A stretch of 64,000 nt of DNA from Brachionus manjavacas (Eukaryota; Rotifera; Eurotatoria; Ploima; Brachionidae), in NCBI GenBank assembly GCA_019054805.1, contig JAHQIY010000044.1:124001-188000 (forward strand). The letters run 5' to 3'. Positions 1 through 64,000 of this stretch are shown here, in pieces. Positions within the stretch are counted from its first letter, which is position 1. Every line of letters starts with the position of its first letter. The notes under the pieces are model-generated. The model saw only the letters and a list, made by a program, of their open reading frames with translations, had not been told where the DNA came from and searched no databases. The position numbers and the translations under genes were made by a program.

Positions 1-1613
1 AAAAGACATCTGAAAATGTAGATCAAGAAGATAATGGTGAGAAGATGAATGAAGATATGAAGGAAAATCAGGAGGAAGAAGAAATAAAAAAGGTTGATCT
101 AAGTAAAGAGGGTGAGAGGATGATTGATGAAATCAAAGAAAGTCAGGAGGAAAAAGAATTAAAAAAGGTCGAACAAAAAGAAGAGGATGAGAAGGAAAAG
201 ACATCTGGAAATATTGATCAAGAAGAAGATGGTGAGAAGATGACTGAAGAATTGAAGGAATGTCCGGAGGAAAAAAAACGTGATGAGCCTAAGAGAAGAG
301 GTCGACCAAGACTTAACCGAGAAAATGATAAATTGACTGAAGAAAGCAAAAAAAGTGATAATGAGCCGAAGAAAAAAGCCGGCCGACCCAGACTATCATC
401 TGCGCCCAAATTGAGCAGAGAAGACGAGAAAATGAGTCCCAAAGCCAAAATAGAGCAAAAAGAATCGTCTGATTTCGAGGTGAAAAAATACAATTGCCTA
501 AATGACGAGAGCATTATCATAAACGACGACGATGACGATGAAATTGACTTGGAAAAATTAAAAAATCAAAAAAACATAATTTTAGCTGAGCCTGAGAAGC
601 TGCCGGACGAAATAATGGTGGAGTCAACGCTGATGGACACATCTGCCAACGAGCCAAGATCCCAGCCTGTGTCGCAATTGAGCGACACGGAGCCTAGTCA
701 AACATTGGCTGTCGAAGAGGCACCGGTGCGCAGAGGCAAAGGCCGGCCGCGCTCCATCAACACAACAGCCAAAAATGAAAAGAGCGCCACCGAGTCCAAA
801 GGCGAAGAAAAGCAGCGCAGACGCTCGACCAGAATTTCTCTTCCAGAACGAGAGGACACAGAAAACATAGCCGAAGAGGCAAATGAGCAAAAGCCGGAGG
901 CAAAAGTTGGCCGAAGGTCTAGTCTTCGGGTGAGAAACACGCCGAATCCTGTGGTCAGACCCAAACGAGGCCCTAAGCCCCTAGAAGAAGAGAATGGCGA
1001 AGAGCAAAAGGATGATGGAGCTAAATCAGTCGCACAGAGAAAATCCGAGGAAAAAAACCGTCGCAAAACCATGGACACTTCCCAGGTTGTTGAGCAGGAG
1101 CCAAAGAGAAGAGGTAGGCCCAGATTGGTCAAAGAAGACGACAAATTGAGCCCTAAACGAAAGCTGAATGAGAACGAGCATTCAAAAGTGAAAAAAACCA
1201 GGCGTGCCAAAAAAAACCAAGAGTCCAGTGACGATGAAGACAACGAAACTTTGGGCAATGTTAAAAAGATGCTCAGAAAACAGTCGGCCGAAGCGGAATC
1301 GTTGCCCAAGATTTTTTTCAACTCAAAGAGACGAAAAACACCAAACTCAAGCCTAAATCAAACACCAAAGATCAATGATAACGCGGACACGCCAAGTAAA
1401 AAGTTCAAGCTGCACAAGGCCATTTCGTCCAGTGACGAAAATTTGAATGATGATGTAGAGGAGAAGGATGGCCAAGAGCCTAGTAAAAGGCATTTGGAAA
1501 AGGAGGATGAAAAAAAAAACGAAGAAGAAGAAGTGGAGGAGGAAGAAGAGTTGTCAAGTTTGCCAGTAGCCACAACAAGAAACTCGAATCGTTCAATTCG
1601 AAATCAAAACTAA
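1..1613 (+). CDS. AT-hook chromatin-type protein, 3' part (5' end outside window)
   Basis: The reading frame is open to the window edge (codons in frame from base 3), so the true start lies upstream; the Met at 45 is only the first internal ATG. Numbering from that Met there are 522 residues, almost wholly charged and low-complexity, with AT-hook cores GRPR at about 84-90, 111-117, 231-236 and 354-361 and a weaker RPKRGPKP at 305-312. These bind the minor groove of AT-rich DNA in chromatin proteins. The N-terminal part is an imperfect repeat: the pattern GE(K/R)M-x3-(M/I/L)KE-x-(Q/P)EE occurs three times. Acidic runs (about 161-168 and the C-terminal 30 residues) alternate with basic ones. 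No folded domain is visible. The C-terminal tail of a PDS5-like cohesin factor also carries AT hooks and is one alternative. A poly(A) signal AATAAA lies at 1696-1701. Confidence 0.8.
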   Translation, partial: KTSENVDQEDNGEKMNEDMKENQEEEEIKKVDLSKEGERMIDEIKESQEEKELKKVEQKEEDEKEKTSGNIDQEEDGEKMTEELKECPEEKKRDEPKRRGRPRLNRENDKLTEESKKSDNEPKKKAGRPRLSSAPKLSREDEKMSPKAKIEQKESSDFEVKKYNCLNDESIIINDDDDDEIDLEKLKNQKNIILAEPEKLPDEIMVESTLMDTSANEPRSQPVSQLSDTEPSQTLAVEEAPVRRGKGRPRSINTTAKNEKSATESKGEEKQRRRSTRISLPEREDTENIAEEANEQKPEAKVGRRSSLRVRNTPNPVVRPKRGPKPLEEENGEEQKDDGAKSVAQRKSEEKNRRKTMDTSQVVEQEPKRRGRPRLVKEDDKLSPKRKLNENEHSKVKKTRRAKKNQESSDDEDNETLGNVKKMLRKQSAEAESLPKIFFNSKRRKTPNSSLNQTPKINDNADTPSKKFKLHKAISSSDENLNDDVEEKDGQEPSKRHLEKEDEKKNEEEEVEEEEELSSLPVATTRNSNRSIRNQN

Positions 1614-2251
1614 AGCTTACACTAATACATTCTTTTTTTTTCTCTTTTCGATTTTAATTGTGAATATTTTATCAAATTTAGTTTCAAATATTATCAATAA
1701 ATGATAAAAAAAATTGTTTTGTCTTACAAAAGCGTTTTTGGCTCTCTGTGCTTAAAAGGATTGTCAGTTTGTCGTGTTTGCTTTTGTTTTTTTGTTTTTT
1801 TGTTGTCGATTTAAATGTAAATGTCTTTAGAGCTAGGACAAGATCTTTACTTTTTGCTAATTATGAATAATCTTATAAAAATAAAGATATGAATTTTTAA
1901 GTGAGTCTTTATTTTCATAATTTGAAAAAAGCTTTAAAAAAAACCAAAGAAAAGCAAAAGATTGTTGACGAAATTCATTTAAGAAGTGGAAATATTACAC
2001 AGGTCATGAGGGCGACAAAAATAAAAATAAAAATTGCCTTAATTTCTTTTAGAATTACTAGAAACTTATTGATGAATAACTAAGTTTAAATTTAATAGCA
2101 ATTAGTGAAAATTCTGTAAACGAAAAGATTAAAACTAATAATAAAAAAAACAATTAGTAAAGATGATATTTAATAAATAAACATGACATGTCATTCGAAG
2201 TAAATAATAAACATGCGCCTGGAAAAAACATATCATAAGCTCTTTCTTGCA
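1614..2251. other. 3' flank of AT-hook gene and left satellite edge
   Basis: AT-rich sequence with no supported gene. It contains the poly(A) signal at 1696-1701. Near 2183-2194 is the palindrome ATGACATGTCAT, and at 2238-2251 a stretch AGCTCTTTCTTGCA; both resemble pieces of the satellite unit read in the opposite orientation to the array that follows. A 60-codon ORF at 1901-2083 is not credible. Confidence 0.6.
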
Positions 2252-5200
2252 GTCGAGTTCGCAGAAAAATTAGAAAAATATTATATAATGAAGAAAAATT
2301 GATGAAATGCCATTAAGTGCTCGGATGAGTGGCGCTGTTTATGATGAACGTCCCATAGTAACTTTGGCGGCAGATTGTTGAGTCGTAACCATACCGATGC
2401 CGGTTCCAAGTCCGGATGAAAAAATGGGAGGGAGACTAATCAGCACAAAAATGATGAGTTTTGTCTAAAGGTTGAGACAATAGAAAAGAAAAACATTAAT
2501 TTGAAAAAATAGTCTTTTAGACTTACAGCAAAAAAAGAATAAGGTAATTTTTCTTTAGATCAATTTATTTTCAACAAAAATTTTGAATTAAAAAAAATTA
2601 TTTTCAAAAAAAAGTGCAATACTGCTAACTCTACCATTGGCCGGTCCCAAGTCCGGATGAGAAAATGAGGAGGGGCGGTGATGATGCAGATGCCTAGCGG
2701 CCGGGGCAAGGAGGCTTGCAAGCAAGAGCTAATGACATGTCTGGCAGACCCTTAGTACTTAGTGAAAAAAGTTAAGTATCTTTTTTTGGATATGCTTGTA
2801 TCCATCTATAGATACGCTTGGTTTGTGGTTCCAAGCTAGTCTAAATAGTTGTCGAGTTCGCAGCCATTAAGTGCTCGGATGAGTGGCGCTGCTTATGATG
2901 AACGTCCCATAGTAACTTTGGCGGCAGATTGTTGAGTCGTAACCATACCGATGCCGGTTCCAAGTCCGGATGAAAAAATGGGAGGGAGACTAATCAGCAC
3001 AAAAATGATGAGTTTTGTCTAAAGGTTGAGACAATAGAAAAGAAAAACATTAATTTGAAAAAATAGTCTTTTAGACTTACAGCAAAAAAAGAATAAGGTA
3101 ATTTTTCTTTAGATCAATTTATTTTCAACAAAAATTTTGAATTAAAAAAAAATTATTTTCAAAAAAAAAGTGCAATACTGCTAACTCTACCATTGGCCGG
3201 TCCCAAGTCCGGATGAGAAAATGAGGAGGGGCGGTGATGATGCAGATGCCTAGCGGCCGGGGCAAGGAGGCTTGCAAGCAAGAGCTAATGACATGTCTGG
3301 CAGACCCTTAGTACTTAGTGAAAAAGTTAAGTATCTTTTTTTGGATATGCTTGTATCCATCTATAGATACGCTTGGTTTGTGGTTCCAAGCTAGTCTAAA
3401 TAGTTGTCGAGTTCGCAGCCATTAAGTGCTCGGATGAGTGGCGCTGCTTATGATGAACGTCCCATAGTAACTTTGGCGGCAGATTGTTGAGTCGTAACCA
3501 TACCGATGCCGGTTCCAAGTCCGGATGAAAAAATGGGAGGGAGACTAATCAGCACAAAAATGATGAGTTTTGTCTAAAGGTTGAGACAATAGAAAAGAAA
3601 AACATTAATTTGAAAAAATAGTCTTTTAGACTTACAGCAAAAAAAGAATAAGGTAATTTTTCTTTAGATCAATTTATTTTCAACAAAAATTTTGAATTAA
3701 AAAAAATTATTTTCAAAAAAAGTGCAATACTGCTAACTCTACCATTGGCCGGTCCCAAGTCCGGATGAGAAAATGAGGAGGGGCGGTGATGATGCAGATG
3801 CCTAGCGGCCGGGGCAAGGAGGCTTGCAAGCAAGAGCTAATGACATGTCTGGCAGACCCTTAGTACTTAGTGAAAAAAGTTAAGTATCTTTTTTGGATAT
3901 GCTTGTATCCATCTATAGATACGCTTAGTTTGTGGTTCCAAGCTAGTCTAAATAGTTGTCGAGTTCGCAGCCATTAAGTGCTCGGATGAGTGGCGCTGTT
4001 TATGATGAACGTCTCATAGTAACTTTGGCGGCAGATTGTTGAGTCGTAACCATACCGATGCCGGTTCCAAGTCCGGATGAAAAAATGGGGGGAGACTAAT
4101 CAGCACAAAAATGATGAGTTTAGTCTAAAGGTTGAGACAATAGAAAAGAAAAACATTAATTTGAAAAAATAGTCTTTTAGACTTACAGCAAAAAAAGAAT
4201 AAGGTAATTTTTCTTTAGATCAATTTATTTTCAACAAAAATTTTGAATTAAAAAAAAATTATTTTCAAAAAAAAGTGCAATACTGCTAACTCTACCATTG
4301 GCCGGTCCCAAGTCCGGATGAGAAAATGAGGAGGGGCGGTGATGATGCAGATGCCTAGCGGCCGGGGCAAGGAGGCTTGCAAGCAAGAGCTAATGACATG
4401 TCTGGCAGACCCTTAGTACTTAGTGAAAAAAGTTAAGTATCTTTTTTTGGATATGCTTGTATCCATCTATAGATACGCTTGGTTTGTGGTTCCAAGCTAG
4501 TCTAAATAGTTGTCGAGTTCGCAGCCATTAAGTGCTCGGATGAGTGGCGCTGTTTATGATGAACGTCCCATAGTAACTTTGGCGGCAGATTGTTGAGTCG
4601 TAACCATACCGATGCCGGTTCCAAGTCCGGATGAAAAAATGGGAGGGAGACTAATCAGCACAAAAATGATGAGTTTTGTCTAAAGGTTGAGACAATAGAA
4701 AAGAAAAACATTAATTTGAAAAAATAGTCTTTTAGACTTACAGCAAAAAAAGAATAAGGTAATTTTTCTTTAGATCAATTTATTTTCAACAAAAATTTTG
4801 AATTAAAAAAAATTATTTTCAAAAAAAAGTGCAATACTGCTAACTCTACCATTGGCCGGTCCCAAGTCCGGATGAGAAAATGAGGAGGGGCGGTGATGAT
4901 GCAGATGCCTAGCGGCCGGGGCAAGGAGGCTTGCAAGCAAGAGCTAATGACATGTCTGGCAGACCCTTAGTACTTAGTGAAAAAAGTTAAGTATCTTTTT
5001 TTGGATATGCTTGTATCCATCTATAGATACGCTTAGTTTGTGGTTCCAAGCTAGTCTAAATAGTTGTCGAGTTCGCAGCCATTAAGTGCTCGGATGAGTG
5101 GCGCTGTTTATGATGAACGTCTCATAGTAACTTTGGCGGCAGATTGTTGAGTCGTAACCATACCGATGCCGGTTCCAAGTCCGGATGAAAAAATGGGGGG

Positions 5201-7687
5201 AGACTAATCAGCACAAAAATGATGAGTTTAGTCTAAAGGTTGAGACAATAGAAAAGAAAAACATTAATTTGAAAAAATAGTCTTTTAGACTTACAGCAAA
5301 AAAAGAATAAGGTAATTTTTCTTTAGATCAATTTATTTTCAACAAAAATTTTGAATTAAAAAAATTATTTTCAAAAAAAAGTGCAATACTGCTAACTCTA
5401 CCATTGGCCGGTCCCAAGTCCGGATGAGAAAATGAGGAGGGGCGGTGATGATGCAGATGCCTAGCGGCCGGGGCAAGGAGGCTTGCAAGCAAGAGCTAAT
5501 GACATGTCTGGCAGACCCTTAGTACTTAGTGAAAAAAGTTAAGTATCTTTTTTTGGATATGCTTGTATCCATCTATAGATACGCTTGGTTTGTGGTTCCA
5601 AGCTAGTCTAAATAGTTGTCGAGTTCGCAGCCATTAAGTGCTCGGATGAGTGGCGCTGTTTATGATGAACGTCCCATAGTAACTTTGGCGGCAGATTGTT
5701 GAGTCGTAACCATACCGATGCCGGTTCCAAGTCCGGATGAAAAAATGGGAGGGAGACTAATCAGCACAAAAATGATGAGTTTTGTCTAAAGGTTGAGACA
5801 ATAGAAAAGAAAAACATTAATTTGAAAAAATAGTCTTTTAGACTTACAGCAAAAAAAGAATAAGGTAATTTTTCTTTAGATCAATTTATTTTCAACAAAA
5901 ATTTTGAATTAAAAAAAAATTATTTTCAAATAAAGTGCAATACTGCTAACTCTACCATTGGCCGGTCCCAAGTCCGGATGAGAAAATGAGGAGGGGCGGT
6001 GATGATGCAGATGCCTAGCGGCCGGGGCAAGGAGGCTTGCAAGCAAGAGCTAATGACATGTCTGGCAGACCCTTAGTACTTAGTGAAAAAAGTTAAGTAT
6101 CTTTTTTGGATATGCTTGTATCCATCTATAGATACGCTTGGTTTGTGGTTCCAAGCTAGTCTAAATAGTTGTCGAGTTCGCAGCCATTAAGTGCTCGGAT
6201 GAGTGGCGCTGCTTATGATGAACGTCCCATAGTAACTTTGGCGGCAGATTGTTGAGTCGTAACCATACCGATGCCGGTTCCAAGTCCGGATGAAAAAATG
6301 GGAGGGAGACTAATCAGCACAAAAATGATGAGTTTTGTCTAAAGGTTGAGACAATAGAAAAGAAAAACATTAATTTGAAAAAATAGTCTTTTAGACTTAC
6401 AGCAAAAAAAGAATAAGGTAATTTTTCTTTAGATCAATTTATTTTCAACAAAAATTTTGAATTAAAAAAAATTATTTTCAAAAAAAAAAGTGCAATACTG
6501 CTAACTCTACCATTGGCCGGTCCCAAGTCCGGATGAGAAAATGAGGAGGGGCGGTGATGATGCAGATGCCTAGCGGCCGGGGCAAGGAGGCTTGCAAGCA
6601 AGAGCTAATGACATGTCTGGCAGACCCTTAGTACTTAGTGAAAAAAGTTAAGTATCTTTTTTGGATATGCTTGTATCCATCTATAGATACGCTTGGTTTG
6701 TGGTTCCAAGCTAGTCTAAATAGTTGTCGAGTTCGCAGCCATTAAGTGCTCGGATGAGTGGCGCTGTTTATGATGAACGTCCCATAGTAACTTTGGCGGC
6801 AGATTGTTGAGTCGTAACCATACCGATGCCGGTTCCAAGTCCGGATGAAAAAATGGGAGGGAGACTAATCAGCACAAAAATGATGAGTTTTGTCTAAAGG
6901 TTGAGACAATAGAAAAGAAAAACATTAATTTGAAAAAATAGTCTTTTAGACTTACAGCAAAAAAAGAATAAGGTAATTTTTCTTTAGATCAATTTATTTT
7001 CAACAAAAATTTTGAATTAAAAAAAAATTATTTTCAAAAAAAAGTGCAATACTGCTAACTCTACCATTGGCCGGTCCCAAGTCCGGATGAGAAAATGAGG
7101 AGGGGCGGTGATGATGCAGATGCCTAGCGGCCGGGGCAAGGAGGCTTGCAAGCAAGAGCTAATGACATGTCTGGCAGACCCTTAGTACTTAGTGAAAAAA
7201 GTTAAGTATCTCTTTTGGATATGCTTGTATCCATCTATAGATACGCTTGGTTTGTGGTTCCAAGCTAGTCTAAATAGTTGTCGAGTTCGCAGCCATTAAG
7301 TGCTCGGATGAGTGGCGCTGTTTATGATGAACGTCCCATAGTAACTTTGGCGGCAGATTGTTGAGTCGTAACCATACCGATGCCGGTTCCAAGTCCGGAT
7401 GAAAAAATGGGAGGGAGACTAATCAGCACAAAAATGATGAGTTTTGTCTAAAGGTTGAGACAATAGAAAAGAAAAACATTAATTTGAAAAAATAGTCTTT
7501 TAGACTTACAGCAAAAAAAGAATAAGGTAATTTTTCTTTAGATCAATTTATTTTCAACAAAAATTTTGAATTAAAAAAAAATTATTTTCAAAAAAAAGTG
7601 CAATACTGCTAACTCTACCATTGGCCGGTCCCAAGTCCGGATGAGAAAATGAGGAGGGGCGGTGATGATGCAGATGCCTGGCGGCCG
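2252..7687 (+). repeat. Satellite array 1: ~9.7 tandem units of about 554 bp, plus orientation
   Basis: A landmark GCCATTAAGTGCTCGGATGA recurs at 2309, 2863, 3418, 3970, 4524, 5078, 5630, 6183, 6738 and 7292, giving spacings of 552-555 bp. Units are nearly identical, differing mostly in A/T homopolymer length and a few substitutions. Each unit holds two GC-rich blocks that share CCGGTYCCAAGTCCGGATGA; the block starts are about 241 and 313 bp apart alternately. AT-rich spacers lie between them, and a third GC-rich stretch around AGGCTTGCAAGCAAGAGC follows the second block. No ORF of 60 codons exists in the array, so it is probably non-coding. The first unit carries an extra AT-rich insert. The last is cut off at 7687, inside the second GC block. 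The same unit returns inverted from 47019. Confidence 0.98.
2265..2308 (+). repeat. AT-rich insert of ~44 bp in the first satellite unit
   Basis: In every other unit GTTCGCAG runs straight into CCATTAAG. In the first one the two halves are separated by about 44 AT-rich bases with no similarity to the unit. It marks the array edge, either as a small insertion or as the join between a partial unit and the first full one. Confidence 0.75.
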
Positions 7688-8023
7688 TTAGAAGAATTGA
7701 CGGCTCTTTAATTCTTCAAGCACATTTTCTTAACCCATTTTGCTGTCAAAAAACTTTTCTGAGCTATTGATTATTACAAAATTATTAATTTTTTTTAATT
7801 TTATTTAATATTTAATTGTAATTAATTTTTCAAATATCATCGCTACCTTGGCGATGTTTAAAGTATTAGAAATAAAAATTCACTTGAGAAATCTTTTTCT
7901 TGACTCTTTGAGATGAAACTTTTATATCTTTCTAAAATTAAAGTCTTTCTCCAACTGCATTGCATAAATTAAATAGATTATTTTTAACTTTTTATCAAAA
8001 ATCATAAAATTAAAATTTCAACT
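7688..8023. other. Spacer between satellite and ACMSD
   Basis: 336 bp of unique AT-rich DNA. Just after the array, GAAGAATT and AATTCTTC form an 8-bp stem around 7692-7718. The remainder is the presumed promoter and 5' UTR of the ACMSD gene; I see no clear TATA box. Confidence 0.5.
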
Positions 8024-9303
8024 ATGAAAATTGACATCCACACCCATATTCTTCCGTCCAGTTTGCCCGATCTAAAATCACGGTACGGCTATCCTGGATG
8101 GATTAACATACGTCAAAATGAGCAAGACCCCAGCTTAGCAGATATGTACAAAGATGAAAAATTTTTTCGCCGCATTGAAAAAAATTGCTGGTGTTTGCCG
8201 GAGCGTTGCTGTGACATGTCCAAAACAAATGTAACTGCCCAAGTATTGTCAACAGTTCCAGTAATGTTCAACTACTGGGCCAAGCCCCAACATACAATGG
8301 ACCTATGTCACCTTTTAAACAATGACATGATTTTTCAAATAAGTCAAAATAAAAAAAGTCAAGCCCGACTCTATGACTTGGACAATTCTCATAAAGAACA
8401 AAAATTTTTTGCCTTTGGTACTCTACCAATGCAGAAACCAGAGATAGCCATTGACGAAATGAGCCGGTGTGTCAAAGACCTCGGCTTCCAAGGCTTTCAA
8501 ATCGGAAGTCACATAAACGAGTGGAATTTGGATGAAAAAAAACTTTATCCAATTTGGAAAGTAGCCTTTTTTTTAAATAAAAATTTTTTTCTAATTTTTC
8601 TTAGCGAGCTGAAGACTTAGACTGTCCGATATTTGTGCATCCATGGGACATGGAACATGTCAGTCGAACTACTAAATACTGGCTGCCATGGCTCGTAGGA
8701 ATGCCAGCAGAGACTTGTACAGCAATTTGCAGTCTGCTAATGGGAAATGTTCTGGCACAATTTCCGCGCTTAAAAATTTGCTTTGCTCATGGTGGCGGAT
8801 CATTTCCATTCACTATCGGTCGAATTCAGCATGGCTATGATGTCAGGCCTGACTTGTGCGCCACAGAGTGTTCCATTCCACCAAAAGAATTCCTCGGTAA
8901 ATTTTACACAGACTCGCTGGTGCACAGTCAACCATCCCTGGACCTTTTGATTAAAGTTATTGGCGAGGACAGAATAATGCTGGGAACGGACTACCCCTTC
9001 CCTCTAGGTGAACTATCGCCAGGATCTTTGATTGAGTCTTCCCATTTGACCAAATCGATAAAGGTATTTTTTTTAATTTAAATGGAGCACAATTGTGAAT
9101 TGAAGCTGTGTTAATTTAATGACCGACTTGTGATTTTAGGCCTAATTAGACAAAAGTGTTGAGATAATTTTATTTTTTTGTTTCATGATTTATTATTTCA
9201 AATATTTTAAGTATTTTTCAAAAGCAAGGTTTTGCTTGAGCAGCTTCTAGACATGCAAAATGCGCACTTAAAATTAGACTTGATAAATGGTGCTTTTATT
9301 TAG
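8024..9303 (+). CDS. ACMSD: 2-amino-3-carboxymuconate-6-semialdehyde decarboxylase (ACMSD)
   Basis: Exons 8024-8560, 8605-9063 and 9244-9303 give 351 residues (family about 336). ACMSD removes CO2 from aminocarboxymuconate semialdehyde in the kynurenine branch of tryptophan breakdown, diverting flux from quinolinate and NAD. It is an amidohydrolase with a zinc site. Visible are the N-terminal metal pair H6/H8 in MKIDIHTHILP, H191 in FVHPWDM, H241 in CFAHGGGSFPF and the catalytic Asp near 308 in LGTDYPFPLGE. Also conserved are STVPVMFNYWAKP and KYWLPWLVGMPAET. The first two exons are secure. The 19-codon last exon is inferred: it restores a C-terminus with LLDMQNA matching the family's final NAL-type helix, and phase 0 is kept. 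A poly(A) signal lies at 9410-9415. Confidence 0.93.
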
Positions 9304-9762
9304 TTATCTTCGTTTTTTTTTGTTAAGACTGGTTATTATAAAATATATAGATAACATATTGCCTTAAGCATAACTGATCTTAATATAATTAATCCAAAAT
9401 TTGTTTGAAAATAAATATCTATTTTATTTTTAAACAAATAAGTATTTTAATTTAACAATTTATTTTTCTGGCAAGCGTGTTTTTTATTACATCATAAAGT
9501 AAACAAATGCTATTTGTTTTTTGTTGCATAAGTATTAATAAAAATCATAATTTTGTTCCATTTAATCAATTCAGAGCTAAAAGATTATTTTTAAATGCTT
9601 TAAGGATAAATTGTTGTACAAAAATGCCCTCAGTTTTTTAGGCATCGATGCATTGTGATTTAAATTAATTTTTTAATTTAAATAAATTTATTTAAAATAT
9701 TTTTTTTCAATTTTAAATGGTTTATCACGCACCTAGAGTCAAATTTTTTCAGTAAATTAAAC

Positions 9763-9841
9763 GTTGTAGCAGAACAAAGTGTTCGGTGGCTTGTTGCAAC
9801 CCAATGACCGGAACAAGTGCCAAGCGGTAATGGGCTAAGCT
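9763..9841 (-). other. Candidate exon, unknown gene
   Basis: An isolated GC-rich stretch in very AT-rich surroundings. On the minus strand it is preceded by AAAATCAG (acceptor-like) and followed by CAAC/GTTTAA (donor-like). Two frames are open: one reads ...LALVPVIGLQQATEHF..., the other ...LPLGTCSGHWVATSHR.... The second is the one in phase with the candidate exon at 10280-10421. I recognise neither. It could equally be a non-coding RNA exon or a conserved regulatory element. Confidence 0.25.
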
Positions 9842-10279
9842 CTGATTTTCAAATTTGTTTTTTAATACCTTTGGTTTATAGATCATTTGCATTCTATATA
9901 AAGCTATTGATTAGCATCAGAATTGAAATTGGTTTATAAAACAAGATAAAATTATAAATTTTTACTTTTGTGTCAAATAATGACTCGTTTTCTACCAACT
10001 TTTCATCATGGATTTATTTTAATATTCAATAGTAATCACATGAAATTTTGGTATGATTTTTATCAAAAGTTTTTATTTATCATTTTAGACTGTTAACAAT
10101 TAATTTTCAAATATTTAAATTTTGTCCTCTTCATAAAATTTTTATTAAAGCAAAGGTAGCTTTATTTAAGATAAAAAATTGTAAAGGTCGGCAAAAAGTA
10201 TCAGGTTAAGAGGATTATTGATTGATCTTTAAAATGTAAAAAAAAAGATATTTAAAGAGAAAAGTGAAGATAATGTAAC

Positions 10280-10421
10280 CTTTATGCTCAGTCACTAGTT
10301 TTCTAATTAGAATTCCACTCTGAGCCAATGTTTCCTGTTGTTTGTTAGACTTAAAAAAATCATTATTGCCATGATCACACAGCAGGTTTAATTTTTTTAG
10401 TAAAGTAAATATTTGTTCTTT
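10280..10421 (-). other. Candidate exon, unknown gene
   Basis: A minus-strand open stretch of 47 codons plus one base, bounded by CATCAG/AAAG and AAAG/GTTACA, both plausible splice sites. The peptide contains LLKKLNLLCDHGNND and SGILIRKLVTEHK and looks like a helical repeat segment, not random AT-rich translation. No start, stop or convincing partner exon was found nearby other than 9763-9841. It may belong to a gene with most exons missing, or be a relic. Confidence 0.3.
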
Positions 10422-13106
10422 CTGATGTAGAACCAAAATAAATATTTCGATTTTTCGAAAATTAATTTTGACTTTAAAGACTCAATTTTCGCCTGATCAT
10501 GTTTCTTTATTTAAAAATAATTATCTAAATTTTTCAAATTTATTTTTTGATCAAAATTATTTTTATTGAGTCATTTAAACTAAATGCTTAAAAAAGCATT
10601 AATTTGAGTGAAAAAAATATATGTATAATAAAATTTGTTTATTAAATAACAAATAAAATAATACAAGCACAAATAAATGAAACATGCTACTTTTACTCAG
10701 TATTGAACCTTTTAATCACATTGATCAAACAAAATGTTAAAAAAAATTAAATTCGTTTTGCTATTTAGTCAATTTAAAAATTTGTTTTGGTTTTCAGTTC
10801 GCTGGTTTTTGGTTATGTTGATGATTTTTGTTATTAACAATATTCAATTGTATTAATGTGTGATAATAAAAAAATTAAATTTAAATTTTTTTTTATTTAT
10901 TTATGAACCAGCATTGAGTGTTGAACTCAACAGATAAGATATTAAAAAAAAATAAATTTTTTTTATAACTGATGAATTATAAGAAAAATTGGTAATTTTC
11001 GTCTGTATTACTTATTTTAGGGGAACTCTGGTAGTTATTGAATATATATTTTATGCTGACCATTGGCATATTATTTGAATAACTTAGAGAATAAAAGTGA
11101 TAGAAGGCTTAAATAATTTGAAAAAATGAGCAGCATACTTTTTTTCAATTAAAAGATTCTTAAGTTTTTGGATCAGAAAAATATGATAAACAGCAGTTCG
11201 ACTATTTTATTGAAAGTCTTAATATTATGCAAAAACAAAGGGTTTTCTTAGATACTTGAAAATAACATTTATAAATTTATTCTTTCTTATTATCAAGGAT
11301 ATGATCTTGCTTAAAATTTTTTACAAAATTAGTTATCAGTTTTTAATTTAAGCTAAGGATTAAAATATGTTGGACGCTGTGAAATTATAAGTAAATTGAA
11401 AAGATAAAATACAGCAAATTTTTAGATGGCCAAAAATAAAAAATAAATTATCAATAAAATTTTTATTCGATTATTGATTTGATTGATTTAAACAAAAAAA
11501 CTAGATATCTTTTATGGAATTTTATGTGATCAGCTTTTAATTTAATTTTAAAAAATTTGAAGAATTTTTTTATTAATTAAAACGAAATTTTTTATCTAAT
11601 AATAATTTAAGTTTACATCAATTTTTCAAAAATTGGTTCTGGCATTTTTCTGAGAAGCGCAATTCAAATTTTTTTTTCAGATATATAAAGGCGAAAAAGT
11701 TTTTAAAGTAAATTTTGAAGTTAATTTTAAATTTAAAAAAATTGTGTCCAAGGTATAACTGTATCTCAAAATATTATAAAATAAAAATACATAAAAGCTT
11801 TTTTTATTTTTCTCAAATCTCTAGAAACAAAAAGAAATTAAGTTTTCAATAATTGGCTATGGCTACACATTTTTTCTGTCTTTGTTTTCTGAGAAGCACT
11901 AGTCCAAGTGAATTTCGAGCATGAAGCAAAAAAAAATTTAGGTAAAATTGAATAAAATTTCAAATAAATCATTTAAAAAAAATTACATTTTTAAATTTAT
12001 CAAAGTTCATTTTTTAAATTGAATAATTTTTTTCAAATCTCTACAAGCAAAATTAAAGTTAATATCTTATTTCGATGAAAACACATCATTCGTAATGATA
12101 AATTAAAATTAATTTCCATTTTCGAGGGAAAAAACACAGAGGCCCTTAATAATAATCTAATTCTTGATTACATAATATAAAATTGAATCTAAAGCCGAGA
12201 TATTAGCGGCAAGAAACAAACCATTGGTAATCTCGGGGTATTAAGCAACGCTTCAAATTCAATCCATTGTCAAGATTGTTTGTTAAAACCATAAAACACA
12301 GCGAAAAGATTGTTTTAATATGATATGCTAGGAAAAATTGGCAAAGAGAGCGCAATAGAGAAAATTAAGTATGCGCTTTTAGTTTATAATTTTCAAATTT
12401 TTATGAAAACCAAGCTTAAGCATAATTTTATGAAATATTAAAATCAAACAATTAGAATCAAACTGTTTGCTTTCAAGAGCGCTTTCTGGGTCTTCGCAAA
12501 TCGAGGGGATTCGAAAATTTAGAGGCCCTAGAGCCGCAAGTCTTGACAAATTGCTTCACCTGCTCATAAGGCGGCACTCACAATCACCCAAAATTAAAAT
12601 GCAAATTATGACAAATAATGTAAATTATACTAGGTGAATTTGTTAATTCTCAAATATTATTAAGTTAAATATTTGCGCAAGTTTTTAAAAAAATCTGCAA
12701 CTTTATCTCAAATAAATTTGATAAAACTTCAAAAAGGTCTAAGTTATCTTCTTTTAAATGTCATGTTAAAGGCAGGCTTTTTGTTGTTGCTTTGTTTGAA
12801 CAAACGTCAATTAAAGACTGCCACAGGGCCGAATTATACACTTTTCTGAATTATTTTATTTTTTTGTTTAAAAATTGGTCTCTAATTAGAGTTTCACGGG
12901 ATTAAACTAGGCCCCCCTCTATTGTTCGACTTATGCTCCAGTTTTTCCATTAATAAACACCGTGTTTAAATACTTGTTTTTTATTCTATTGATAGCGAGA
13001 CTTTGTGAAAAGAACGAGTATCTGACGAGACTGATCACTTTCAAATGTCAACTAAAGGTGGTTTAATTTTGTTGTCACTTTTCTTTAGATTTAATGAGCG
13101 CTTCTG

Positions 13107-16100
13107 ATGACTGGAACTAAAGTTGACAGTGAGCACGCACCGGTGCTCGAGAGGCCGCGCTCGTTCCTTGACATTCTGAGAAAAAAGCTCAGCTTTAAGC
13201 GCGGTAAAAAGCTGTGCCAAACACCCAGAGCCATTTCGTCCGATTCGCTCACGAGGCAGACTTTTCTCGAGTGCAGTCACAGCGACTGCCACTCGGTTGA
13301 TAGTGCGGCCAGCTGCAAAATTTGCCTCAACAACTACGGCTCCACTCACAGCCTCAGTATCAAACGCTTCGAGTTGAACTCCTGCAAGTGTAAATTTTGT
13401 ACAAATGTAAATATTTTTTTTAATATTTAATTGAATCGAAAATTTTTGTTTTATAAAAAAGATAAAATTTTTTATTGAATAAATTTTATAAAAATGGGAG
13501 AGGTAACAAATGTTTACTCTCAAAGAGAGCACGGAATCGAAAAAAAGTAAAAAATATGAATTTTTTTAATGTATAGCAAGACTGGGCAAGTGGTTATAAT
13601 TATTTATTATTTATTTGTTTCAGGGCTGTAAAGTGTAACACTAGGCAGAAGTTGCCCAGCCGTTTATTACTAATATTACTAATAAATTCAATAAAAAGTA
13701 AATTAGTAAAAAAAATCAATGTCAATTTTAAAAGTAAAATTTGATATTTAATAAAATTTTCGGATAATGAATTTTTTCTAAAACAGACTTGGAAAATTGA
13801 TTAAGTGTTTAGGATTTGACAATCGACATTTTCGCCCAGTTTTTCAGTAAATTTTTCTCTCAGTTCCAACCCAAAAAAAAGTTTATCTCAAAAAATTTGT
13901 CTTTAAACTTGTTTTTCAGTAAAAATTTGCTATTTAAATTGAGGATTTCGTTGCCGAGATCTTACTAAATTTTAACCAAATTACAGATTAGGACAAAAAA
14001 AATTTTTTTGAATTAGTTTCTGTTTCCTAAAACGAAATTTATTCAGTCAAAAAAGAAAAAAAATATTAAGTTTTTATCAAGTACCCAATAATTGGTTTTG
14101 CCATTATTTGAGAAGTAATAGTCCAAATTTTAAAAGGTGAAAAAAAACAGAGAAAAGTATTTTAAGTAAATTTTGAAGTTAATTTTTTTTTCTCTTTTTT
14201 TTTCATTCACTATTAGTATTCTACGGTTCTAGGATTTCGAAATTTTACTTTAGGATAATTACAGGAATTGCTTGAAATAAAGTAAATTATGGTTAAAAAC
14301 TAGTAATAGTATTTAATATAATAAATATTTATTTAGATCGCAAATTCAATCTACATTTTGATAAATTTTAACATGATTTATTTATATTTCTAACAATTTT
14401 ACTTGAATTTTGATAAAAATGTGCCAAATACTTGAATTAATTTTTTTATTTTCTTTATTTGCCTTAGAGGTTTTAGCAATTTTTTCTGCAAAAATAACAA
14501 ATGGCAATTATTTTAATCTAAAGCGTAATTTTTACCTAAATATTAAATTAAAGAACAATTTGTAAGCTTAACAAAAATTTAAATTTTAAAGAATCAGTCT
14601 AAAGTACATTTTTGCACTTCTAGAAGCCTTATTTTTTAAACATTTATTTAAAAATTAATTTAATTATTTTGATCCCAGATTGACAATCTCTTATCGAAAT
14701 ACAAGGTTTAAATAAAAATCGAAAAAATCACAATTGTTTCCTCAGGGTTAATTAAATCACTATATGGCTATATGTACTTTTGTCTATGTTGTATATGGAT
14801 GAAAGCAATAAAACAGAAAATTTTATTTAGTTGTTTGGGTTAATTTATAATTGATCAGAGTCCAATTTTTTTTCTAATTGAACCAACATTATAGAGCTTC
14901 AAAAAAATTTATTTTTTTTTTATTTTTTATCTGAATTAACTTTAAATTATTTTAGATAATAAAAATACATGATTATTAGTCATGAAAAATTTTAATCATC
15001 TCTATCTCAAGTAATTAAAATGAGCGGAATTCTAAATTAATTCAATCTATTTCCAAGACCTTTAAATTTATTTAAATTAATTTTTTGACCTTAAAAGGAT
15101 AATAAATTGTCGAGTTTATTATATAAAATTTTATTTTATAAATTTCTCCAAAATAATTAAGTTATGATTTTATTTACTTTTAGAATTTGGTCAGGAAGCT
15201 CATGTGGCCAATTTTTATGGCAAGTTTTAAAAAAAATATAAAATATTATGGTAATTCCATAATTTAAATATCTAAATTTGTTGCTTCGTTATCTAAAGCA
15301 GTTGTTTATTGAACATATGTCTATCATATAAAAAATTTTTTGTTATAATAAATTTTGTATCGTTGATTGAATGAAAATTGGAGAGATTAAGTTTTACTTA
15401 GATCTTTAGTATGTTTTGCTGTGTTTAAAATAAATGAACCAACCTAAAAAATTAATTAATCGAAGCTTTGTGAATCCGAGCTCTTGTCTGAGTTTAACTT
15501 TATTTTTCAAAAGAAATTATTTTAAAAATCTTAAGATGATCAATTGAAATTATATGAGAAATAATTCAATCAGTAAAACATAGTTTCGGGCCTCAATTTT
15601 TATTTATCAATCAGATGAGATTGATCCCCAGATAGCCCTAACTTAAGATTTAACTTTCATCATAGTAAGATGGCACCTTGCATCGGACAAAAACTGGTTT
15701 TCATCTTAAGGTCATGTATTTATTGACAGGCATTAAACAGTTTTACAAAAAATAAAATTTTTCAAAAATTTTTAATAAATAAAAAAAATGTGCTAAAAAA
15801 TTCTTACAAAGTTTCAACAGATAAGAATCTAAATAACAAACAAATATTTAAAAAAAATTTAAATAAATTAACAGGCATTTTTCAAAACAAACTGTTAAAA
15901 AATATTCCACAAAAACAAATCTTTATGAATTGACATGTTTTTTTGAATTAAAAATTTTAAATGTTTATTCAATAAAAATAACAATATTTGGCACCAATTT
16001 GGTGGTCTTTTTTTTGTATAAAAGTTTCGAGGTCGTAACTTAATTTTATGAATTTTTAAAGCTCTCTTTTCTGATGTCTCAGCTGTTGATTGATGGTCTT

Positions 16101-17412
16101 TTTTTAAAATTTCTACAGTTATTTTTGTTTGTTAAATTGTAATTTGTGTTTTTATGTTTCCTTTTCAACTTGCGTATGAGGCTTAAAATTTTTTTAAATA
16201 AAAAAATAAATAACAATAATAAAGATAATTAGCTTGTGAATTTTATTTTTAGCAAGAATGTATTTAATATTAATTTTTTGAAATGAAATCTTTATTAAAT
16301 ATTTAAAATGAAAGAAGATTTTTACTATGTTTAACTTAAAGTCAAATTAAATATTTAATTTTGTAAATTTAAAATTAGAATTTTTTAATAAGTATTAAAA
16401 AAAAATTATTTTTAAATCTTTTACCAAAATTATTTTTCCGTAAATTACCGTAAAATCCAATTACTGGAAAAATAAAATTTGACCAAAGAATTTTATTATT
16501 TAATTCAAGCATTTTAATTTTTTTAATAAGTGCTTACACGAATACGTCAAGTACAGCATTCAAAATTGTAATGTCCTTCCAATACAATGTCCAGACTCAA
16601 AATGTAAATACAGTGGATATTTGACCGATGACGAAATTCAGCTGATACTAAACACCCGCTACGAAACCGACACGAACAACAACACATATTCAAGTTTAGA
16701 GGACATTGACAGCCAAGGTGAAAAAGTGTGCTTCATTGAACCAAACAAAAATGTCGACTTGTATGAGCGCTATTTAAGCTTATGCGAGGAATTCAAAATT
16801 TTGCGCGACCCATCCAAGGTCTACTGTCCACAACCTTTGTGTCAAAACATTTGCAGCAAAGGCGATGAAAAAAAAATAGTTTGTGATAAATGTTCCCATG
16901 AGTTTTGCGCCCAGTGTTCCAAAGCATGCAAAGCAAATGGTGTGACTGTCGACACCTGCACTTGTACCACTTCATCTGAATCAAATTTTAATTTTGAAAA
17001 CATAAAACGGTGTCCCAATTGCTCAATTTTGATCGAGCGAGCCGACGGATGCGCTCAGATCATGTGCAAAATATGTAAACACACTTTTTGTTTTTATTGT
17101 TTGACTTCTTTAGAGGTATTTTGTTTAAATGGAAAAAAATTCTGATAAAGTTTTTCAATATTTATTTTATAGAATGATTATTTGCTAAAACATTATACAA
17201 GAGATGGACCATGCAAAGGCAAGCTTGGACACTCGAAGATATCGTTGTTTTTCCACCGTGTCAGCGTGGTAGCTGTCTTTTCGGGCACCATTGCCCTTCT
17301 AGTAGTGCTGTCACCGTTTCTCCTGTTCGCATTGCCATGTATTGTTCTTAACCGAAATTTTAGAAAAAACTGTGTCGACAAAATATCAACAAAAATCGGA
17401 CAGTCTAATTAA
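13107..17412 (+). CDS. RNF144-type RBR E3 ubiquitin ligase, tail-anchored
   Basis: Exons 13107-13406, 16531-17115 and 17173-17412 join in phase 0 to 374 residues. Order: a Ser/Arg-rich N-terminus of about 70 residues; RING1 opening with CKIC and, across the first splice, CKCKFCTN-CLHEYVKYSI; IBR (YCPQPLCQNIC, CDKCSHEFCAQCS); RING2 (RCPNC, ERADGCAQIMCKICKHTFC). The Cys of GCAQ is where this family forms the ubiquitin thioester. Then LGHSK and one hydrophobic segment VVAVFSGTIALLVVLSPFLL, the membrane anchor typical of RNF144A/B. RBR ligases accept ubiquitin from an E2 and then transfer it to substrate. The first intron is 3.1 kb and the second 57 bp. An in-frame stop precedes the chosen ATG. 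Poly(A) signal at 17579-17584. RNF19 is a less likely alternative because it is longer and has two membrane spans. Confidence 0.92.
13407..16530 (+). other. Long first intron of the RNF144-like gene
   Basis: 3.1 kb between RING1 half-exons, GT at 13407 and AG at 16529-16530. The sequence is AT-rich without recognisable genes or transposon ends. An AT-rich stretch near 16436-16460 contains CCGTAAATTACCGTAAAAT, similar to the motif cluster at 42560-42700. Confidence 0.7.
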
Positions 17413-19244
17413 TAGAATTTTTATTCAATTGTGTAAATTGTAGCCAATTTCCGGTTCATTTTTTATCCCGTTTAGTTTAATTTTTTAATATTTTAACCAT
17501 TTTTTATCAATAGATTTATTTAGCTTTTTTATTATATTTTTTATTTATCTTGTCTTGCAATTAACAGTGCAACATGAAAATAAAGTCTTTTAAAGGCTTC
17601 TAAAAAATTATTTCACCTATTTTTTTAAAGACAGATTTATTAATAAATGAAAATTAAAAATATCATTTTTAATCAAGTTGCTCATTGAGCTCTTTGGAAA
17701 ATCTAATGAATTCAACAAACTCTTTATAGTTTTGTTCCTCCATCGTCAATTAGATTTTCCTGTATTTTTCAGAACCGTCTAAAATAGGAAAATCTACCAG
17801 GAGCAATTTACAGAATAAAATTTTTTAATCATATAATTTTAATTATTAAAATAAAAAAAATGTGTTTTCTATGACTGAAGACCAAAAAGGGTAAAAAACG
17901 TCTATTCTAAAAAAGTTTAAAATGAAAAAATTATTTTTTATAATACGATTCTTTTGTTTTTAAAGGCAAAATTTTTTTTCAATAATTCTTTAAATCTTTT
18001 TATTCACTTAAAATTTTTTTGAGTTTTTAAATTTTATTCATTTATTAATAACCTTTCAATAATCAAAATTCAAAGTGAACATAATTTTCTAATTCATTTT
18101 TCATGGAAAAAATAAATCCAAATATTAAAAAATTCAAAATTTTTTATTATCAAAAGATTTTTAATAAATGAATAAAAATTAAAAAAAAATATTATTTTAA
18201 TTCAAAAAAAATACCATATAGAAAAAAAATGTATTCATGAAATAAAAATCTTGCCAGTAAAAAAAAATATAAGTATAATTTAGTCATAAGATAAAGACTA
18301 CATACTGGAGTAGCCGTGTTAGGAAATTTTTCATGTGAATAAAAAGTATTTTTCTGCCAAATTGCTCCTACTCCATAGCTATTTACTTTATTATCCCTCT
18401 AAAACAATGACCCCTATTTTTTTTATCATTTCTTCATGCCATAGAATGAAACTTTAGGGTTTTTTTTTAAACTAAATAGCAAATATCCAAAAAGTCAAAA
18501 TCAGACAAAATATTAAAAGTAAAGTAAACGAATGGTAAATTTTTGTAAAAAATTAAAAGAAAGAAATTTTTTTAATAAGCTGAAATTGGACCTGTAAATC
18601 TTATCAGCTAATAATCCAATGTATTACCCAAATCCACTCTCTGTAATATACTCTAAAAATGCACACACATTACAATGTATGAAAAATACATGCTGAAACT
18701 GGACTAAAGTTGTGCATCAGCTGATTAAATTTACAGAATTAATTTTGAGCTTTTATGAAAAAGGGTTTTTGTTTTTGAAATCACAATGTCAAAATTTTTA
18801 CTCTCTATAATTTCAGTTTTAATATTTAATATCTAAATTTTGACAATTATAATGAACATTTTTTTGTTGTTGTTAAATTTTTTAACATTTAAATTTTAAT
18901 ATTGAATTTACATAATAAATACATCTATAACAAAATGCTAGTGGGTTTTTTAATATCTTTTTTTAACTTTTATCTTAATCAAGAAATAAATTCAAAATGA
19001 TTATTTAATAAATGATGATAAAATCAATCAATTAATTAATTAAAAAAAGCTGTATATTTTTGATTAAAAAGCCTAATTGACCCCCTCTACAATTAATTTA
19101 ATAAGTTTATTAGTGATAGGATCTCTTTTTAGTAATGAATTGAAATTATTTATCCCTATTGTATGCAAACCCCAAGTTTTTTCATCATTAAATTTTTTTT
19201 TAATTATTTACTATTGAGGTATTAAAATTTCAACATGAATTTAG
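17413..19244. other. Intergenic region, AT-rich
   Basis: 1.8 kb with the 3' UTR of the RNF144-like gene at its left end. The only structure I find is an inverted repeat pair at 18592-18609 and 18719-18736, listed separately. No coding region is supported. Confidence 0.6.
18592..18736. repeat. Short inverted-repeat element, MITE-like
   Basis: CTGTAAATCTTATCAGCT at 18592-18609 matches the reverse complement of 18719-18736 at 16 of 18 positions, enclosing 109 bp. The words GCTGAAATTGGAC (just left of the first arm) and GCTGAAACTGGAC (inside the right part) also repeat. The size and termini would suit a miniature transposon or a decayed one. No target-site duplication was confirmed. Confidence 0.35.
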
Positions 19245-19919
19245 ATGGAAGAGTCTCAAATGGTTCAGAATTTGAAGGAAATTGAATCGAGCATTGCCAT
19301 CAACTCAAATGATAAATTCATCAGTCAATTGGTAAATGATGTCACTCAAATTCCAGGCTCTAATGATAAACTGATAAGTCAGATGATTAATGAAATCACT
19401 GAAACGCCGGAAAGCAATATAGGTCCAAGTACAAATGATAAACTAATCAGTCAAATGATCAATGATATTCCTGATACCCCAATTAGAGACATCTCTAATG
19501 AAGAAGAAGCCGAAAAAGAAACCAAAAAGACCAAAAAAGCAGATATGGAACTAGATTTTACTTCAAGACCATGTCAATTAGCTCTGAGTCGAATTAAAAC
19601 AATAATGAAACTAGATCCAGAGCTTAATTTAACCAGCAAAGATAGTGTTTTTTTGATCGCAAAAGCCACTGTAATTTTCAGGATATCTTTTTTATAGAAA
19701 TAATTAAATTTACAAATTTAACTAAAGGAGCTTTTCATCGAGTTTTTGTCCAAAGAAGCCTACAAGTTTACCAGTCAAGGTGCACGCAAGACTATCCAGC
19801 GTAAAGATATCGGTAATTTTAAATTATTTCATGGTTTAAAAGTTATTTGACTTTCAATTTTAGATCAAGCTGTAAATTCTGTCGATTCTTTATGTTTTTT
19901 GGATGCTGCTTTAGATTAA
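19245..19919 (+). CDS. POLE4: POLE4-like histone-fold subunit (DNA polymerase epsilon / CHRAC type)
   Basis: Exons 19245-19670, 19728-19812 and 19864-19919 give 188 residues. The C-terminal 80 form an NF-YC/CBF histone fold: LALSRIKTIMKLDPELNLTS, then FLIAKATELFIEFLSKEAYK across splice 1, GARKTIQRKDIDQAVNSVD across splice 2, ending CFLDAALD. This matches POLE4, which pairs with POLE3 on polymerase epsilon and binds histones H3-H4. The N-terminal 95 residues are unusual: three copies of NDK(F/L)ISQ(L/M)(V/I)N(D/E) occur at about 22-31, 40-49 and 62-71, each followed by a TP- or P-containing linker, and then an acidic/lysine stretch. Poly(A) signal at 19964-19969. CHRAC1 or NF-YC relatives share the fold, but the conserved RK-D-DNA-type ending favours POLE4. 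Confidence 0.88.
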
Positions 19920-20718
19920 TCTAATTCCTTAATTAAATTACTTTACGTGTCAGATATTTTGTGAATAAAAATATATTAATAAAATTTTATGAATCCAAAT
20001 TTTATTTCATAAAAAATTGAATTTAATTGTGTTCTTATTTTTAGTTTTTTTTTAAATAATTCAGAAATAAAAACTACACGGAAGAACTAATAAACAATAC
20101 AAAATTTTTTGAATTCAATTTTTATTTTTATTCATTAAAAATTTCATTCATTAAATCCATTAAAGATAATCAGAAAAATGATCAATTAATTACAGTTTGT
20201 TAAAAAAGGGACTTTTCAAATTTTATTTTTGATTTTTTTTTAATTCAAATTTTCTTCGGGATTTTTTTAACTGAAAATTCTGAAAAGGTTAAAAAGTATG
20301 CTATTTTCAAATATTGATCAAGCTAAAGATACAGTCCATACTTTATTCGTTTTTGTAAATTTAATTTGCTTAGAAAAATAATTTTTCGAGTTAGGTATTT
20401 TGAAAAAATATAATTTTTGCGAAGCCTAATTTTTATTAAAAAAAAGTTCTTAAAAGTCATCGGCTAAATAAACAAATAGAAATCTAATAAAACATAAAAA
20501 ATCGCTACTTGATCGTACTTTAAGAATTTTATTTGCTTTTTAAAATAAATATTGACTAAGTTAATTTAATTTTTTTAAAAAATACTCAGACAATTAATTA
20601 TAGTTAAGTCTATAGTTTGGATTTTAAATTTATTAATTTATGGAACAAAATTTATTAAATAATCCTTTTATTGAGTAAAAAAATTGTTAAAAAATATCTT
20701 CCCAGTCTAAAATATATC
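19920..20718. other. Convergent intergenic region between POLE4-like and VPS35L
   Basis: 800 bp of AT-rich 3' flank shared by two convergent genes. The POLE4-like poly(A) signal is at 19964-19969. A minus-strand AATAAA for VPS35L reads at 20667-20672, about 47 bp past its stop. Confidence 0.6.
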
Positions 20719-23700
20719 TTATAATTTAAGCTTATCAATTATTAATTGATAATCTTTATTATTTACTACTCTAATTTTAAAACACTGTATCAAATTATCC
20801 TTTTAAAAAATATATAAAAATATTGATAATAAAAAAAACTTTAACAAAAAATCTCACATGAAGTTTTGTTATCTGTTTATTGCTAATGGATAAACTCCAC
20901 AAGTGCTCAGCCAATTCCAAAGTATGCTTGCTGGTCAAATCGCAATGGGCAACTAGTCTGTTAAGCAATTCCAATGCCAAGCTTGATTTTTTTGCCGGCG
21001 ACTTTATAAAACTTTAATCAAAGATAAATTATGAAATAAATATTTATCTACCAAATTATTTAAAATATTTAAGACATCATCGAGAACAGATTCGATCATT
21101 TTATTTAGTTCTTTGATAAACTTTGGGTCCGATCCATATAAAGTATCATTTGATTCAACTAAAGTGGCAAAGATTATTAAAAAAAAAAAAAAAATTAAGT
21201 TAACCATTTTCTAGATGGTATATGTAATTTTCTTGTTTCAAACAATTAAATGTTACCAAAATTTCGATTAAAATATTGAACTTGGCCTCTTTGTTATCCC
21301 ACTGAAAGTTTTTCTGTACCAAATTTACCACTCCGGTCAACAAATACAGCACTCCTTGATCTGGATTATCCGGTATTAAGAGTAAAGTGGTCATCATGTT
21401 TGATACATACTCAGCCAAAAATTTTTCAATAGAACTTATAGATGTCATCGAGCTGGACAATTTGGCTAAATTTGATCCATCATAGTTCAGACTTGACTGA
21501 TTCAAAAGAGCTGTTTGTTGCATTTCGATTTGTTTCTGGATATCCGGAATTAGACTTATTGCCGATTTAAGAAATGCATCCGCTAAATTAAAAATACAAG
21601 TCTAAAAATTAATTTGTATTTTTTACCTTGCGAAAGGCATTGATTTATCAAAGCTGTTTGCGAAGACTCAAGGTAAAGTTTAAGTTTCATAATTGGGTTT
21701 GTTAAAGATGGAATTGTTATAAAAGAAAACGCTACACAAGCCTTTAGGACGAATTTTTTTCAAAAATTAAGATTTTATTTTTTATGGTATAGATTACTCT
21801 TATGAACTAACATTTCTGAGAAAATATTTAAATTTAATTTTTTTTGTTATTGTTATTATTTTTTATTATTAATTTCAAAATTCAACAGGCTAGTGTCCAA
21901 AATACTAAAGAGCTTAGTACTGAATTAGGAAGGAGTTATTAGTTACAATATATTTAAAGTAATTTTTTACATTAAATTTCGGAAAAGTGATAATTTTTTT
22001 GGCTATGTCTTTAAATTTTATTATACGCCTTTTTTTTAATACACAGGTTCTTAAGATTAATCTTTACCATTTTTTTTAACCTACTCGAACAAAAGCGCCA
22101 GTTTTACGCGAATGATTATAGTTTACTATTCTAAGAGTTTCGTAAGCTAAATGATTCACTTTCTTTAAAAAAAATTTTAAAATTTAAATTAAAAAAAAAA
22201 GTTCATTTCGTAAATTTACGTGGATCAGTAAAGCAATCACTGAATCCAAATTAGAGAATGACGCTCTACAATCTGAATAAAAGCTCAAGTATTGTTCGAT
22301 TTTGTCCTTTTCTATCATTTCAATTCTGTTTATAAAGGAACATATCATGTTCGATATCTCTCTTTTTTCGTCATCCAAAGTTAACGCACTAAAATTAATA
22401 AAATTGGTTAGTTTTTTTCCAACTAAAAATTAGTTAATTTAAAAGTTTAATTAAATTTTTTTTATTTCAAAATTGAGAGTATTGAATTTTAAAATTTTGA
22501 GTCAACTTTAGTTTGTTTTAATTAGATCACCATAAATTCTGAAAATTTACCAATGTTGTTAAGCATCATAAAAATGACAAATTATTCGTGAATTTAATTT
22601 TTAATAAAATAGATAAAGTTTATCTATAATAAATTGTGGTTACATTTAATTTTATTTATTTATAAATAACCTCCTTTAAGGAGAAGTAAAAAATTAAAGA
22701 TACCAAATACAAAAAAAAATATCAGAAATAACGATTCTTCAAAGTATGCTAAATCATGCACAGAGGACCAAAAAGAAACAAACCAAGTCTTCAATCAGGA
22801 AGACCTGATAAGGTTTTTAATGAGATTGTTAAAGATCGTAGACTTAATATTGTTAAGACACAATTTGATGGAATCTGATTAACCATCGCTGGAGTTAAGT
22901 GCCTTTTTCAATTCTGACTGAAGTTGAGACGAGTTGTTTTTGATAAAGTATATATCTTTACAAAGATAAGAAACGAGAAAGTAAATATATTGTTCAAAGG
23001 GTTTAATTCTACAGTTGGGAGGTGATTGAAAGTTGAGACACATACACTCAAAAATATAAGATGCGACGACATTATATTTAAGATTGCTGATAAAAGAGAG
23101 TTTAGAAAAAGCATAGAGTTGCTCAAAGTTGAAAATTTTCAAAATCTTGAGAACATTAGTGATGTGACAACTATAGTTCAAGCCTAACATGGTTCTAATA
23201 AGGTTTTTCTGTGAGGTATTTAAGAATTTTAAAGTTTCTACTTTTAGAGTTGAGATGCATAGCTCATAAGTAAATTTAGAAAGACAGTAGGTTTTAAAGA
23301 TAAAAGATTTTAGATCTGGGCTTATACTATTTTGCTCCATACCTAGGTAGGAAATAGAAAAGAATTTTTTTTGAACTTTTTTGAAATTTTCTGTAGCTGT
23401 AACATCGAAGTTGAGACTAGAGCTGATTGTAACCCCAAGGTAGTCTAGGCTATCCACATTTTTCAACTCTTGATTATTAATGAAAAATTCTGTTTCGAGT
23501 AGTTGATTACCGAATTCAACTATATTGGATTTTAGAGGGTTAAATTTCATCCTCCACTTTGACCCAAAGTCTGTCTATTTAATACTCCTTAAAAAGGTGA
23601 TTCTATAATAAAACTTTCCTTTGTCTTTTTTTAAAACCATGTTTTGACTTGAATAGATTCAAAATAGAACAGAATGAACACGTGCAAAGGGATGATTGAA

Positions 23701-26700
23701 TTTTAAATTATGCAAGAGGCCAAACATAGGTGGTTAGGAAAATCAGCAACTTCTAGAATTTTCCGAATCTGATTAGAGTGACTCTTTTACGCTATCTGAA
23801 GAATTCAGCTCAAATGTGATTACAAATCAACAAAACAAGTGCCATAAAGTCCTCATCTAAAATACGCAGCAGGAGTTCGGTCTCTTCATAATCCAAATTG
23901 TGAATTTTTAAATTCCAGAGAGAATGTGAACTGGACAAAATTTTCTATGTTTTTCCGTATCATCACAGGAAACCAGAGAACACGATAAGAGACTATCTAG
24001 GTAAACCATTAAAAATTGCAGGGAAAGGGACCAACTCTTCACTAAATTATTAGTAAATGAGTGGAAGGAAAGTGAATAATTCAACTTCTTTTAATAAATT
24101 TAAAAACAAGTAGATCGCCGGAAATCTTACAAGGTAATTCAAAGAGGAAATTCAAAAGTAAGTGACCTTAATCAGGAGCTTCTAAAAGTAATGTTAATTT
24201 TTTATGTTGTCAATAAATAAAAAAATAACATTACCTGACAGATCTTAATAAATTCCTGACAAAAAAATTGAAATACAACTCAATACTATTGGTATTATCA
24301 TTATTTATTTGTGTTTCTGTTCGAGTCCTGGCGCCTTCGGATAATTAAAAAAATAAAAAAGATTTAAAATTTCATCATTTAGTTGAAGAAGGCAAGCATA
24401 CATAGAGGAGTAGTATTCGAAACAAATCTTGATTTTGAGCCTCTTTGATACTATGGAATTAAGGTTTTAAATAATAATTTTAATCTAAGGTTTTGTGATC
24501 GATTTTTTTCAATCTTAAATTTATTTTCTTCTTCAAAGAACAATTTTATTTATTTATTCATTGATCTGTATCGAGCTAATGCACCTTCGGAAAAAAAATA
24601 CAAAATCAAAAAAATCAAAAAATAATTAAAATAAAGTTACAGATAAAATAAAATAAAAATCGAAAAAATATACAAACAATTGGCTTTTTTAATTAAATTA
24701 TTGCTAAATTGATATTTAATTTAAAAAATTTAATTGTTATTAACGAAAAGGACCTGTTAATAAAGTACGTGTTTAAAAAAAATTTTCTGTAATTTCTTTT
24801 TTAGTGATTTTTTTACATGATTTGTCTTATTTTATACTTTATATTAAGAAAGAGATTTTTTTACCTAAATTGATGCATCGAAAAAAAATAAATATTTTAA
24901 ATAAAATTAAAATTGACTAATTTTAAAAAAATATTCTGTAATTTCCTTTTTAGTGATTTTTTACATGATTTGTCTTATTTTATACTTTATATATTTATCT
25001 TATATAGCAGCCTTTTGTTGAGTTTTTATGTTCGGTATAAAGAGCTACCATGCAAGTATTCCTAGTAACACTTCTCAACAATTTTTTTGCAGTAGTTAAT
25101 AATTTGTATTTTTAAATTTTAATTATAATGTTTTATCTAGAATAGTTATATAATTGTAGTAAGCTTTCGATCTTTTTGATGAAGTATATTCAATTTTTGA
25201 TTAAATTTTTGTTTTCTTCAGAATCTTCAAAATCCATTATATTTAAAAAATAATTATATTCTCCAATATTTTTTAGAAAAAATTAGAATTAATAATGAGT
25301 GTTTAGGTAGATGACAAACTTTTTATTTTTTCATTATAAACATTATATTCATTATATAGAATAGAAGCTTTTTATAAAAAGCTATTTAAATTAAGAATTT
25401 AAAACAGCTTTAATGTAATTATCTATTTTTATAATATAAATAGGCTACAGTATAAAATTTAGATTTTTTTAAATTTCTAAAATCATAAAGGCATTAAATT
25501 GGAAGTTCCAAGATGAAATTAGGTGAAATCAAATAATTTGCTAAATTTTTTTTTCTCAAAGACTAAAATTCACTATCAATTTTAATTTCTTTATCTTAAA
25601 AGTTCTAAAATGTCTTTAAAATTAAAAGGAAAAACATATTTATCCCATACTACAAAAATATTCATTTGATTAGAAATAAAAGCACTTACTTTACATAATC
25701 ATGCATAGATTTACATATTTGCATTATTGAATTCATGACAACAATATCATCATTAAAATCTTCAGTAGATCTATAAAATAATTTTCAATAATTCTAAAAA
25801 AAACAAATAAAATTTGGCCGATACTTTAAAAATCCATTCAGTATTGATTTGTAAACTTCCATTTTGATAGAATCTTTTTGAAACAAATTCAAAAATTGCA
25901 TGAACTTGTCCTTTTATTTTTGAATTTTTTAAAAAAGTCAAAAAAAATAATCAAGCAAATACCATCGAGAAAAGAATGTTAAAATCTGTGACATAAATAA
26001 GAATTTTGGATACAATTGACTGAAGTTGTGGATAATAATTCTCAAATTGACGGTCAGTTTGGACATGTTTTATTATATCACCAATAAGTGTATTAATTTC
26101 TTTTTTCTGAAATAATTTCGAATACAAAAAAATTTTTAAAATCTTATCAGATACTTACAGTGAAATTTTTCAAAGTAAATTCTATCCATATTTCAGCACA
26201 CATCATGTATTGCTAAAAAAAGTTAATCAAAAAATTTTTTTGGCAATAATACATTTTTTGGTAAAAAATTTAACTGCAATATCTTCAAATTTTGTGACCA
26301 GCTTCCAAACATCCTTCAACAATTGTAAATCTTGTTTATTTTTTTCCTTATTTTCTTTGTTTTTGTCTTCATGGTCATTGAATACCAAGCACATGCCAAG
26401 ATTTCGAAACAACAAATGCTTAGAAAGAATTTAGTAATTCTTAATACACTAATCAGAAACAAAAGCTACCTTTGGAAAAAATTGTTCATCAGAATCCTTG
26501 ATCATTTCAACTATGTCGGCAGCTATTTGGCAGATATAGCTGGGCTCAAATGAAGACATCATAGAATTAATTAAAAGTCCGCTTAAATTATAAAAATTTT
26601 TCATTCATAAAAAATGATATCTTTTATTTACTTGACAATTCTGTTTGCATTTGATACTTCTATGCATTTGTTAAGAACTTCCTTTAGATATTCATTATTC

Positions 26701-29523
26701 CTATTGTATGTAACACTCTGTAGAATCCAATCGATTGCTGGACAATACAATTCGATGTAGGATCTAAAATCAATTTTTTCATTTGTGATTAATTTTTTGA
26801 CTTTTTCATTAGAAATCTTTAAAAAAAAAATAGTTTTATTTTTTTTTTTTAATTTTTTATTACTTGTTTAAAGACAAATAAAAGATTATTTAATGAAAGC
26901 AGTTGATGTTCTCTTAGATTTGGATCTATTGAAATACCAACCCTGCAAATGTAGCAGTTGGTATAGGCTGCCACTAAAGGGTCACCAATGCCAGAAGTCA
27001 TCGAAATCAATCGATTTATTGATTTTGAAACAGACCTTTTTTTTTTTAGATTTTAAATGTAGATAGAAAAAATTTAAATCAATTACTCGTCGGACAAAAA
27101 ATTAGTACATTTTAGTATGGCTGCTTCGACGTAAATACGCGGTAAGAGTTCGCGAATCGAAGCTATTTTAAAAAACCAATTGCGGCACGTTTCTTTGGCA
27201 CTAGCTGGCACAATATCAGCGGTAAAATTTTCTTCAAGAAAAAATTTGAATTTTAATAGCCTTAAAAAAAAATTAATTTAAAAACCTGGCAATGGTTGTG
27301 GCTTAGAGGAGCCTGGTGCTAAATAAGTACTCTTTGATTTGATTCTTTCGTAAACAAGTTTCCCAAATGTGTCCAATATATCGGTAATTAGAACAAATTT
27401 ACTCGGGTAAAATTGTATGACGCTTGTGTCTGCAAGTAATTTTGAACACTTAAAAAAAAATTTATTTTTTTTTTCTCTTTTTTATAAGTTCTTATTTATT
27501 TAAATTCTAATTTCTAAGCAATTTTCCCAAATAAAAAGTGCTTCTTTTTAAATTGACGTTCTTTAGATAATATTATACATAAATTATTTTAAGATTATTG
27601 TAAACCTGCCTAATTAAATTATAAGTTAATTTGGTAAAAACTTTTGGACCCTTCAAATATCTCGATAACTGTAAAATAAAAGTATGTAAACCCCGTATTA
27701 TTCTTGTAGATCTTTTCAAGCTCTATCTTGTTATGAATCGTCCGACTCCGGAAATTTCTCAGCTGATTAGAAATCGGTCTCAAAAGGCTGATTAGTGAGA
27801 TAACTTGAATTTTAGTCAAATTAGTAATTTGAACACCGTTGTTTTTAGCATGAATTAGCTTTAAATTATAATCCCCATTTTAGCTTTTTGGTTTTCAAAC
27901 ATGACCATGATCATAAAAAAATTTTTTTTATTGAGGAATGCTTTTTTTTTCATCGAACTAGCTAATTATGTAAAAAAGGGGGTAAGTATGGTTAATTTGG
28001 TTACACCAAATCTCCCCCAAATTCTTTAATTTTTCACAAAATTAACCTTTGAAGACAATTTGAGATTAAAATAGCTTATAAAAGTCTATTTTTGAAAAAA
28101 TTTAATTGCAACACATAAAAGGAAAATTATTTTGAAAAATTAATTTTGAAAAAAATGAAAAATTAACCCAAAAGCAAAAAAAAATAAAAAAATAATTTTT
28201 TGTTGGCCAAATACAAATAGAAGAAGATAAAGAAAATTCTAATAAGTGGTTGGCTTGTGAAAACTGGGAATGTTGGTCATGTTACGATTGTTTTTTGAAG
28301 TAAATAAATACTTTTTTTTTTAAAAATGAGCTATATATTTTTAAATAAAAAAAGAAATATTTAGTACTAATATAAATTTTTTTTTGTTTTTTGAAAATTT
28401 TTTATTTTACTTTTTAATTATCAAAATCTATTAAAATTAACAAAAATTTCGTACAAAAATTTGATGAAATAGAAAGGTTAGGATTAAAAACGAATAAAAA
28501 CAGATTAAAATGCAAAAAAATGTGATTCACGCATAAAATGAATTTATATAAATCTGAAAATTACATAAATTAATTTTTTAAATTAAAATGTAAAGTCAAT
28601 AATTAAAAAAAAGATTCTTCTTTTTCATTAAAATTTAATATTTTTTTTTTACATCACTGTAGCTGTCTGATTACTCATTCTTAAATGTTTCTTTTTTTTT
28701 TTCTATTTTTATTTTCTTCTTCTAGATTTATAGTTTTTTCCGAAAAAGTTTTATTGCTGAATTTATACAAAATCTTTATTAAACTTAGTTTAAAAGCCAT
28801 CTTTCTCCATCTAAGATATTTGGAAGACCTAACAATATTAAATTTGAAAAAAAAAGAAATTACCTGTATGACGATTTTTAGCGATTTAACTTTTTCATCT
28901 TCATTCCAAGCATTCAGTAATGCATTATTAAGCTCATCGATTCTCCTGATATAATCCTGCTGTGAAAGATTGACCATTTCTTGCATATTATCTTCATCAA
29001 ATTGATCTAACTGTTCGAGTCTATTTTTTATCTTATCTGACAAAGTGGTCATAGATTTTTGTGCCATCGATTTAGTGTTGACAGCACCATTGATCGGATT
29101 TAGAAAGCTAGAAGTGATCGAAAGCTTTTCAACAGTAGTATATTTTGACAAAATGGCATTTTTTTTAAGTGACCAAGGCTCAAAGCTGATCATAGCTTCG
29201 CTTTCTTTAATTTTTTCTTGCTAAACGTTTTAAAAATAAAAATTGTTGAATTTTGATTAAAAGTCTCAAACTTTTTCTTTAATTGAAATTTGAGCGACCA
29301 TTTTTGACAAAGGATCCATAGAGGCAGCGGATAGTGGATCAATCAAAGATGATTGAGAATCATTTTGCTTAATAACTTTTCCTTGTATACTCTCAACCAA
29401 AGGCCTTAGTGGATGTTGGTTGGATGCTACTTTGACCAAGTTCAATTTCGGCCTGACATAGCATCGATCCTTGCTAATCCATTTAAATTCATTCAGGCTA
29501 TTTTTTTCAGCAATGGAACTCAT
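20719..29523 (-). CDS. VPS35L: VPS35L, retriever complex subunit
   Basis: Nineteen exons join without breaking frame to 988 residues (human about 963): 29523-29272, 29220-28864, 27448-27286, 27231-27087, 27035-26864, 26816-26632, 26581-26470, 26418-26275, 26212-26159, 26106-25963, 25910-25825, 25770-25690, 22388-22220, 22162-22085, 21741-21627, 21582-21205, 21158-21052, 21001-20858, 20799-20719. Recognisable blocks include [12 protein letters not shown] near the N-terminus, [118 protein letters not shown] and [15 protein letters not shown]35L, with VPS26C and VPS29, forms retriever, which recycles integrins and other cargo from endosomes. The N-terminal Met is about 185 bp from the MMACHC start on the other strand. 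One 3.3 kb intron holds retrotransposon debris. The last exon and the exon starting 21001 are the least certain. Confidence 0.93.
22650..23582 (-). mobile_element. 5'-truncated non-LTR retrotransposon fragment (RT C-terminal region)
   Basis: A minus-strand frame ending at 22879 reads as the C-terminal part of a jockey/CR1-type reverse transcriptase polyprotein. [18 protein letters not shown] is followed by [16 protein letters not shown] and a helical stretch with [16 protein letters not shown]. It has 223 residues from its Met and is open back to about 23580; the catalytic RT core lies upstream and is absent, so the copy is 5'-truncated. After the stop comes about 190 bp of 3' UTR, a CTCCTTTAAGGAG hairpin and an AAATA-rich tail at about 22650-22690. 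It is inactive and lies in the sense orientation of VPS35L. Confidence 0.85.
24301..24341 (-). mobile_element. Retrotransposon 3' tail fragment
   Basis: Reverse complement reads CCGAAGGCGCCAGGACTCGA followed by an A-rich run with CAAATAAATAA, resembling the 3' end of the LINE family seen at 42334-42374. No coding part is attached. Confidence 0.45.
24546..24592 (-). mobile_element. Retrotransposon 3' tail fragment
   Basis: Reverse complement reads CCGAAGGTGCATTAGCTCGA, then AATGAATAAATAAATAAA. It matches the pattern GAAGGAGCTTTAGCTCGG plus (AAAT)n at 42334-42374, so it is probably a very short 5'-truncated insertion of the same family. Confidence 0.55.
24772..24993. repeat. 75-bp direct duplication
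   Basis: The stretch from TTTAAAAAAAATTTTCTGTA through TTTTATACTTTATAT (24772-24845) recurs at 24921-24993 with only a few differences, offset about 149 bp. It is an AT-rich local duplication of no obvious function. Confidence 0.7.
27449..28863 (-). other. Second VPS35L intron, 1.4 kb
   Basis: AT-rich intron. It contains an unexplained 66-codon minus-strand ORF (27619-27819), a hairpin at about 27993-28009 (ATTTGGT pairing with ACCAAAT) set between a G-run (27970s) and a C-run (28013-28017), and a plus-strand Trp/Cys-rich mini-ORF at 28219-28302 listed separately. Confidence 0.6.
28219..28302 (+). pseudogene. Possible relic of a Cys-rich C-terminus in VPS35L intron
   Basis: Plus-strand frame reading [19 protein letters not shown], then SCYDCFLK and a stop. 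The W-x2-C, C-x2-C-x2-C spacing is unlike random AT-rich translation and resembles terminal zinc-binding tails of some transposases. The frame is closed by a stop just upstream, and an AG (AAATAG) precedes it, so it could be a last-exon relic. I cannot assign a family. Confidence 0.25.
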
Positions 29524-29707
29524 TTTTTTCTAAATTAAAATTTTAAAAAAAAAATTAAAAAAAGCCAAAATTCATGTGACTTTTAAGATAAAGTATATGC
29601 AACCAGAAGGAGACTAACTAACTTGTCTTTAAATCATAAGCATTTGCAATTCTTCTCAAACTTAAAATTAATAAATAAAAATTACTTTCAATTTTTTTTA
29701 CATAATC
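29524..29707. promoter_or_regulatory. Shared bidirectional promoter region, VPS35L / MMACHC
   Basis: The initiation codons of the two divergently transcribed genes are only 184 bp apart. No other gene fits between. The segment must hold both 5' UTRs and both promoters; no TATA box is evident on either strand, as is common for divergent housekeeping pairs. Confidence 0.6.
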
Positions 29708-30673
29708 ATGATTTATAGAGAAATTTTAGAAAAATTTAACTCTAGCTTGGAACCGCTGGAGCTCGAATCCTATCCATTTTTGGTAAAATGGTACAATAAT
29801 CGGGTTGGAGAGAAGTTCAAGCTTGATTACGATGATAACACTTTGGCATGTTTGGTCATCAATCGGCCTAAAATGTTCGAAAAGCTTTTTCTTCAATACA
29901 TATTTGAAAATTTTAAAAAAGACCCCGGTTCTTTGGAATCACAAAACGATTTAATTGACGAATGTTTAAATCAGAGTTTTAGCAAAATTAAAAAAGTTAT
30001 TTTTTAATAAAAATTTTTGTTTTTATGTCAATTTTTGATAAATACTATTTTAAGGATTTAGAAAATTGGTTCGTCACGGATATTGACGTAATTAAGGACT
30101 ATGAAATGATGCCGGGAAGTCGTCGACCAAAAATAATCATGCAAACATGTGCTCATGTGTCCGGGGCAGCATATTTTTATGATCCAAAAAATTTTGACTA
30201 TGACTTGGTTCATGACGCTGAGAAATCTTATAAAAAAGTATTTTTGTTGTGGTTCTATTGAAAAATAATTATTTTTTTAGAATTTAATGGGAGTATGTTT
30301 GCATCCTAGATTCGGTGGATGGTTTGCAATGAGAGCAGTGTTTGTGTTTAGAGATGTTGTTTTAGAAGATGGAGAGATAAGCATGAAAAGTGTAGTCGAC
30401 CCGCTAAATGGAGACATGACCAAGGTTTTGGATGTTTTGAAAAAATTTAATTACAATTGGAAAGACTCGAGGTACCGTGATGTAATCCGGGTCGAGGATA
30501 GTTATTCTCCGCTGCAAAGAGAGTATTTTGATCTAGAGCCAAGATACAGAAAGAGTTTGATAAAAAAATGGCTGACATTTGCCAATGTTGACAAGCTGGT
30601 TGAGTTTTATCAAAATGATTACCAAGAAAAATCTCAAAGAGATTACCTAAGCAAAAATTTTTTTATATTTTAG
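29708..30673 (+). CDS. MMACHC: MMACHC, cobalamin processing (cblC) protein
   Basis: Exons 29708-29995, 30055-30237 and 30281-30673, all joined in phase 0, give 287 residues (human 282). MMACHC binds incoming cobalamin in the cytosol and removes its upper ligand by reductive decyanation or glutathione-dependent dealkylation, feeding both B12-dependent enzymes. Family blocks in order: YPFLVKWYNNRVG near residue 20, DYEMMPGSRRPKIIMQTCAH followed by VSGAAYFY, then the hallmark GVCLHPRFGGWFAMRAV, and FNYNWKDSRYRDVI with YSPLQREYF. The C-terminus is short and lacks the Pro-rich extension of mammals. Introns are 59 and 43 bp. A poly(A) signal is at 30747-30752. Confidence 0.95.
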
Positions 30674-31629
30674 TAATTTTTCCAAATTTTACCCAATTCT
30701 GAATAGTTGCTCATTTATTTTAATCTGAACATGTTTTTAGATCTGAAATAAATATTTTGAAAAAAATTTTTTTAAATCATTTCATGAATCTATTTAAAAT
30801 ATTTACTTTATTTAATATCAGAACGTATTAATTTATTTTGTAAATAAATTTTAAATACACAATTAAAACAAATAAATGCCTTATATTAGAGGGTCCAAGA
30901 TTATTAAAACTGCTTTTAAATTTTTGCAGACTTATGCAGAGCTTACCTTTAGATTTAACAAAGTATGTTAAATACAAAAATGTATCTCTGCATTAATTCT
31001 TTAAAAAAATAACAATTAATTTCATACTTAAAACTTTATTTGATAATTTTTGAGTATCAAAAATTGATTATAAACTTCTAATTGCCAGGAGAGGTCACTG
31101 TTTCAAAGAAATTTGGAGGCTCCAGAAATTCGGAAACTTTTTCAATAGATTTATTTTTTCATCATTCAAAAAAAAATAATTATAATAAGAAAATATTCTG
31201 GATCAAAAAATAAAACACACCGAAATCAGTTGAAGATGATCAATCTCAAAAACAAAAGATCAATTAATTTTTACTTTCATTTTAAAAATTATTTTCAATT
31301 TTTCTAAATAAATTATCAAAAAAATTAGATACAAAAAAATATATTGATTAATTTTGATAGTTCACCCTTAAAATAAAATCGAAAAAAAATTAGATAGCTT
31401 TGAAAAATAAAAAATGACTTTAAAAAATCGGAGATAATTTAGTTCAATTTCCTTTAAATATTTCTTTCATTTAATTTAACTTAATACAAAAACATATTTT
31501 TTAATTAATTTTTTTCGTAGTTTTAAAATTTTTTAGAAAATGATTATTCATAATAAAATTAACTTTAATTCAACATGAAAAATTATGATTTTTTTTGAAT
31601 TTAGTGTTATTTTCAAATGGTGTAACAAA
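30674..31629. other. Intergenic region MMACHC-ALKBH7
   Basis: About 950 bp, AT-rich, with the MMACHC poly(A) signal at 30747-30752. I see nothing else. An upstream in-frame ATG for ALKBH7 at 31585 is discussed with that gene. Confidence 0.6.
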
Positions 31630-32509
31630 ATGATTTTTAAACTTCTAAAACTCAACTCTTTTTTGATCAAGTGCTCTTTCAAAAATGCTCGTCAATTTTC
31701 TAGTTCAGTTGAAAAATTAGTCTCTGATGGGATAACAAACTGCACGCATTTGCTGAATTCAAATGATCCTGAGGTGTTGAAAACAATGCAAAATTGTATG
31801 ATTGTCAAAGAAAATTTTATAAATGAACAAGAAGAAAATGAGCTTTTGGCCGAAGTAAATCCTTACATGAAAAGGCTAAGATATGAATTCGACCACTGGG
31901 ACGACGTAATATTTATTTAAATTTGTTTTCAATTTTAAATAAATTTTAAAATTGTTTTTAATTTTAACTAAAATTTAAATTTGAAGGCAATTCACGGCTA
32001 TAGGGAAACCGAGCGCCTGAAATGGAATGAAGAAAACCAAAAAATTCTCAATAGGGTCAAACAATTTGCTTTTGATGCTTTCTCCTCTCAGGACAACACG
32101 AATTTACTCAATCACATACACATACTTGATCTCCATGAAGACGGCTACATAAAGCCCCATGTGGACGCAGTACGATTCTGCGGAAACACCATTGCCGGTA
32201 TTTGTCTTCTGAGCGATGCGGTCATGAAACTAACAAGTGAAAAAGATAAATCTAAATACGGCTTAGTTTTGCTTAAAAGAAGATGTCTTTATGTAATGAG
32301 GTTATTAAATTTGTTAAATAAAATTTAAAAAATTTTTATTTTAAAAAAAATTATTTTTCAGGGACACAATGCGCTATGATTATGCACACGAAGTTCTTGG
32401 AAATTCTGAATCCTTTTTTAAAAATGTCCAAGTTCCAAAGACTAGGCGAATTTCAATTATTTGCCGAAACGAGCCGGATTTGTCAGCTCATCCGGAAAAA
32501 ACGAACTAA
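31630..32509 (+). CDS. ALKBH7: ALKBH7, mitochondrial Fe(II)/2-oxoglutarate dioxygenase
   Basis: Exons 31630-31905, 31987-32300 and 32362-32509 give 245 residues (human 221). ALKBH7 is a mitochondrial AlkB relative linked to fatty-acid metabolism and programmed necrosis. Key sites are present: RRLRY-type context as KRLRYEFDHWDD, GYRETERLKW, the metal His and Asp in GYIKPHVDAVRFCG, IAGICLLSDAVM, the second metal His in MRYDYAHEVLG, and the 2-oxoglutarate Arg in RRISIICR. I chose the ATG at 31630 because it starts a basic, hydrophobic presequence (MIFKLLKLNSFLIKCSFKNA) suited to mitochondrial import; the in-frame ATG at 31585 would add 15 residues. Poly(A) signal at 32529-32534. Confidence 0.93.
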
Positions 32510-34776
32510 ATTCTTTTTATTTTTTTTAAATAAATTTTAATTATTACCCGTGAAGATAATTATCTTATCATTAAAATGCATTTAAAACTGCAGGATTAAT
32601 TTATTAGTGATCTGTCAAGCATTATCTTGTGTATTTCTTATGGTCATGTGCACATGAAATATGATAAATGGTTTTAAACATCAAGAGTATCTAGTCATGT
32701 CGAAAAAATCTTTTCATTAAGCTGGTTTGAGTACGTGATACTGTAACAAGATAAGATAAAATCGAATTAGTATTGATCGTTGCATTAGTGATAGCCTTAA
32801 GTCGTTGTAAAACGATTTTTTAAGGACTTTTTTGTTATGAACGGTGAAAAAGTTAATCTTTTAAATTCATCTAAATCTAATCTATTTTTAAGATTGCTAA
32901 AAATTTTGATTCTAAAAAATGATTTTTAAAGAAAAAAATTTGTCACTGTCTTTTAGTAAAATAATTTTCTTTTTTATTCAATTTAAAATTTGTTATCAAT
33001 TCAGGTTTTTGATTTTTTTTTAATTTTAAAGGCTTAGTTTCAATAAATTAAAATTAAAAAAAAATAATTTTTGCAACGCCTTGGCTGGTTGGAATGAAGA
33101 CTTAGGTTTTTTACAAAGAAATATCTCATTTTCTAAACACTATTCGACTTTTAATAAAAAATAAATCTCATAAATATTGTCAGAAAAATAGCTTCTTCAA
33201 AAGTAAATGATATCTAAAGAATTTATTGGGATTTGATTGAGAAAGAATCTCGAGGATATTTATTCTATCCTTTGCATATGGGTCCTATAAGATTGATATG
33301 TGAGGAAAAATATGGATTTTTCATTAAATTGTATGCCCTGAAAAATGCATAGTCACTATTGAATAATTGTTTGCCAAAAAGACCCAGGATTTATTATGGA
33401 AGAGATTCCAGAAACGATAATATTTTAATATATTTGTTTTAACTTTGCTTAAATTTTTCTTTATTGCGTTATTTCCCGATAATTTAAATAATTTTTGTTT
33501 AAAATAATATCTATAAAACTCTAAGTCAAAGGGAAATTTAGGCTCATAGTATCATTATTTTATTTAAACATATAATTAATGTATTTAAAAATTTGCAAAA
33601 ATTAGTACTGATTTTTTTGTTATTGCTTGGAACAAATCTGTCCCCTAGATCTTTTTTTTGATCAAGAAGTTTCAAGGTTAATCAACAGGCTAGTGCCCCT
33701 GTCCATAAAGACCGATCAACGCTTCGTTTGTTAAAATTTAAATTTAATACATGTAAAAAATAATAATATTTAATTGCTTTAAATATTATTTACTTTAATT
33801 TAATTTAAAAGAGAATCAAATAAAAATTTGGCAAAGTCTTTAGTAGATATTTATAAAAAATTTAATTTTATAAAGATTTAAATTTTTTATGAAAATTTTT
33901 TTGATGACATTTTTTATTTTTTAATCATTTCTAATTCTTAACAAAGTTAAAAAATATACATAGACTCTTTTATAATTGTACACATAGTCGTATGAAATAT
34001 GTGAATTTTTCACTTTTTTTTTTAGATATTTTTTGGCTATCTATTTTGTTTCTTTTAATTTTCAAATAATTATTCCTAATAGCAAAAATTCATTCAATTA
34101 CCAGCTGAATTCAATGATTCAAAGTTTTCAAGAAAAAAAAATTCTTTAATATTTTCAAAAAATAGAAAATTTTTGTTTATTTAGAAAAAAATGCGATCAA
34201 AAATATTAAAATAGAATAGGATGATTGTACAAGTCCCGTAGAGAGAATAGAAAAATTTGACTTAGATGAAAGTTCCTGCTAGTACCAATTAGAATATTTT
34301 AACACACGTGAATGTATGATAGGTGTTGAGTATTTTTTTCAGCACTGGATTAAATTGCATACTCGCGAGACTTAAAGAGCAGGTGTTAAATACATAAGCG
34401 GAAATAAAAAACATTTTTTTCTAATTAAAAAATCAAATTAAAAGATTATGAGAATTTTAAAGTCTATCAAATTTAAAAGTCGTATACAAGCAAAAATTAA
34501 ATTAACAGCTTTTAGTCTTGACATTTTTTCTAATAAATATTTAGTTTAGATTGAACACCAGCCAAATTGATTTTTGAATATAGATAATGATTTGCTGTTA
34601 AATGCAAACTAGCGAGCAAATACTAATAAATTTGTTATCTCAAATCTAAGTCGTAAAAAAATTTGCCAACAATTTCAAAAGCGCGAAAAATAGATAACAC
34701 ACGAGCTCTACATATTGACTCGTACTTTTACAAATAATGTATATAAAGTGTTGAAATTCTTTTAAAAAATACAATC
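32510..34776. other. Intergenic region upstream of the Wnt gene
   Basis: 2.3 kb of AT-rich DNA with no supported gene. A 14-base word TCAACAGGCTAGTG at about 33681-33694 also occurs at about 21885-21898 downstream of a VPS35L exon, hinting at a dispersed repeat. The right end holds the Wnt TATA box. Confidence 0.55.
34740..34748 (+). promoter_or_regulatory. TATA box of the Wnt gene
   Basis: TATATAAAG starts 37 bp before the Wnt initiation codon. If used at the normal 25-30 bp spacing, transcription would start within about 10 bases of the ATG. Confidence 0.5.
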
Positions 34777-35929
34777 ATGAAAAATTGGATATACCTCATT
34801 TTTGTGCTGATGCCATTGTGCCACGCATCGCTCAGTTGGCTGTAAGAACCCGCCAATTTAAATTTTTTTCAAATTTTTTTAAATTTAACTTTTGAAACAG
34901 ATCAATAGCACATGTCACACATTTGTCAAAAAATATGAGCCAAGCGCAAATTTGCGACAACTTGGCCGGATGGACCAACATACAAAAAAAATTCTGCCGC
35001 GAACATTTTGACTTTATGGACATCATTTACCATGCAGCCAAAATTACTCTGTCCGAGTGTCAAAGCCAATTCAAAAGTCGAAGATGGAACTGTTCCACGT
35101 CCAACAATCCAAATGTTTTTAATCGTCTACCAGAGTCTGGTTTACGAGAAGCTGCTTTTGTGTACGCATTGTCTTCAGCTGCTTTGACCTACTCAATAAC
35201 AAGTGCATGCAGTGAGGGAAAATTGGCTGGCTGCAGTTGTGATGAGACAAAAAAAAGACCCATCAGAAATGGTCACTTGTGGTATGGGTACAAAATTATA
35301 GATAAAAATTAAAAAAAAAAATATTTTTTTTTATTAAAAAAAGGTGTTCTGATAACATAGCGTATGGGATGGCAGTGGCCGAGAGTTTTTTGGACCCTCG
35401 ACTGAGAAAAAGAGTAAATTTGTTGGTGGTCAACTTGCACAATTTTGAGACTGGTCGCAAAGTAATTGAAAAAAATATGAACAGACAATGTAAGTGTCAC
35501 GGTGTTTCGGGTGCTTGTGAGATTAAGACTTGTTGGCGATCGATGCCTTCTTTTTCGCTCATTGGAACAAAGCTAAAAGAAAAGTATGATGCAGCAGTAC
35601 AGGTCAATGTGGAGAGAAAAATGAACCGGAAAAGAGTGGTGGCGCGGAATAGAGCACTGACTAGTTTGTCTAAAAATGAATTGGTTTATGTTAGAAATAG
35701 CCCGGATTTTTGCAGACCGATTCCGCGGCTTGCCACCTATGGCACTAGGGATCGAGTTTGTAACAAGACATCTCGAGGCATTGACAGTTGTGATTTGTTG
35801 TGTTGCGGTCGGCCGTATGTCACTCAGCTTGAAGTGGTTTCGTACAAATGTAATTGTACATTTAAATGGTGCTGTTCAGTCATTTGTAAAGAGTGTAAAA
35901 AAATTCAAGAGGTAACAAGATGTAGATAA
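34777..35929 (+). CDS. Wnt4: Wnt ligand, Wnt4-like
   Basis: Exons 34777-34841, 34901-35287 and 35344-35929 give 345 residues, normal for Wnt. A secreted, lipidated signal that binds Frizzled. Signal peptide: MKNWIYLIFVLMPLCHASLS. Landmarks: CQSQFKSRRWNCST, LREAAFVYALSSAALTYSIT, CSDNIAYG, the acylated Ser in CKCHGVSGACEIKTCW, SPDFCRPI, GTRDRVCNKTS, and the C-terminal Cys knot region DLLCCGRPY and FKWCCSVICKECKK. The second donor is best read as GG/GTACAA at 35287/35288, which restores the conserved W-x-G-CSDN; using the earlier GT would delete two residues. Subfamily: the RWNCST, EAAFVYA, LVYVRNSPDFC and NKTS features fit Wnt4 best; Wnt16 is the main alternative, so the symbol is tentative. 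Confidence 0.9.
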
Positions 35930-36366
35930 GACAAGTGCTTAGATCTCAGTGTGTATTTTGTTTATCTATTAAAAACAATTGGTACATTTTTTGTTTGATC
36001 CATTCAATTAGTTAAGAATATGTTTTTACAAGTGACCTCAATTATTTTTTTTTTGATAAATTTATTTAATTTTTTTTGTAATTTAAATAATTCAATTTTT
36101 TGAATAAAATTTTTTGATAGAAAGTTTTGAACCATTAATTAAAAAGGATCACGTGTCCTCACTACTAGTAAAACTATCTTGACTACTTTAAAATTTTTTG
36201 CTGCTATTTAAATTAATAATATTTAGGTTTTCTAAGCTTCTTATCAGATATCTAATTTGCAAGCAATAAAAAATATTATTTCTTTAAAAGTATTTTTAAA
36301 TCAGTCAAAAATTTAAATTTTTATTTAAATTAGTTTTTTCTTGATTTTTATTTTTGATTTTTTAAA

Positions 36367-36450
36367 TCTGAAGGAGCTTATTTTTTATTTTATTTTTAAT
36401 CTGAAAGAGCTTTAGCTCGGCTCAGATAAAACAAATAAATAAATAAATAA
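36367..36450 (+). mobile_element. Retrotransposon 3' tail fragment
   Basis: Contains GAAAGAGCTTTAGCTCGG followed by AAACAAATAAATAAATAAAT, nearly the same as the end of the LINE copy at 42334-42374. A partial second copy of AATCTGAAGGAGCTT precedes it. No coding remnant is attached, so this is a very short 5'-truncated insertion. Confidence 0.65.
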
Positions 36451-36938
36451 TTATTTTATCAGTCAATTAATTTATTTGTCATCAAATTTAGTTTTTTTGT
36501 CAGTCCATTAATTGATGTCCAAAAGAAATTTAATGTTAATTTATTTTTTTTTACGCCAATTTATTTAAAATTATGGTAAAATATTTTTGCTTTAAACTGA
36601 ATCAAATTATTAAAGTTCTTACACAAATCATCGATCTGCATCTTAAGAATTAAGCAGTCCAAAAACAAAAATCTCAAAAAAAAAACCAAGCATCTAAGAA
36701 TTTTACTAAAGCAATATAAAAAATAGAAATAAATGCTCATTTTTAAAATTTAAATAATTTGAATTGAGAAAAAAAAATTGAAAAATTCTTCTTAATAAAA
36801 TTGATAATTTTTTTGACATAGATTTACTGCTACAAAAAATTGAATACCAATGAAATCTGCATAGATAAACTACGACTGTATTTTGCCCAAAAGAACGAAG
36901 ACTGTCCTTTATTCATTGATCAGTTGTCATAAAATGGA

Positions 36939-37147
36939 TCAATTTTGTAGCGTCGATCAGTCTTTTCAAAGTAAAATTGATATATATTTTTCTTTTAAAT
37001 CTTTTTTTTATTTTTAATTAATAATAATTATTTTTGTGTCTGAGATAATTTCAATTTTGTAGCGTCGATCAGTCTTTTCAAAGTAAAATTGATATATATT
37101 TTTCTTTTAAATCTTTTTTTTATTTTTAATTAATAATAATTATTTTT
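36939..37147. repeat. 97-bp direct duplication
   Basis: The stretch beginning TCAATTTTGTAGCGTCGATC at 36939-37035 is repeated without visible change at 37051-37147, with 15 bp between. Perfect identity in AT-rich intergenic DNA means it is recent, or an assembly artefact. Confidence 0.9.
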
Positions 37148-38508
37148 ATCATAAAAATAATAAATAAGTTATTTATTATTTTTATTCAAATTCAATTACT
37201 TTCTATTTTTAAAAAACTAAAAACTTTTTTTTATTTTAATCATTTTTTTTACAATAATTGGGTTTAAACGAAGGCGTTAGCCTTTCGGACGTACATGGGG
37301 ATCACTCCCAAATTATATTTTAAATAAAAAAATAAATAATAAAAAATAATTCCTAAAAATAAAATTTGTTTTTTAATTTTTTTCTTCCCATTCTTTAACA
37401 TGCAAATTTGATTAATACGATGTCTATTTTTTTCGCCCAAACACATCCTATTAGCCAGACTCGACTTTATTGCTTCGAATTTTGAAAAAGTTTCGAAAAA
37501 AAATTTCGCACTGATAAAAAATTATTTCTCATTTTGGAAGGGTGCAAAATTCCCTACGGTCAAAATTAGCAAAAAAATGAACTTTTAGATAAAATCAAAC
37601 ACCTGGGGCAATGTTAAAAAAGACTCATTTAAAAGACTATCATATGTGTATTTAATAAAAGTCGAAAGTACGAAATATAATTACAAATTACTCAAGCTCA
37701 TTCTAAATGTCAGCCTTGGAACTTGAAAATGAAAAATTTTATTTTCAACAAAAAAATCGAAATAAATCAAGCTAAAGTTTTTTCGCACTAAATTTAAATT
37801 TTGTTTTGTTAAAAAAAGACAAATTGTAAAACAATTAAGGCCATTTGAAATTTTGCCTTTTTAAAAATTTCTCCAAACATTAAATTAAAATTGAGATTTA
37901 AATTTTTTCCAATTAAAAAATAAGATAAAAGTATAAAAAAAACAATCTTATCAATAAAATAAAATTAATTATCATAAGCATTCATTTTACTCTGAATATT
38001 TTGTTTTAAAAATAAACGCAATTTCCGACACCTTTGGAAAAAAGAGTCCGCTGAAACAAAATTTTCAAAATCTTAGTTCTTTGACTTAAAAAAAAGCTCC
38101 TTCACAAAAAATACATAATAATAAGTGTGTATTTTATGAAAAAAATTGCTAAATAAAAATTTTCTCGGATCGAACTTGAACATACGGCCGACAAAAAAAG
38201 AAAAAAAATCCAAATTATCTCAGACACCAATGTGTATAAATATATTGAATGCATTTAAGAAAATTAATTTGTATAATCAAACACATTGAGCTCAGCAAGC
38301 TCACACTAAAGTGTGCACCAAAACCATGTAAAGACTAAAAAACTAGCATTTCAATTTCTGTGTCGTTTATTTCACATGAAAGAAAAAAAACATTTTCTTT
38401 TCACCAAGCATTGGCACAGCTCATTTCTCTCTTAAATGGGACCCGAGGCCAAAGCAAATACTTTTAGATGATCCATTTAGATTGCGACATGGTTGACTGC
38501 TTTGCTTA

Positions 38509-38518
38509 ATTGGCCAAT
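38509..38518. promoter_or_regulatory. Palindromic CCAAT element upstream of CARM1
   Basis: ATTGGCCAAT holds a CCAAT box on each strand, about 75 bp upstream of the TATA box of CARM1. The position suits NF-Y binding. Confidence 0.45.
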
Positions 38519-38591
38519 CTAATGACAAACATTTATCATGTCAATAAATCGAACTTACATTAGATAGGTCAAACCATGGCAGCATTTTTCC

Positions 38592-38599
38592 TATAAATA
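38592..38599 (+). promoter_or_regulatory. TATA box of CARM1
   Basis: TATAAATA lies 56 bp before the CARM1 ATG, leaving a predicted 5' UTR of roughly 25-30 bases, with a CCAAT element further upstream. Confidence 0.55.
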
Positions 38600-38647
38600 C
38601 TTGACTTTTGCTAACCATAGATCATCAAATTTTAGAAAAGCCAAATC

Positions 38648-41169
38648 ATGAGCCAAAGCCTCAAAATCGACTTCGTCATCCTCAGCAAGCTGGACAAGGA
38701 GGGCAACCTGAATTTGCTTCACGCCAAGCCGCTCTCACTAGAGCTCCTCAACCAAGTGCCCGACTCGGCGCTCATTTTTTCCGAGGACAAAAAAACCAGC
38801 CTGTTCAAGTACACCATAGGCAAGGAGGTCGAGTACGCCAAACTGGGCACCAACAAAGTCATCATCAACACCAACACGGACAGCATCAGCATCCAATTTG
38901 CCAAAGAGTGCGAAAAGTGCGAATTTCTGGCCACACTGAGCGAAATTCGCAATGGCAAAAAGAACTCTTTGTTCGAGCAGCGCACCGAAGAGTCATCGGC
39001 AGTGCAGTACTTCCAGTTCTACTCGCTGCTTTCTCAGCAGCAGAATATGATGCAGGACTATGTGCGCACCGCGACCTATCAGCGCGCCATCTTCGACAAC
39101 TCTGTGGACTTTGAGGGCAAAGTGGTGTTGGACGTGGGCGCCGGCTCAGGCATCCTGTCATTTTTTGCGGCACAGGCAGGCGCAGCTAAAGTGTACGCAG
39201 TCGAGGCCAGCTCAATGGCGCAGCATGCCACTTCTCTGGTCAAAGCAAATGGCATGTCCGGTAAAATAAAGGTGATAGCGGGCAAAATCGAGGACATCGA
39301 TCTGCCCGAGAAGGTGGACGTGATCATATCGGAGCCTATGGGCTACATGCTGCTCAATGAACGCATGCTCGAGAGTTATCTGCATGCCAAGAAGTTTTTG
39401 AAGCCGAATGGCAAAATGTACCCCACTCAGGGCGATCTGTATGTGGCTCCGTTCACTGACGAAGCGTTGTTTATGGAACAGGCCGCCAAAGCTAACTTTT
39501 GGACCCAGAATTCTTTCTATGGCATCGACTTGAGCGCACTCAAGCCTGTCGCTTTTGAAGAGTACTTTAAACAGCCTGTGGTGGACACTTTCGACCCGAG
39601 GATTATTATTTCACCGCCGGTCAAGCACACCTTTGACTTTTTGACCGCCACTGAAGAAGATTTGCTGAGCATTGAGATTCCGGTCAAGTTTGATGTGCAG
39701 GCTGCATCGGTGGTCCACGGTCTAGCTTTCTGGTTTGACGTGGCTTTCATTGGAACCACGTAAGTTCAGTTTTTTATATAAAAATAGAATCAATTTTTAT
39801 TTTTTTAGTTTTATTAATTAAAAATTTAGGATGAAAAGTTTTAATTAAGTGGCAGTCATATAAAAATTTTATTGTTAATAGGATTTAATTTCTTCTAATT
39901 GATTCTGTATAAAGATATTTTTGTTTATAAATAGAAATATTTAGATGAATGGATATGGACGATTTGTTGTACAAAAAAATTCAGACTTATACAGGCTGAA
40001 AAGAAGGTTTATTTGATTCAAGCTGAAGCTAGAGTCATTGTCTTTAAATTATTAAAAAAAATTCAAAATTTGAGTCAAGGATTAAAAATTAAGTGACAAA
40101 AAAATATTATTAAAAGAGTAAATTTTTATAGCTTATAAAACATTTTTTCTGTAACCATTAAAAGATAATTTGGTGACTGGCATTTAAACACAATGTTTAA
40201 TAAATGTTTTAAAAGAAATTTCCAATTTGATTATTAAGATTTTAAATTTTTGGAAAACAGTTTTTTTTATTTAAACTTAAAATAATGAATTTAAAAAAAA
40301 ATTTCCGCCATGACAAATAGATATAATTTTTACCCAACAAAAAATATTTTAAAACTCTTACTATGTTTTTTAAAAACAAAATCAAAATTTTAATTACAAA
40401 AAAGTTTTGTTTTTTAAGTAATTAATCAAGTTTCATTTGGTTATTTGGTTAATATAAGTTAAAAAAAAACACGTGACCAGCAAAAATTTTTTAATTCTTT
40501 TTTATAAATTTTTTGCCAAGAATCTCGATCAGCTTGAAAATCAGCTTCAAGTTTCAAAATTCTTTATAAAATAAAATAGAATTTATTTTATTTATTTAAT
40601 TGTCTTATTAAAAAAATACTTAATTAATAATTGATAAGCAAGAAAATTAATTTATCTCCTATTTTCCTTTAAGGACTCAAACATGGCTTTCAACTGCACC
40701 GACTCAGCCACTTACCCACTGGTACCAGGTTCGTTGCTTGTTTCCACAGCCTTTTTTGGTCACTCGAGCAGCTCAGCTTGTAGGCAAAGTGAGCCTCAAG
40801 ACTAATAAGAGACAAAGCTATGACGTTTCGATGATGGTCACTGTCGAAGGATCGACCCAAGTATTCTCAAACACTCTGGACTTGAAAAATCCCTACTTTA
40901 GATACAACGGCCAGGTGGCACTGCCTGCCGGACACTTTCACGAATCTCCCACTGAATATTACTTGAACCAGTATTCGACAATGGTCAATCAGAGTCAAGG
41001 ATACCAACAGCAATCTCAAGGTGAGTAAATTTTGCCATTTTGATATTTTTGTTTTAAATTTTTTTTAGATAATTTAAGCAATCAATTAGCGGACACCCAG
41101 TTTTTTAATGGATCGCATAAAAATGGACACAGTAATCATGTCGAAAAAACTGCTCACGCTGCTCATTAA
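38648..41169 (+). CDS. CARM1: CARM1 / PRMT4, protein arginine methyltransferase
   Basis: Exons 38648-39759, 40674-41020 and 41069-41169 give 519 residues (human about 608). CARM1 places asymmetric dimethylarginine on histone H3 and RNA-processing and transcription factors. Order: an N-terminal PH-like region of about 110 residues; the [20 protein letters not shown] helix; SAM motif VLDVGAGSG at 160-168 and VYAVEAS; the double-E loop [15 protein letters not shown] near 228-242; [14 protein letters not shown]; the THW loop [18 protein letters not shown] and [12 protein letters not shown]. The C-terminus after the barrel is short and Gln/His/Asn-rich; mammals have a longer transactivation tail. 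Exon 1 is far richer in G+C and in C/G-ending codons than most exons in this window, which may reflect strong expression. Intron 1 is 914 bp, intron 2 is 48 bp. Poly(A) signal at 41334-41339. Confidence 0.95.
39760..40673 (+). other. First intron of CARM1
   Basis: 914 bp of AT-rich DNA between GT at 39760 and AG at 40672-40673. I see no gene, repeat end or other structure in it. Confidence 0.7.
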
Positions 41170-43152
41170 ATTTTAAATAGTCAATTGAAATTAAAGGTGA
41201 AAATTTTGAGAAAATTTACTTCAACTATTTAGATTTTAAATTAGAGTAGTTTTTTTTTAAACTTTTTTTCGTAATTTTATAAGCATCAAATAAGCTTATA
41301 TTTGAATTGGACATGTTTTTTTCTCTTAATTTAAATAAATTGAAATTTTTTTTTATTTAAAGTAATTAAAAATTTATAACATTTTTAAAATTATACAGAT
41401 TATTTTTTAACAAATAAAAAATTAATTTCGATATTTTGATCTAAATTCATCTTCTTCTAGATCTTTGAAATTTAATAAACATTTTTGCTTTCACAAAAAA
41501 AAAAACATTCAACTTTTAAATTTAATTAACTAAAGCTGTTTTATAAATAAGGAATTGTAGGTGTAGGAATTTTCAGTGGGTGAAATATCTATTTTTGAGA
41601 AAATAAATCTTTTATCTTAAAGTATTCTTTATTCACGAAAAACTTGAAGTTTAAACTATAAAAATGCATTAAAAAAGCAAAAGATGTAAAAAAAAATCAT
41701 CAAAAATAGTTTCAGTTTTTTTAAAAAATTTGCTTTGAAATGACCAACTCTTTGTCAGTCCATTAATTGAAAGCCTTTTTTATATACAAGGGTTTAAATT
41801 AAAAGAAATTTAATGGTCGTGTTCAGTAGTCTTTTCTAGCTAAAAAAAAGAGAGTGATAATCTTAACTTAAAAATTTATGGAAACAGGATAATGAACCAA
41901 AAAGAAATCAAGTTTCTTGGTATAAAATTTGATTCTAAGTTAAACTTTAATATACTAGTAGACGAAATTAAAGAACGCTGCAACAAAAGGCTAAATATTA
42001 TTAAGATATTGTCAAACGAAAAATGGGGTCTCAATCAAAACACACTTGGAAATTTATATAAATCTTTAGTCGGATCGATTTTAGACTATTCTTTTCCTTG
42101 CTTTAATTCATTTTCAGAAAATAATATCAAAAAACTACAAGCAATTCAGAATACAGCAGTAAGATCTATCTTTAAGTTAAAATATGATACTCCCTCCAAC
42201 ATCGTAACAATCTTTTCCAATTTATATCTTTTCAACTTTCATTTTTTTAGCTTATTTACTCTATTTTGATTCTTTTTTTTTATCTCATTTTATTAACTTT
42301 AATTTTATTTTTATTTTATTTTTTAACTTATTCTGAAGGAGCTTTAGCTCGGTAAAGAAAACAAATAAATAAATGGTTTAAAATAAAATAAGTAGAATTA
42401 AATAACTATTAAAAAATAACTATTTTTTTAACCAATTTATGAAAAAAAACAACTTTTTTAAATTTTCGATTTTTCGAAAAAAAAAACATCTTTCAAAAAT
42501 TTTGAATTTTGAATTGGCCGTTTTGAATTTTACCAAATTTAACCAAAATTATCTCAAAATCCTGAAAACTTACGCAATTTTTCGTAAAATACCTCTTTCT
42601 CACTTTTCGGATTTTGCGTTAATTTACGTAAAATGTGGTAAAATTTTGTTAATTAACGATATTTTACGTAATTTTTCGTAAAATACTGTTATCAAATCAC
42701 CACTGTATGTTTCAATTTTATTTTGTTGTCATATGAACTAATATAAATTAATTAATTTTTTTTGATAAACTAAAAATTCTTTAGATAAATTTCATCTTCT
42801 AGAATATTATCCTCTAATATTTTTTTAATAGTTTTTTTTATATATAAAATAAGCGTGATAAAAAATAATTGAAAAAAATATAGAAAAGACTGCTAAACTT
42901 AGGTTCTAACATATGCCAAAAAAATAGTTGAGTCTATTTTTAGATGATTTTTTTTTCTTTATCTTTTTCCTTACAGTTTCTTTTATTTTTCTTTCAAAAA
43001 TTTTTAAAAGAAAGAAAGAAAAAATATTCGAGCAAAAGCTAGATAAAAGGAATAGTTGACGAAGAAGACGGCTATCAATTAGTTTTTCAAAAAAAAAAAC
43101 TGAAAAATATTAATAAAATTGTATCCTTAAGTATTTATTTACAAAATCAAAC
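41170..43152. other. Convergent intergenic region CARM1-CDS
   Basis: 2 kb with the CARM1 3' UTR (poly(A) signal 41334-41339), a LINE fragment (41892-42374) and a cluster of TTCGTAAAAT/TTACGTAAAAT words (about 42560-42700). A word GTCAGTCCATTAATTGA at about 41755 also occurs near 36499, each followed within 60 bases by AAAGAAATTTAATG. Confidence 0.6.
41892..42374 (+). mobile_element. 5'-truncated non-LTR retrotransposon fragment
   Basis: A plus-strand frame (125 codons) reads as the C-terminal RT region of a jockey/CR1-like element: IKFLGIKFDSKLNFN, CNKRLNIIKILSNEKWGL, LYKSLVGSILDYSFPCF and KKLQAIQNTAVRSIFKLKYD, a typical order. The catalytic RT core is missing. It is followed by a 3' UTR ending GAAGGAGCTTTAGCTCGG and AAACAAATAAATAAAT. 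It is distinct in sequence from the copy in the VPS35L intron but of the same broad clade. Dead copy. Confidence 0.85.
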
Positions 43153-44292
43153 TTAATTAATAATATCTTCAAAATGAGTCTTTAAGAATTCAACTTTTTT
43201 ATCGTTGGGTTCTGTAAGAAAGCTTTGATAGTTCACAGCCCCAATAGGCTCATAAATTATGTAATTGATATAGAAATAAATAAAAGTTTGATACAAAAAT
43301 TGGCAGTCAAGTCTGTCCAATATGCCTCCATGTCCAGGTATAGTGCTTCCGAAATCTTTGATATCATAAGCCCTTTTAAAACCACTGGCAAAAAATCCGC
43401 CAAAAGGTCCCAATGTTGAGGCCAAAAACGAAAAAACAAAAGCATGAAACTGGAATGGCTCAATGAAAATTTCAACTCTCTCTAAAATGGTGTAATTTCT
43501 AGGTCGAAATATTTCACCAATTTGACATTGATCTACCACAAACCAGTTTTGCAAATAATCATATTTTAGTGGACACAAAAAAAAATTAAATTTGCACATA
43601 TACGCAGATAAAGAGTAGCCAAATACAAGACTTAGTATCAAGGCACCTAAAAAACCTTCCCATGTTTTTCTTGGAGATACTTCGATAAGTTTGTGCCTAC
43701 CGCACACTTTGCCAATAATATAAGCCGCTACGTCATTGAATATTATAGTTATAAGTGGCAGCAGAAACCAAATAAGGCCTTTGGAAAAATACTTTATGCT
43801 CATGGCGTCAGGTATAACCAAAACTCCAGTACATAGATGTACATATCCGAGCATTGAATATTGCTTAAAGTAATTTAATTTATCTAGTTTTGCTACAAAA
43901 ATGACCAGTCCGAATATGTAGAAAGAGAAGCACAATAGTCCGTGATACTTTATGATGGGTTTTAGAAAAAAGTGCATTTGGAGATCTTGACCAAATTCGT
44001 CATAAATCGATTGTCCGATGAAGGCATAAGCGCCGAGCAGATACAAGAACCAACTGAGTGTAGAAACATGCCAAAGGTGTTCACATTTGTAGGATTTTAG
44101 ACCTATCTTTAATAACTCGTCAAACGATTTGGTAATTGATAGAATATTGCAAACAAAAATGGGCACTGGTCCCATGTATATGACCATAATGAAGCCGACT
44201 GCCATTGCAAGTCCGGATATTGTTCGGATTAATGGATTTTTTAGCAAATAACTTGAATGAACGTGGTCTTCTTTTAGAGGCTGGACTTTCAT
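43153..44292 (-). CDS. CDS1: CDP-diacylglycerol synthase (phosphatidate cytidylyltransferase)
   Basis: Intronless, 379 residues from the ATG at 44292. It converts phosphatidate and CTP to CDP-diacylglycerol, the precursor of phosphatidylinositol and cardiolipin, in the ER membrane. Eight or so hydrophobic segments are visible. The family signature is intact near the C-terminus: SGFKRAYDIKDFGSTIPGHG then GILDRLD. Also FNDVAAYIIGKVCGRHKL, SPRKTWEGFLGA and FFASGFKRAYDIKDF. The frame is open 20 codons further to 44352, but those codons are nearly pure A/T and read like 5' UTR, so I chose the inner Met (MKVQPLKEDHVHSS). Human CDS1 and CDS2 are about 450 residues; here the N-terminus is shorter. 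The absence of introns, when all neighbours have them, suggests a retrocopy or complete intron loss. CDS1 versus CDS2 cannot be separated. Confidence 0.94.
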   Translation of the reverse strand: MKVQPLKEDHVHSSYLLKNPLIRTISGLAMAVGFIMVIYMGPVPIFVCNILSITKSFDELLKIGLKSYKCEHLWHVSTLSWFLYLLGAYAFIGQSIYDEFGQDLQMHFFLKPIIKYHGLLCFSFYIFGLVIFVAKLDKLNYFKQYSMLGYVHLCTGVLVIPDAMSIKYFSKGLIWFLLPLITIIFNDVAAYIIGKVCGRHKLIEVSPRKTWEGFLGALILSLVFGYSLSAYMCKFNFFLCPLKYDYLQNWFVVDQCQIGEIFRPRNYTILERVEIFIEPFQFHAFVFSFLASTLGPFGGFFASGFKRAYDIKDFGSTIPGHGGILDRLDCQFLYQTFIYFYINYIIYEPIGAVNYQSFLTEPNDKKVEFLKTHFEDIIN

Positions 44293-45513
44293 GTTAAATA
44301 TTAAAGAATTTTTATTTAATTTTAAATTAAATTTATAATTTATGAATTTCAAAAACTATTTTTATTAGTGTTATTTTTAGAGTGTTTTTTTGGGCAGGAC
44401 AAAGTTATTCCTTATGTGAAATAAAAGAGAATAAAAGAGATTTAAATTTTAAATTACACTTTTTATTGATATTTATTAGGGATGTTATTTTTTTTAAATG
44501 ATAGAATAACTTTCCCTACCAAAAATAAAAATTTTAGAGAAACAAAATTTTAGAGTTTTTAAAACTTTATTTTAAAATTATTTAAAATCCAAAAAATATT
44601 AGTTTATTGAGTTCAGTAAGCGAAGCGATGGGATTACCTTGTAGGAAATTTTAAATACAGTTGTTAAATTTTTGTTGAGGGTAATGAATTGAAAAAATGA
44701 AAATTAATTTTTCTTAATATCTTTTAAATTTTTTATCTATAAAATATTAAAGAATATTTCTTTGTCTAATATATTTTTTTAACAATTTAAGCTGAAACTT
44801 AAATACTGAATATTTGTATGTTATTTGCACGATAATTTTAATTGTATTAGCTGAACTAAATTTTAAATAAATCCATAATAGTTTTTAATAGCTAATATAC
44901 TTTTTCAGTCGAAATTCAGGTTATAGTTTAAAAAGGAATGGATTTAATACTATTTAACCATTTCAAATTTTGTTTGAATGAGAGGGTGCAATTTCGAAAG
45001 AAAAAATTAAAAAAGTAAATTTTATTTTGAATTAAACTAAATTGAGATAAAAAGAATATTTTAAAAATTTTACAAAAATTGTGGTTTTTGGCTTTAGTGC
45101 AGTACAAAATACGAAAAATTTTTACTATATTTAATTTTTAATTAAAAAAATACTTTTCTTCTTTTTAGGCTAAATTATATAATTTAAAAAAAAATCTCTT
45201 AATTTAATAAAGCCAAAAGTTAATAATTCGGGAATAAAAGCAATCTAATTCGTTTTTTATTTTATGTAAAAACAAGAAAAAAGATTAATAAAAATTATCT
45301 TCATTTTAATTAAATTTTTATATCTTTAAAAAAGTTAATAGCCACTTTTCTTTTGGTCGAATGGTCATTTTTCTAAATTTCAAATTTAAAGTAAATCTCA
45401 AAATCTAAAAAATGCTCGTTTAAAAATTATTCAAAAATTAACAAAATTTTTAGATTAGATTTTTTTATGACCAAAAATATCAACTGTTAAAAATTAGCTA
45501 ATTTATAAAAAAT
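44293..45513. other. Intergenic region CDS-unknown gene
   Basis: 1.2 kb of AT-rich DNA holding the CDS promoter and the 3' end of the gene at 45514. One slightly GC-richer patch near 44610-44650 (AAGCGAAGCGATGGGATTAC) has no match I recognise. Nothing else is supported. Confidence 0.55.
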
Positions 45514-46470
45514 TTATTCATCAGGTTCAGTTTTAATTGTTATAATATTGTTTGCATCATTTATTGTGTCATTACATTTGGAGGAAACAACACGTCTTTT
45601 TTTTGTCATATTTGGCTCACCACAAAATTGGTCACTCTCAAAACCAGCCCAATTATTTAACAAAAATTTAAAAGCCTCCAGCTTTTTGTTCGGACACTCA
45701 GAAACACTATAAAAACAACTACAATTTAATCTATCTTCAGTGAACAAAATTTTTTTATGATTATCATGAAATATTGAACACTTTTTACACAATGACAATT
45801 TTTCCAACCTTGACTTTATTGCGTGATTAATTTTTCCAAACAGAGAACAAACTTCACAATTTTCTATAAAAATAAATCTAGTAAATTTTTCATTGTATAT
45901 AATTTTTACTTTTCATTCTAAAACTTGCCGGGACAATCATTTGAGACTGACTGGGTTGAACAAATATTTGGTTAGTAGTCGACACCAGGTTCTCTCGCTC
46001 GATCCGAACTGAATTTTGTTGGTTAAAGCATTTTGTTTGGCAATTGATTAAAAAATCATTTATAAATTCAAATTTAGATGCTAAAAAAATTTTTCTCTCA
46101 TTCATAATCTGTGAGATTTGAGCCTGACTTTGCTTCATCTGAGACTCCAATTCGTTTAGCGAACTTGGATTTGTATTAGAGTAATTGATCTGCTCCTCTA
46201 AATGGTTTATATAAGCTTTGGCAATCGACTGCTGGACTTGATGCATCTCGGACAGCCTCTAAATAAGACAGTTCAGCAAGGATAAAGTGTGATTTTTAAG
46301 CTTACTGATGCAAATCTGGTTATATCTGAATTTATTGATAGAAGTTCATTTTTTAAAAGTCTGAGATTGCTTTGGATTGAGTCATGGTTTTCTGGAGATA
46401 ATTTACTTGTCAGCTGATTAATGGCGTTCCTATATAGCTTTAGAACACTAATTTGCATTATCTCTTCCAT
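45514..46470 (-). CDS. Unrecognised coiled-coil and Cys-rich protein, 287 residues
   Basis: Exons 46470-46306, 46258-45910 and 45863-45514 join in frame (phases 0 and 1) to 287 residues ending ...IKTEPDE. Residues 1-130 are helical and probably coiled-coil, with SLNELESQMKQSQAQISQIM. Then comes a linker with QPSQSQMIVPASFRMKK. A Cys/His-rich region follows across the second splice: CEVC, LCKKCSIFHDNHKK, NCSCFYSVSEC, so a zinc-binding fold is likely. Next is LLNNWAGFESDQFCG, then TKKRRVVS, a plausible nuclear localisation signal. I cannot match it to a family. The exon structure, splice signals and Cys spacing argue that it is a real gene. Introns are 47 bp. No paralogue is visible in the window. 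Confidence 0.7.
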
Positions 46471-47018
46471 CTTAAACAACCCAAAGCTGTTGATAGAGTG
46501 CTCAAATAATTATTTTACTCTTGAAAATTATAATAATTCAAATTGATAACATGATTAATATTTTTTTACTTAATATTAATAAAAATGTTGACGAGACTTT
46601 TGTCCTATTTAAAATAAATTATTTATTGGCGATTTTCAAGATTATTTAATATTGCTGGGCACCAATTTCAAAATGTTCAATGCAGTCAAAGATAAAAAAT
46701 AGAAGAAAATTTTTTTTTTAAGATTTTTTTCCACAAGAAGTCAAAAAGAGATTCATAAGATCTTGTTTTTATTTAAAATCAAACAAATTCACTTCTTTAG
46801 TAAAAAAGAAACAAAGACGAAAAAAAAGTAATTAAAGATAAAAATTAAGAAAAGACAAAAAAACCTTTTAAGTTTAATTAAAAATTTTCTTTTCTCTTAA
46901 AAGTTTGATTAAGCATCAAACTGATTTGTTCAGAAAAAATTATTATTTAACATGTCATTAGATAAACCTCCCATTTTATCAAATCTCATAATTCTTATTG
47001 TTTTTGAAAATAATTTTC
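46471..47018. other. Spacer with scrambled satellite fragments at the right array edge
   Basis: 550 bp, AT-rich. The final 70 bp hold scraps that match the satellite unit out of order: ACATGTCATTAG at 46950-46961, CCTCCCATTTTATC at about 46968-46981, and GAAAATAATTTTCT at 47006-47019. The rest is the presumed promoter of the unknown gene at 46470. Confidence 0.5.
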
Positions 47019-50000
47019 TGTCATTAGCTCTTGCTTGCAAGCCTCCTTGCCCCGGCCGCTAGGCATCTGCATCATAACCGCCCCTCCTCATTTTCTCATC
47101 CGGACTTGGGACCGGCCAAAGGTAGAGTTAGCAGCTTTGCATTTTTATTTTGAAAATAATTTTCTTTAGATTCAAAATATTGGTTAAAAACAAATTGATC
47201 TAAAGAAAAATTACCTTATTCTTTTGTTGCTGTAAGTCTAAAAGACTATTTTTTCAAATAAAAGTTTTTGTTTTCTTTTCTCTCAACCTTTTGACAAAAC
47301 TCATCATTTATGTGCTGATTAGTCTCCCTCCCATTTTTTCATCCGGACTTGGGACCGGCATCGGTATGGTTACGACTCAACAATCTGCCGCCAAAGTTAC
47401 TATGGGACGTTCATCATAAACAGCGCCACTCATCCGAGCACTTAATGGCTGCGAACTCGACAACTATTTAGACTAGCTTGGAACCACAAACCAAGCGTAT
47501 CTATAGATGGATACAAGCATATCCAAAAAAAGTTACTTAACTTTTTTCACTAAGTACTAAGGGTCTGCCAGACATGTCATTAGCTCTTGCTTGCAAGCCT
47601 CCTTGCCCCGGCCGCTAGGCATCTGCATCATAACCGCCCCTCCTCATTTTCTCATCCGGACTTGGGACCGGCCAAAGGTAGAGTTAGCAGCTTTGCATTT
47701 TTATTTTGAAAATAATTTTCTTTAGATTCAAAATATTGGTTAAAAACAAAATGATCTAAAGAAAAATTACCTTATTCTTTTGTTGCTGTAAGTCTAAAAG
47801 ACTATTTTTTCAAATAAAAGTTTTTGTTTTCTTTTCTCTCAACCTTTTGACAAAACTCATCATTTATGTGCTGATTAGTCTCCCTCCCATTTTTTCATCC
47901 GGACTTGGGACCGGCATCGGTATGGTTACGACTCAACAATCTGCCGCCAAAGTTACTATGGGACGTTCATCATAAACAGCGTTACTCATCCGAGCACTTA
48001 ATGGCTGCGAACTCGACAACTATTTAGACTAGCTTGGAACCACAAACCAAGCGTATCTATAGATGGATACAAGCATATCCAAAAAAAGATACTTAACTTT
48101 TTTCACTAAGTACTAAGGGTCTGCCAGACATGTCATTAGCTCTTGCTTGCAAGCCTCCTTGCCACGGCCGCTAGGCATCTGCATCATAACCGCCCCTCCT
48201 CATTTTCTCATCCGGACTTGGGACCGGCCAAAGGTAGAGTTAACAGCTTTGCATTTTTATTTTGAAAATAATTTTCTTTAGATTCAAAATATTGGTTAAA
48301 AACAAATTGATCTAAAGAAAAATTACCTTATTCTTTTGTTGCTGTAAGTCTAAAAGACTATTTTTTTCAAATAAAAGTTTTTGTTTTCTTTTCTCTCAAC
48401 CTTTTGACAAAACTCATCATTTATGTGCTGATTAGTCTCCCTCCCATTTTTTCATCCGGACTTGGGACCGGCATCGGTATGGTTACGACTCAACAATCTG
48501 CCGCCAAAGTTACTATGGGACGTTCATCATAAACAGCGCCACTCATCCGAGCACTTAATGGCTGCGAACTCGACAACTATTTAGACTAGCTTGGAACCAC
48601 AAACCAAGCGTATCTATAGATGGATACAAGCATATCCAAAAAGATACTTAACTTTTTTCACTAAGTACTAAGGGTCTGCCAGACATGTCATTAGCTCTTG
48701 CTTGCAAGCCTCCTTGCCCCGGCCGCTAGGCATCTGCATCATAACCGCCCCTCTTCATTTTCTCATCCGGACTTGGGACCGGCCAAAGGTAGAGTTAGCA
48801 GCTTTGCATTTTTATTTTGAAAATAATTTTCTTTAGATTCAAAATATTGGTTAAAAACAAATTGATCTAAAGAAAAATTACCTTATTCTTTTGTTGCTGT
48901 AAGTCTAAAAACTATTTTTTTCAAATAAAAGTTTTTGTTTTCTTTTCTCTCAATCTTTTGACAAAACTCATCATTTATGTGCTGATTAGTCTCCCTCCCA
49001 TTTTTTCATCCGGACTTGGGACCGGCATCGGTATGGTTACGACTCAACAATCTGCCGCCAAAGTTACTATGGGACGTTCATCATAAACAGCGTTACTCAT
49101 CCGAGCACTTAATGGCTGCGAACTCGACAACTATTTAGACTAGCTTGGAACCACAAACCAAGCGTATCTATAGATGGATACAAGCATATCCAAAAAAAGA
49201 TACTTAACTTTTTTCACTAAGTACTAAGGGTCTGCCAGACATGTCATTAGCTCTTGCTTGCAAGCCTCCTTGCCCCGGCCGCTAGGCATCTGCATCATAA
49301 CCGCCCCTCCTCATTTTCTCATCCGGACTTGGGACCGGCCAAAGGTAGAGTTAGCAGCTTTGCATTTTTATTTTGAAAATAATTTTCTTTAGATTCAAAA
49401 TATTGGTTAAAAACAAATTGATCTAAAGAAAAATTACCTTATTCTTTTGTTGCTGTAAGTCTAAAAGACTATTTTTTTCAAATAAAAGTTTTTGTTTTCT
49501 TTTCTCTCAACCTTTTGACAAAACTCATCATTTATGTGCTGATTAGTCTCCCTCCCATTTTTTCATCCGGACTTGGGACCGGCATCGGTATGGTTACGAC
49601 TCAACAATCTGCCGCCAAAGTTACTATGGGACGTTCATCATAAACAGCGTTACTCATCCGAGCACTTAATGGCTGCGAACTCGACAACTATTTAGACTAG
49701 CTTGGAACCACAAACCAAGCGTATCTATAGATGGATACAAGCATATCCAAAAAAGATACTTAACTTTTTCACTAAGTACTAAGGGTCTGCCAGACATGTC
49801 ATTAGCTCTTGCTTGCAAGCCTCCTTGCCCCGGCCGCTAGGCATCTGCATCATAACCGCCCCTCCTCATTTTCTCATCCGGACTTGGGACCGGCCAAAGG
49901 TAGAGTTAGCAGCTTTGCATTTTTATTTTGAAAATAATTTTCTTTAGATTCAAAATATTGGTTAAAAACAAATTGATCTAAAGAAAAATTACCTTATTCT

Positions 50001-53000
50001 TTTGTTGCTGTAAGTCTAAAAGACTATTTTTTTCAAATAAAAGTTTTTGTTTTCTTTTCTCTCAACCTTTTGACAAAACTCATCATTTATGTGCTGATTA
50101 GTCTCCCTCCCATTTTTCATCCGGACTTGGGACCGGCATCGGTATGGTTACGACTCAACAATCTGCCGCCAAAGTTACTATGGGACGTTCATCATAAACA
50201 GCGTGACTCATCAGAGCACTTAATGGCTGCGAACTCGACAACTTTTTAGACTAGCTTGGAACCACAAACCAAGCGTATCTATAGATGGATACAAGCATAT
50301 CCAAAAAAAGATACTTAACTTTTTTCACTAAGTACTAAGGGTCTGCCAGACATGTCATTAGCTCTTGCTTGCAAGCCTCCTTGCCCCGGCCGCTAGGCAT
50401 CTGCATCATAACCGCCCCTCCTCATTTTCTCATCCGGACTTGGGACCGGCCAAAGGTAGAGTTAGCAGCTTTGCATTTTTATTTTGAAAATAATTTTCTT
50501 TAGATTCAAAATATTGGTTAAAAACAAATTGATCTAAAGAAAAATTACCTTATTCTTTTGTTGCTGTAAGTCTAAAAACTATTTTTTTCAAATAAAAGTT
50601 TTTGTTTTCTTTTCTCTCAATCTTTTGACAAAACTCATCATTTATGTGCTGATTAGTCTCCCTCCCATTTTTTCATCCGGACTTGGGACCGGCATCGGTA
50701 TGGTTACGACTCAACAATCTGCCGCCAAAGTTACTATGGGACGTTCATCATAAACAGCGCCACTCATCCGAGCACTTAATGGCTGCGAACTCGACAACTA
50801 TTTAGACTAGCTTGGAACCACAAACCAAGCGTATCTATAGATGGATACAAGCATATCCAAAAAGATACTTAACTTTTTTCACTAAGTACTAAGGGTCTGC
50901 CAGACATGTCATTAGCTCTTGCTTGCAAGCCTCCTTGCCCCGGCCGCTAGGCATCTGCATCATAACCGCCCCTCCTCATTTTCTCATCCGGACTTGGGAC
51001 CGGCCAAAGGTAGAGTTAGCAGCTTTGCATTTTTATTTTGAAAATAATTTTCTTTAGATTCAAAATATTGGTTAAAAAACAAATTGATCTAAAGAAAAAT
51101 TACCTTATTCTTTTGTTGCTGTAAGTCTAAAAGACTATTTTTTTCAAATAAAAGTTTTTGTTTTCTTTTCTCTCAACCTTTTTACAAAACTCATCATTTA
51201 TGTGCTGATTAGTCTCCCTCCCATTTTTTCATCCGGACTTGGGACCGGCATCGGTATGGTAACGACTCAACAATCTGCCGCCAAAGTTACTATGGGACGT
51301 TCATCATAAACAGCGCCACTCATCCGAGCACTTAATGGCTGCGAACTCGATAACTATTTAGACTAGCTTGGAACCACAAACCAAGCATATCCAAAAAAAG
51401 ATACTTAACTTTTTTCACTAAGTACTAAGGGTCTGCCAGACATGTCATTAGCTCTTGCTTGCAAGCCTCCTTGCCCCGGCCGCTAGGCATCTGCATCATA
51501 ACCGCCCCTCTTCATTTTCTCATCCGGACTTGGGACCGGCCAAAGGTAGAGTTAGCAGCTTTGCATTTTTATTTTGAAAATAATTTTCTTTAGATTCAAA
51601 ATATTGGTTAAAAAACAAATTGATCTAAAGAAAAATTACCTTATTCTTTTGTTGCTGTAAGTCTAAAAGACTATTTTTTCAAATAAAAGTTTTTGTTTTC
51701 TTTTCTCTCAACCTTTTGACAAAACTCATCATTTATGTGCTGATTAGTCTCCCTCCCATTTTTTCATCCGGACTTGGGACCGGCATCGGTATGGTTACGA
51801 CTCAACAATCTGCCGCCAAAGTTACTATGGGACGTTCATCATAAACAGCGTGACTCATCAGAGCACTTAATGGCTGCGAACTCGACAACTTTTTAGACTA
51901 GCTTGGAACCACAAACCAAGCGTATCTATAGATGGATACAAGCATATCCAAAAAAAGATACTTAACTTTTTTCACTAAGTACTAAGGGTCTGCCAGACAT
52001 GTCATTAGCTCTTGCTTGCAAGCCTCCTTGCCCCGGCCGCTAGGCATCTGCATCATAACCGCCCCTCCTCATTTTCTCATCCGGACTTGGGACCGGCCAA
52101 AGGTAGAGTTAGCAGCTTTGCATTTTTATTTTGAAAATAATTTTCTTTAGATTCAAAATATTGGTTAAAAACAAATTGATCTAAAGAAAAATTACCTTAT
52201 TCTTTTGTTGCTGTAAGTCTAAAAACTATTTTTTTCAAATAAAAGTTTTTGTTTTCTTTTCTCTCAATCTTTTGACAAAACTCATCATTTATGTGCTGAT
52301 TAGTCTCCCTCCCATTTTTTCATCCGGACTTGGGACCGGCATCGGTATGGTTACGACTCAACAATCTGCCGCCAAAGTTACTATGGGACGTTCATCATAA
52401 ACAGCGCCACTCATCCGAGCACTTAATGGCTGCGAACTCGACAACTATTTAGACTAGCTTGGAACCACAAACCAAGCGTATCTATAGATGGATACAAGCA
52501 TATCCAAAAAAAGATACTTAACTTTTTTCACTAAGTACTAAGGGTCTGCCAGACATGTCATTAGCTCTTGCTTGCAAGCCTCCTTGCCCCGGCCGCTAGG
52601 CATCTGCATCATAACCGCCCCTCCTCATTTTCTCATCCGGACTTGGGACCGGCCAAAGGTAGAGTTAGCAGCTTTGCATTTTTATTTTGAAAATAATTTT
52701 CTTTAGATTCAAAATATTGGTTAAAAAACAAATTGATCTAAAGAAAAATTACCTTATTCTTTTGTTGCTGTAAGTCTAAAAGACTATTTTTTTCAAATAA
52801 AAGTTTTTGTTTTCTTTTCTCTCAACCTTTTTACAAAACTCATCATTTATGTGCTGATTAGTCTCCCTCCCATTTTTTCATCCGGACTTGGGACCGGCAT
52901 CGGTATGGTAACGACTCAACAATCTGCCGCCAAAGTTACTATGGGACGTTCATCATAAACAGCGCCACTCATCCGAGCACTTAATGGCTGCGAACTCGAT

Positions 53001-56000
53001 AACTATTTAGACTAGCTTGGAACCACAAACCAAGCATATCCAAAAAAGATACTTAACTTTTTTCACTAAGTACTAAGGGTCTGCCAGACATGTCATTAGC
53101 TCTTGCTTGCAAGCCTCCTTGCCCCGGCCGCTAGGCATCTGCATCATAACCGCCCCTCTTCATTTTCTCATCCGGACTTGGGACCGGCCAAAGGTAGAGT
53201 TAGCAGCTTTGCATTTTTATTTTGAAAATAATTTTCTTTAGATTCAAAATATTGGTTAAAAAACAAATTGATCTAAAGAAAAATTACCTTATTCTTTTGT
53301 TGCTGTAAGTCTAAAAGACTATTTTTTTCAAATAAAAGTTTTTGTTTTCTTTTCTCTCAACCTTTTGACAAAACTCATCATTTATGTGCTGATTAGTCTC
53401 CCTCCCATTTTTTCATCCGGACTTGGGACCGGCATCGGTATGGTTACGACTCAACAATCTGCCGCCAAAGTTACTATGGGACGTTCATCATAAACAGCGC
53501 CACTCATCCGAGCACTTAATGGCTGCGAACTCGACAACTATTTAGACTAGCTTGGAACCACAAACCAAGCGTATCTATAGATGGATACAAGCATATCCAA
53601 AAAAAGATACTTAACTTTTTCACTAAGTACTAAGGGTCTGCCAGACATGTCATTAGCTCTTGCTTGCAAGCCTCCTTGCCCCGGCCGCTAGGCATCTGCA
53701 TCATAACCGCCCCTCTTCATTTTCTCATCCGGACTTGGGACCGGCCAAAGGTAGAGTTAGCAGCTTTGCATTTTTATTTTGAAAATAATTTTCTTTAGAT
53801 TCAAAATATTGGTTAAAAAACAAATTGATCTAAAGAAAAATTACCTTATTCTTTTGTTGCTGTAAGTCTAAAAGACTATTTTTTTCAAATAAAAGTTTTT
53901 GTTTTCTTTTCTCTCAACCTTTTGACAAAACTCATCATTTATGTGCTGATTAGTCTCCCTCCCATTTTTTCATCCGGACTTGGGACCGGCATCGGTATGG
54001 TTACGACTCAACAATCTGCCGCCAAAGTTACTATGGGACGTTCATCATAAACAGCGCCACTCATCCGAGCACTTAATGGCTGCGAACTCGACAACTATTT
54101 AGACTAGCTTGGAACCACAAACCAAGCGTATCTATAGATGGATACAAGCATATCCAAAAAAGATACTTAACTTTTTCACTAAGTACTAAGGGTCTGCCAG
54201 ACATGTCATTAGCTCTTGCTTGCAAGCCTCCTTGCCCCGGCCGCTAGGCATCTGCATCATAACCGCCCCTCCTCATTTTCTCATCCGGACTTGGGACCGG
54301 CCAAAGGTAGAGTTAGCAGCTTTGCATTTTTATTTTGAAAATAATTTTCTTTAGATTCAAAATATTGGTTAAAAACAAATTGATCTAAAGAAAAATTACC
54401 TTATTCTTTTGTTGCTGTAAGTCTAAAAGACTATATTTTTCAAATAAAAGTTTTTGTTTTCTTTTCTCTCAACCTTTTGACAAAACTCATCATTTATGTG
54501 CTGATTAGTCTCCCTCCCATTTTTTCATCCGGTCTTGGGACCGGCATCGGTATGGTTACGACTCAACAATCTGCCGCCAAAGTTACTATGGGACGTTCAT
54601 CATAAACAGCGTTACTCATCCGAGCACTTAATGGCTGCGAACTCGACAACTATTTAGACTAGCTTGGAACCACAAACCAAGCGTATCTATAGATGGATAC
54701 AAGCATATCCAAAAAAGATACTTAACTTTTTTCACTAAGTACTAAGGGTCTGCCAGACATGTCATTAGCTCTTGCTTGCAAGCCTCCTTGCCCCGGCCGC
54801 TAGGCATCTGCATCATAACCGCCCCTCCTCATTTTCTCATCCGGACTTGGGACCGGCCAAAGGTAGAGTTAGCAGCTTTGCATTTTTATTTTGAAAATAA
54901 TTTTCTTTAGATTCAAAATATTGGTTAAAAACAAATTGATCTAAAGAAAAATTACCTTATTCTTTTGTTGCTGTAAGTCTAAAAGACTATTTTTTTCAAA
55001 TAAAAGTTTTTGTTTTCTTTTCTCTCAACCTTTTGACAAAACTCATCATTTATGTGCTGATTAGTCTCCCTCCCATTTTTTCATCCGGACTTGGGACCGG
55101 CATCGGTATGGTTACGACTCAACAATCTGCCGCCAAAGTTACTATGGGACGTTCATCATAAACAGCGCCACTCATCCGAGCACTTAATGGCTGCGAACTC
55201 GACAACTATTTAGACTAGCTTGGAACCACAAACCAAGCGTATCTATAGATGGATACAAGCATATCCAAAAAAGATACTTAACTTTTTCACTAAGTACTAA
55301 GGGTCTGCCAGACATGTCATTAGCTCTTGCTTGCAAGCCTCCTTGCCCCGGCCGCTAGGCATCTGCATCATAACCGCCCCTCCTCATTTTCTCATCCGGA
55401 CTTGGGACCGGCCAAAGGTAGAGTTAGCAGCTTTGCATTTTTATTTTGAAAATAATTTTCTTTAGATTCAAAATATTGGTTAAAAACAAATTGATCTAAA
55501 GAAAAATTACCTTATTCTTTTGTTGCTGTAAGTCTAAAAGACTATTTTTTTCAAATAAAAGTTTTTGTTTTCTTTTCTCTCAACCTTTTGACAAAACTCA
55601 TCATTTATGTGCTGATTAGTCTCCCTCCCATTTTTTCATCCGGTCTTGGGACCGGCATCGGTATGGTTACGACTCAACAATCTGCCGCCAAAGTTACTAT
55701 GGGACGTTCATCATAAACAGCGCCACTCATCCGAGCACTTAATGGCTGCGAACTCGACAACTTTTTAGACTAGCTTGGAACCACAAACCAAGCGTATCTA
55801 TAGATGGATACAAGCATATCCAAAAAAAGATACTTAACTTTTTTCACTAAGTACTAAGGGTCTGCCAGACATGTCATTAGCTCTTGCTTGCAAGCCTCCT
55901 TGCCCCGGCCGCTAGGCATCTGCATCATAACCGCCCCTCCTCATTTTCTCATCAGGACTTGGCACCGGCCAAAGGTAGAGTTAGCAGCTTTGCATTTTTA

Positions 56001-59000
56001 TTTTGAAAATAATTTTCTTTAGATTCAAAATATTGGTTAAAAACAAATTGATCTAAAGAAAAATTACCTTATTCTTTTGTTGCTGTAAGTCTAAAAGACT
56101 ATTTTTTTCAAATAAAAGTTTTTGTTTTCTTTTCTCTCAACCTTTTGACAAAACTCATCATTTATGTGCTGATTAGTCTCCCTCCCATTTTTTCATCCGG
56201 ACTTGGGACCGGCATCGGTATGGTTACGACTCAACAATCTGCCGCCAAAGTTACTATGGGACGTTCATCATAAACAGCGCCACTCATCCGAGCACTTAAT
56301 GGCTGTGAACTCGACAACTATTTAGACTAGCTTGGAACCACAAACCAAGCGTATCTATAGATGGATACAAGCATATCCAAAAAGATACTTAACTTTTTTC
56401 ACTAAGTACTAAGGGTCTGCCAGACATGTCATTAGCTCTTGCTTGCAAGCCTCCTTGCCCCGGCCGCTAGGCATCTGCATCATAACCGCCCCTCCTCATT
56501 TTCTCATCCGGACTTGGGACCGGCCAAAGGTAGAGTTAGCAGCTTTGCATTTTTATTTTGAAAATAATTTTCTTTAGATTCAAAATATTGGTTAAAAACA
56601 AATTGATCTAAAGAAAAATTACCTTATTCTTTTGTTGCTGTAAGTCTAAAAGACTATTTTTTTCAAATAAAAGTTTTTGTTTTCTTTTCTCTCAACCTTT
56701 TGACAAAACTCATCATTTATGTGCTGATTAGTCTCCCTCCCATTTTTTCATCCGGTCTTGGGACCGGCATCGGTATGGTTACGACTCAACAATCTGCCGC
56801 CAAAGTTACTATGGGACGTTCATCATAAACAGCGCCACTCATCAGAGCACTTAATGGCTGCGAACTCGACAACTTTTTAGACTAGCTTGGAACCACAAAC
56901 CAAGCGTATCTATAGATGGATACAAGCATATCCAAAAAAAGATACTTAACTTTTTTCACTAAGTACTAAGGGTCTGCCAGACATGTCATTAGCTCTTGCT
57001 TGCAAGCCTCCTTGCCCCGGCCGCTAGGCATCTGCATCATAACCGCCCCTCCTCATTTTCTCATCCGGACTTGGGACCGGCCAAAGGTAGAGTTAGCAGC
57101 TTTGCATTTTTATTTTGAAAATAATTTTCTTTAGATTCAAAATAATGGTTAAAAACGAATTGATCTAAACAAAAATTACCTTATTCTTTTGTTGCTGTAA
57201 GTCTTAAAGACTATTTTTTTCAAATAAAAGTTTTTGTTTTCTTTTCTCTCAACCTTTTGACAAAACTCATCATTTATGTGCTGATTAGTCTCCCTCCCAT
57301 TTTTCATCCGGACTTGGGACCGGCATCGGTATGGTTACGACTCAACAATCTGCCGCCAAAGTTACTATGGGACGTTCATCATAAACAGCGCCACTCATCC
57401 GAGCACTTAATGGCTGCGAACTCGACAACTATTTAGACTAGCTTGGAACCACAAACCAAGCGTATCTATAGATGGATACAAGCATATCCAAAAAAGATAC
57501 TTAACTTTTTTCACTAAGTACTAAGGGTCTGCCAGACATGTCATTAGCTCTTGCTTGCAAGCCTCCTTGCCCCGGCCGCTAGGCATCTGCATCATAACCG
57601 CCCCTCCTCATTTTCTCATCCGGACTTGGGACCGGCCAAAGGTAGAGTTAGCAGCTTTGCATTTTTATTTTGAAAATAATTTTCTTTAGATTCAAAATAT
57701 TGGTTAAAAACGAATTGATCTAAACAAAAATTACCTTATTCTTTTTGTTGCTGTAAGTCTAAAAGACTATTTTTTCAAATAAAAGTTTTTGTTTTCTTTT
57801 CTCTCAACCTTTTGACAAAACTCATCATTTATGTGCTGATTAGTCTCCCTCCCATTTTTTCATCCGGACTTGGGACCGGCATCGGTATGGTTACGACTCA
57901 ACAATCTGCCGCCAAAGTTACTATGGGACGTTCATCATAAACAGCGCCACTCATCCGAGCACTTAATGGCTGCGAACTCGACAACTATTTAGACTAGCTT
58001 GGAACCACAAACCAAGCGTATCTATAGATGGATACAAGCATATCCAAAAAAGATACTTAACTTTTTCACTAAGTACTAAGGGTCTGCCAGACATGTCATT
58101 AGCTCTTGCTTGCAAGCCTCCTTGCCCCGGCCGCTAGGCATCTGCATCATAACCGCCCCTCCTCATTTTCTCATCCGGACTTGGGACCGGCCAAAGGTAG
58201 AGTTAGCAGCTTTGCATTTTTATTTTGAAAATAATTTTCTTTAGATTCAAAATATTGGTTAAAAACAAATTGATCTAAAGAAAAATTACCTTATTCTTTT
58301 GTTGCTGTAAGTCTAAAAGACTATTTTTTCAAATAAAAGTTTTTGTTTTCTTTTCTCTCAACCTTTTGACAAAACTCATCATTTATGTGCTGATTAGTCT
58401 CCCTCCCATTTTTTCATCCGGACTTGGGACCGGCATCGGTATGGTTACGACTCAACAATCTGCCGCCAAGGTTACTATGGGACGTTCATCATAAACAGCG
58501 CCACTCATCCGAGCACTTAATGGCTGCGAACTCGACAACTATTTAGACTAGCTTGGAACCACAAACCAAGCGTATCTATAGATGGATACAAGCATATCCA
58601 AAAAAAGATACTTAACTTTTTTCACTAAGTACTAAGGGTCTGCCAGACATGTCATTAGCTCTTGCTTGCAAGCCTCCTTGCCCCGGCCGCTAGGTATCTG
58701 CATCATAACCGCCCCTCCTCATTTTCTCATCCGGACTTGGGACCGGCCAAAGGTAGAGTTAGCAGCTTTGCATTTTTATTTTGAAAATAATTTTCTTTAG
58801 ATTCAAAATATTGGTTAAAAACAAATTGATCTAAAGAAAAATTACCTTATTCTTTTGTTGCTGTAAGTCTAAAAGACTATTTTTTCAAATAAAAGTTTTT
58901 GTTTTCTTTTCTCTCAACCTTTTGACAAAACTCATCATTTATGTGCTGATTAGTCTCCCTCCCATTTTTTCATCCGGACTTGGGACCGGCATCGGTATGG

Positions 59001-62000
59001 TTACGACTCAACAATCTGCCGCCAAAGTTACTATGGGACGTTCATCATAAACAGCGCCACTCATCCGAGCACTTAATGGCTGCGAACTCGACAACTATTT
59101 AGACTAGCTTGGAACCACAAACCAAGCGTATCTATAGATGGATACAAGCATATCCAAAAAAAGATACTTAACTTTTTTCACTAAGTACTAAGGGTCTGCC
59201 AGACATGTCATTAGCTCTTGCTTGCAAGCCTCCTTGCCCCTGCCGCTAGGCATCTGCATCATAACCGCCCCTCCTCATTTTCTCATCCGGACTTGGGACC
59301 GGCCAAAGGTAGAGTTAGCAGCTTTGCATTTTTATTTTGAAAATAATTTTCTTTAGATTCAAAATATTGGTTAAAAACAAATTGATCTAAAGAAAAATTA
59401 CCTTATTCTTTTGTTGCTGTAAGTCTAAAAGACTATTTTTTTCAAATAAAAGTTTTTGTTTTCTTTTCTCTCAACCTTTTGACAAAACTCATCATTTATG
59501 TGCTGATTAGTCTCCCTCCCATTTTTTCATCCGGACTTGGGACCGGCATCGGTATGGTTACGACTCAACAATCTGCCGCCAAGGTTACTATGGGACGTTC
59601 ATCATAAACAGCGCCACTCATCCGAGCACTTAATGGCTGCGAACTCGACAACTATTTAGACTAGCTTGGAACCACAAACCAAGCGTATCTATAGATGGAT
59701 ACAAGCATATCCAAAAAAAGATACTTAACTTTTTTCACTAAGTACTAAGGGTCTGCCAGACATGTCATTAGCTCTTGCTTGCAAGCCTCCTTGCCCCGGC
59801 CGCTAGGCATCTGCATCATAACCGCCCCTCCTCATTTTCTCATCCGGACTTGGGACCGGCCAAAGGTAGAGTTAGCAGCTTTGCATTTTTATTTTGAAAA
59901 TAATTTTCTTTAGATTCAAAATATTGGTTAAAAACGAATTGATCTAAACAAAAATTACCTTATTCTTTTGTTGCTGTAAGTCTAAAAACTTATTTTTCAA
60001 ATAAAAGTTTTTGTTTTCTTTTCTCTCAACCTTTTGACAAAACTCATCATTTATGTGCTGATTAGTCTCCCTCCCATTTTTTCATCCGGACTTGGGACCG
60101 GCATCGGTATGGTTACGACTCAACAATCTGCCGCCAAGGTTACTATGGGACGTTCATCATAAACAGCGCCACTCATCCGAGCACTTAATGGCTGCGAACT
60201 CGACAACTATTTAGACTAGCTTGGAACCACAAACCAAGCGTATCTATAGATGGATACAAGCATATCCAAAAAAAGATACTTAACTTTTTTCACTAAGTAC
60301 TAAGGGTCTGCCAGACATGTCATTAGCTCTTGCTTGCAAGCCTCCTTGCCCCGGCCGCTAGGCATCTGCATCATAACCGCCCCTCCTCATTTTCTCATCC
60401 GGACTTGGGACCGGCCAAAGGTAGAGTTAGCAGCTTTGCATTTTTATTTTGAAAATAATTTTCTTTAGATTCAAAATATTGGTTAAAAACAAATTGATCT
60501 AAAGAAAAATTACCTTATTCTTTTGTTGCTGTAAGTCTAAAAGACTATTTTTTTCAAATAAAAGTTTTTGTTTTCTTTTCTCTCAACCTTTTGACAAAAC
60601 TCATCATTTATGTGCTGATTAGTCTCCCTCCCATTTTTTCATCCGGTCTTGGGACCGGCATCGGTATGGTTACGACTCAACAATCTGCCGCCAAAGTTAC
60701 TATGGGACGTTCATCATAAACAGCGCCACTCATCAGAGCACTTAATGGCTGCGAACTCGACAACTTTTTAGACTAGCTTGGAACCACAAACCAAGCGTAT
60801 CTATAGATGGATACAAGCATATCCCAAAAAAAGATACTTAACTTTTTCACTAAGTACTAAGGGTCTGCCAGACATGTCATTAGCTCTTGCTTGCAAGCCT
60901 CCTTGCCCCGGCCGCTAGGCATCTGCATCATAACCGCCCCTCCTCATTTTCTCATCCGGACTTGGGACCGGCCAAAGGTAGAGTTAGCAGCTTTGCATTT
61001 TTATTTTGAAAATAATTTTCTTTAGATTCAAAATATTGGTTAAAAACAAATTGATCTAAAGAAAAATTACCTTATTCTTTTGTTGCTGTAAGTCTAAAAG
61101 ACTATTTTTTTCAAATAAAAGTTTTTGTTTTCTTTTCTCTCAACCTTTTGACAAAACTCATCATTTATGTGCTGATTAGTCTCCCTCCCATTTTTTCATC
61201 CGGACTTGGGACCGGCATCGGTATGGTTACGACTCAACAATCTGCCGCCAAGGTTACTATGGGACGTTCATCATAAACAGCGCCACTCATCCGAGCACTT
61301 AATGGCTGCGAACTCGACAACTATTTAGACTAGCTTGGAACCACAAACCAAGCGTATCTATAGATGGATACAAGCATATCCAAAAAAAGATACTTAACTT
61401 TTTTCACTAAGTACTAAGGGTCTGCCAGACATGTCATTAGCTCTTGCTTGCAAGCCTCCTTGCCCCGGCCGCTAGGCATCTGCATCATAACCGCCCCTCC
61501 TCATTTTCTCATCCGGACTTGGGACCGGCCAAAGGTAGAGTTAGCAGCTTTGCATTTTTATTTTGAAAATAATTTTCTTTAGATTCAAAATATTGGTTAA
61601 AAACAAATTGATCTAAAGAAAAATTACCTTATTCTTTTGTTGCTGTAAGTCTAAAAGACTATTTTTTCAAATAAAAGTTTTTGTTTTCTTTTCTCTCAAC
61701 CTTTTGACAAAACTCATCATTTATGTGCTGATTAGTCTCCTCCCATTTTTTCATCCGGACTTGGGACCGGCATCGGTATGGTTACGACTCAACAATCTGC
61801 CGCCAAGGTTACTATGGGACGTTCATCATAAACAGCGCCACTCATCCGAGCACTTAATGGCTGCGAACTCGACAACTATTTAGACTAGCTTGGAACCACA
61901 AACCAAGCGTATCTATAGATGGATACAAGCATATCCAAAAAAAGATACTTAACTTTTTTCACTAAGTACTAAGGGTCTGCCAGACATGTCATTAGCTCTT

Positions 62001-64000
62001 GCTTGCAAGCCTCCTTGCCCCGGCCGCTAGGTATCTGCATCATAACCGCCCCTCCTCATTTTCTCATCCGAACTTGGGACCGGCCAAAGGTAGAGTTAGC
62101 AGCTTTGCATTTTTATTTTGAAAATAATTTTCTTTAGATTCAAAATATTGGTTAAAAACAAATTGATCTAAAGAAAAATTACCTTATTCTTTTGTTGCTG
62201 TAAGTCTAAAAGACTATTTTTTCAAATAAAAGTTTTTGTTTTCTTTTCTCTCAACCTTTTGACAAAACTCATCATTTATGTGCTGATTAGTCTCCTCCCA
62301 TTTTTTCATCCGGACTTGGGACCGGCATCGGTATGGTTACGACTCAACAATCTGCCGCCAAGGTTACTATGGGACGTTCATCATAAACAGCGCCACTCAT
62401 CCGAGCACTTAATGGCTGCGAACTCGACAACTATTTAGACTAGCTTGGAACCACAAACCAAGCGTATCTATAGATGGATACAAGCATATCCAAAAAAAGA
62501 TACTTAACTTTTTCACTAAGTACTAAGGGTCTGCCAGACATGTCATTAGCTCTTGCTTGCAAGCCTCCTTGCCCCGGCCGCTAGGCATCTGCATCATAAC
62601 CGCCCCTCCTCATTTTCTCATCCGGACTTGGGACCGGCCAAAGGTAGAGTTAGCAGCTTTGCATTTTTATTTTGAAAATAATTTTCTTTAGATTCAAAAT
62701 ATTGGTTAAAAACAAATTGATCTAAAGAAAAATTACCTTATTCTTTTGTTGCTGTAAGTCTAAAAGACTATTTTTTTCAAATAAAAGTTTTTGTTTTCTT
62801 TTCTCTCAACCTTTTGACAAAACTCATCATTTATGTGCTGATTAGTCTCCCTCCCATTTTTTCATCCGGACTTGGGACCGGCATCGGTATGGTTACGACT
62901 CAACAATCTGCCGCCAAAGTTACTATGGGACGTTCATCATAAACAGCGCCACTCATCCGAGCACTTAATGGCTGCGAACTCGACAACTATTTAGACTAGC
63001 TTGGAACCACAAACCAAGCGTATCTATAGATGGATACAAGCATATCCAAAAAAAGATACTTAACTTTTTCACTAAGTACTAAGGGTCTGCCAGACATGTC
63101 ATTAGCTCTTGCTTGCAAGCCTCCTTGCCCCGGCCGCTAGGCATCTGCATCATAACCGCCCCTCCTCATTTTCTCATCCGGACTTGGGACCGGCCAAAGG
63201 TAGAGTTAGCAGCTTTGCATTTTTATTTTGAAAATAATTTTCTTTAGATTCAAAATATTGGTTAAAAACGAATTGATCTAAACAAAAATTACCTTATTCT
63301 TTTGTTGCTGTAAGTCTAAAAGACTATTTTTTTCAAATAAAAGTTTTTGTTTTCTTTTCTCTCAACCTTTTGACAAAACTCATCATTTATGTGCTGATTA
63401 GTCTCCCTCCCATTTTTTCATCCGGACTTGGGACCGGCATCGGTATGGTTACGACTCAACAATCTGCCGCCAAGGTTACTATGGGACGTTCATCATAAAC
63501 AGCGCCACTCATCCGAGCACTTAATGGCTGCGAACTCGACAACTATTTAGACTAGCTTGGAACCACAAACCAAGCGTATCTATAGATGGATACAAGCATA
63601 TCCAAAAAAAGATACTTAACTTTTTTCACTAAGTACTAAGGGTCTGCCAGACATGTCATTAGCTCTTGCTTGCAAGCCTCCTTGCCCCGGCCGCTAGGCA
63701 TCTGCATCATAACCGCCCCTCCTCATTTTCTCATCCGGACTTGGGACCGGCCAAAGGTAGAGTTAGCAGCTTTGCATTTTTATTTTGAAAATAATTTTCT
63801 TTAGATTCAAAATATTGGTTAAAAACAAATTGATCTAAAGAAAAATTACCTTATTCTTTTGTTGCTGTAAGTCTAAAAGACTATTTTTTTCAAATAAAAG
63901 TTTTTGTTTTCTTTTCTCTCAACCTTTTGACAAAACTCATCATTTATGTGCTGATTAGTCTCCCTCCCATTTTTTCATCCGGACTTGGGACCGGCATCGG
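47019..64000 (-). repeat. Satellite array 2: more than 30 units of ~556 bp, inverted relative to array 1, continuing past the window
   Basis: The landmark GGCTGCGAACTCGAC recurs 30 times from 47447 to 63526, mostly every 554-558 bp. Two units are 535 bp apart because a 22-bp stretch (GTATCTATAGATGGATACAA plus two bases) is deleted near 51386 and 53034. The unit is the reverse complement of array 1 with array-specific fixed differences. Both GC-rich blocks are kept (CATCCGGACTTGGGACCGG twice per unit). No ORF of 60 codons occurs. Variants are shared by groups of neighbouring units, showing recent multi-unit duplication. The array runs off the end, so its true length is unknown. Confidence 0.98.

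Follow-up and report, generated by a model that had tools for sequence, protein, structure and literature searches.

Tandem arrays in the rotifer Brachionus manjavacas as probable clusters of a noncoding-RNA gene bracketed by twister-like ribozymes

RESULTS

We analyzed a 64,000-nucleotide stretch of the Brachionus manjavacas genome (the window), which lies on contig C44 of an assembly of 114.17 Mb in 61 contigs and contains two facing tandem arrays. Each repeat unit combines two twister-like ribozymes, a RAGATH-11 RNA and a fast-evolving spacer. We read the arrays, with a probability of roughly 70%, as tandem copies of a noncoding-RNA gene organized like ribosomal DNA (rDNA), the RNA (R) being freed by paired twisters and then probably ligated, perhaps into a ring, by RtcB, the gene for which is present in the genome. 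The coordinates of the features are collected in Table 1.

Table 1. Features of the window, with one example of each part of the repeat unit
Feature	Positions	Strand	Details
Plus array	2252..7687	+	5,436 bp; ~10 tandem ~555-bp units (BLAST)
Gene island, 39.3 kb	7688..47018		Amidohydrolase, IBR, MMACHC, Wnt, CARM1/PRMT-type methyltransferase and cytidylyltransferase exons (Pfam)
Minus array	47019..64000	-	16,982 bp; ~30.6 tandem ~556-bp units, continuing past the window end (BLAST)
RAGATH-11 RNA (RF03148), example copy	4456..4576	+	Rfam match above gathering score
TW1, twister-P1-like, 3' of RAGATH-11	4597..4651	+	39.4 bits, E 8.7e-7; predicted cut after 4601
Spacer between TW1 and TW2	4652..4836	+	Fast-evolving part of the unit
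TW2, twister-P1-like, 5' of next RAGATH-11	4837..4893	+	44.1 bits, E 3.7e-8; predicted cut after 4841
R, predicted excised RNA	4842..5155	+	314 nt; TW2 cut to next TW1 cut
R, predicted excised RNA, minus-array example	47372..47685	-	314 nt

Facing arrays form separable variants

A BLAST search of the window with one plus-array unit as query placed ~555-bp units in facing orientations on either side of a 39-kb island, the two arrays together making up 35% of the window. Identity to the query was ~99% for plus-array copies and 91 to 96%, mostly ~95%, for minus-array copies. The 8 internal units of the plus array measured 552 to 555 bp (mean pairwise identity, 0.990); among the 29 internal units of the minus array (mean identity, 0.982), 26 measured 554 to 557 bp and two measured 535 bp. 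Tandem Repeats Finder reported neither array in the window, because the longest period that it considers is 500. The minus array fills the first 10 kb past the window from end to end, and the final 1.5 kb of the contig (C44:221201-222700) still holds copies on the minus strand. Inside the island, Pfam matched ordinary animal genes (Table 1) in a scan that covered 17 of the window's 19 open frames with 130 or more amino acids. This bears out the first-pass annotation in its description of a normal gene block.

The same annotation described the arrays as inverted relative to each other, and they do lie in opposite orientations on one assembled contig. A misjoin during assembly could produce the same picture; both C44 and C18 seem to terminate within an array, and copies near the C44 end carry extra indels. 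Against this, the arrays are separable variants with 21 fixed differences, and their ribozyme and RAGATH-11 content is independent of the join. We therefore regard an artefact as very improbable.

The fixed differences were counted over the 8 and 29 internal units with gap columns skipped, and the arrays shared no polymorphism at all. There is thus no detectable sequence exchange between the facing arrays, and the suggestion that they drive inversion of the island finds no support as far as recurrent exchange or inversion is concerned. The inverted layout may instead have come from occasional fold-back junctions, after which unequal exchange and conversion would homogenize each array separately. 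Orientation switches recur in other arrays of the genome, on contigs C18, C24 and C39.

Each unit carries RAGATH-11 and two twister-like ribozymes

Rfam matched RAGATH-11 (RF03148) 39 times in the window, 9 times in the plus array and 30 times in the minus array, every time in the array sense. With scores of 94.1 to 104.3 bits (gathering score, 79.4) over the full length of the model (positions 1 to 116) and consensus helices largely kept, these matches belong to the family. A RAGATH-11 35-mer with at most 2 mismatches matched the genome 782 times, compared with 0 matches for the backwards pattern. RF03148 matched none of 14 control genomes, a weak control in that those named are prokaryotes. 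As to a prokaryotic origin, a 19-base exact pattern occurred in 3 bacterial or archaeal contigs, none of which contains RAGATH-11 or twister, and we took these matches as chance.

On the RAGATH-11 strand, each unit also has two matches to twister type P1 (RF03160), termed TW1 and TW2. Their predicted cuts, at U|A sites, were placed according to twister chemistry. The matches share the core motifs, helices P1 and P2 and the loop of the type and lack most of the model's P3 region. Scores ranged from 27 to 54 bits, with a best of 53.5 in dispersed loci and 27.4 in a weaker TW1 variant downstream of the example R; none of the 62 scored genomic matches exceeded the gathering score of 67.2 bits. Since the scores stay under the Rfam cut-off, we call TW1 and TW2 twister-like.

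In the Rfam consensus of twister type P1, TAA(C) stands before P2 and GAGGG after it, both being catalytically important core motifs. When sites were located by the loop motif alone, with at most 3 substitutions and one edge site excluded, TAAC upstream and GAGGG downstream were found at 75 of 81 sites in the window, and both were present at 117 of the 144 sites of seven other array loci. Across the loci examined, one or the other is missing from 36 of 265 twister sites.

We then counted helix pairs by segment in a script, as the MAFFT alignment had misplaced a P2 strand. P1 was paired in 58 of 72 cells, against 40.3 in shuffles, and P2 in 57 of 72, against 51.0; for either helix, 6 of 10,000 shuffles reached the observed value, in a test that comprises 18 distinct helix combinations and whose shuffles ignore relatedness. 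Both helices keep pairing while their bases change, and these compensatory changes are what membership in twister type P1 entails. The alignment comprised 24 of 44 distinct sequences (the 20 left out include changed loops) and was preselected for TAAC and GAGGG, so that its invariant columns are no evidence for those two motifs. In the arrays, the P1 pair of TW1 that adjoins the cut is a G-A mismatch and the final P2 pair is missing from TW2, so that activity may be weak.

Such motifs might also reach a genome through the integration of a viroid-like circular RNA of exogenous origin. Many, but not all, viroid-like circular RNAs have ribozymes on both strands. Twister-P1 is found in such RNAs, for example in a 406-nt peach RNA, which is described with ribozymes on both strands (PMC12542633), whereas those of the arrays lie on one strand only. 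Moreover, viral contigs were searched three times with exact patterns, yielding 0, 2 and 0 matches, and neither of the two carried RAGATH-11 or twister. The chance that the units derive from such an RNA seems to us close to negligible. The same scans bear on a phage origin, and their matches, lacking any family match, were taken as chance; being exact-pattern searches, these and the prokaryotic scan fall short of showing absence.

Conservation ends at the outer borders of the ribozymes

Between the consensus sequences of the plus and minus arrays, 21 of 24 substitutions fall in the 187-column spacer (87.7% identity), and 3 fall in the other 370 columns. Between arrays with different spacers (period, 555 versus 642 bp), identity was 32 to 36% in the spacer and 94 to 100% in the block formed by ribozyme, RAGATH-11 and ribozyme. 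A comparison of the C44 arrays with C24 gave 35 to 36% in the spacer and 94 to 100% in every other region. The TW1 body and the TW2 leader, which lie outside R, are conserved in this comparison as well. The border of conservation thus coincides with the outer ribozyme ends and takes in parts that cleavage would discard. Gene conversion could, if confined to the block, imitate part of this conservation.

The first-pass annotation had labeled the arrays as satellite. In each unit, a block of ~370 bp is almost invariant from array to array as the spacer changes; this is the pattern of a gene array, and the label finds no support. Ordinary satellite DNA with decayed, functionless relics of ribozymes and RAGATH-11 has precedents to the extent that hammerhead-carrying satellites are known, such as pDo500 of cave crickets (PMC2837043), and some sites are mutated. 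Relics would drift like the spacer, yet the block has taken up far fewer substitutions, and P1 and P2 show compensatory changes. We consider decay to this state distinctly improbable.

Dispersed copies share the bracketed design

Copies dispersed elsewhere in the genome have the same bracketed design (~403 nt) and diverged flanks. Ten of the 18 extracted copies were compared, near-duplicates and L030 having been dropped. Mean pairwise identity was 0.971 to 0.988 for the block interior and both ribozymes, 0.764 over 100 columns of upstream flank and 0.565 downstream. An Rfam scan found RAGATH-11 bracketed by twister-P1 matches in all five dispersed loci scanned (10 returned). Outside the arrays, 17 of 23 RAGATH-11 copies examined were bracketed by two twisters, in loci chosen for high RAGATH-11 scores; the other 6 (L030 and L046-L050) were not, five of them in loci of only ~1 kb.

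The predicted R measures 312 to 314 nt in both C44 arrays and 401 to 403 nt in the dispersed copies. In all 17 bracketed dispersed copies, many of them near-identical, P1 strands of the two different twisters pair at 7 of 7 positions, namely the 5' strand from the 3' twister and the 3' strand from the 5' twister. This pairing would keep the two ends of R together. This ring-closing P1 has 7 pairs in the dispersed copies, compared with 0 in the array copies; in the minimum-energy fold of array R, the two ends are paired. Array R contains an internal run of 6 to 7 T, which speaks against transcription by Pol III. A T run of at least 4 directly follows the 3' twister in 9 of 10 dispersed copies, in very AT-rich flanks. 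We rejected R as protein coding, as a 1-nt indel among the 17 dispersed copies (11 GAGGGTGCC, 6 GAGGTGCC) breaks the single long frame considered, one picked by eye in some dispersed copies.

The dispersed copies raise the possibility of a selfish element resembling a retrozyme, a non-autonomous retroelement with a ribozyme-cut circular RNA that the reverse transcriptase of a host retroelement turns into DNA, with twister in place of hammerhead. Metazoan retrozymes are described as tandem repeats of ~150 to 450 bp that contain hammerheads; circles are their expressed form, and in vitro RtcB can circularize retrozyme RNA (PMC7229834, PMC7761336). Here too there are hundreds of copies, in arrays and dispersed, and reverse-transcriptase frames occur near the copies on C12. 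A retroposed ring, however, should leave head-to-tail R without spacer, or a unit conserved as a whole, while in every array an unconserved spacer separates successive R. The flanks of the dispersed copies remain alignable past the bracket, most clearly upstream, with no abrupt end. Among 54 flank frames of at least 110 amino acids, listed for 12 of 15 dispersed loci, RVT_1 was matched by 3, of which one scored below its cut-off, and all 3 belong to the two C12 loci; other copies neighbor ordinary genes, e.g., tetraspanin, EH domain, PAP2 and kinesin. Finally, no part of the window matched a hammerhead model of Rfam at gathering score. Together, these observations make a retrozyme-like origin unlikely.

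DISCUSSION

The repeat structure, motifs, conservation pattern and helix covariation point to an RNA gene between two ribozymes with present or recent activity, which we judge likely from the sequence. In the course of transcription, cleavage and ligation that we infer, a transcript running through the array would be cut by the two twister-type ribozymes of each unit. The TW2 cut on the 5' side of RAGATH-11 and the TW1 cut on its 3' side would free R with a 5'-OH and a 2',3'-cyclic phosphate, and the spacer would be discarded. The freed ends of R would next be ligated in cis by RtcB; we give ring formation even odds. R with its conserved RAGATH-11 fold would be the functional product, and our guess is a protein- or RNA-binding role as a scaffold or decoy.

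Self-cleaving ribozymes are widespread in animal genomes, and those described in the parts of the literature examined lie mostly in selfish repeats. In the present multicopy gene family, ribozymes appear to determine where a conserved RNA begins and ends, with a selective footprint that stops at the ribozyme boundaries. An array labeled satellite can be an RNA gene cluster, and the purpose of genomic twisters becomes directly testable in a small animal genome. In the Tornado-like case considered below, the arrays would stand for a new class of functional, genome-encoded circular RNAs, with ends produced by ribozymes and not by splicing or processing enzymes, and the orphan motif RAGATH-11 would gain a biological setting. 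Rfam lists RAGATH-11 as an sRNA in an entry whose description gives no function; here it occurs in an animal genome, placed between two twister-like motifs. Our literature search on RAGATH-11 found no work naming the motif, nor did the literature searched, with the original twister and RAGATH papers outside it, contain a description of RAGATH-11 between paired twisters.

Arrays of the rDNA type combine a conserved transcript and homogenized arrays with diverging spacers. The arrays described here share this pattern of conserved block and diverging spacer; they differ in that the transcript ends would be set by ribozymes and in that orientation switches occur.

Metazoan non-LTR retrozymes are likewise tandem units with self-cleaving ribozymes and possible RtcB-closed rings; as described, they use hammerhead and the repeat unit equals the ring, whereas the units described here have an unconserved spacer and only a part enclosed by their two twister-like motifs (PMC7229834, PMC7761336). 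The pDo500 family of Dolichopoda is also satellite DNA with a ribozyme, of another class, and the descriptions consulted do not contain the bracketed design (PMC2837043, PMC2808323). The rotiSat satellites of Brachionus asplanchnoidis similarly form raised-GC tandem arrays in a low-GC genome. The two most prominent, which underlie genome-size variation in that species, have monomers of 154 and 143 bp and so are not the ~555-bp unit; the word "ribozyme" is absent from the main text of that report (PMC8447722).

It is conceivable, at somewhat less than even odds, that the units form a natural animal system resembling Tornado, with hundreds of copies in which a twister pair would cut and RtcB would close a stable ring around a RAGATH-11 core. 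In synthetic Tornado cassettes, two twisters bracket an insert and RtcB closes the ring. Tandem Twister constructs are described as giving RNA circles in mammalian cells (PMC7229834). Tornado is engineered, whereas the arrays of B. manjavacas are natural, and both of their ribozymes are type P1-like.

Two facing arrays enclose a block of ordinary genes

The first-pass annotation had described facing arrays of one repeat around a 39-kb gene block whose genes look normal, and both statements were borne out. The window corresponds to C44:124001-188000 in a eukaryote assembly whose 61 contigs total 114.17 Mb. BLAST of one unit against the window placed the arrays as listed in the table, and Pfam analysis of 17 of the 19 window open frames revealed exons of ordinary animal genes in the island. 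Beyond the window, minus-strand copies fill the following 10 kb of contig C44 and were also found in its last 1.5 kb. The plus array starts within RAGATH-11. Repeated GRPR-type motifs, which we take to be AT-hook-like, were read by eye in the 536-aa open frame, for which a Pfam search gave no match.

Coordinates of the arrays and other features (unprefixed positions are those of the window)
Feature	Position	Strand	Remark
Plus array	2252-7687	+	~555-bp unit, head to tail
Minus array	47019 to window end	-	~555-bp unit, head to tail
First RAGATH-11 of plus array	2252-2308	+	Interrupted by ~44 bp of other sequence
Open frame	3-1610	+	536 aa
Imperfect 75-bp tandem repeat	36-194		Near start of the 536-aa frame
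112-bp AT-rich segment	36939-37147		Perfect tandem duplication between Wnt and arginine methyltransferase genes
C18 copies	862 to 43575	-
C18 copies	From 189,922	+
C24 fold-back junction	L029 ~6473		GCGGCC
L044 twister	C20:632454-632530	-	47.5 bits
L045 locus	C1:1293500-1294500		Twister at 459-513, minus, 44.4 bits
L025-L027	C9:1780000-1809700		Copies within a larger ~5.67-kb repeated segment
L030 frame (C17)	L030:2-742		Argonaute type (ArgoL2, ArgoMid, Piwi)

Each unit carries RAGATH-11 between two twister-like ribozymes

Using cmscan with all of Rfam, we detected 39 RAGATH-11 (RF03148) matches in the window, all in the sense of their array and above the curated score; the plus array accounts for 9 of them and the minus array for 30. 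A sensitive scan of 1.3 kb revealed two same-strand twister type P1 matches per unit (44.1 and 39.4 bits; one variant, 27.4). These score below the Rfam cut-off of 67.2 bits, but the twister core is kept: TAAC, a GCCGGTCCCAAG-CCGG loop, and GAGGG. Located by the loop alone (up to 3 substitutions), 82 sites were found in the window; with one array-edge site set aside, TAAC was present in 79/81, GAGGG in 77/81, and both in 75/81. Seven other array loci had both in 117 of 144 sites. Ribozymes confined to a single strand do not fit an origin from a viroid-like RNA.

The unit order is TW2, RAGATH-11, TW1, spacer, TW2, where TW2 and TW1 are the twister-like ribozymes 5' and 3' of RAGATH-11. With cut positions that we assume from twister biochemistry, the predicted RNA carrying RAGATH-11 (R) would measure 312 to 314 nt in the window arrays and the spacer fragment 238 to 244 nt. 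Two of the 58 minus-array intervals run from TW2 to TW2 (535 to 536 nt), at places where a TW1 is without TAAC.

Copies occur in arrays and dispersed across the genome

The RAGATH-11 core 35-mer had 782 genomic matches with at most 2 mismatches (300 forward, 482 reverse); its backwards-pattern control had 0. Individual locations cover the first 100 of these matches. In a first look, with 47 of 5,232 candidates scored, RF03148 was found on C9, C11, C12, C17, C24, and C27. The C24 array has a period of about 642 bp. Since the C18 and C44 minus-array consensuses are nearly identical, these contigs may be neighbours broken within one array.

Dispersed copies on C9, C11, C12, and C27 consist of twister, RAGATH-11, and twister, with 401 to 403 nt between predicted cuts. 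Eight further loci were scanned, and RAGATH-11 was present in six: with two twister matches, both upstream, at L049, with one each at L046 and L050, and with none at L030, L047, and L048. L044 and L045 had a twister match without RAGATH-11. Among non-array RAGATH-11 copies, 17/23 are bracketed by twisters, the 17 having been chosen for high RAGATH-11 scores. High copy number and dispersal would suit a retrozyme-like selfish element, the main rival explanation, as would reverse-transcriptase frames on C12; however, there is no consistent reverse-transcriptase neighbour (3/54 flank frames, all C12), and the dispersed copies have alignable flanks.

The C9 copies at L025-L027 sit within a larger repeated segment, mostly 97 to 99% identical, so whole neighbourhoods were duplicated too. 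The Argonaute-type frame lies about 4 kb from the L030 RAGATH-11 copy. The L044 twister, the top twister-P1 match of the whole-genome scan, is isolated, has a different loop start (GTCGG), and has no RAGATH-11 match in its 1-kb locus. The lone L045 motif likewise has none within 1 kb; farther downstream on that strand, at about 440 nt, we read by eye GVPQGSVISPLL, presumably a reverse-transcriptase-like motif, and this other twister may therefore be part of a non-LTR retroelement.

The conserved block ends at the outer ribozyme edges

The main argument of our case is the conservation pattern. The plus and minus window consensuses differ by 24 substitutions, of which the 187-column spacer holds 21 and the remaining 370 columns hold 3. 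When consensus units of C44 are compared with those of C24, spacer identity is 35 to 36% with about 90 gap columns, whereas R and both ribozyme bodies are 94 to 100% identical and gap-free, including the TW1 body and TW2 leader, which cleavage would discard. C18 plus and C24 gave 31.5% for the spacer and 94 to 100% for the remainder. In ten dispersed copies (from 18 extracted, with L030 and near-duplicates dropped), block identity was 0.971 to 0.988, compared to 0.764 in the 100 columns upstream and 0.565 downstream. On both sides, the border is the outer ribozyme edge.

This border is not predicted for a passive satellite with relic motifs, and the earlier "satellite" reading was not supported; the unconserved array spacer also argues against a retrozyme-like element. 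It is difficult to account for conserved ribozyme segments outside R unless cleavage is, or was until recently, important; the alternative is conversion confined to the block.

Ribozyme helices and possible ring closure

Helices were analyzed at 229 sites with TAAC and GAGGG, of 265 examined (36 set aside), and comprised 18 distinct P1/P2 combinations. With relatedness between sites not controlled, 58 of a possible 72 pairs were kept in P1, against an average of 40.3 in shuffles, and 57 of 72 in P2, against 51.0; 6 of 10,000 shuffles, which ignore relatedness, reached the observed pairing for each helix. Changes include C-G to G-C, C-G to A-U, and U-A to C-G. The array TW1 has a G-A mismatch at the inner P1 pair and TW2 has U-U at the end of P2, which count against full ribozyme activity in the arrays.

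Each of the 17 bracketed dispersed copies allows 7 of 7 pairs between two P1 strands, the 5' one of the 3' twister and the 3' one of the 5' twister, although many of the copies are near-identical and amount to about one observation. This exceeds self-pairing of either ribozyme (2 to 5) and the other cross-combination (2 to 4), and the helix would appose both ends of R. Array copies have 0 pairs for it; there, the minimum-energy fold of R brings the ends together via ACUC/GAGU. The genome also has an RtcB gene, with two matches on C5 separated by 1.9 kb. Together, cross-pairing, end-joining fold, and RtcB gene make ring formation of R plausible.

Orientation switches recur; frequent exchange is unlikely

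Facing arrays had also been proposed to be able to drive inversion of the island. Comparison of 8 plus with 29 minus internal units (gap columns skipped) revealed 21 fixed differences and 0 shared polymorphisms, indicating that each array was homogenised by itself and making it unlikely that exchange is frequent or that inversion through the arrays recurs. Even so, the repeat habitually switches orientation: C18 carries both orientations, C24 folds back at GCGGCC, and C39 has a further fold-back junction at another place. The C44 plus array ends 3' in the same six bases, and both breaks lie just 3' of TW2; GCGGCC may be a recurrent breakpoint within the unit. The inverted layout could have arisen by fold-back at self-complementary stretches.

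Comparison with known ribozyme repeats

Hammerhead-bearing tandem repeats and the circular RNAs made from them are already published (PMC7229834, PMC7761336, PMC4918200), as is RtcB closure of hammerhead-repeat RNAs in vitro (PMC7229834); hammerhead satellites (PMC2837043) and twister-bearing viroid-like RNAs (PMC8216279, PMC12542633) are also on record. Among the papers listed from the literature searched, which lacks most subscription papers, none describes paired twisters around RAGATH-11 or arrayed twisters in the genome of an animal. Relative to that literature, the repeat belongs to a known kind, the ribozyme-bearing tandem repeat, and has a new architecture.
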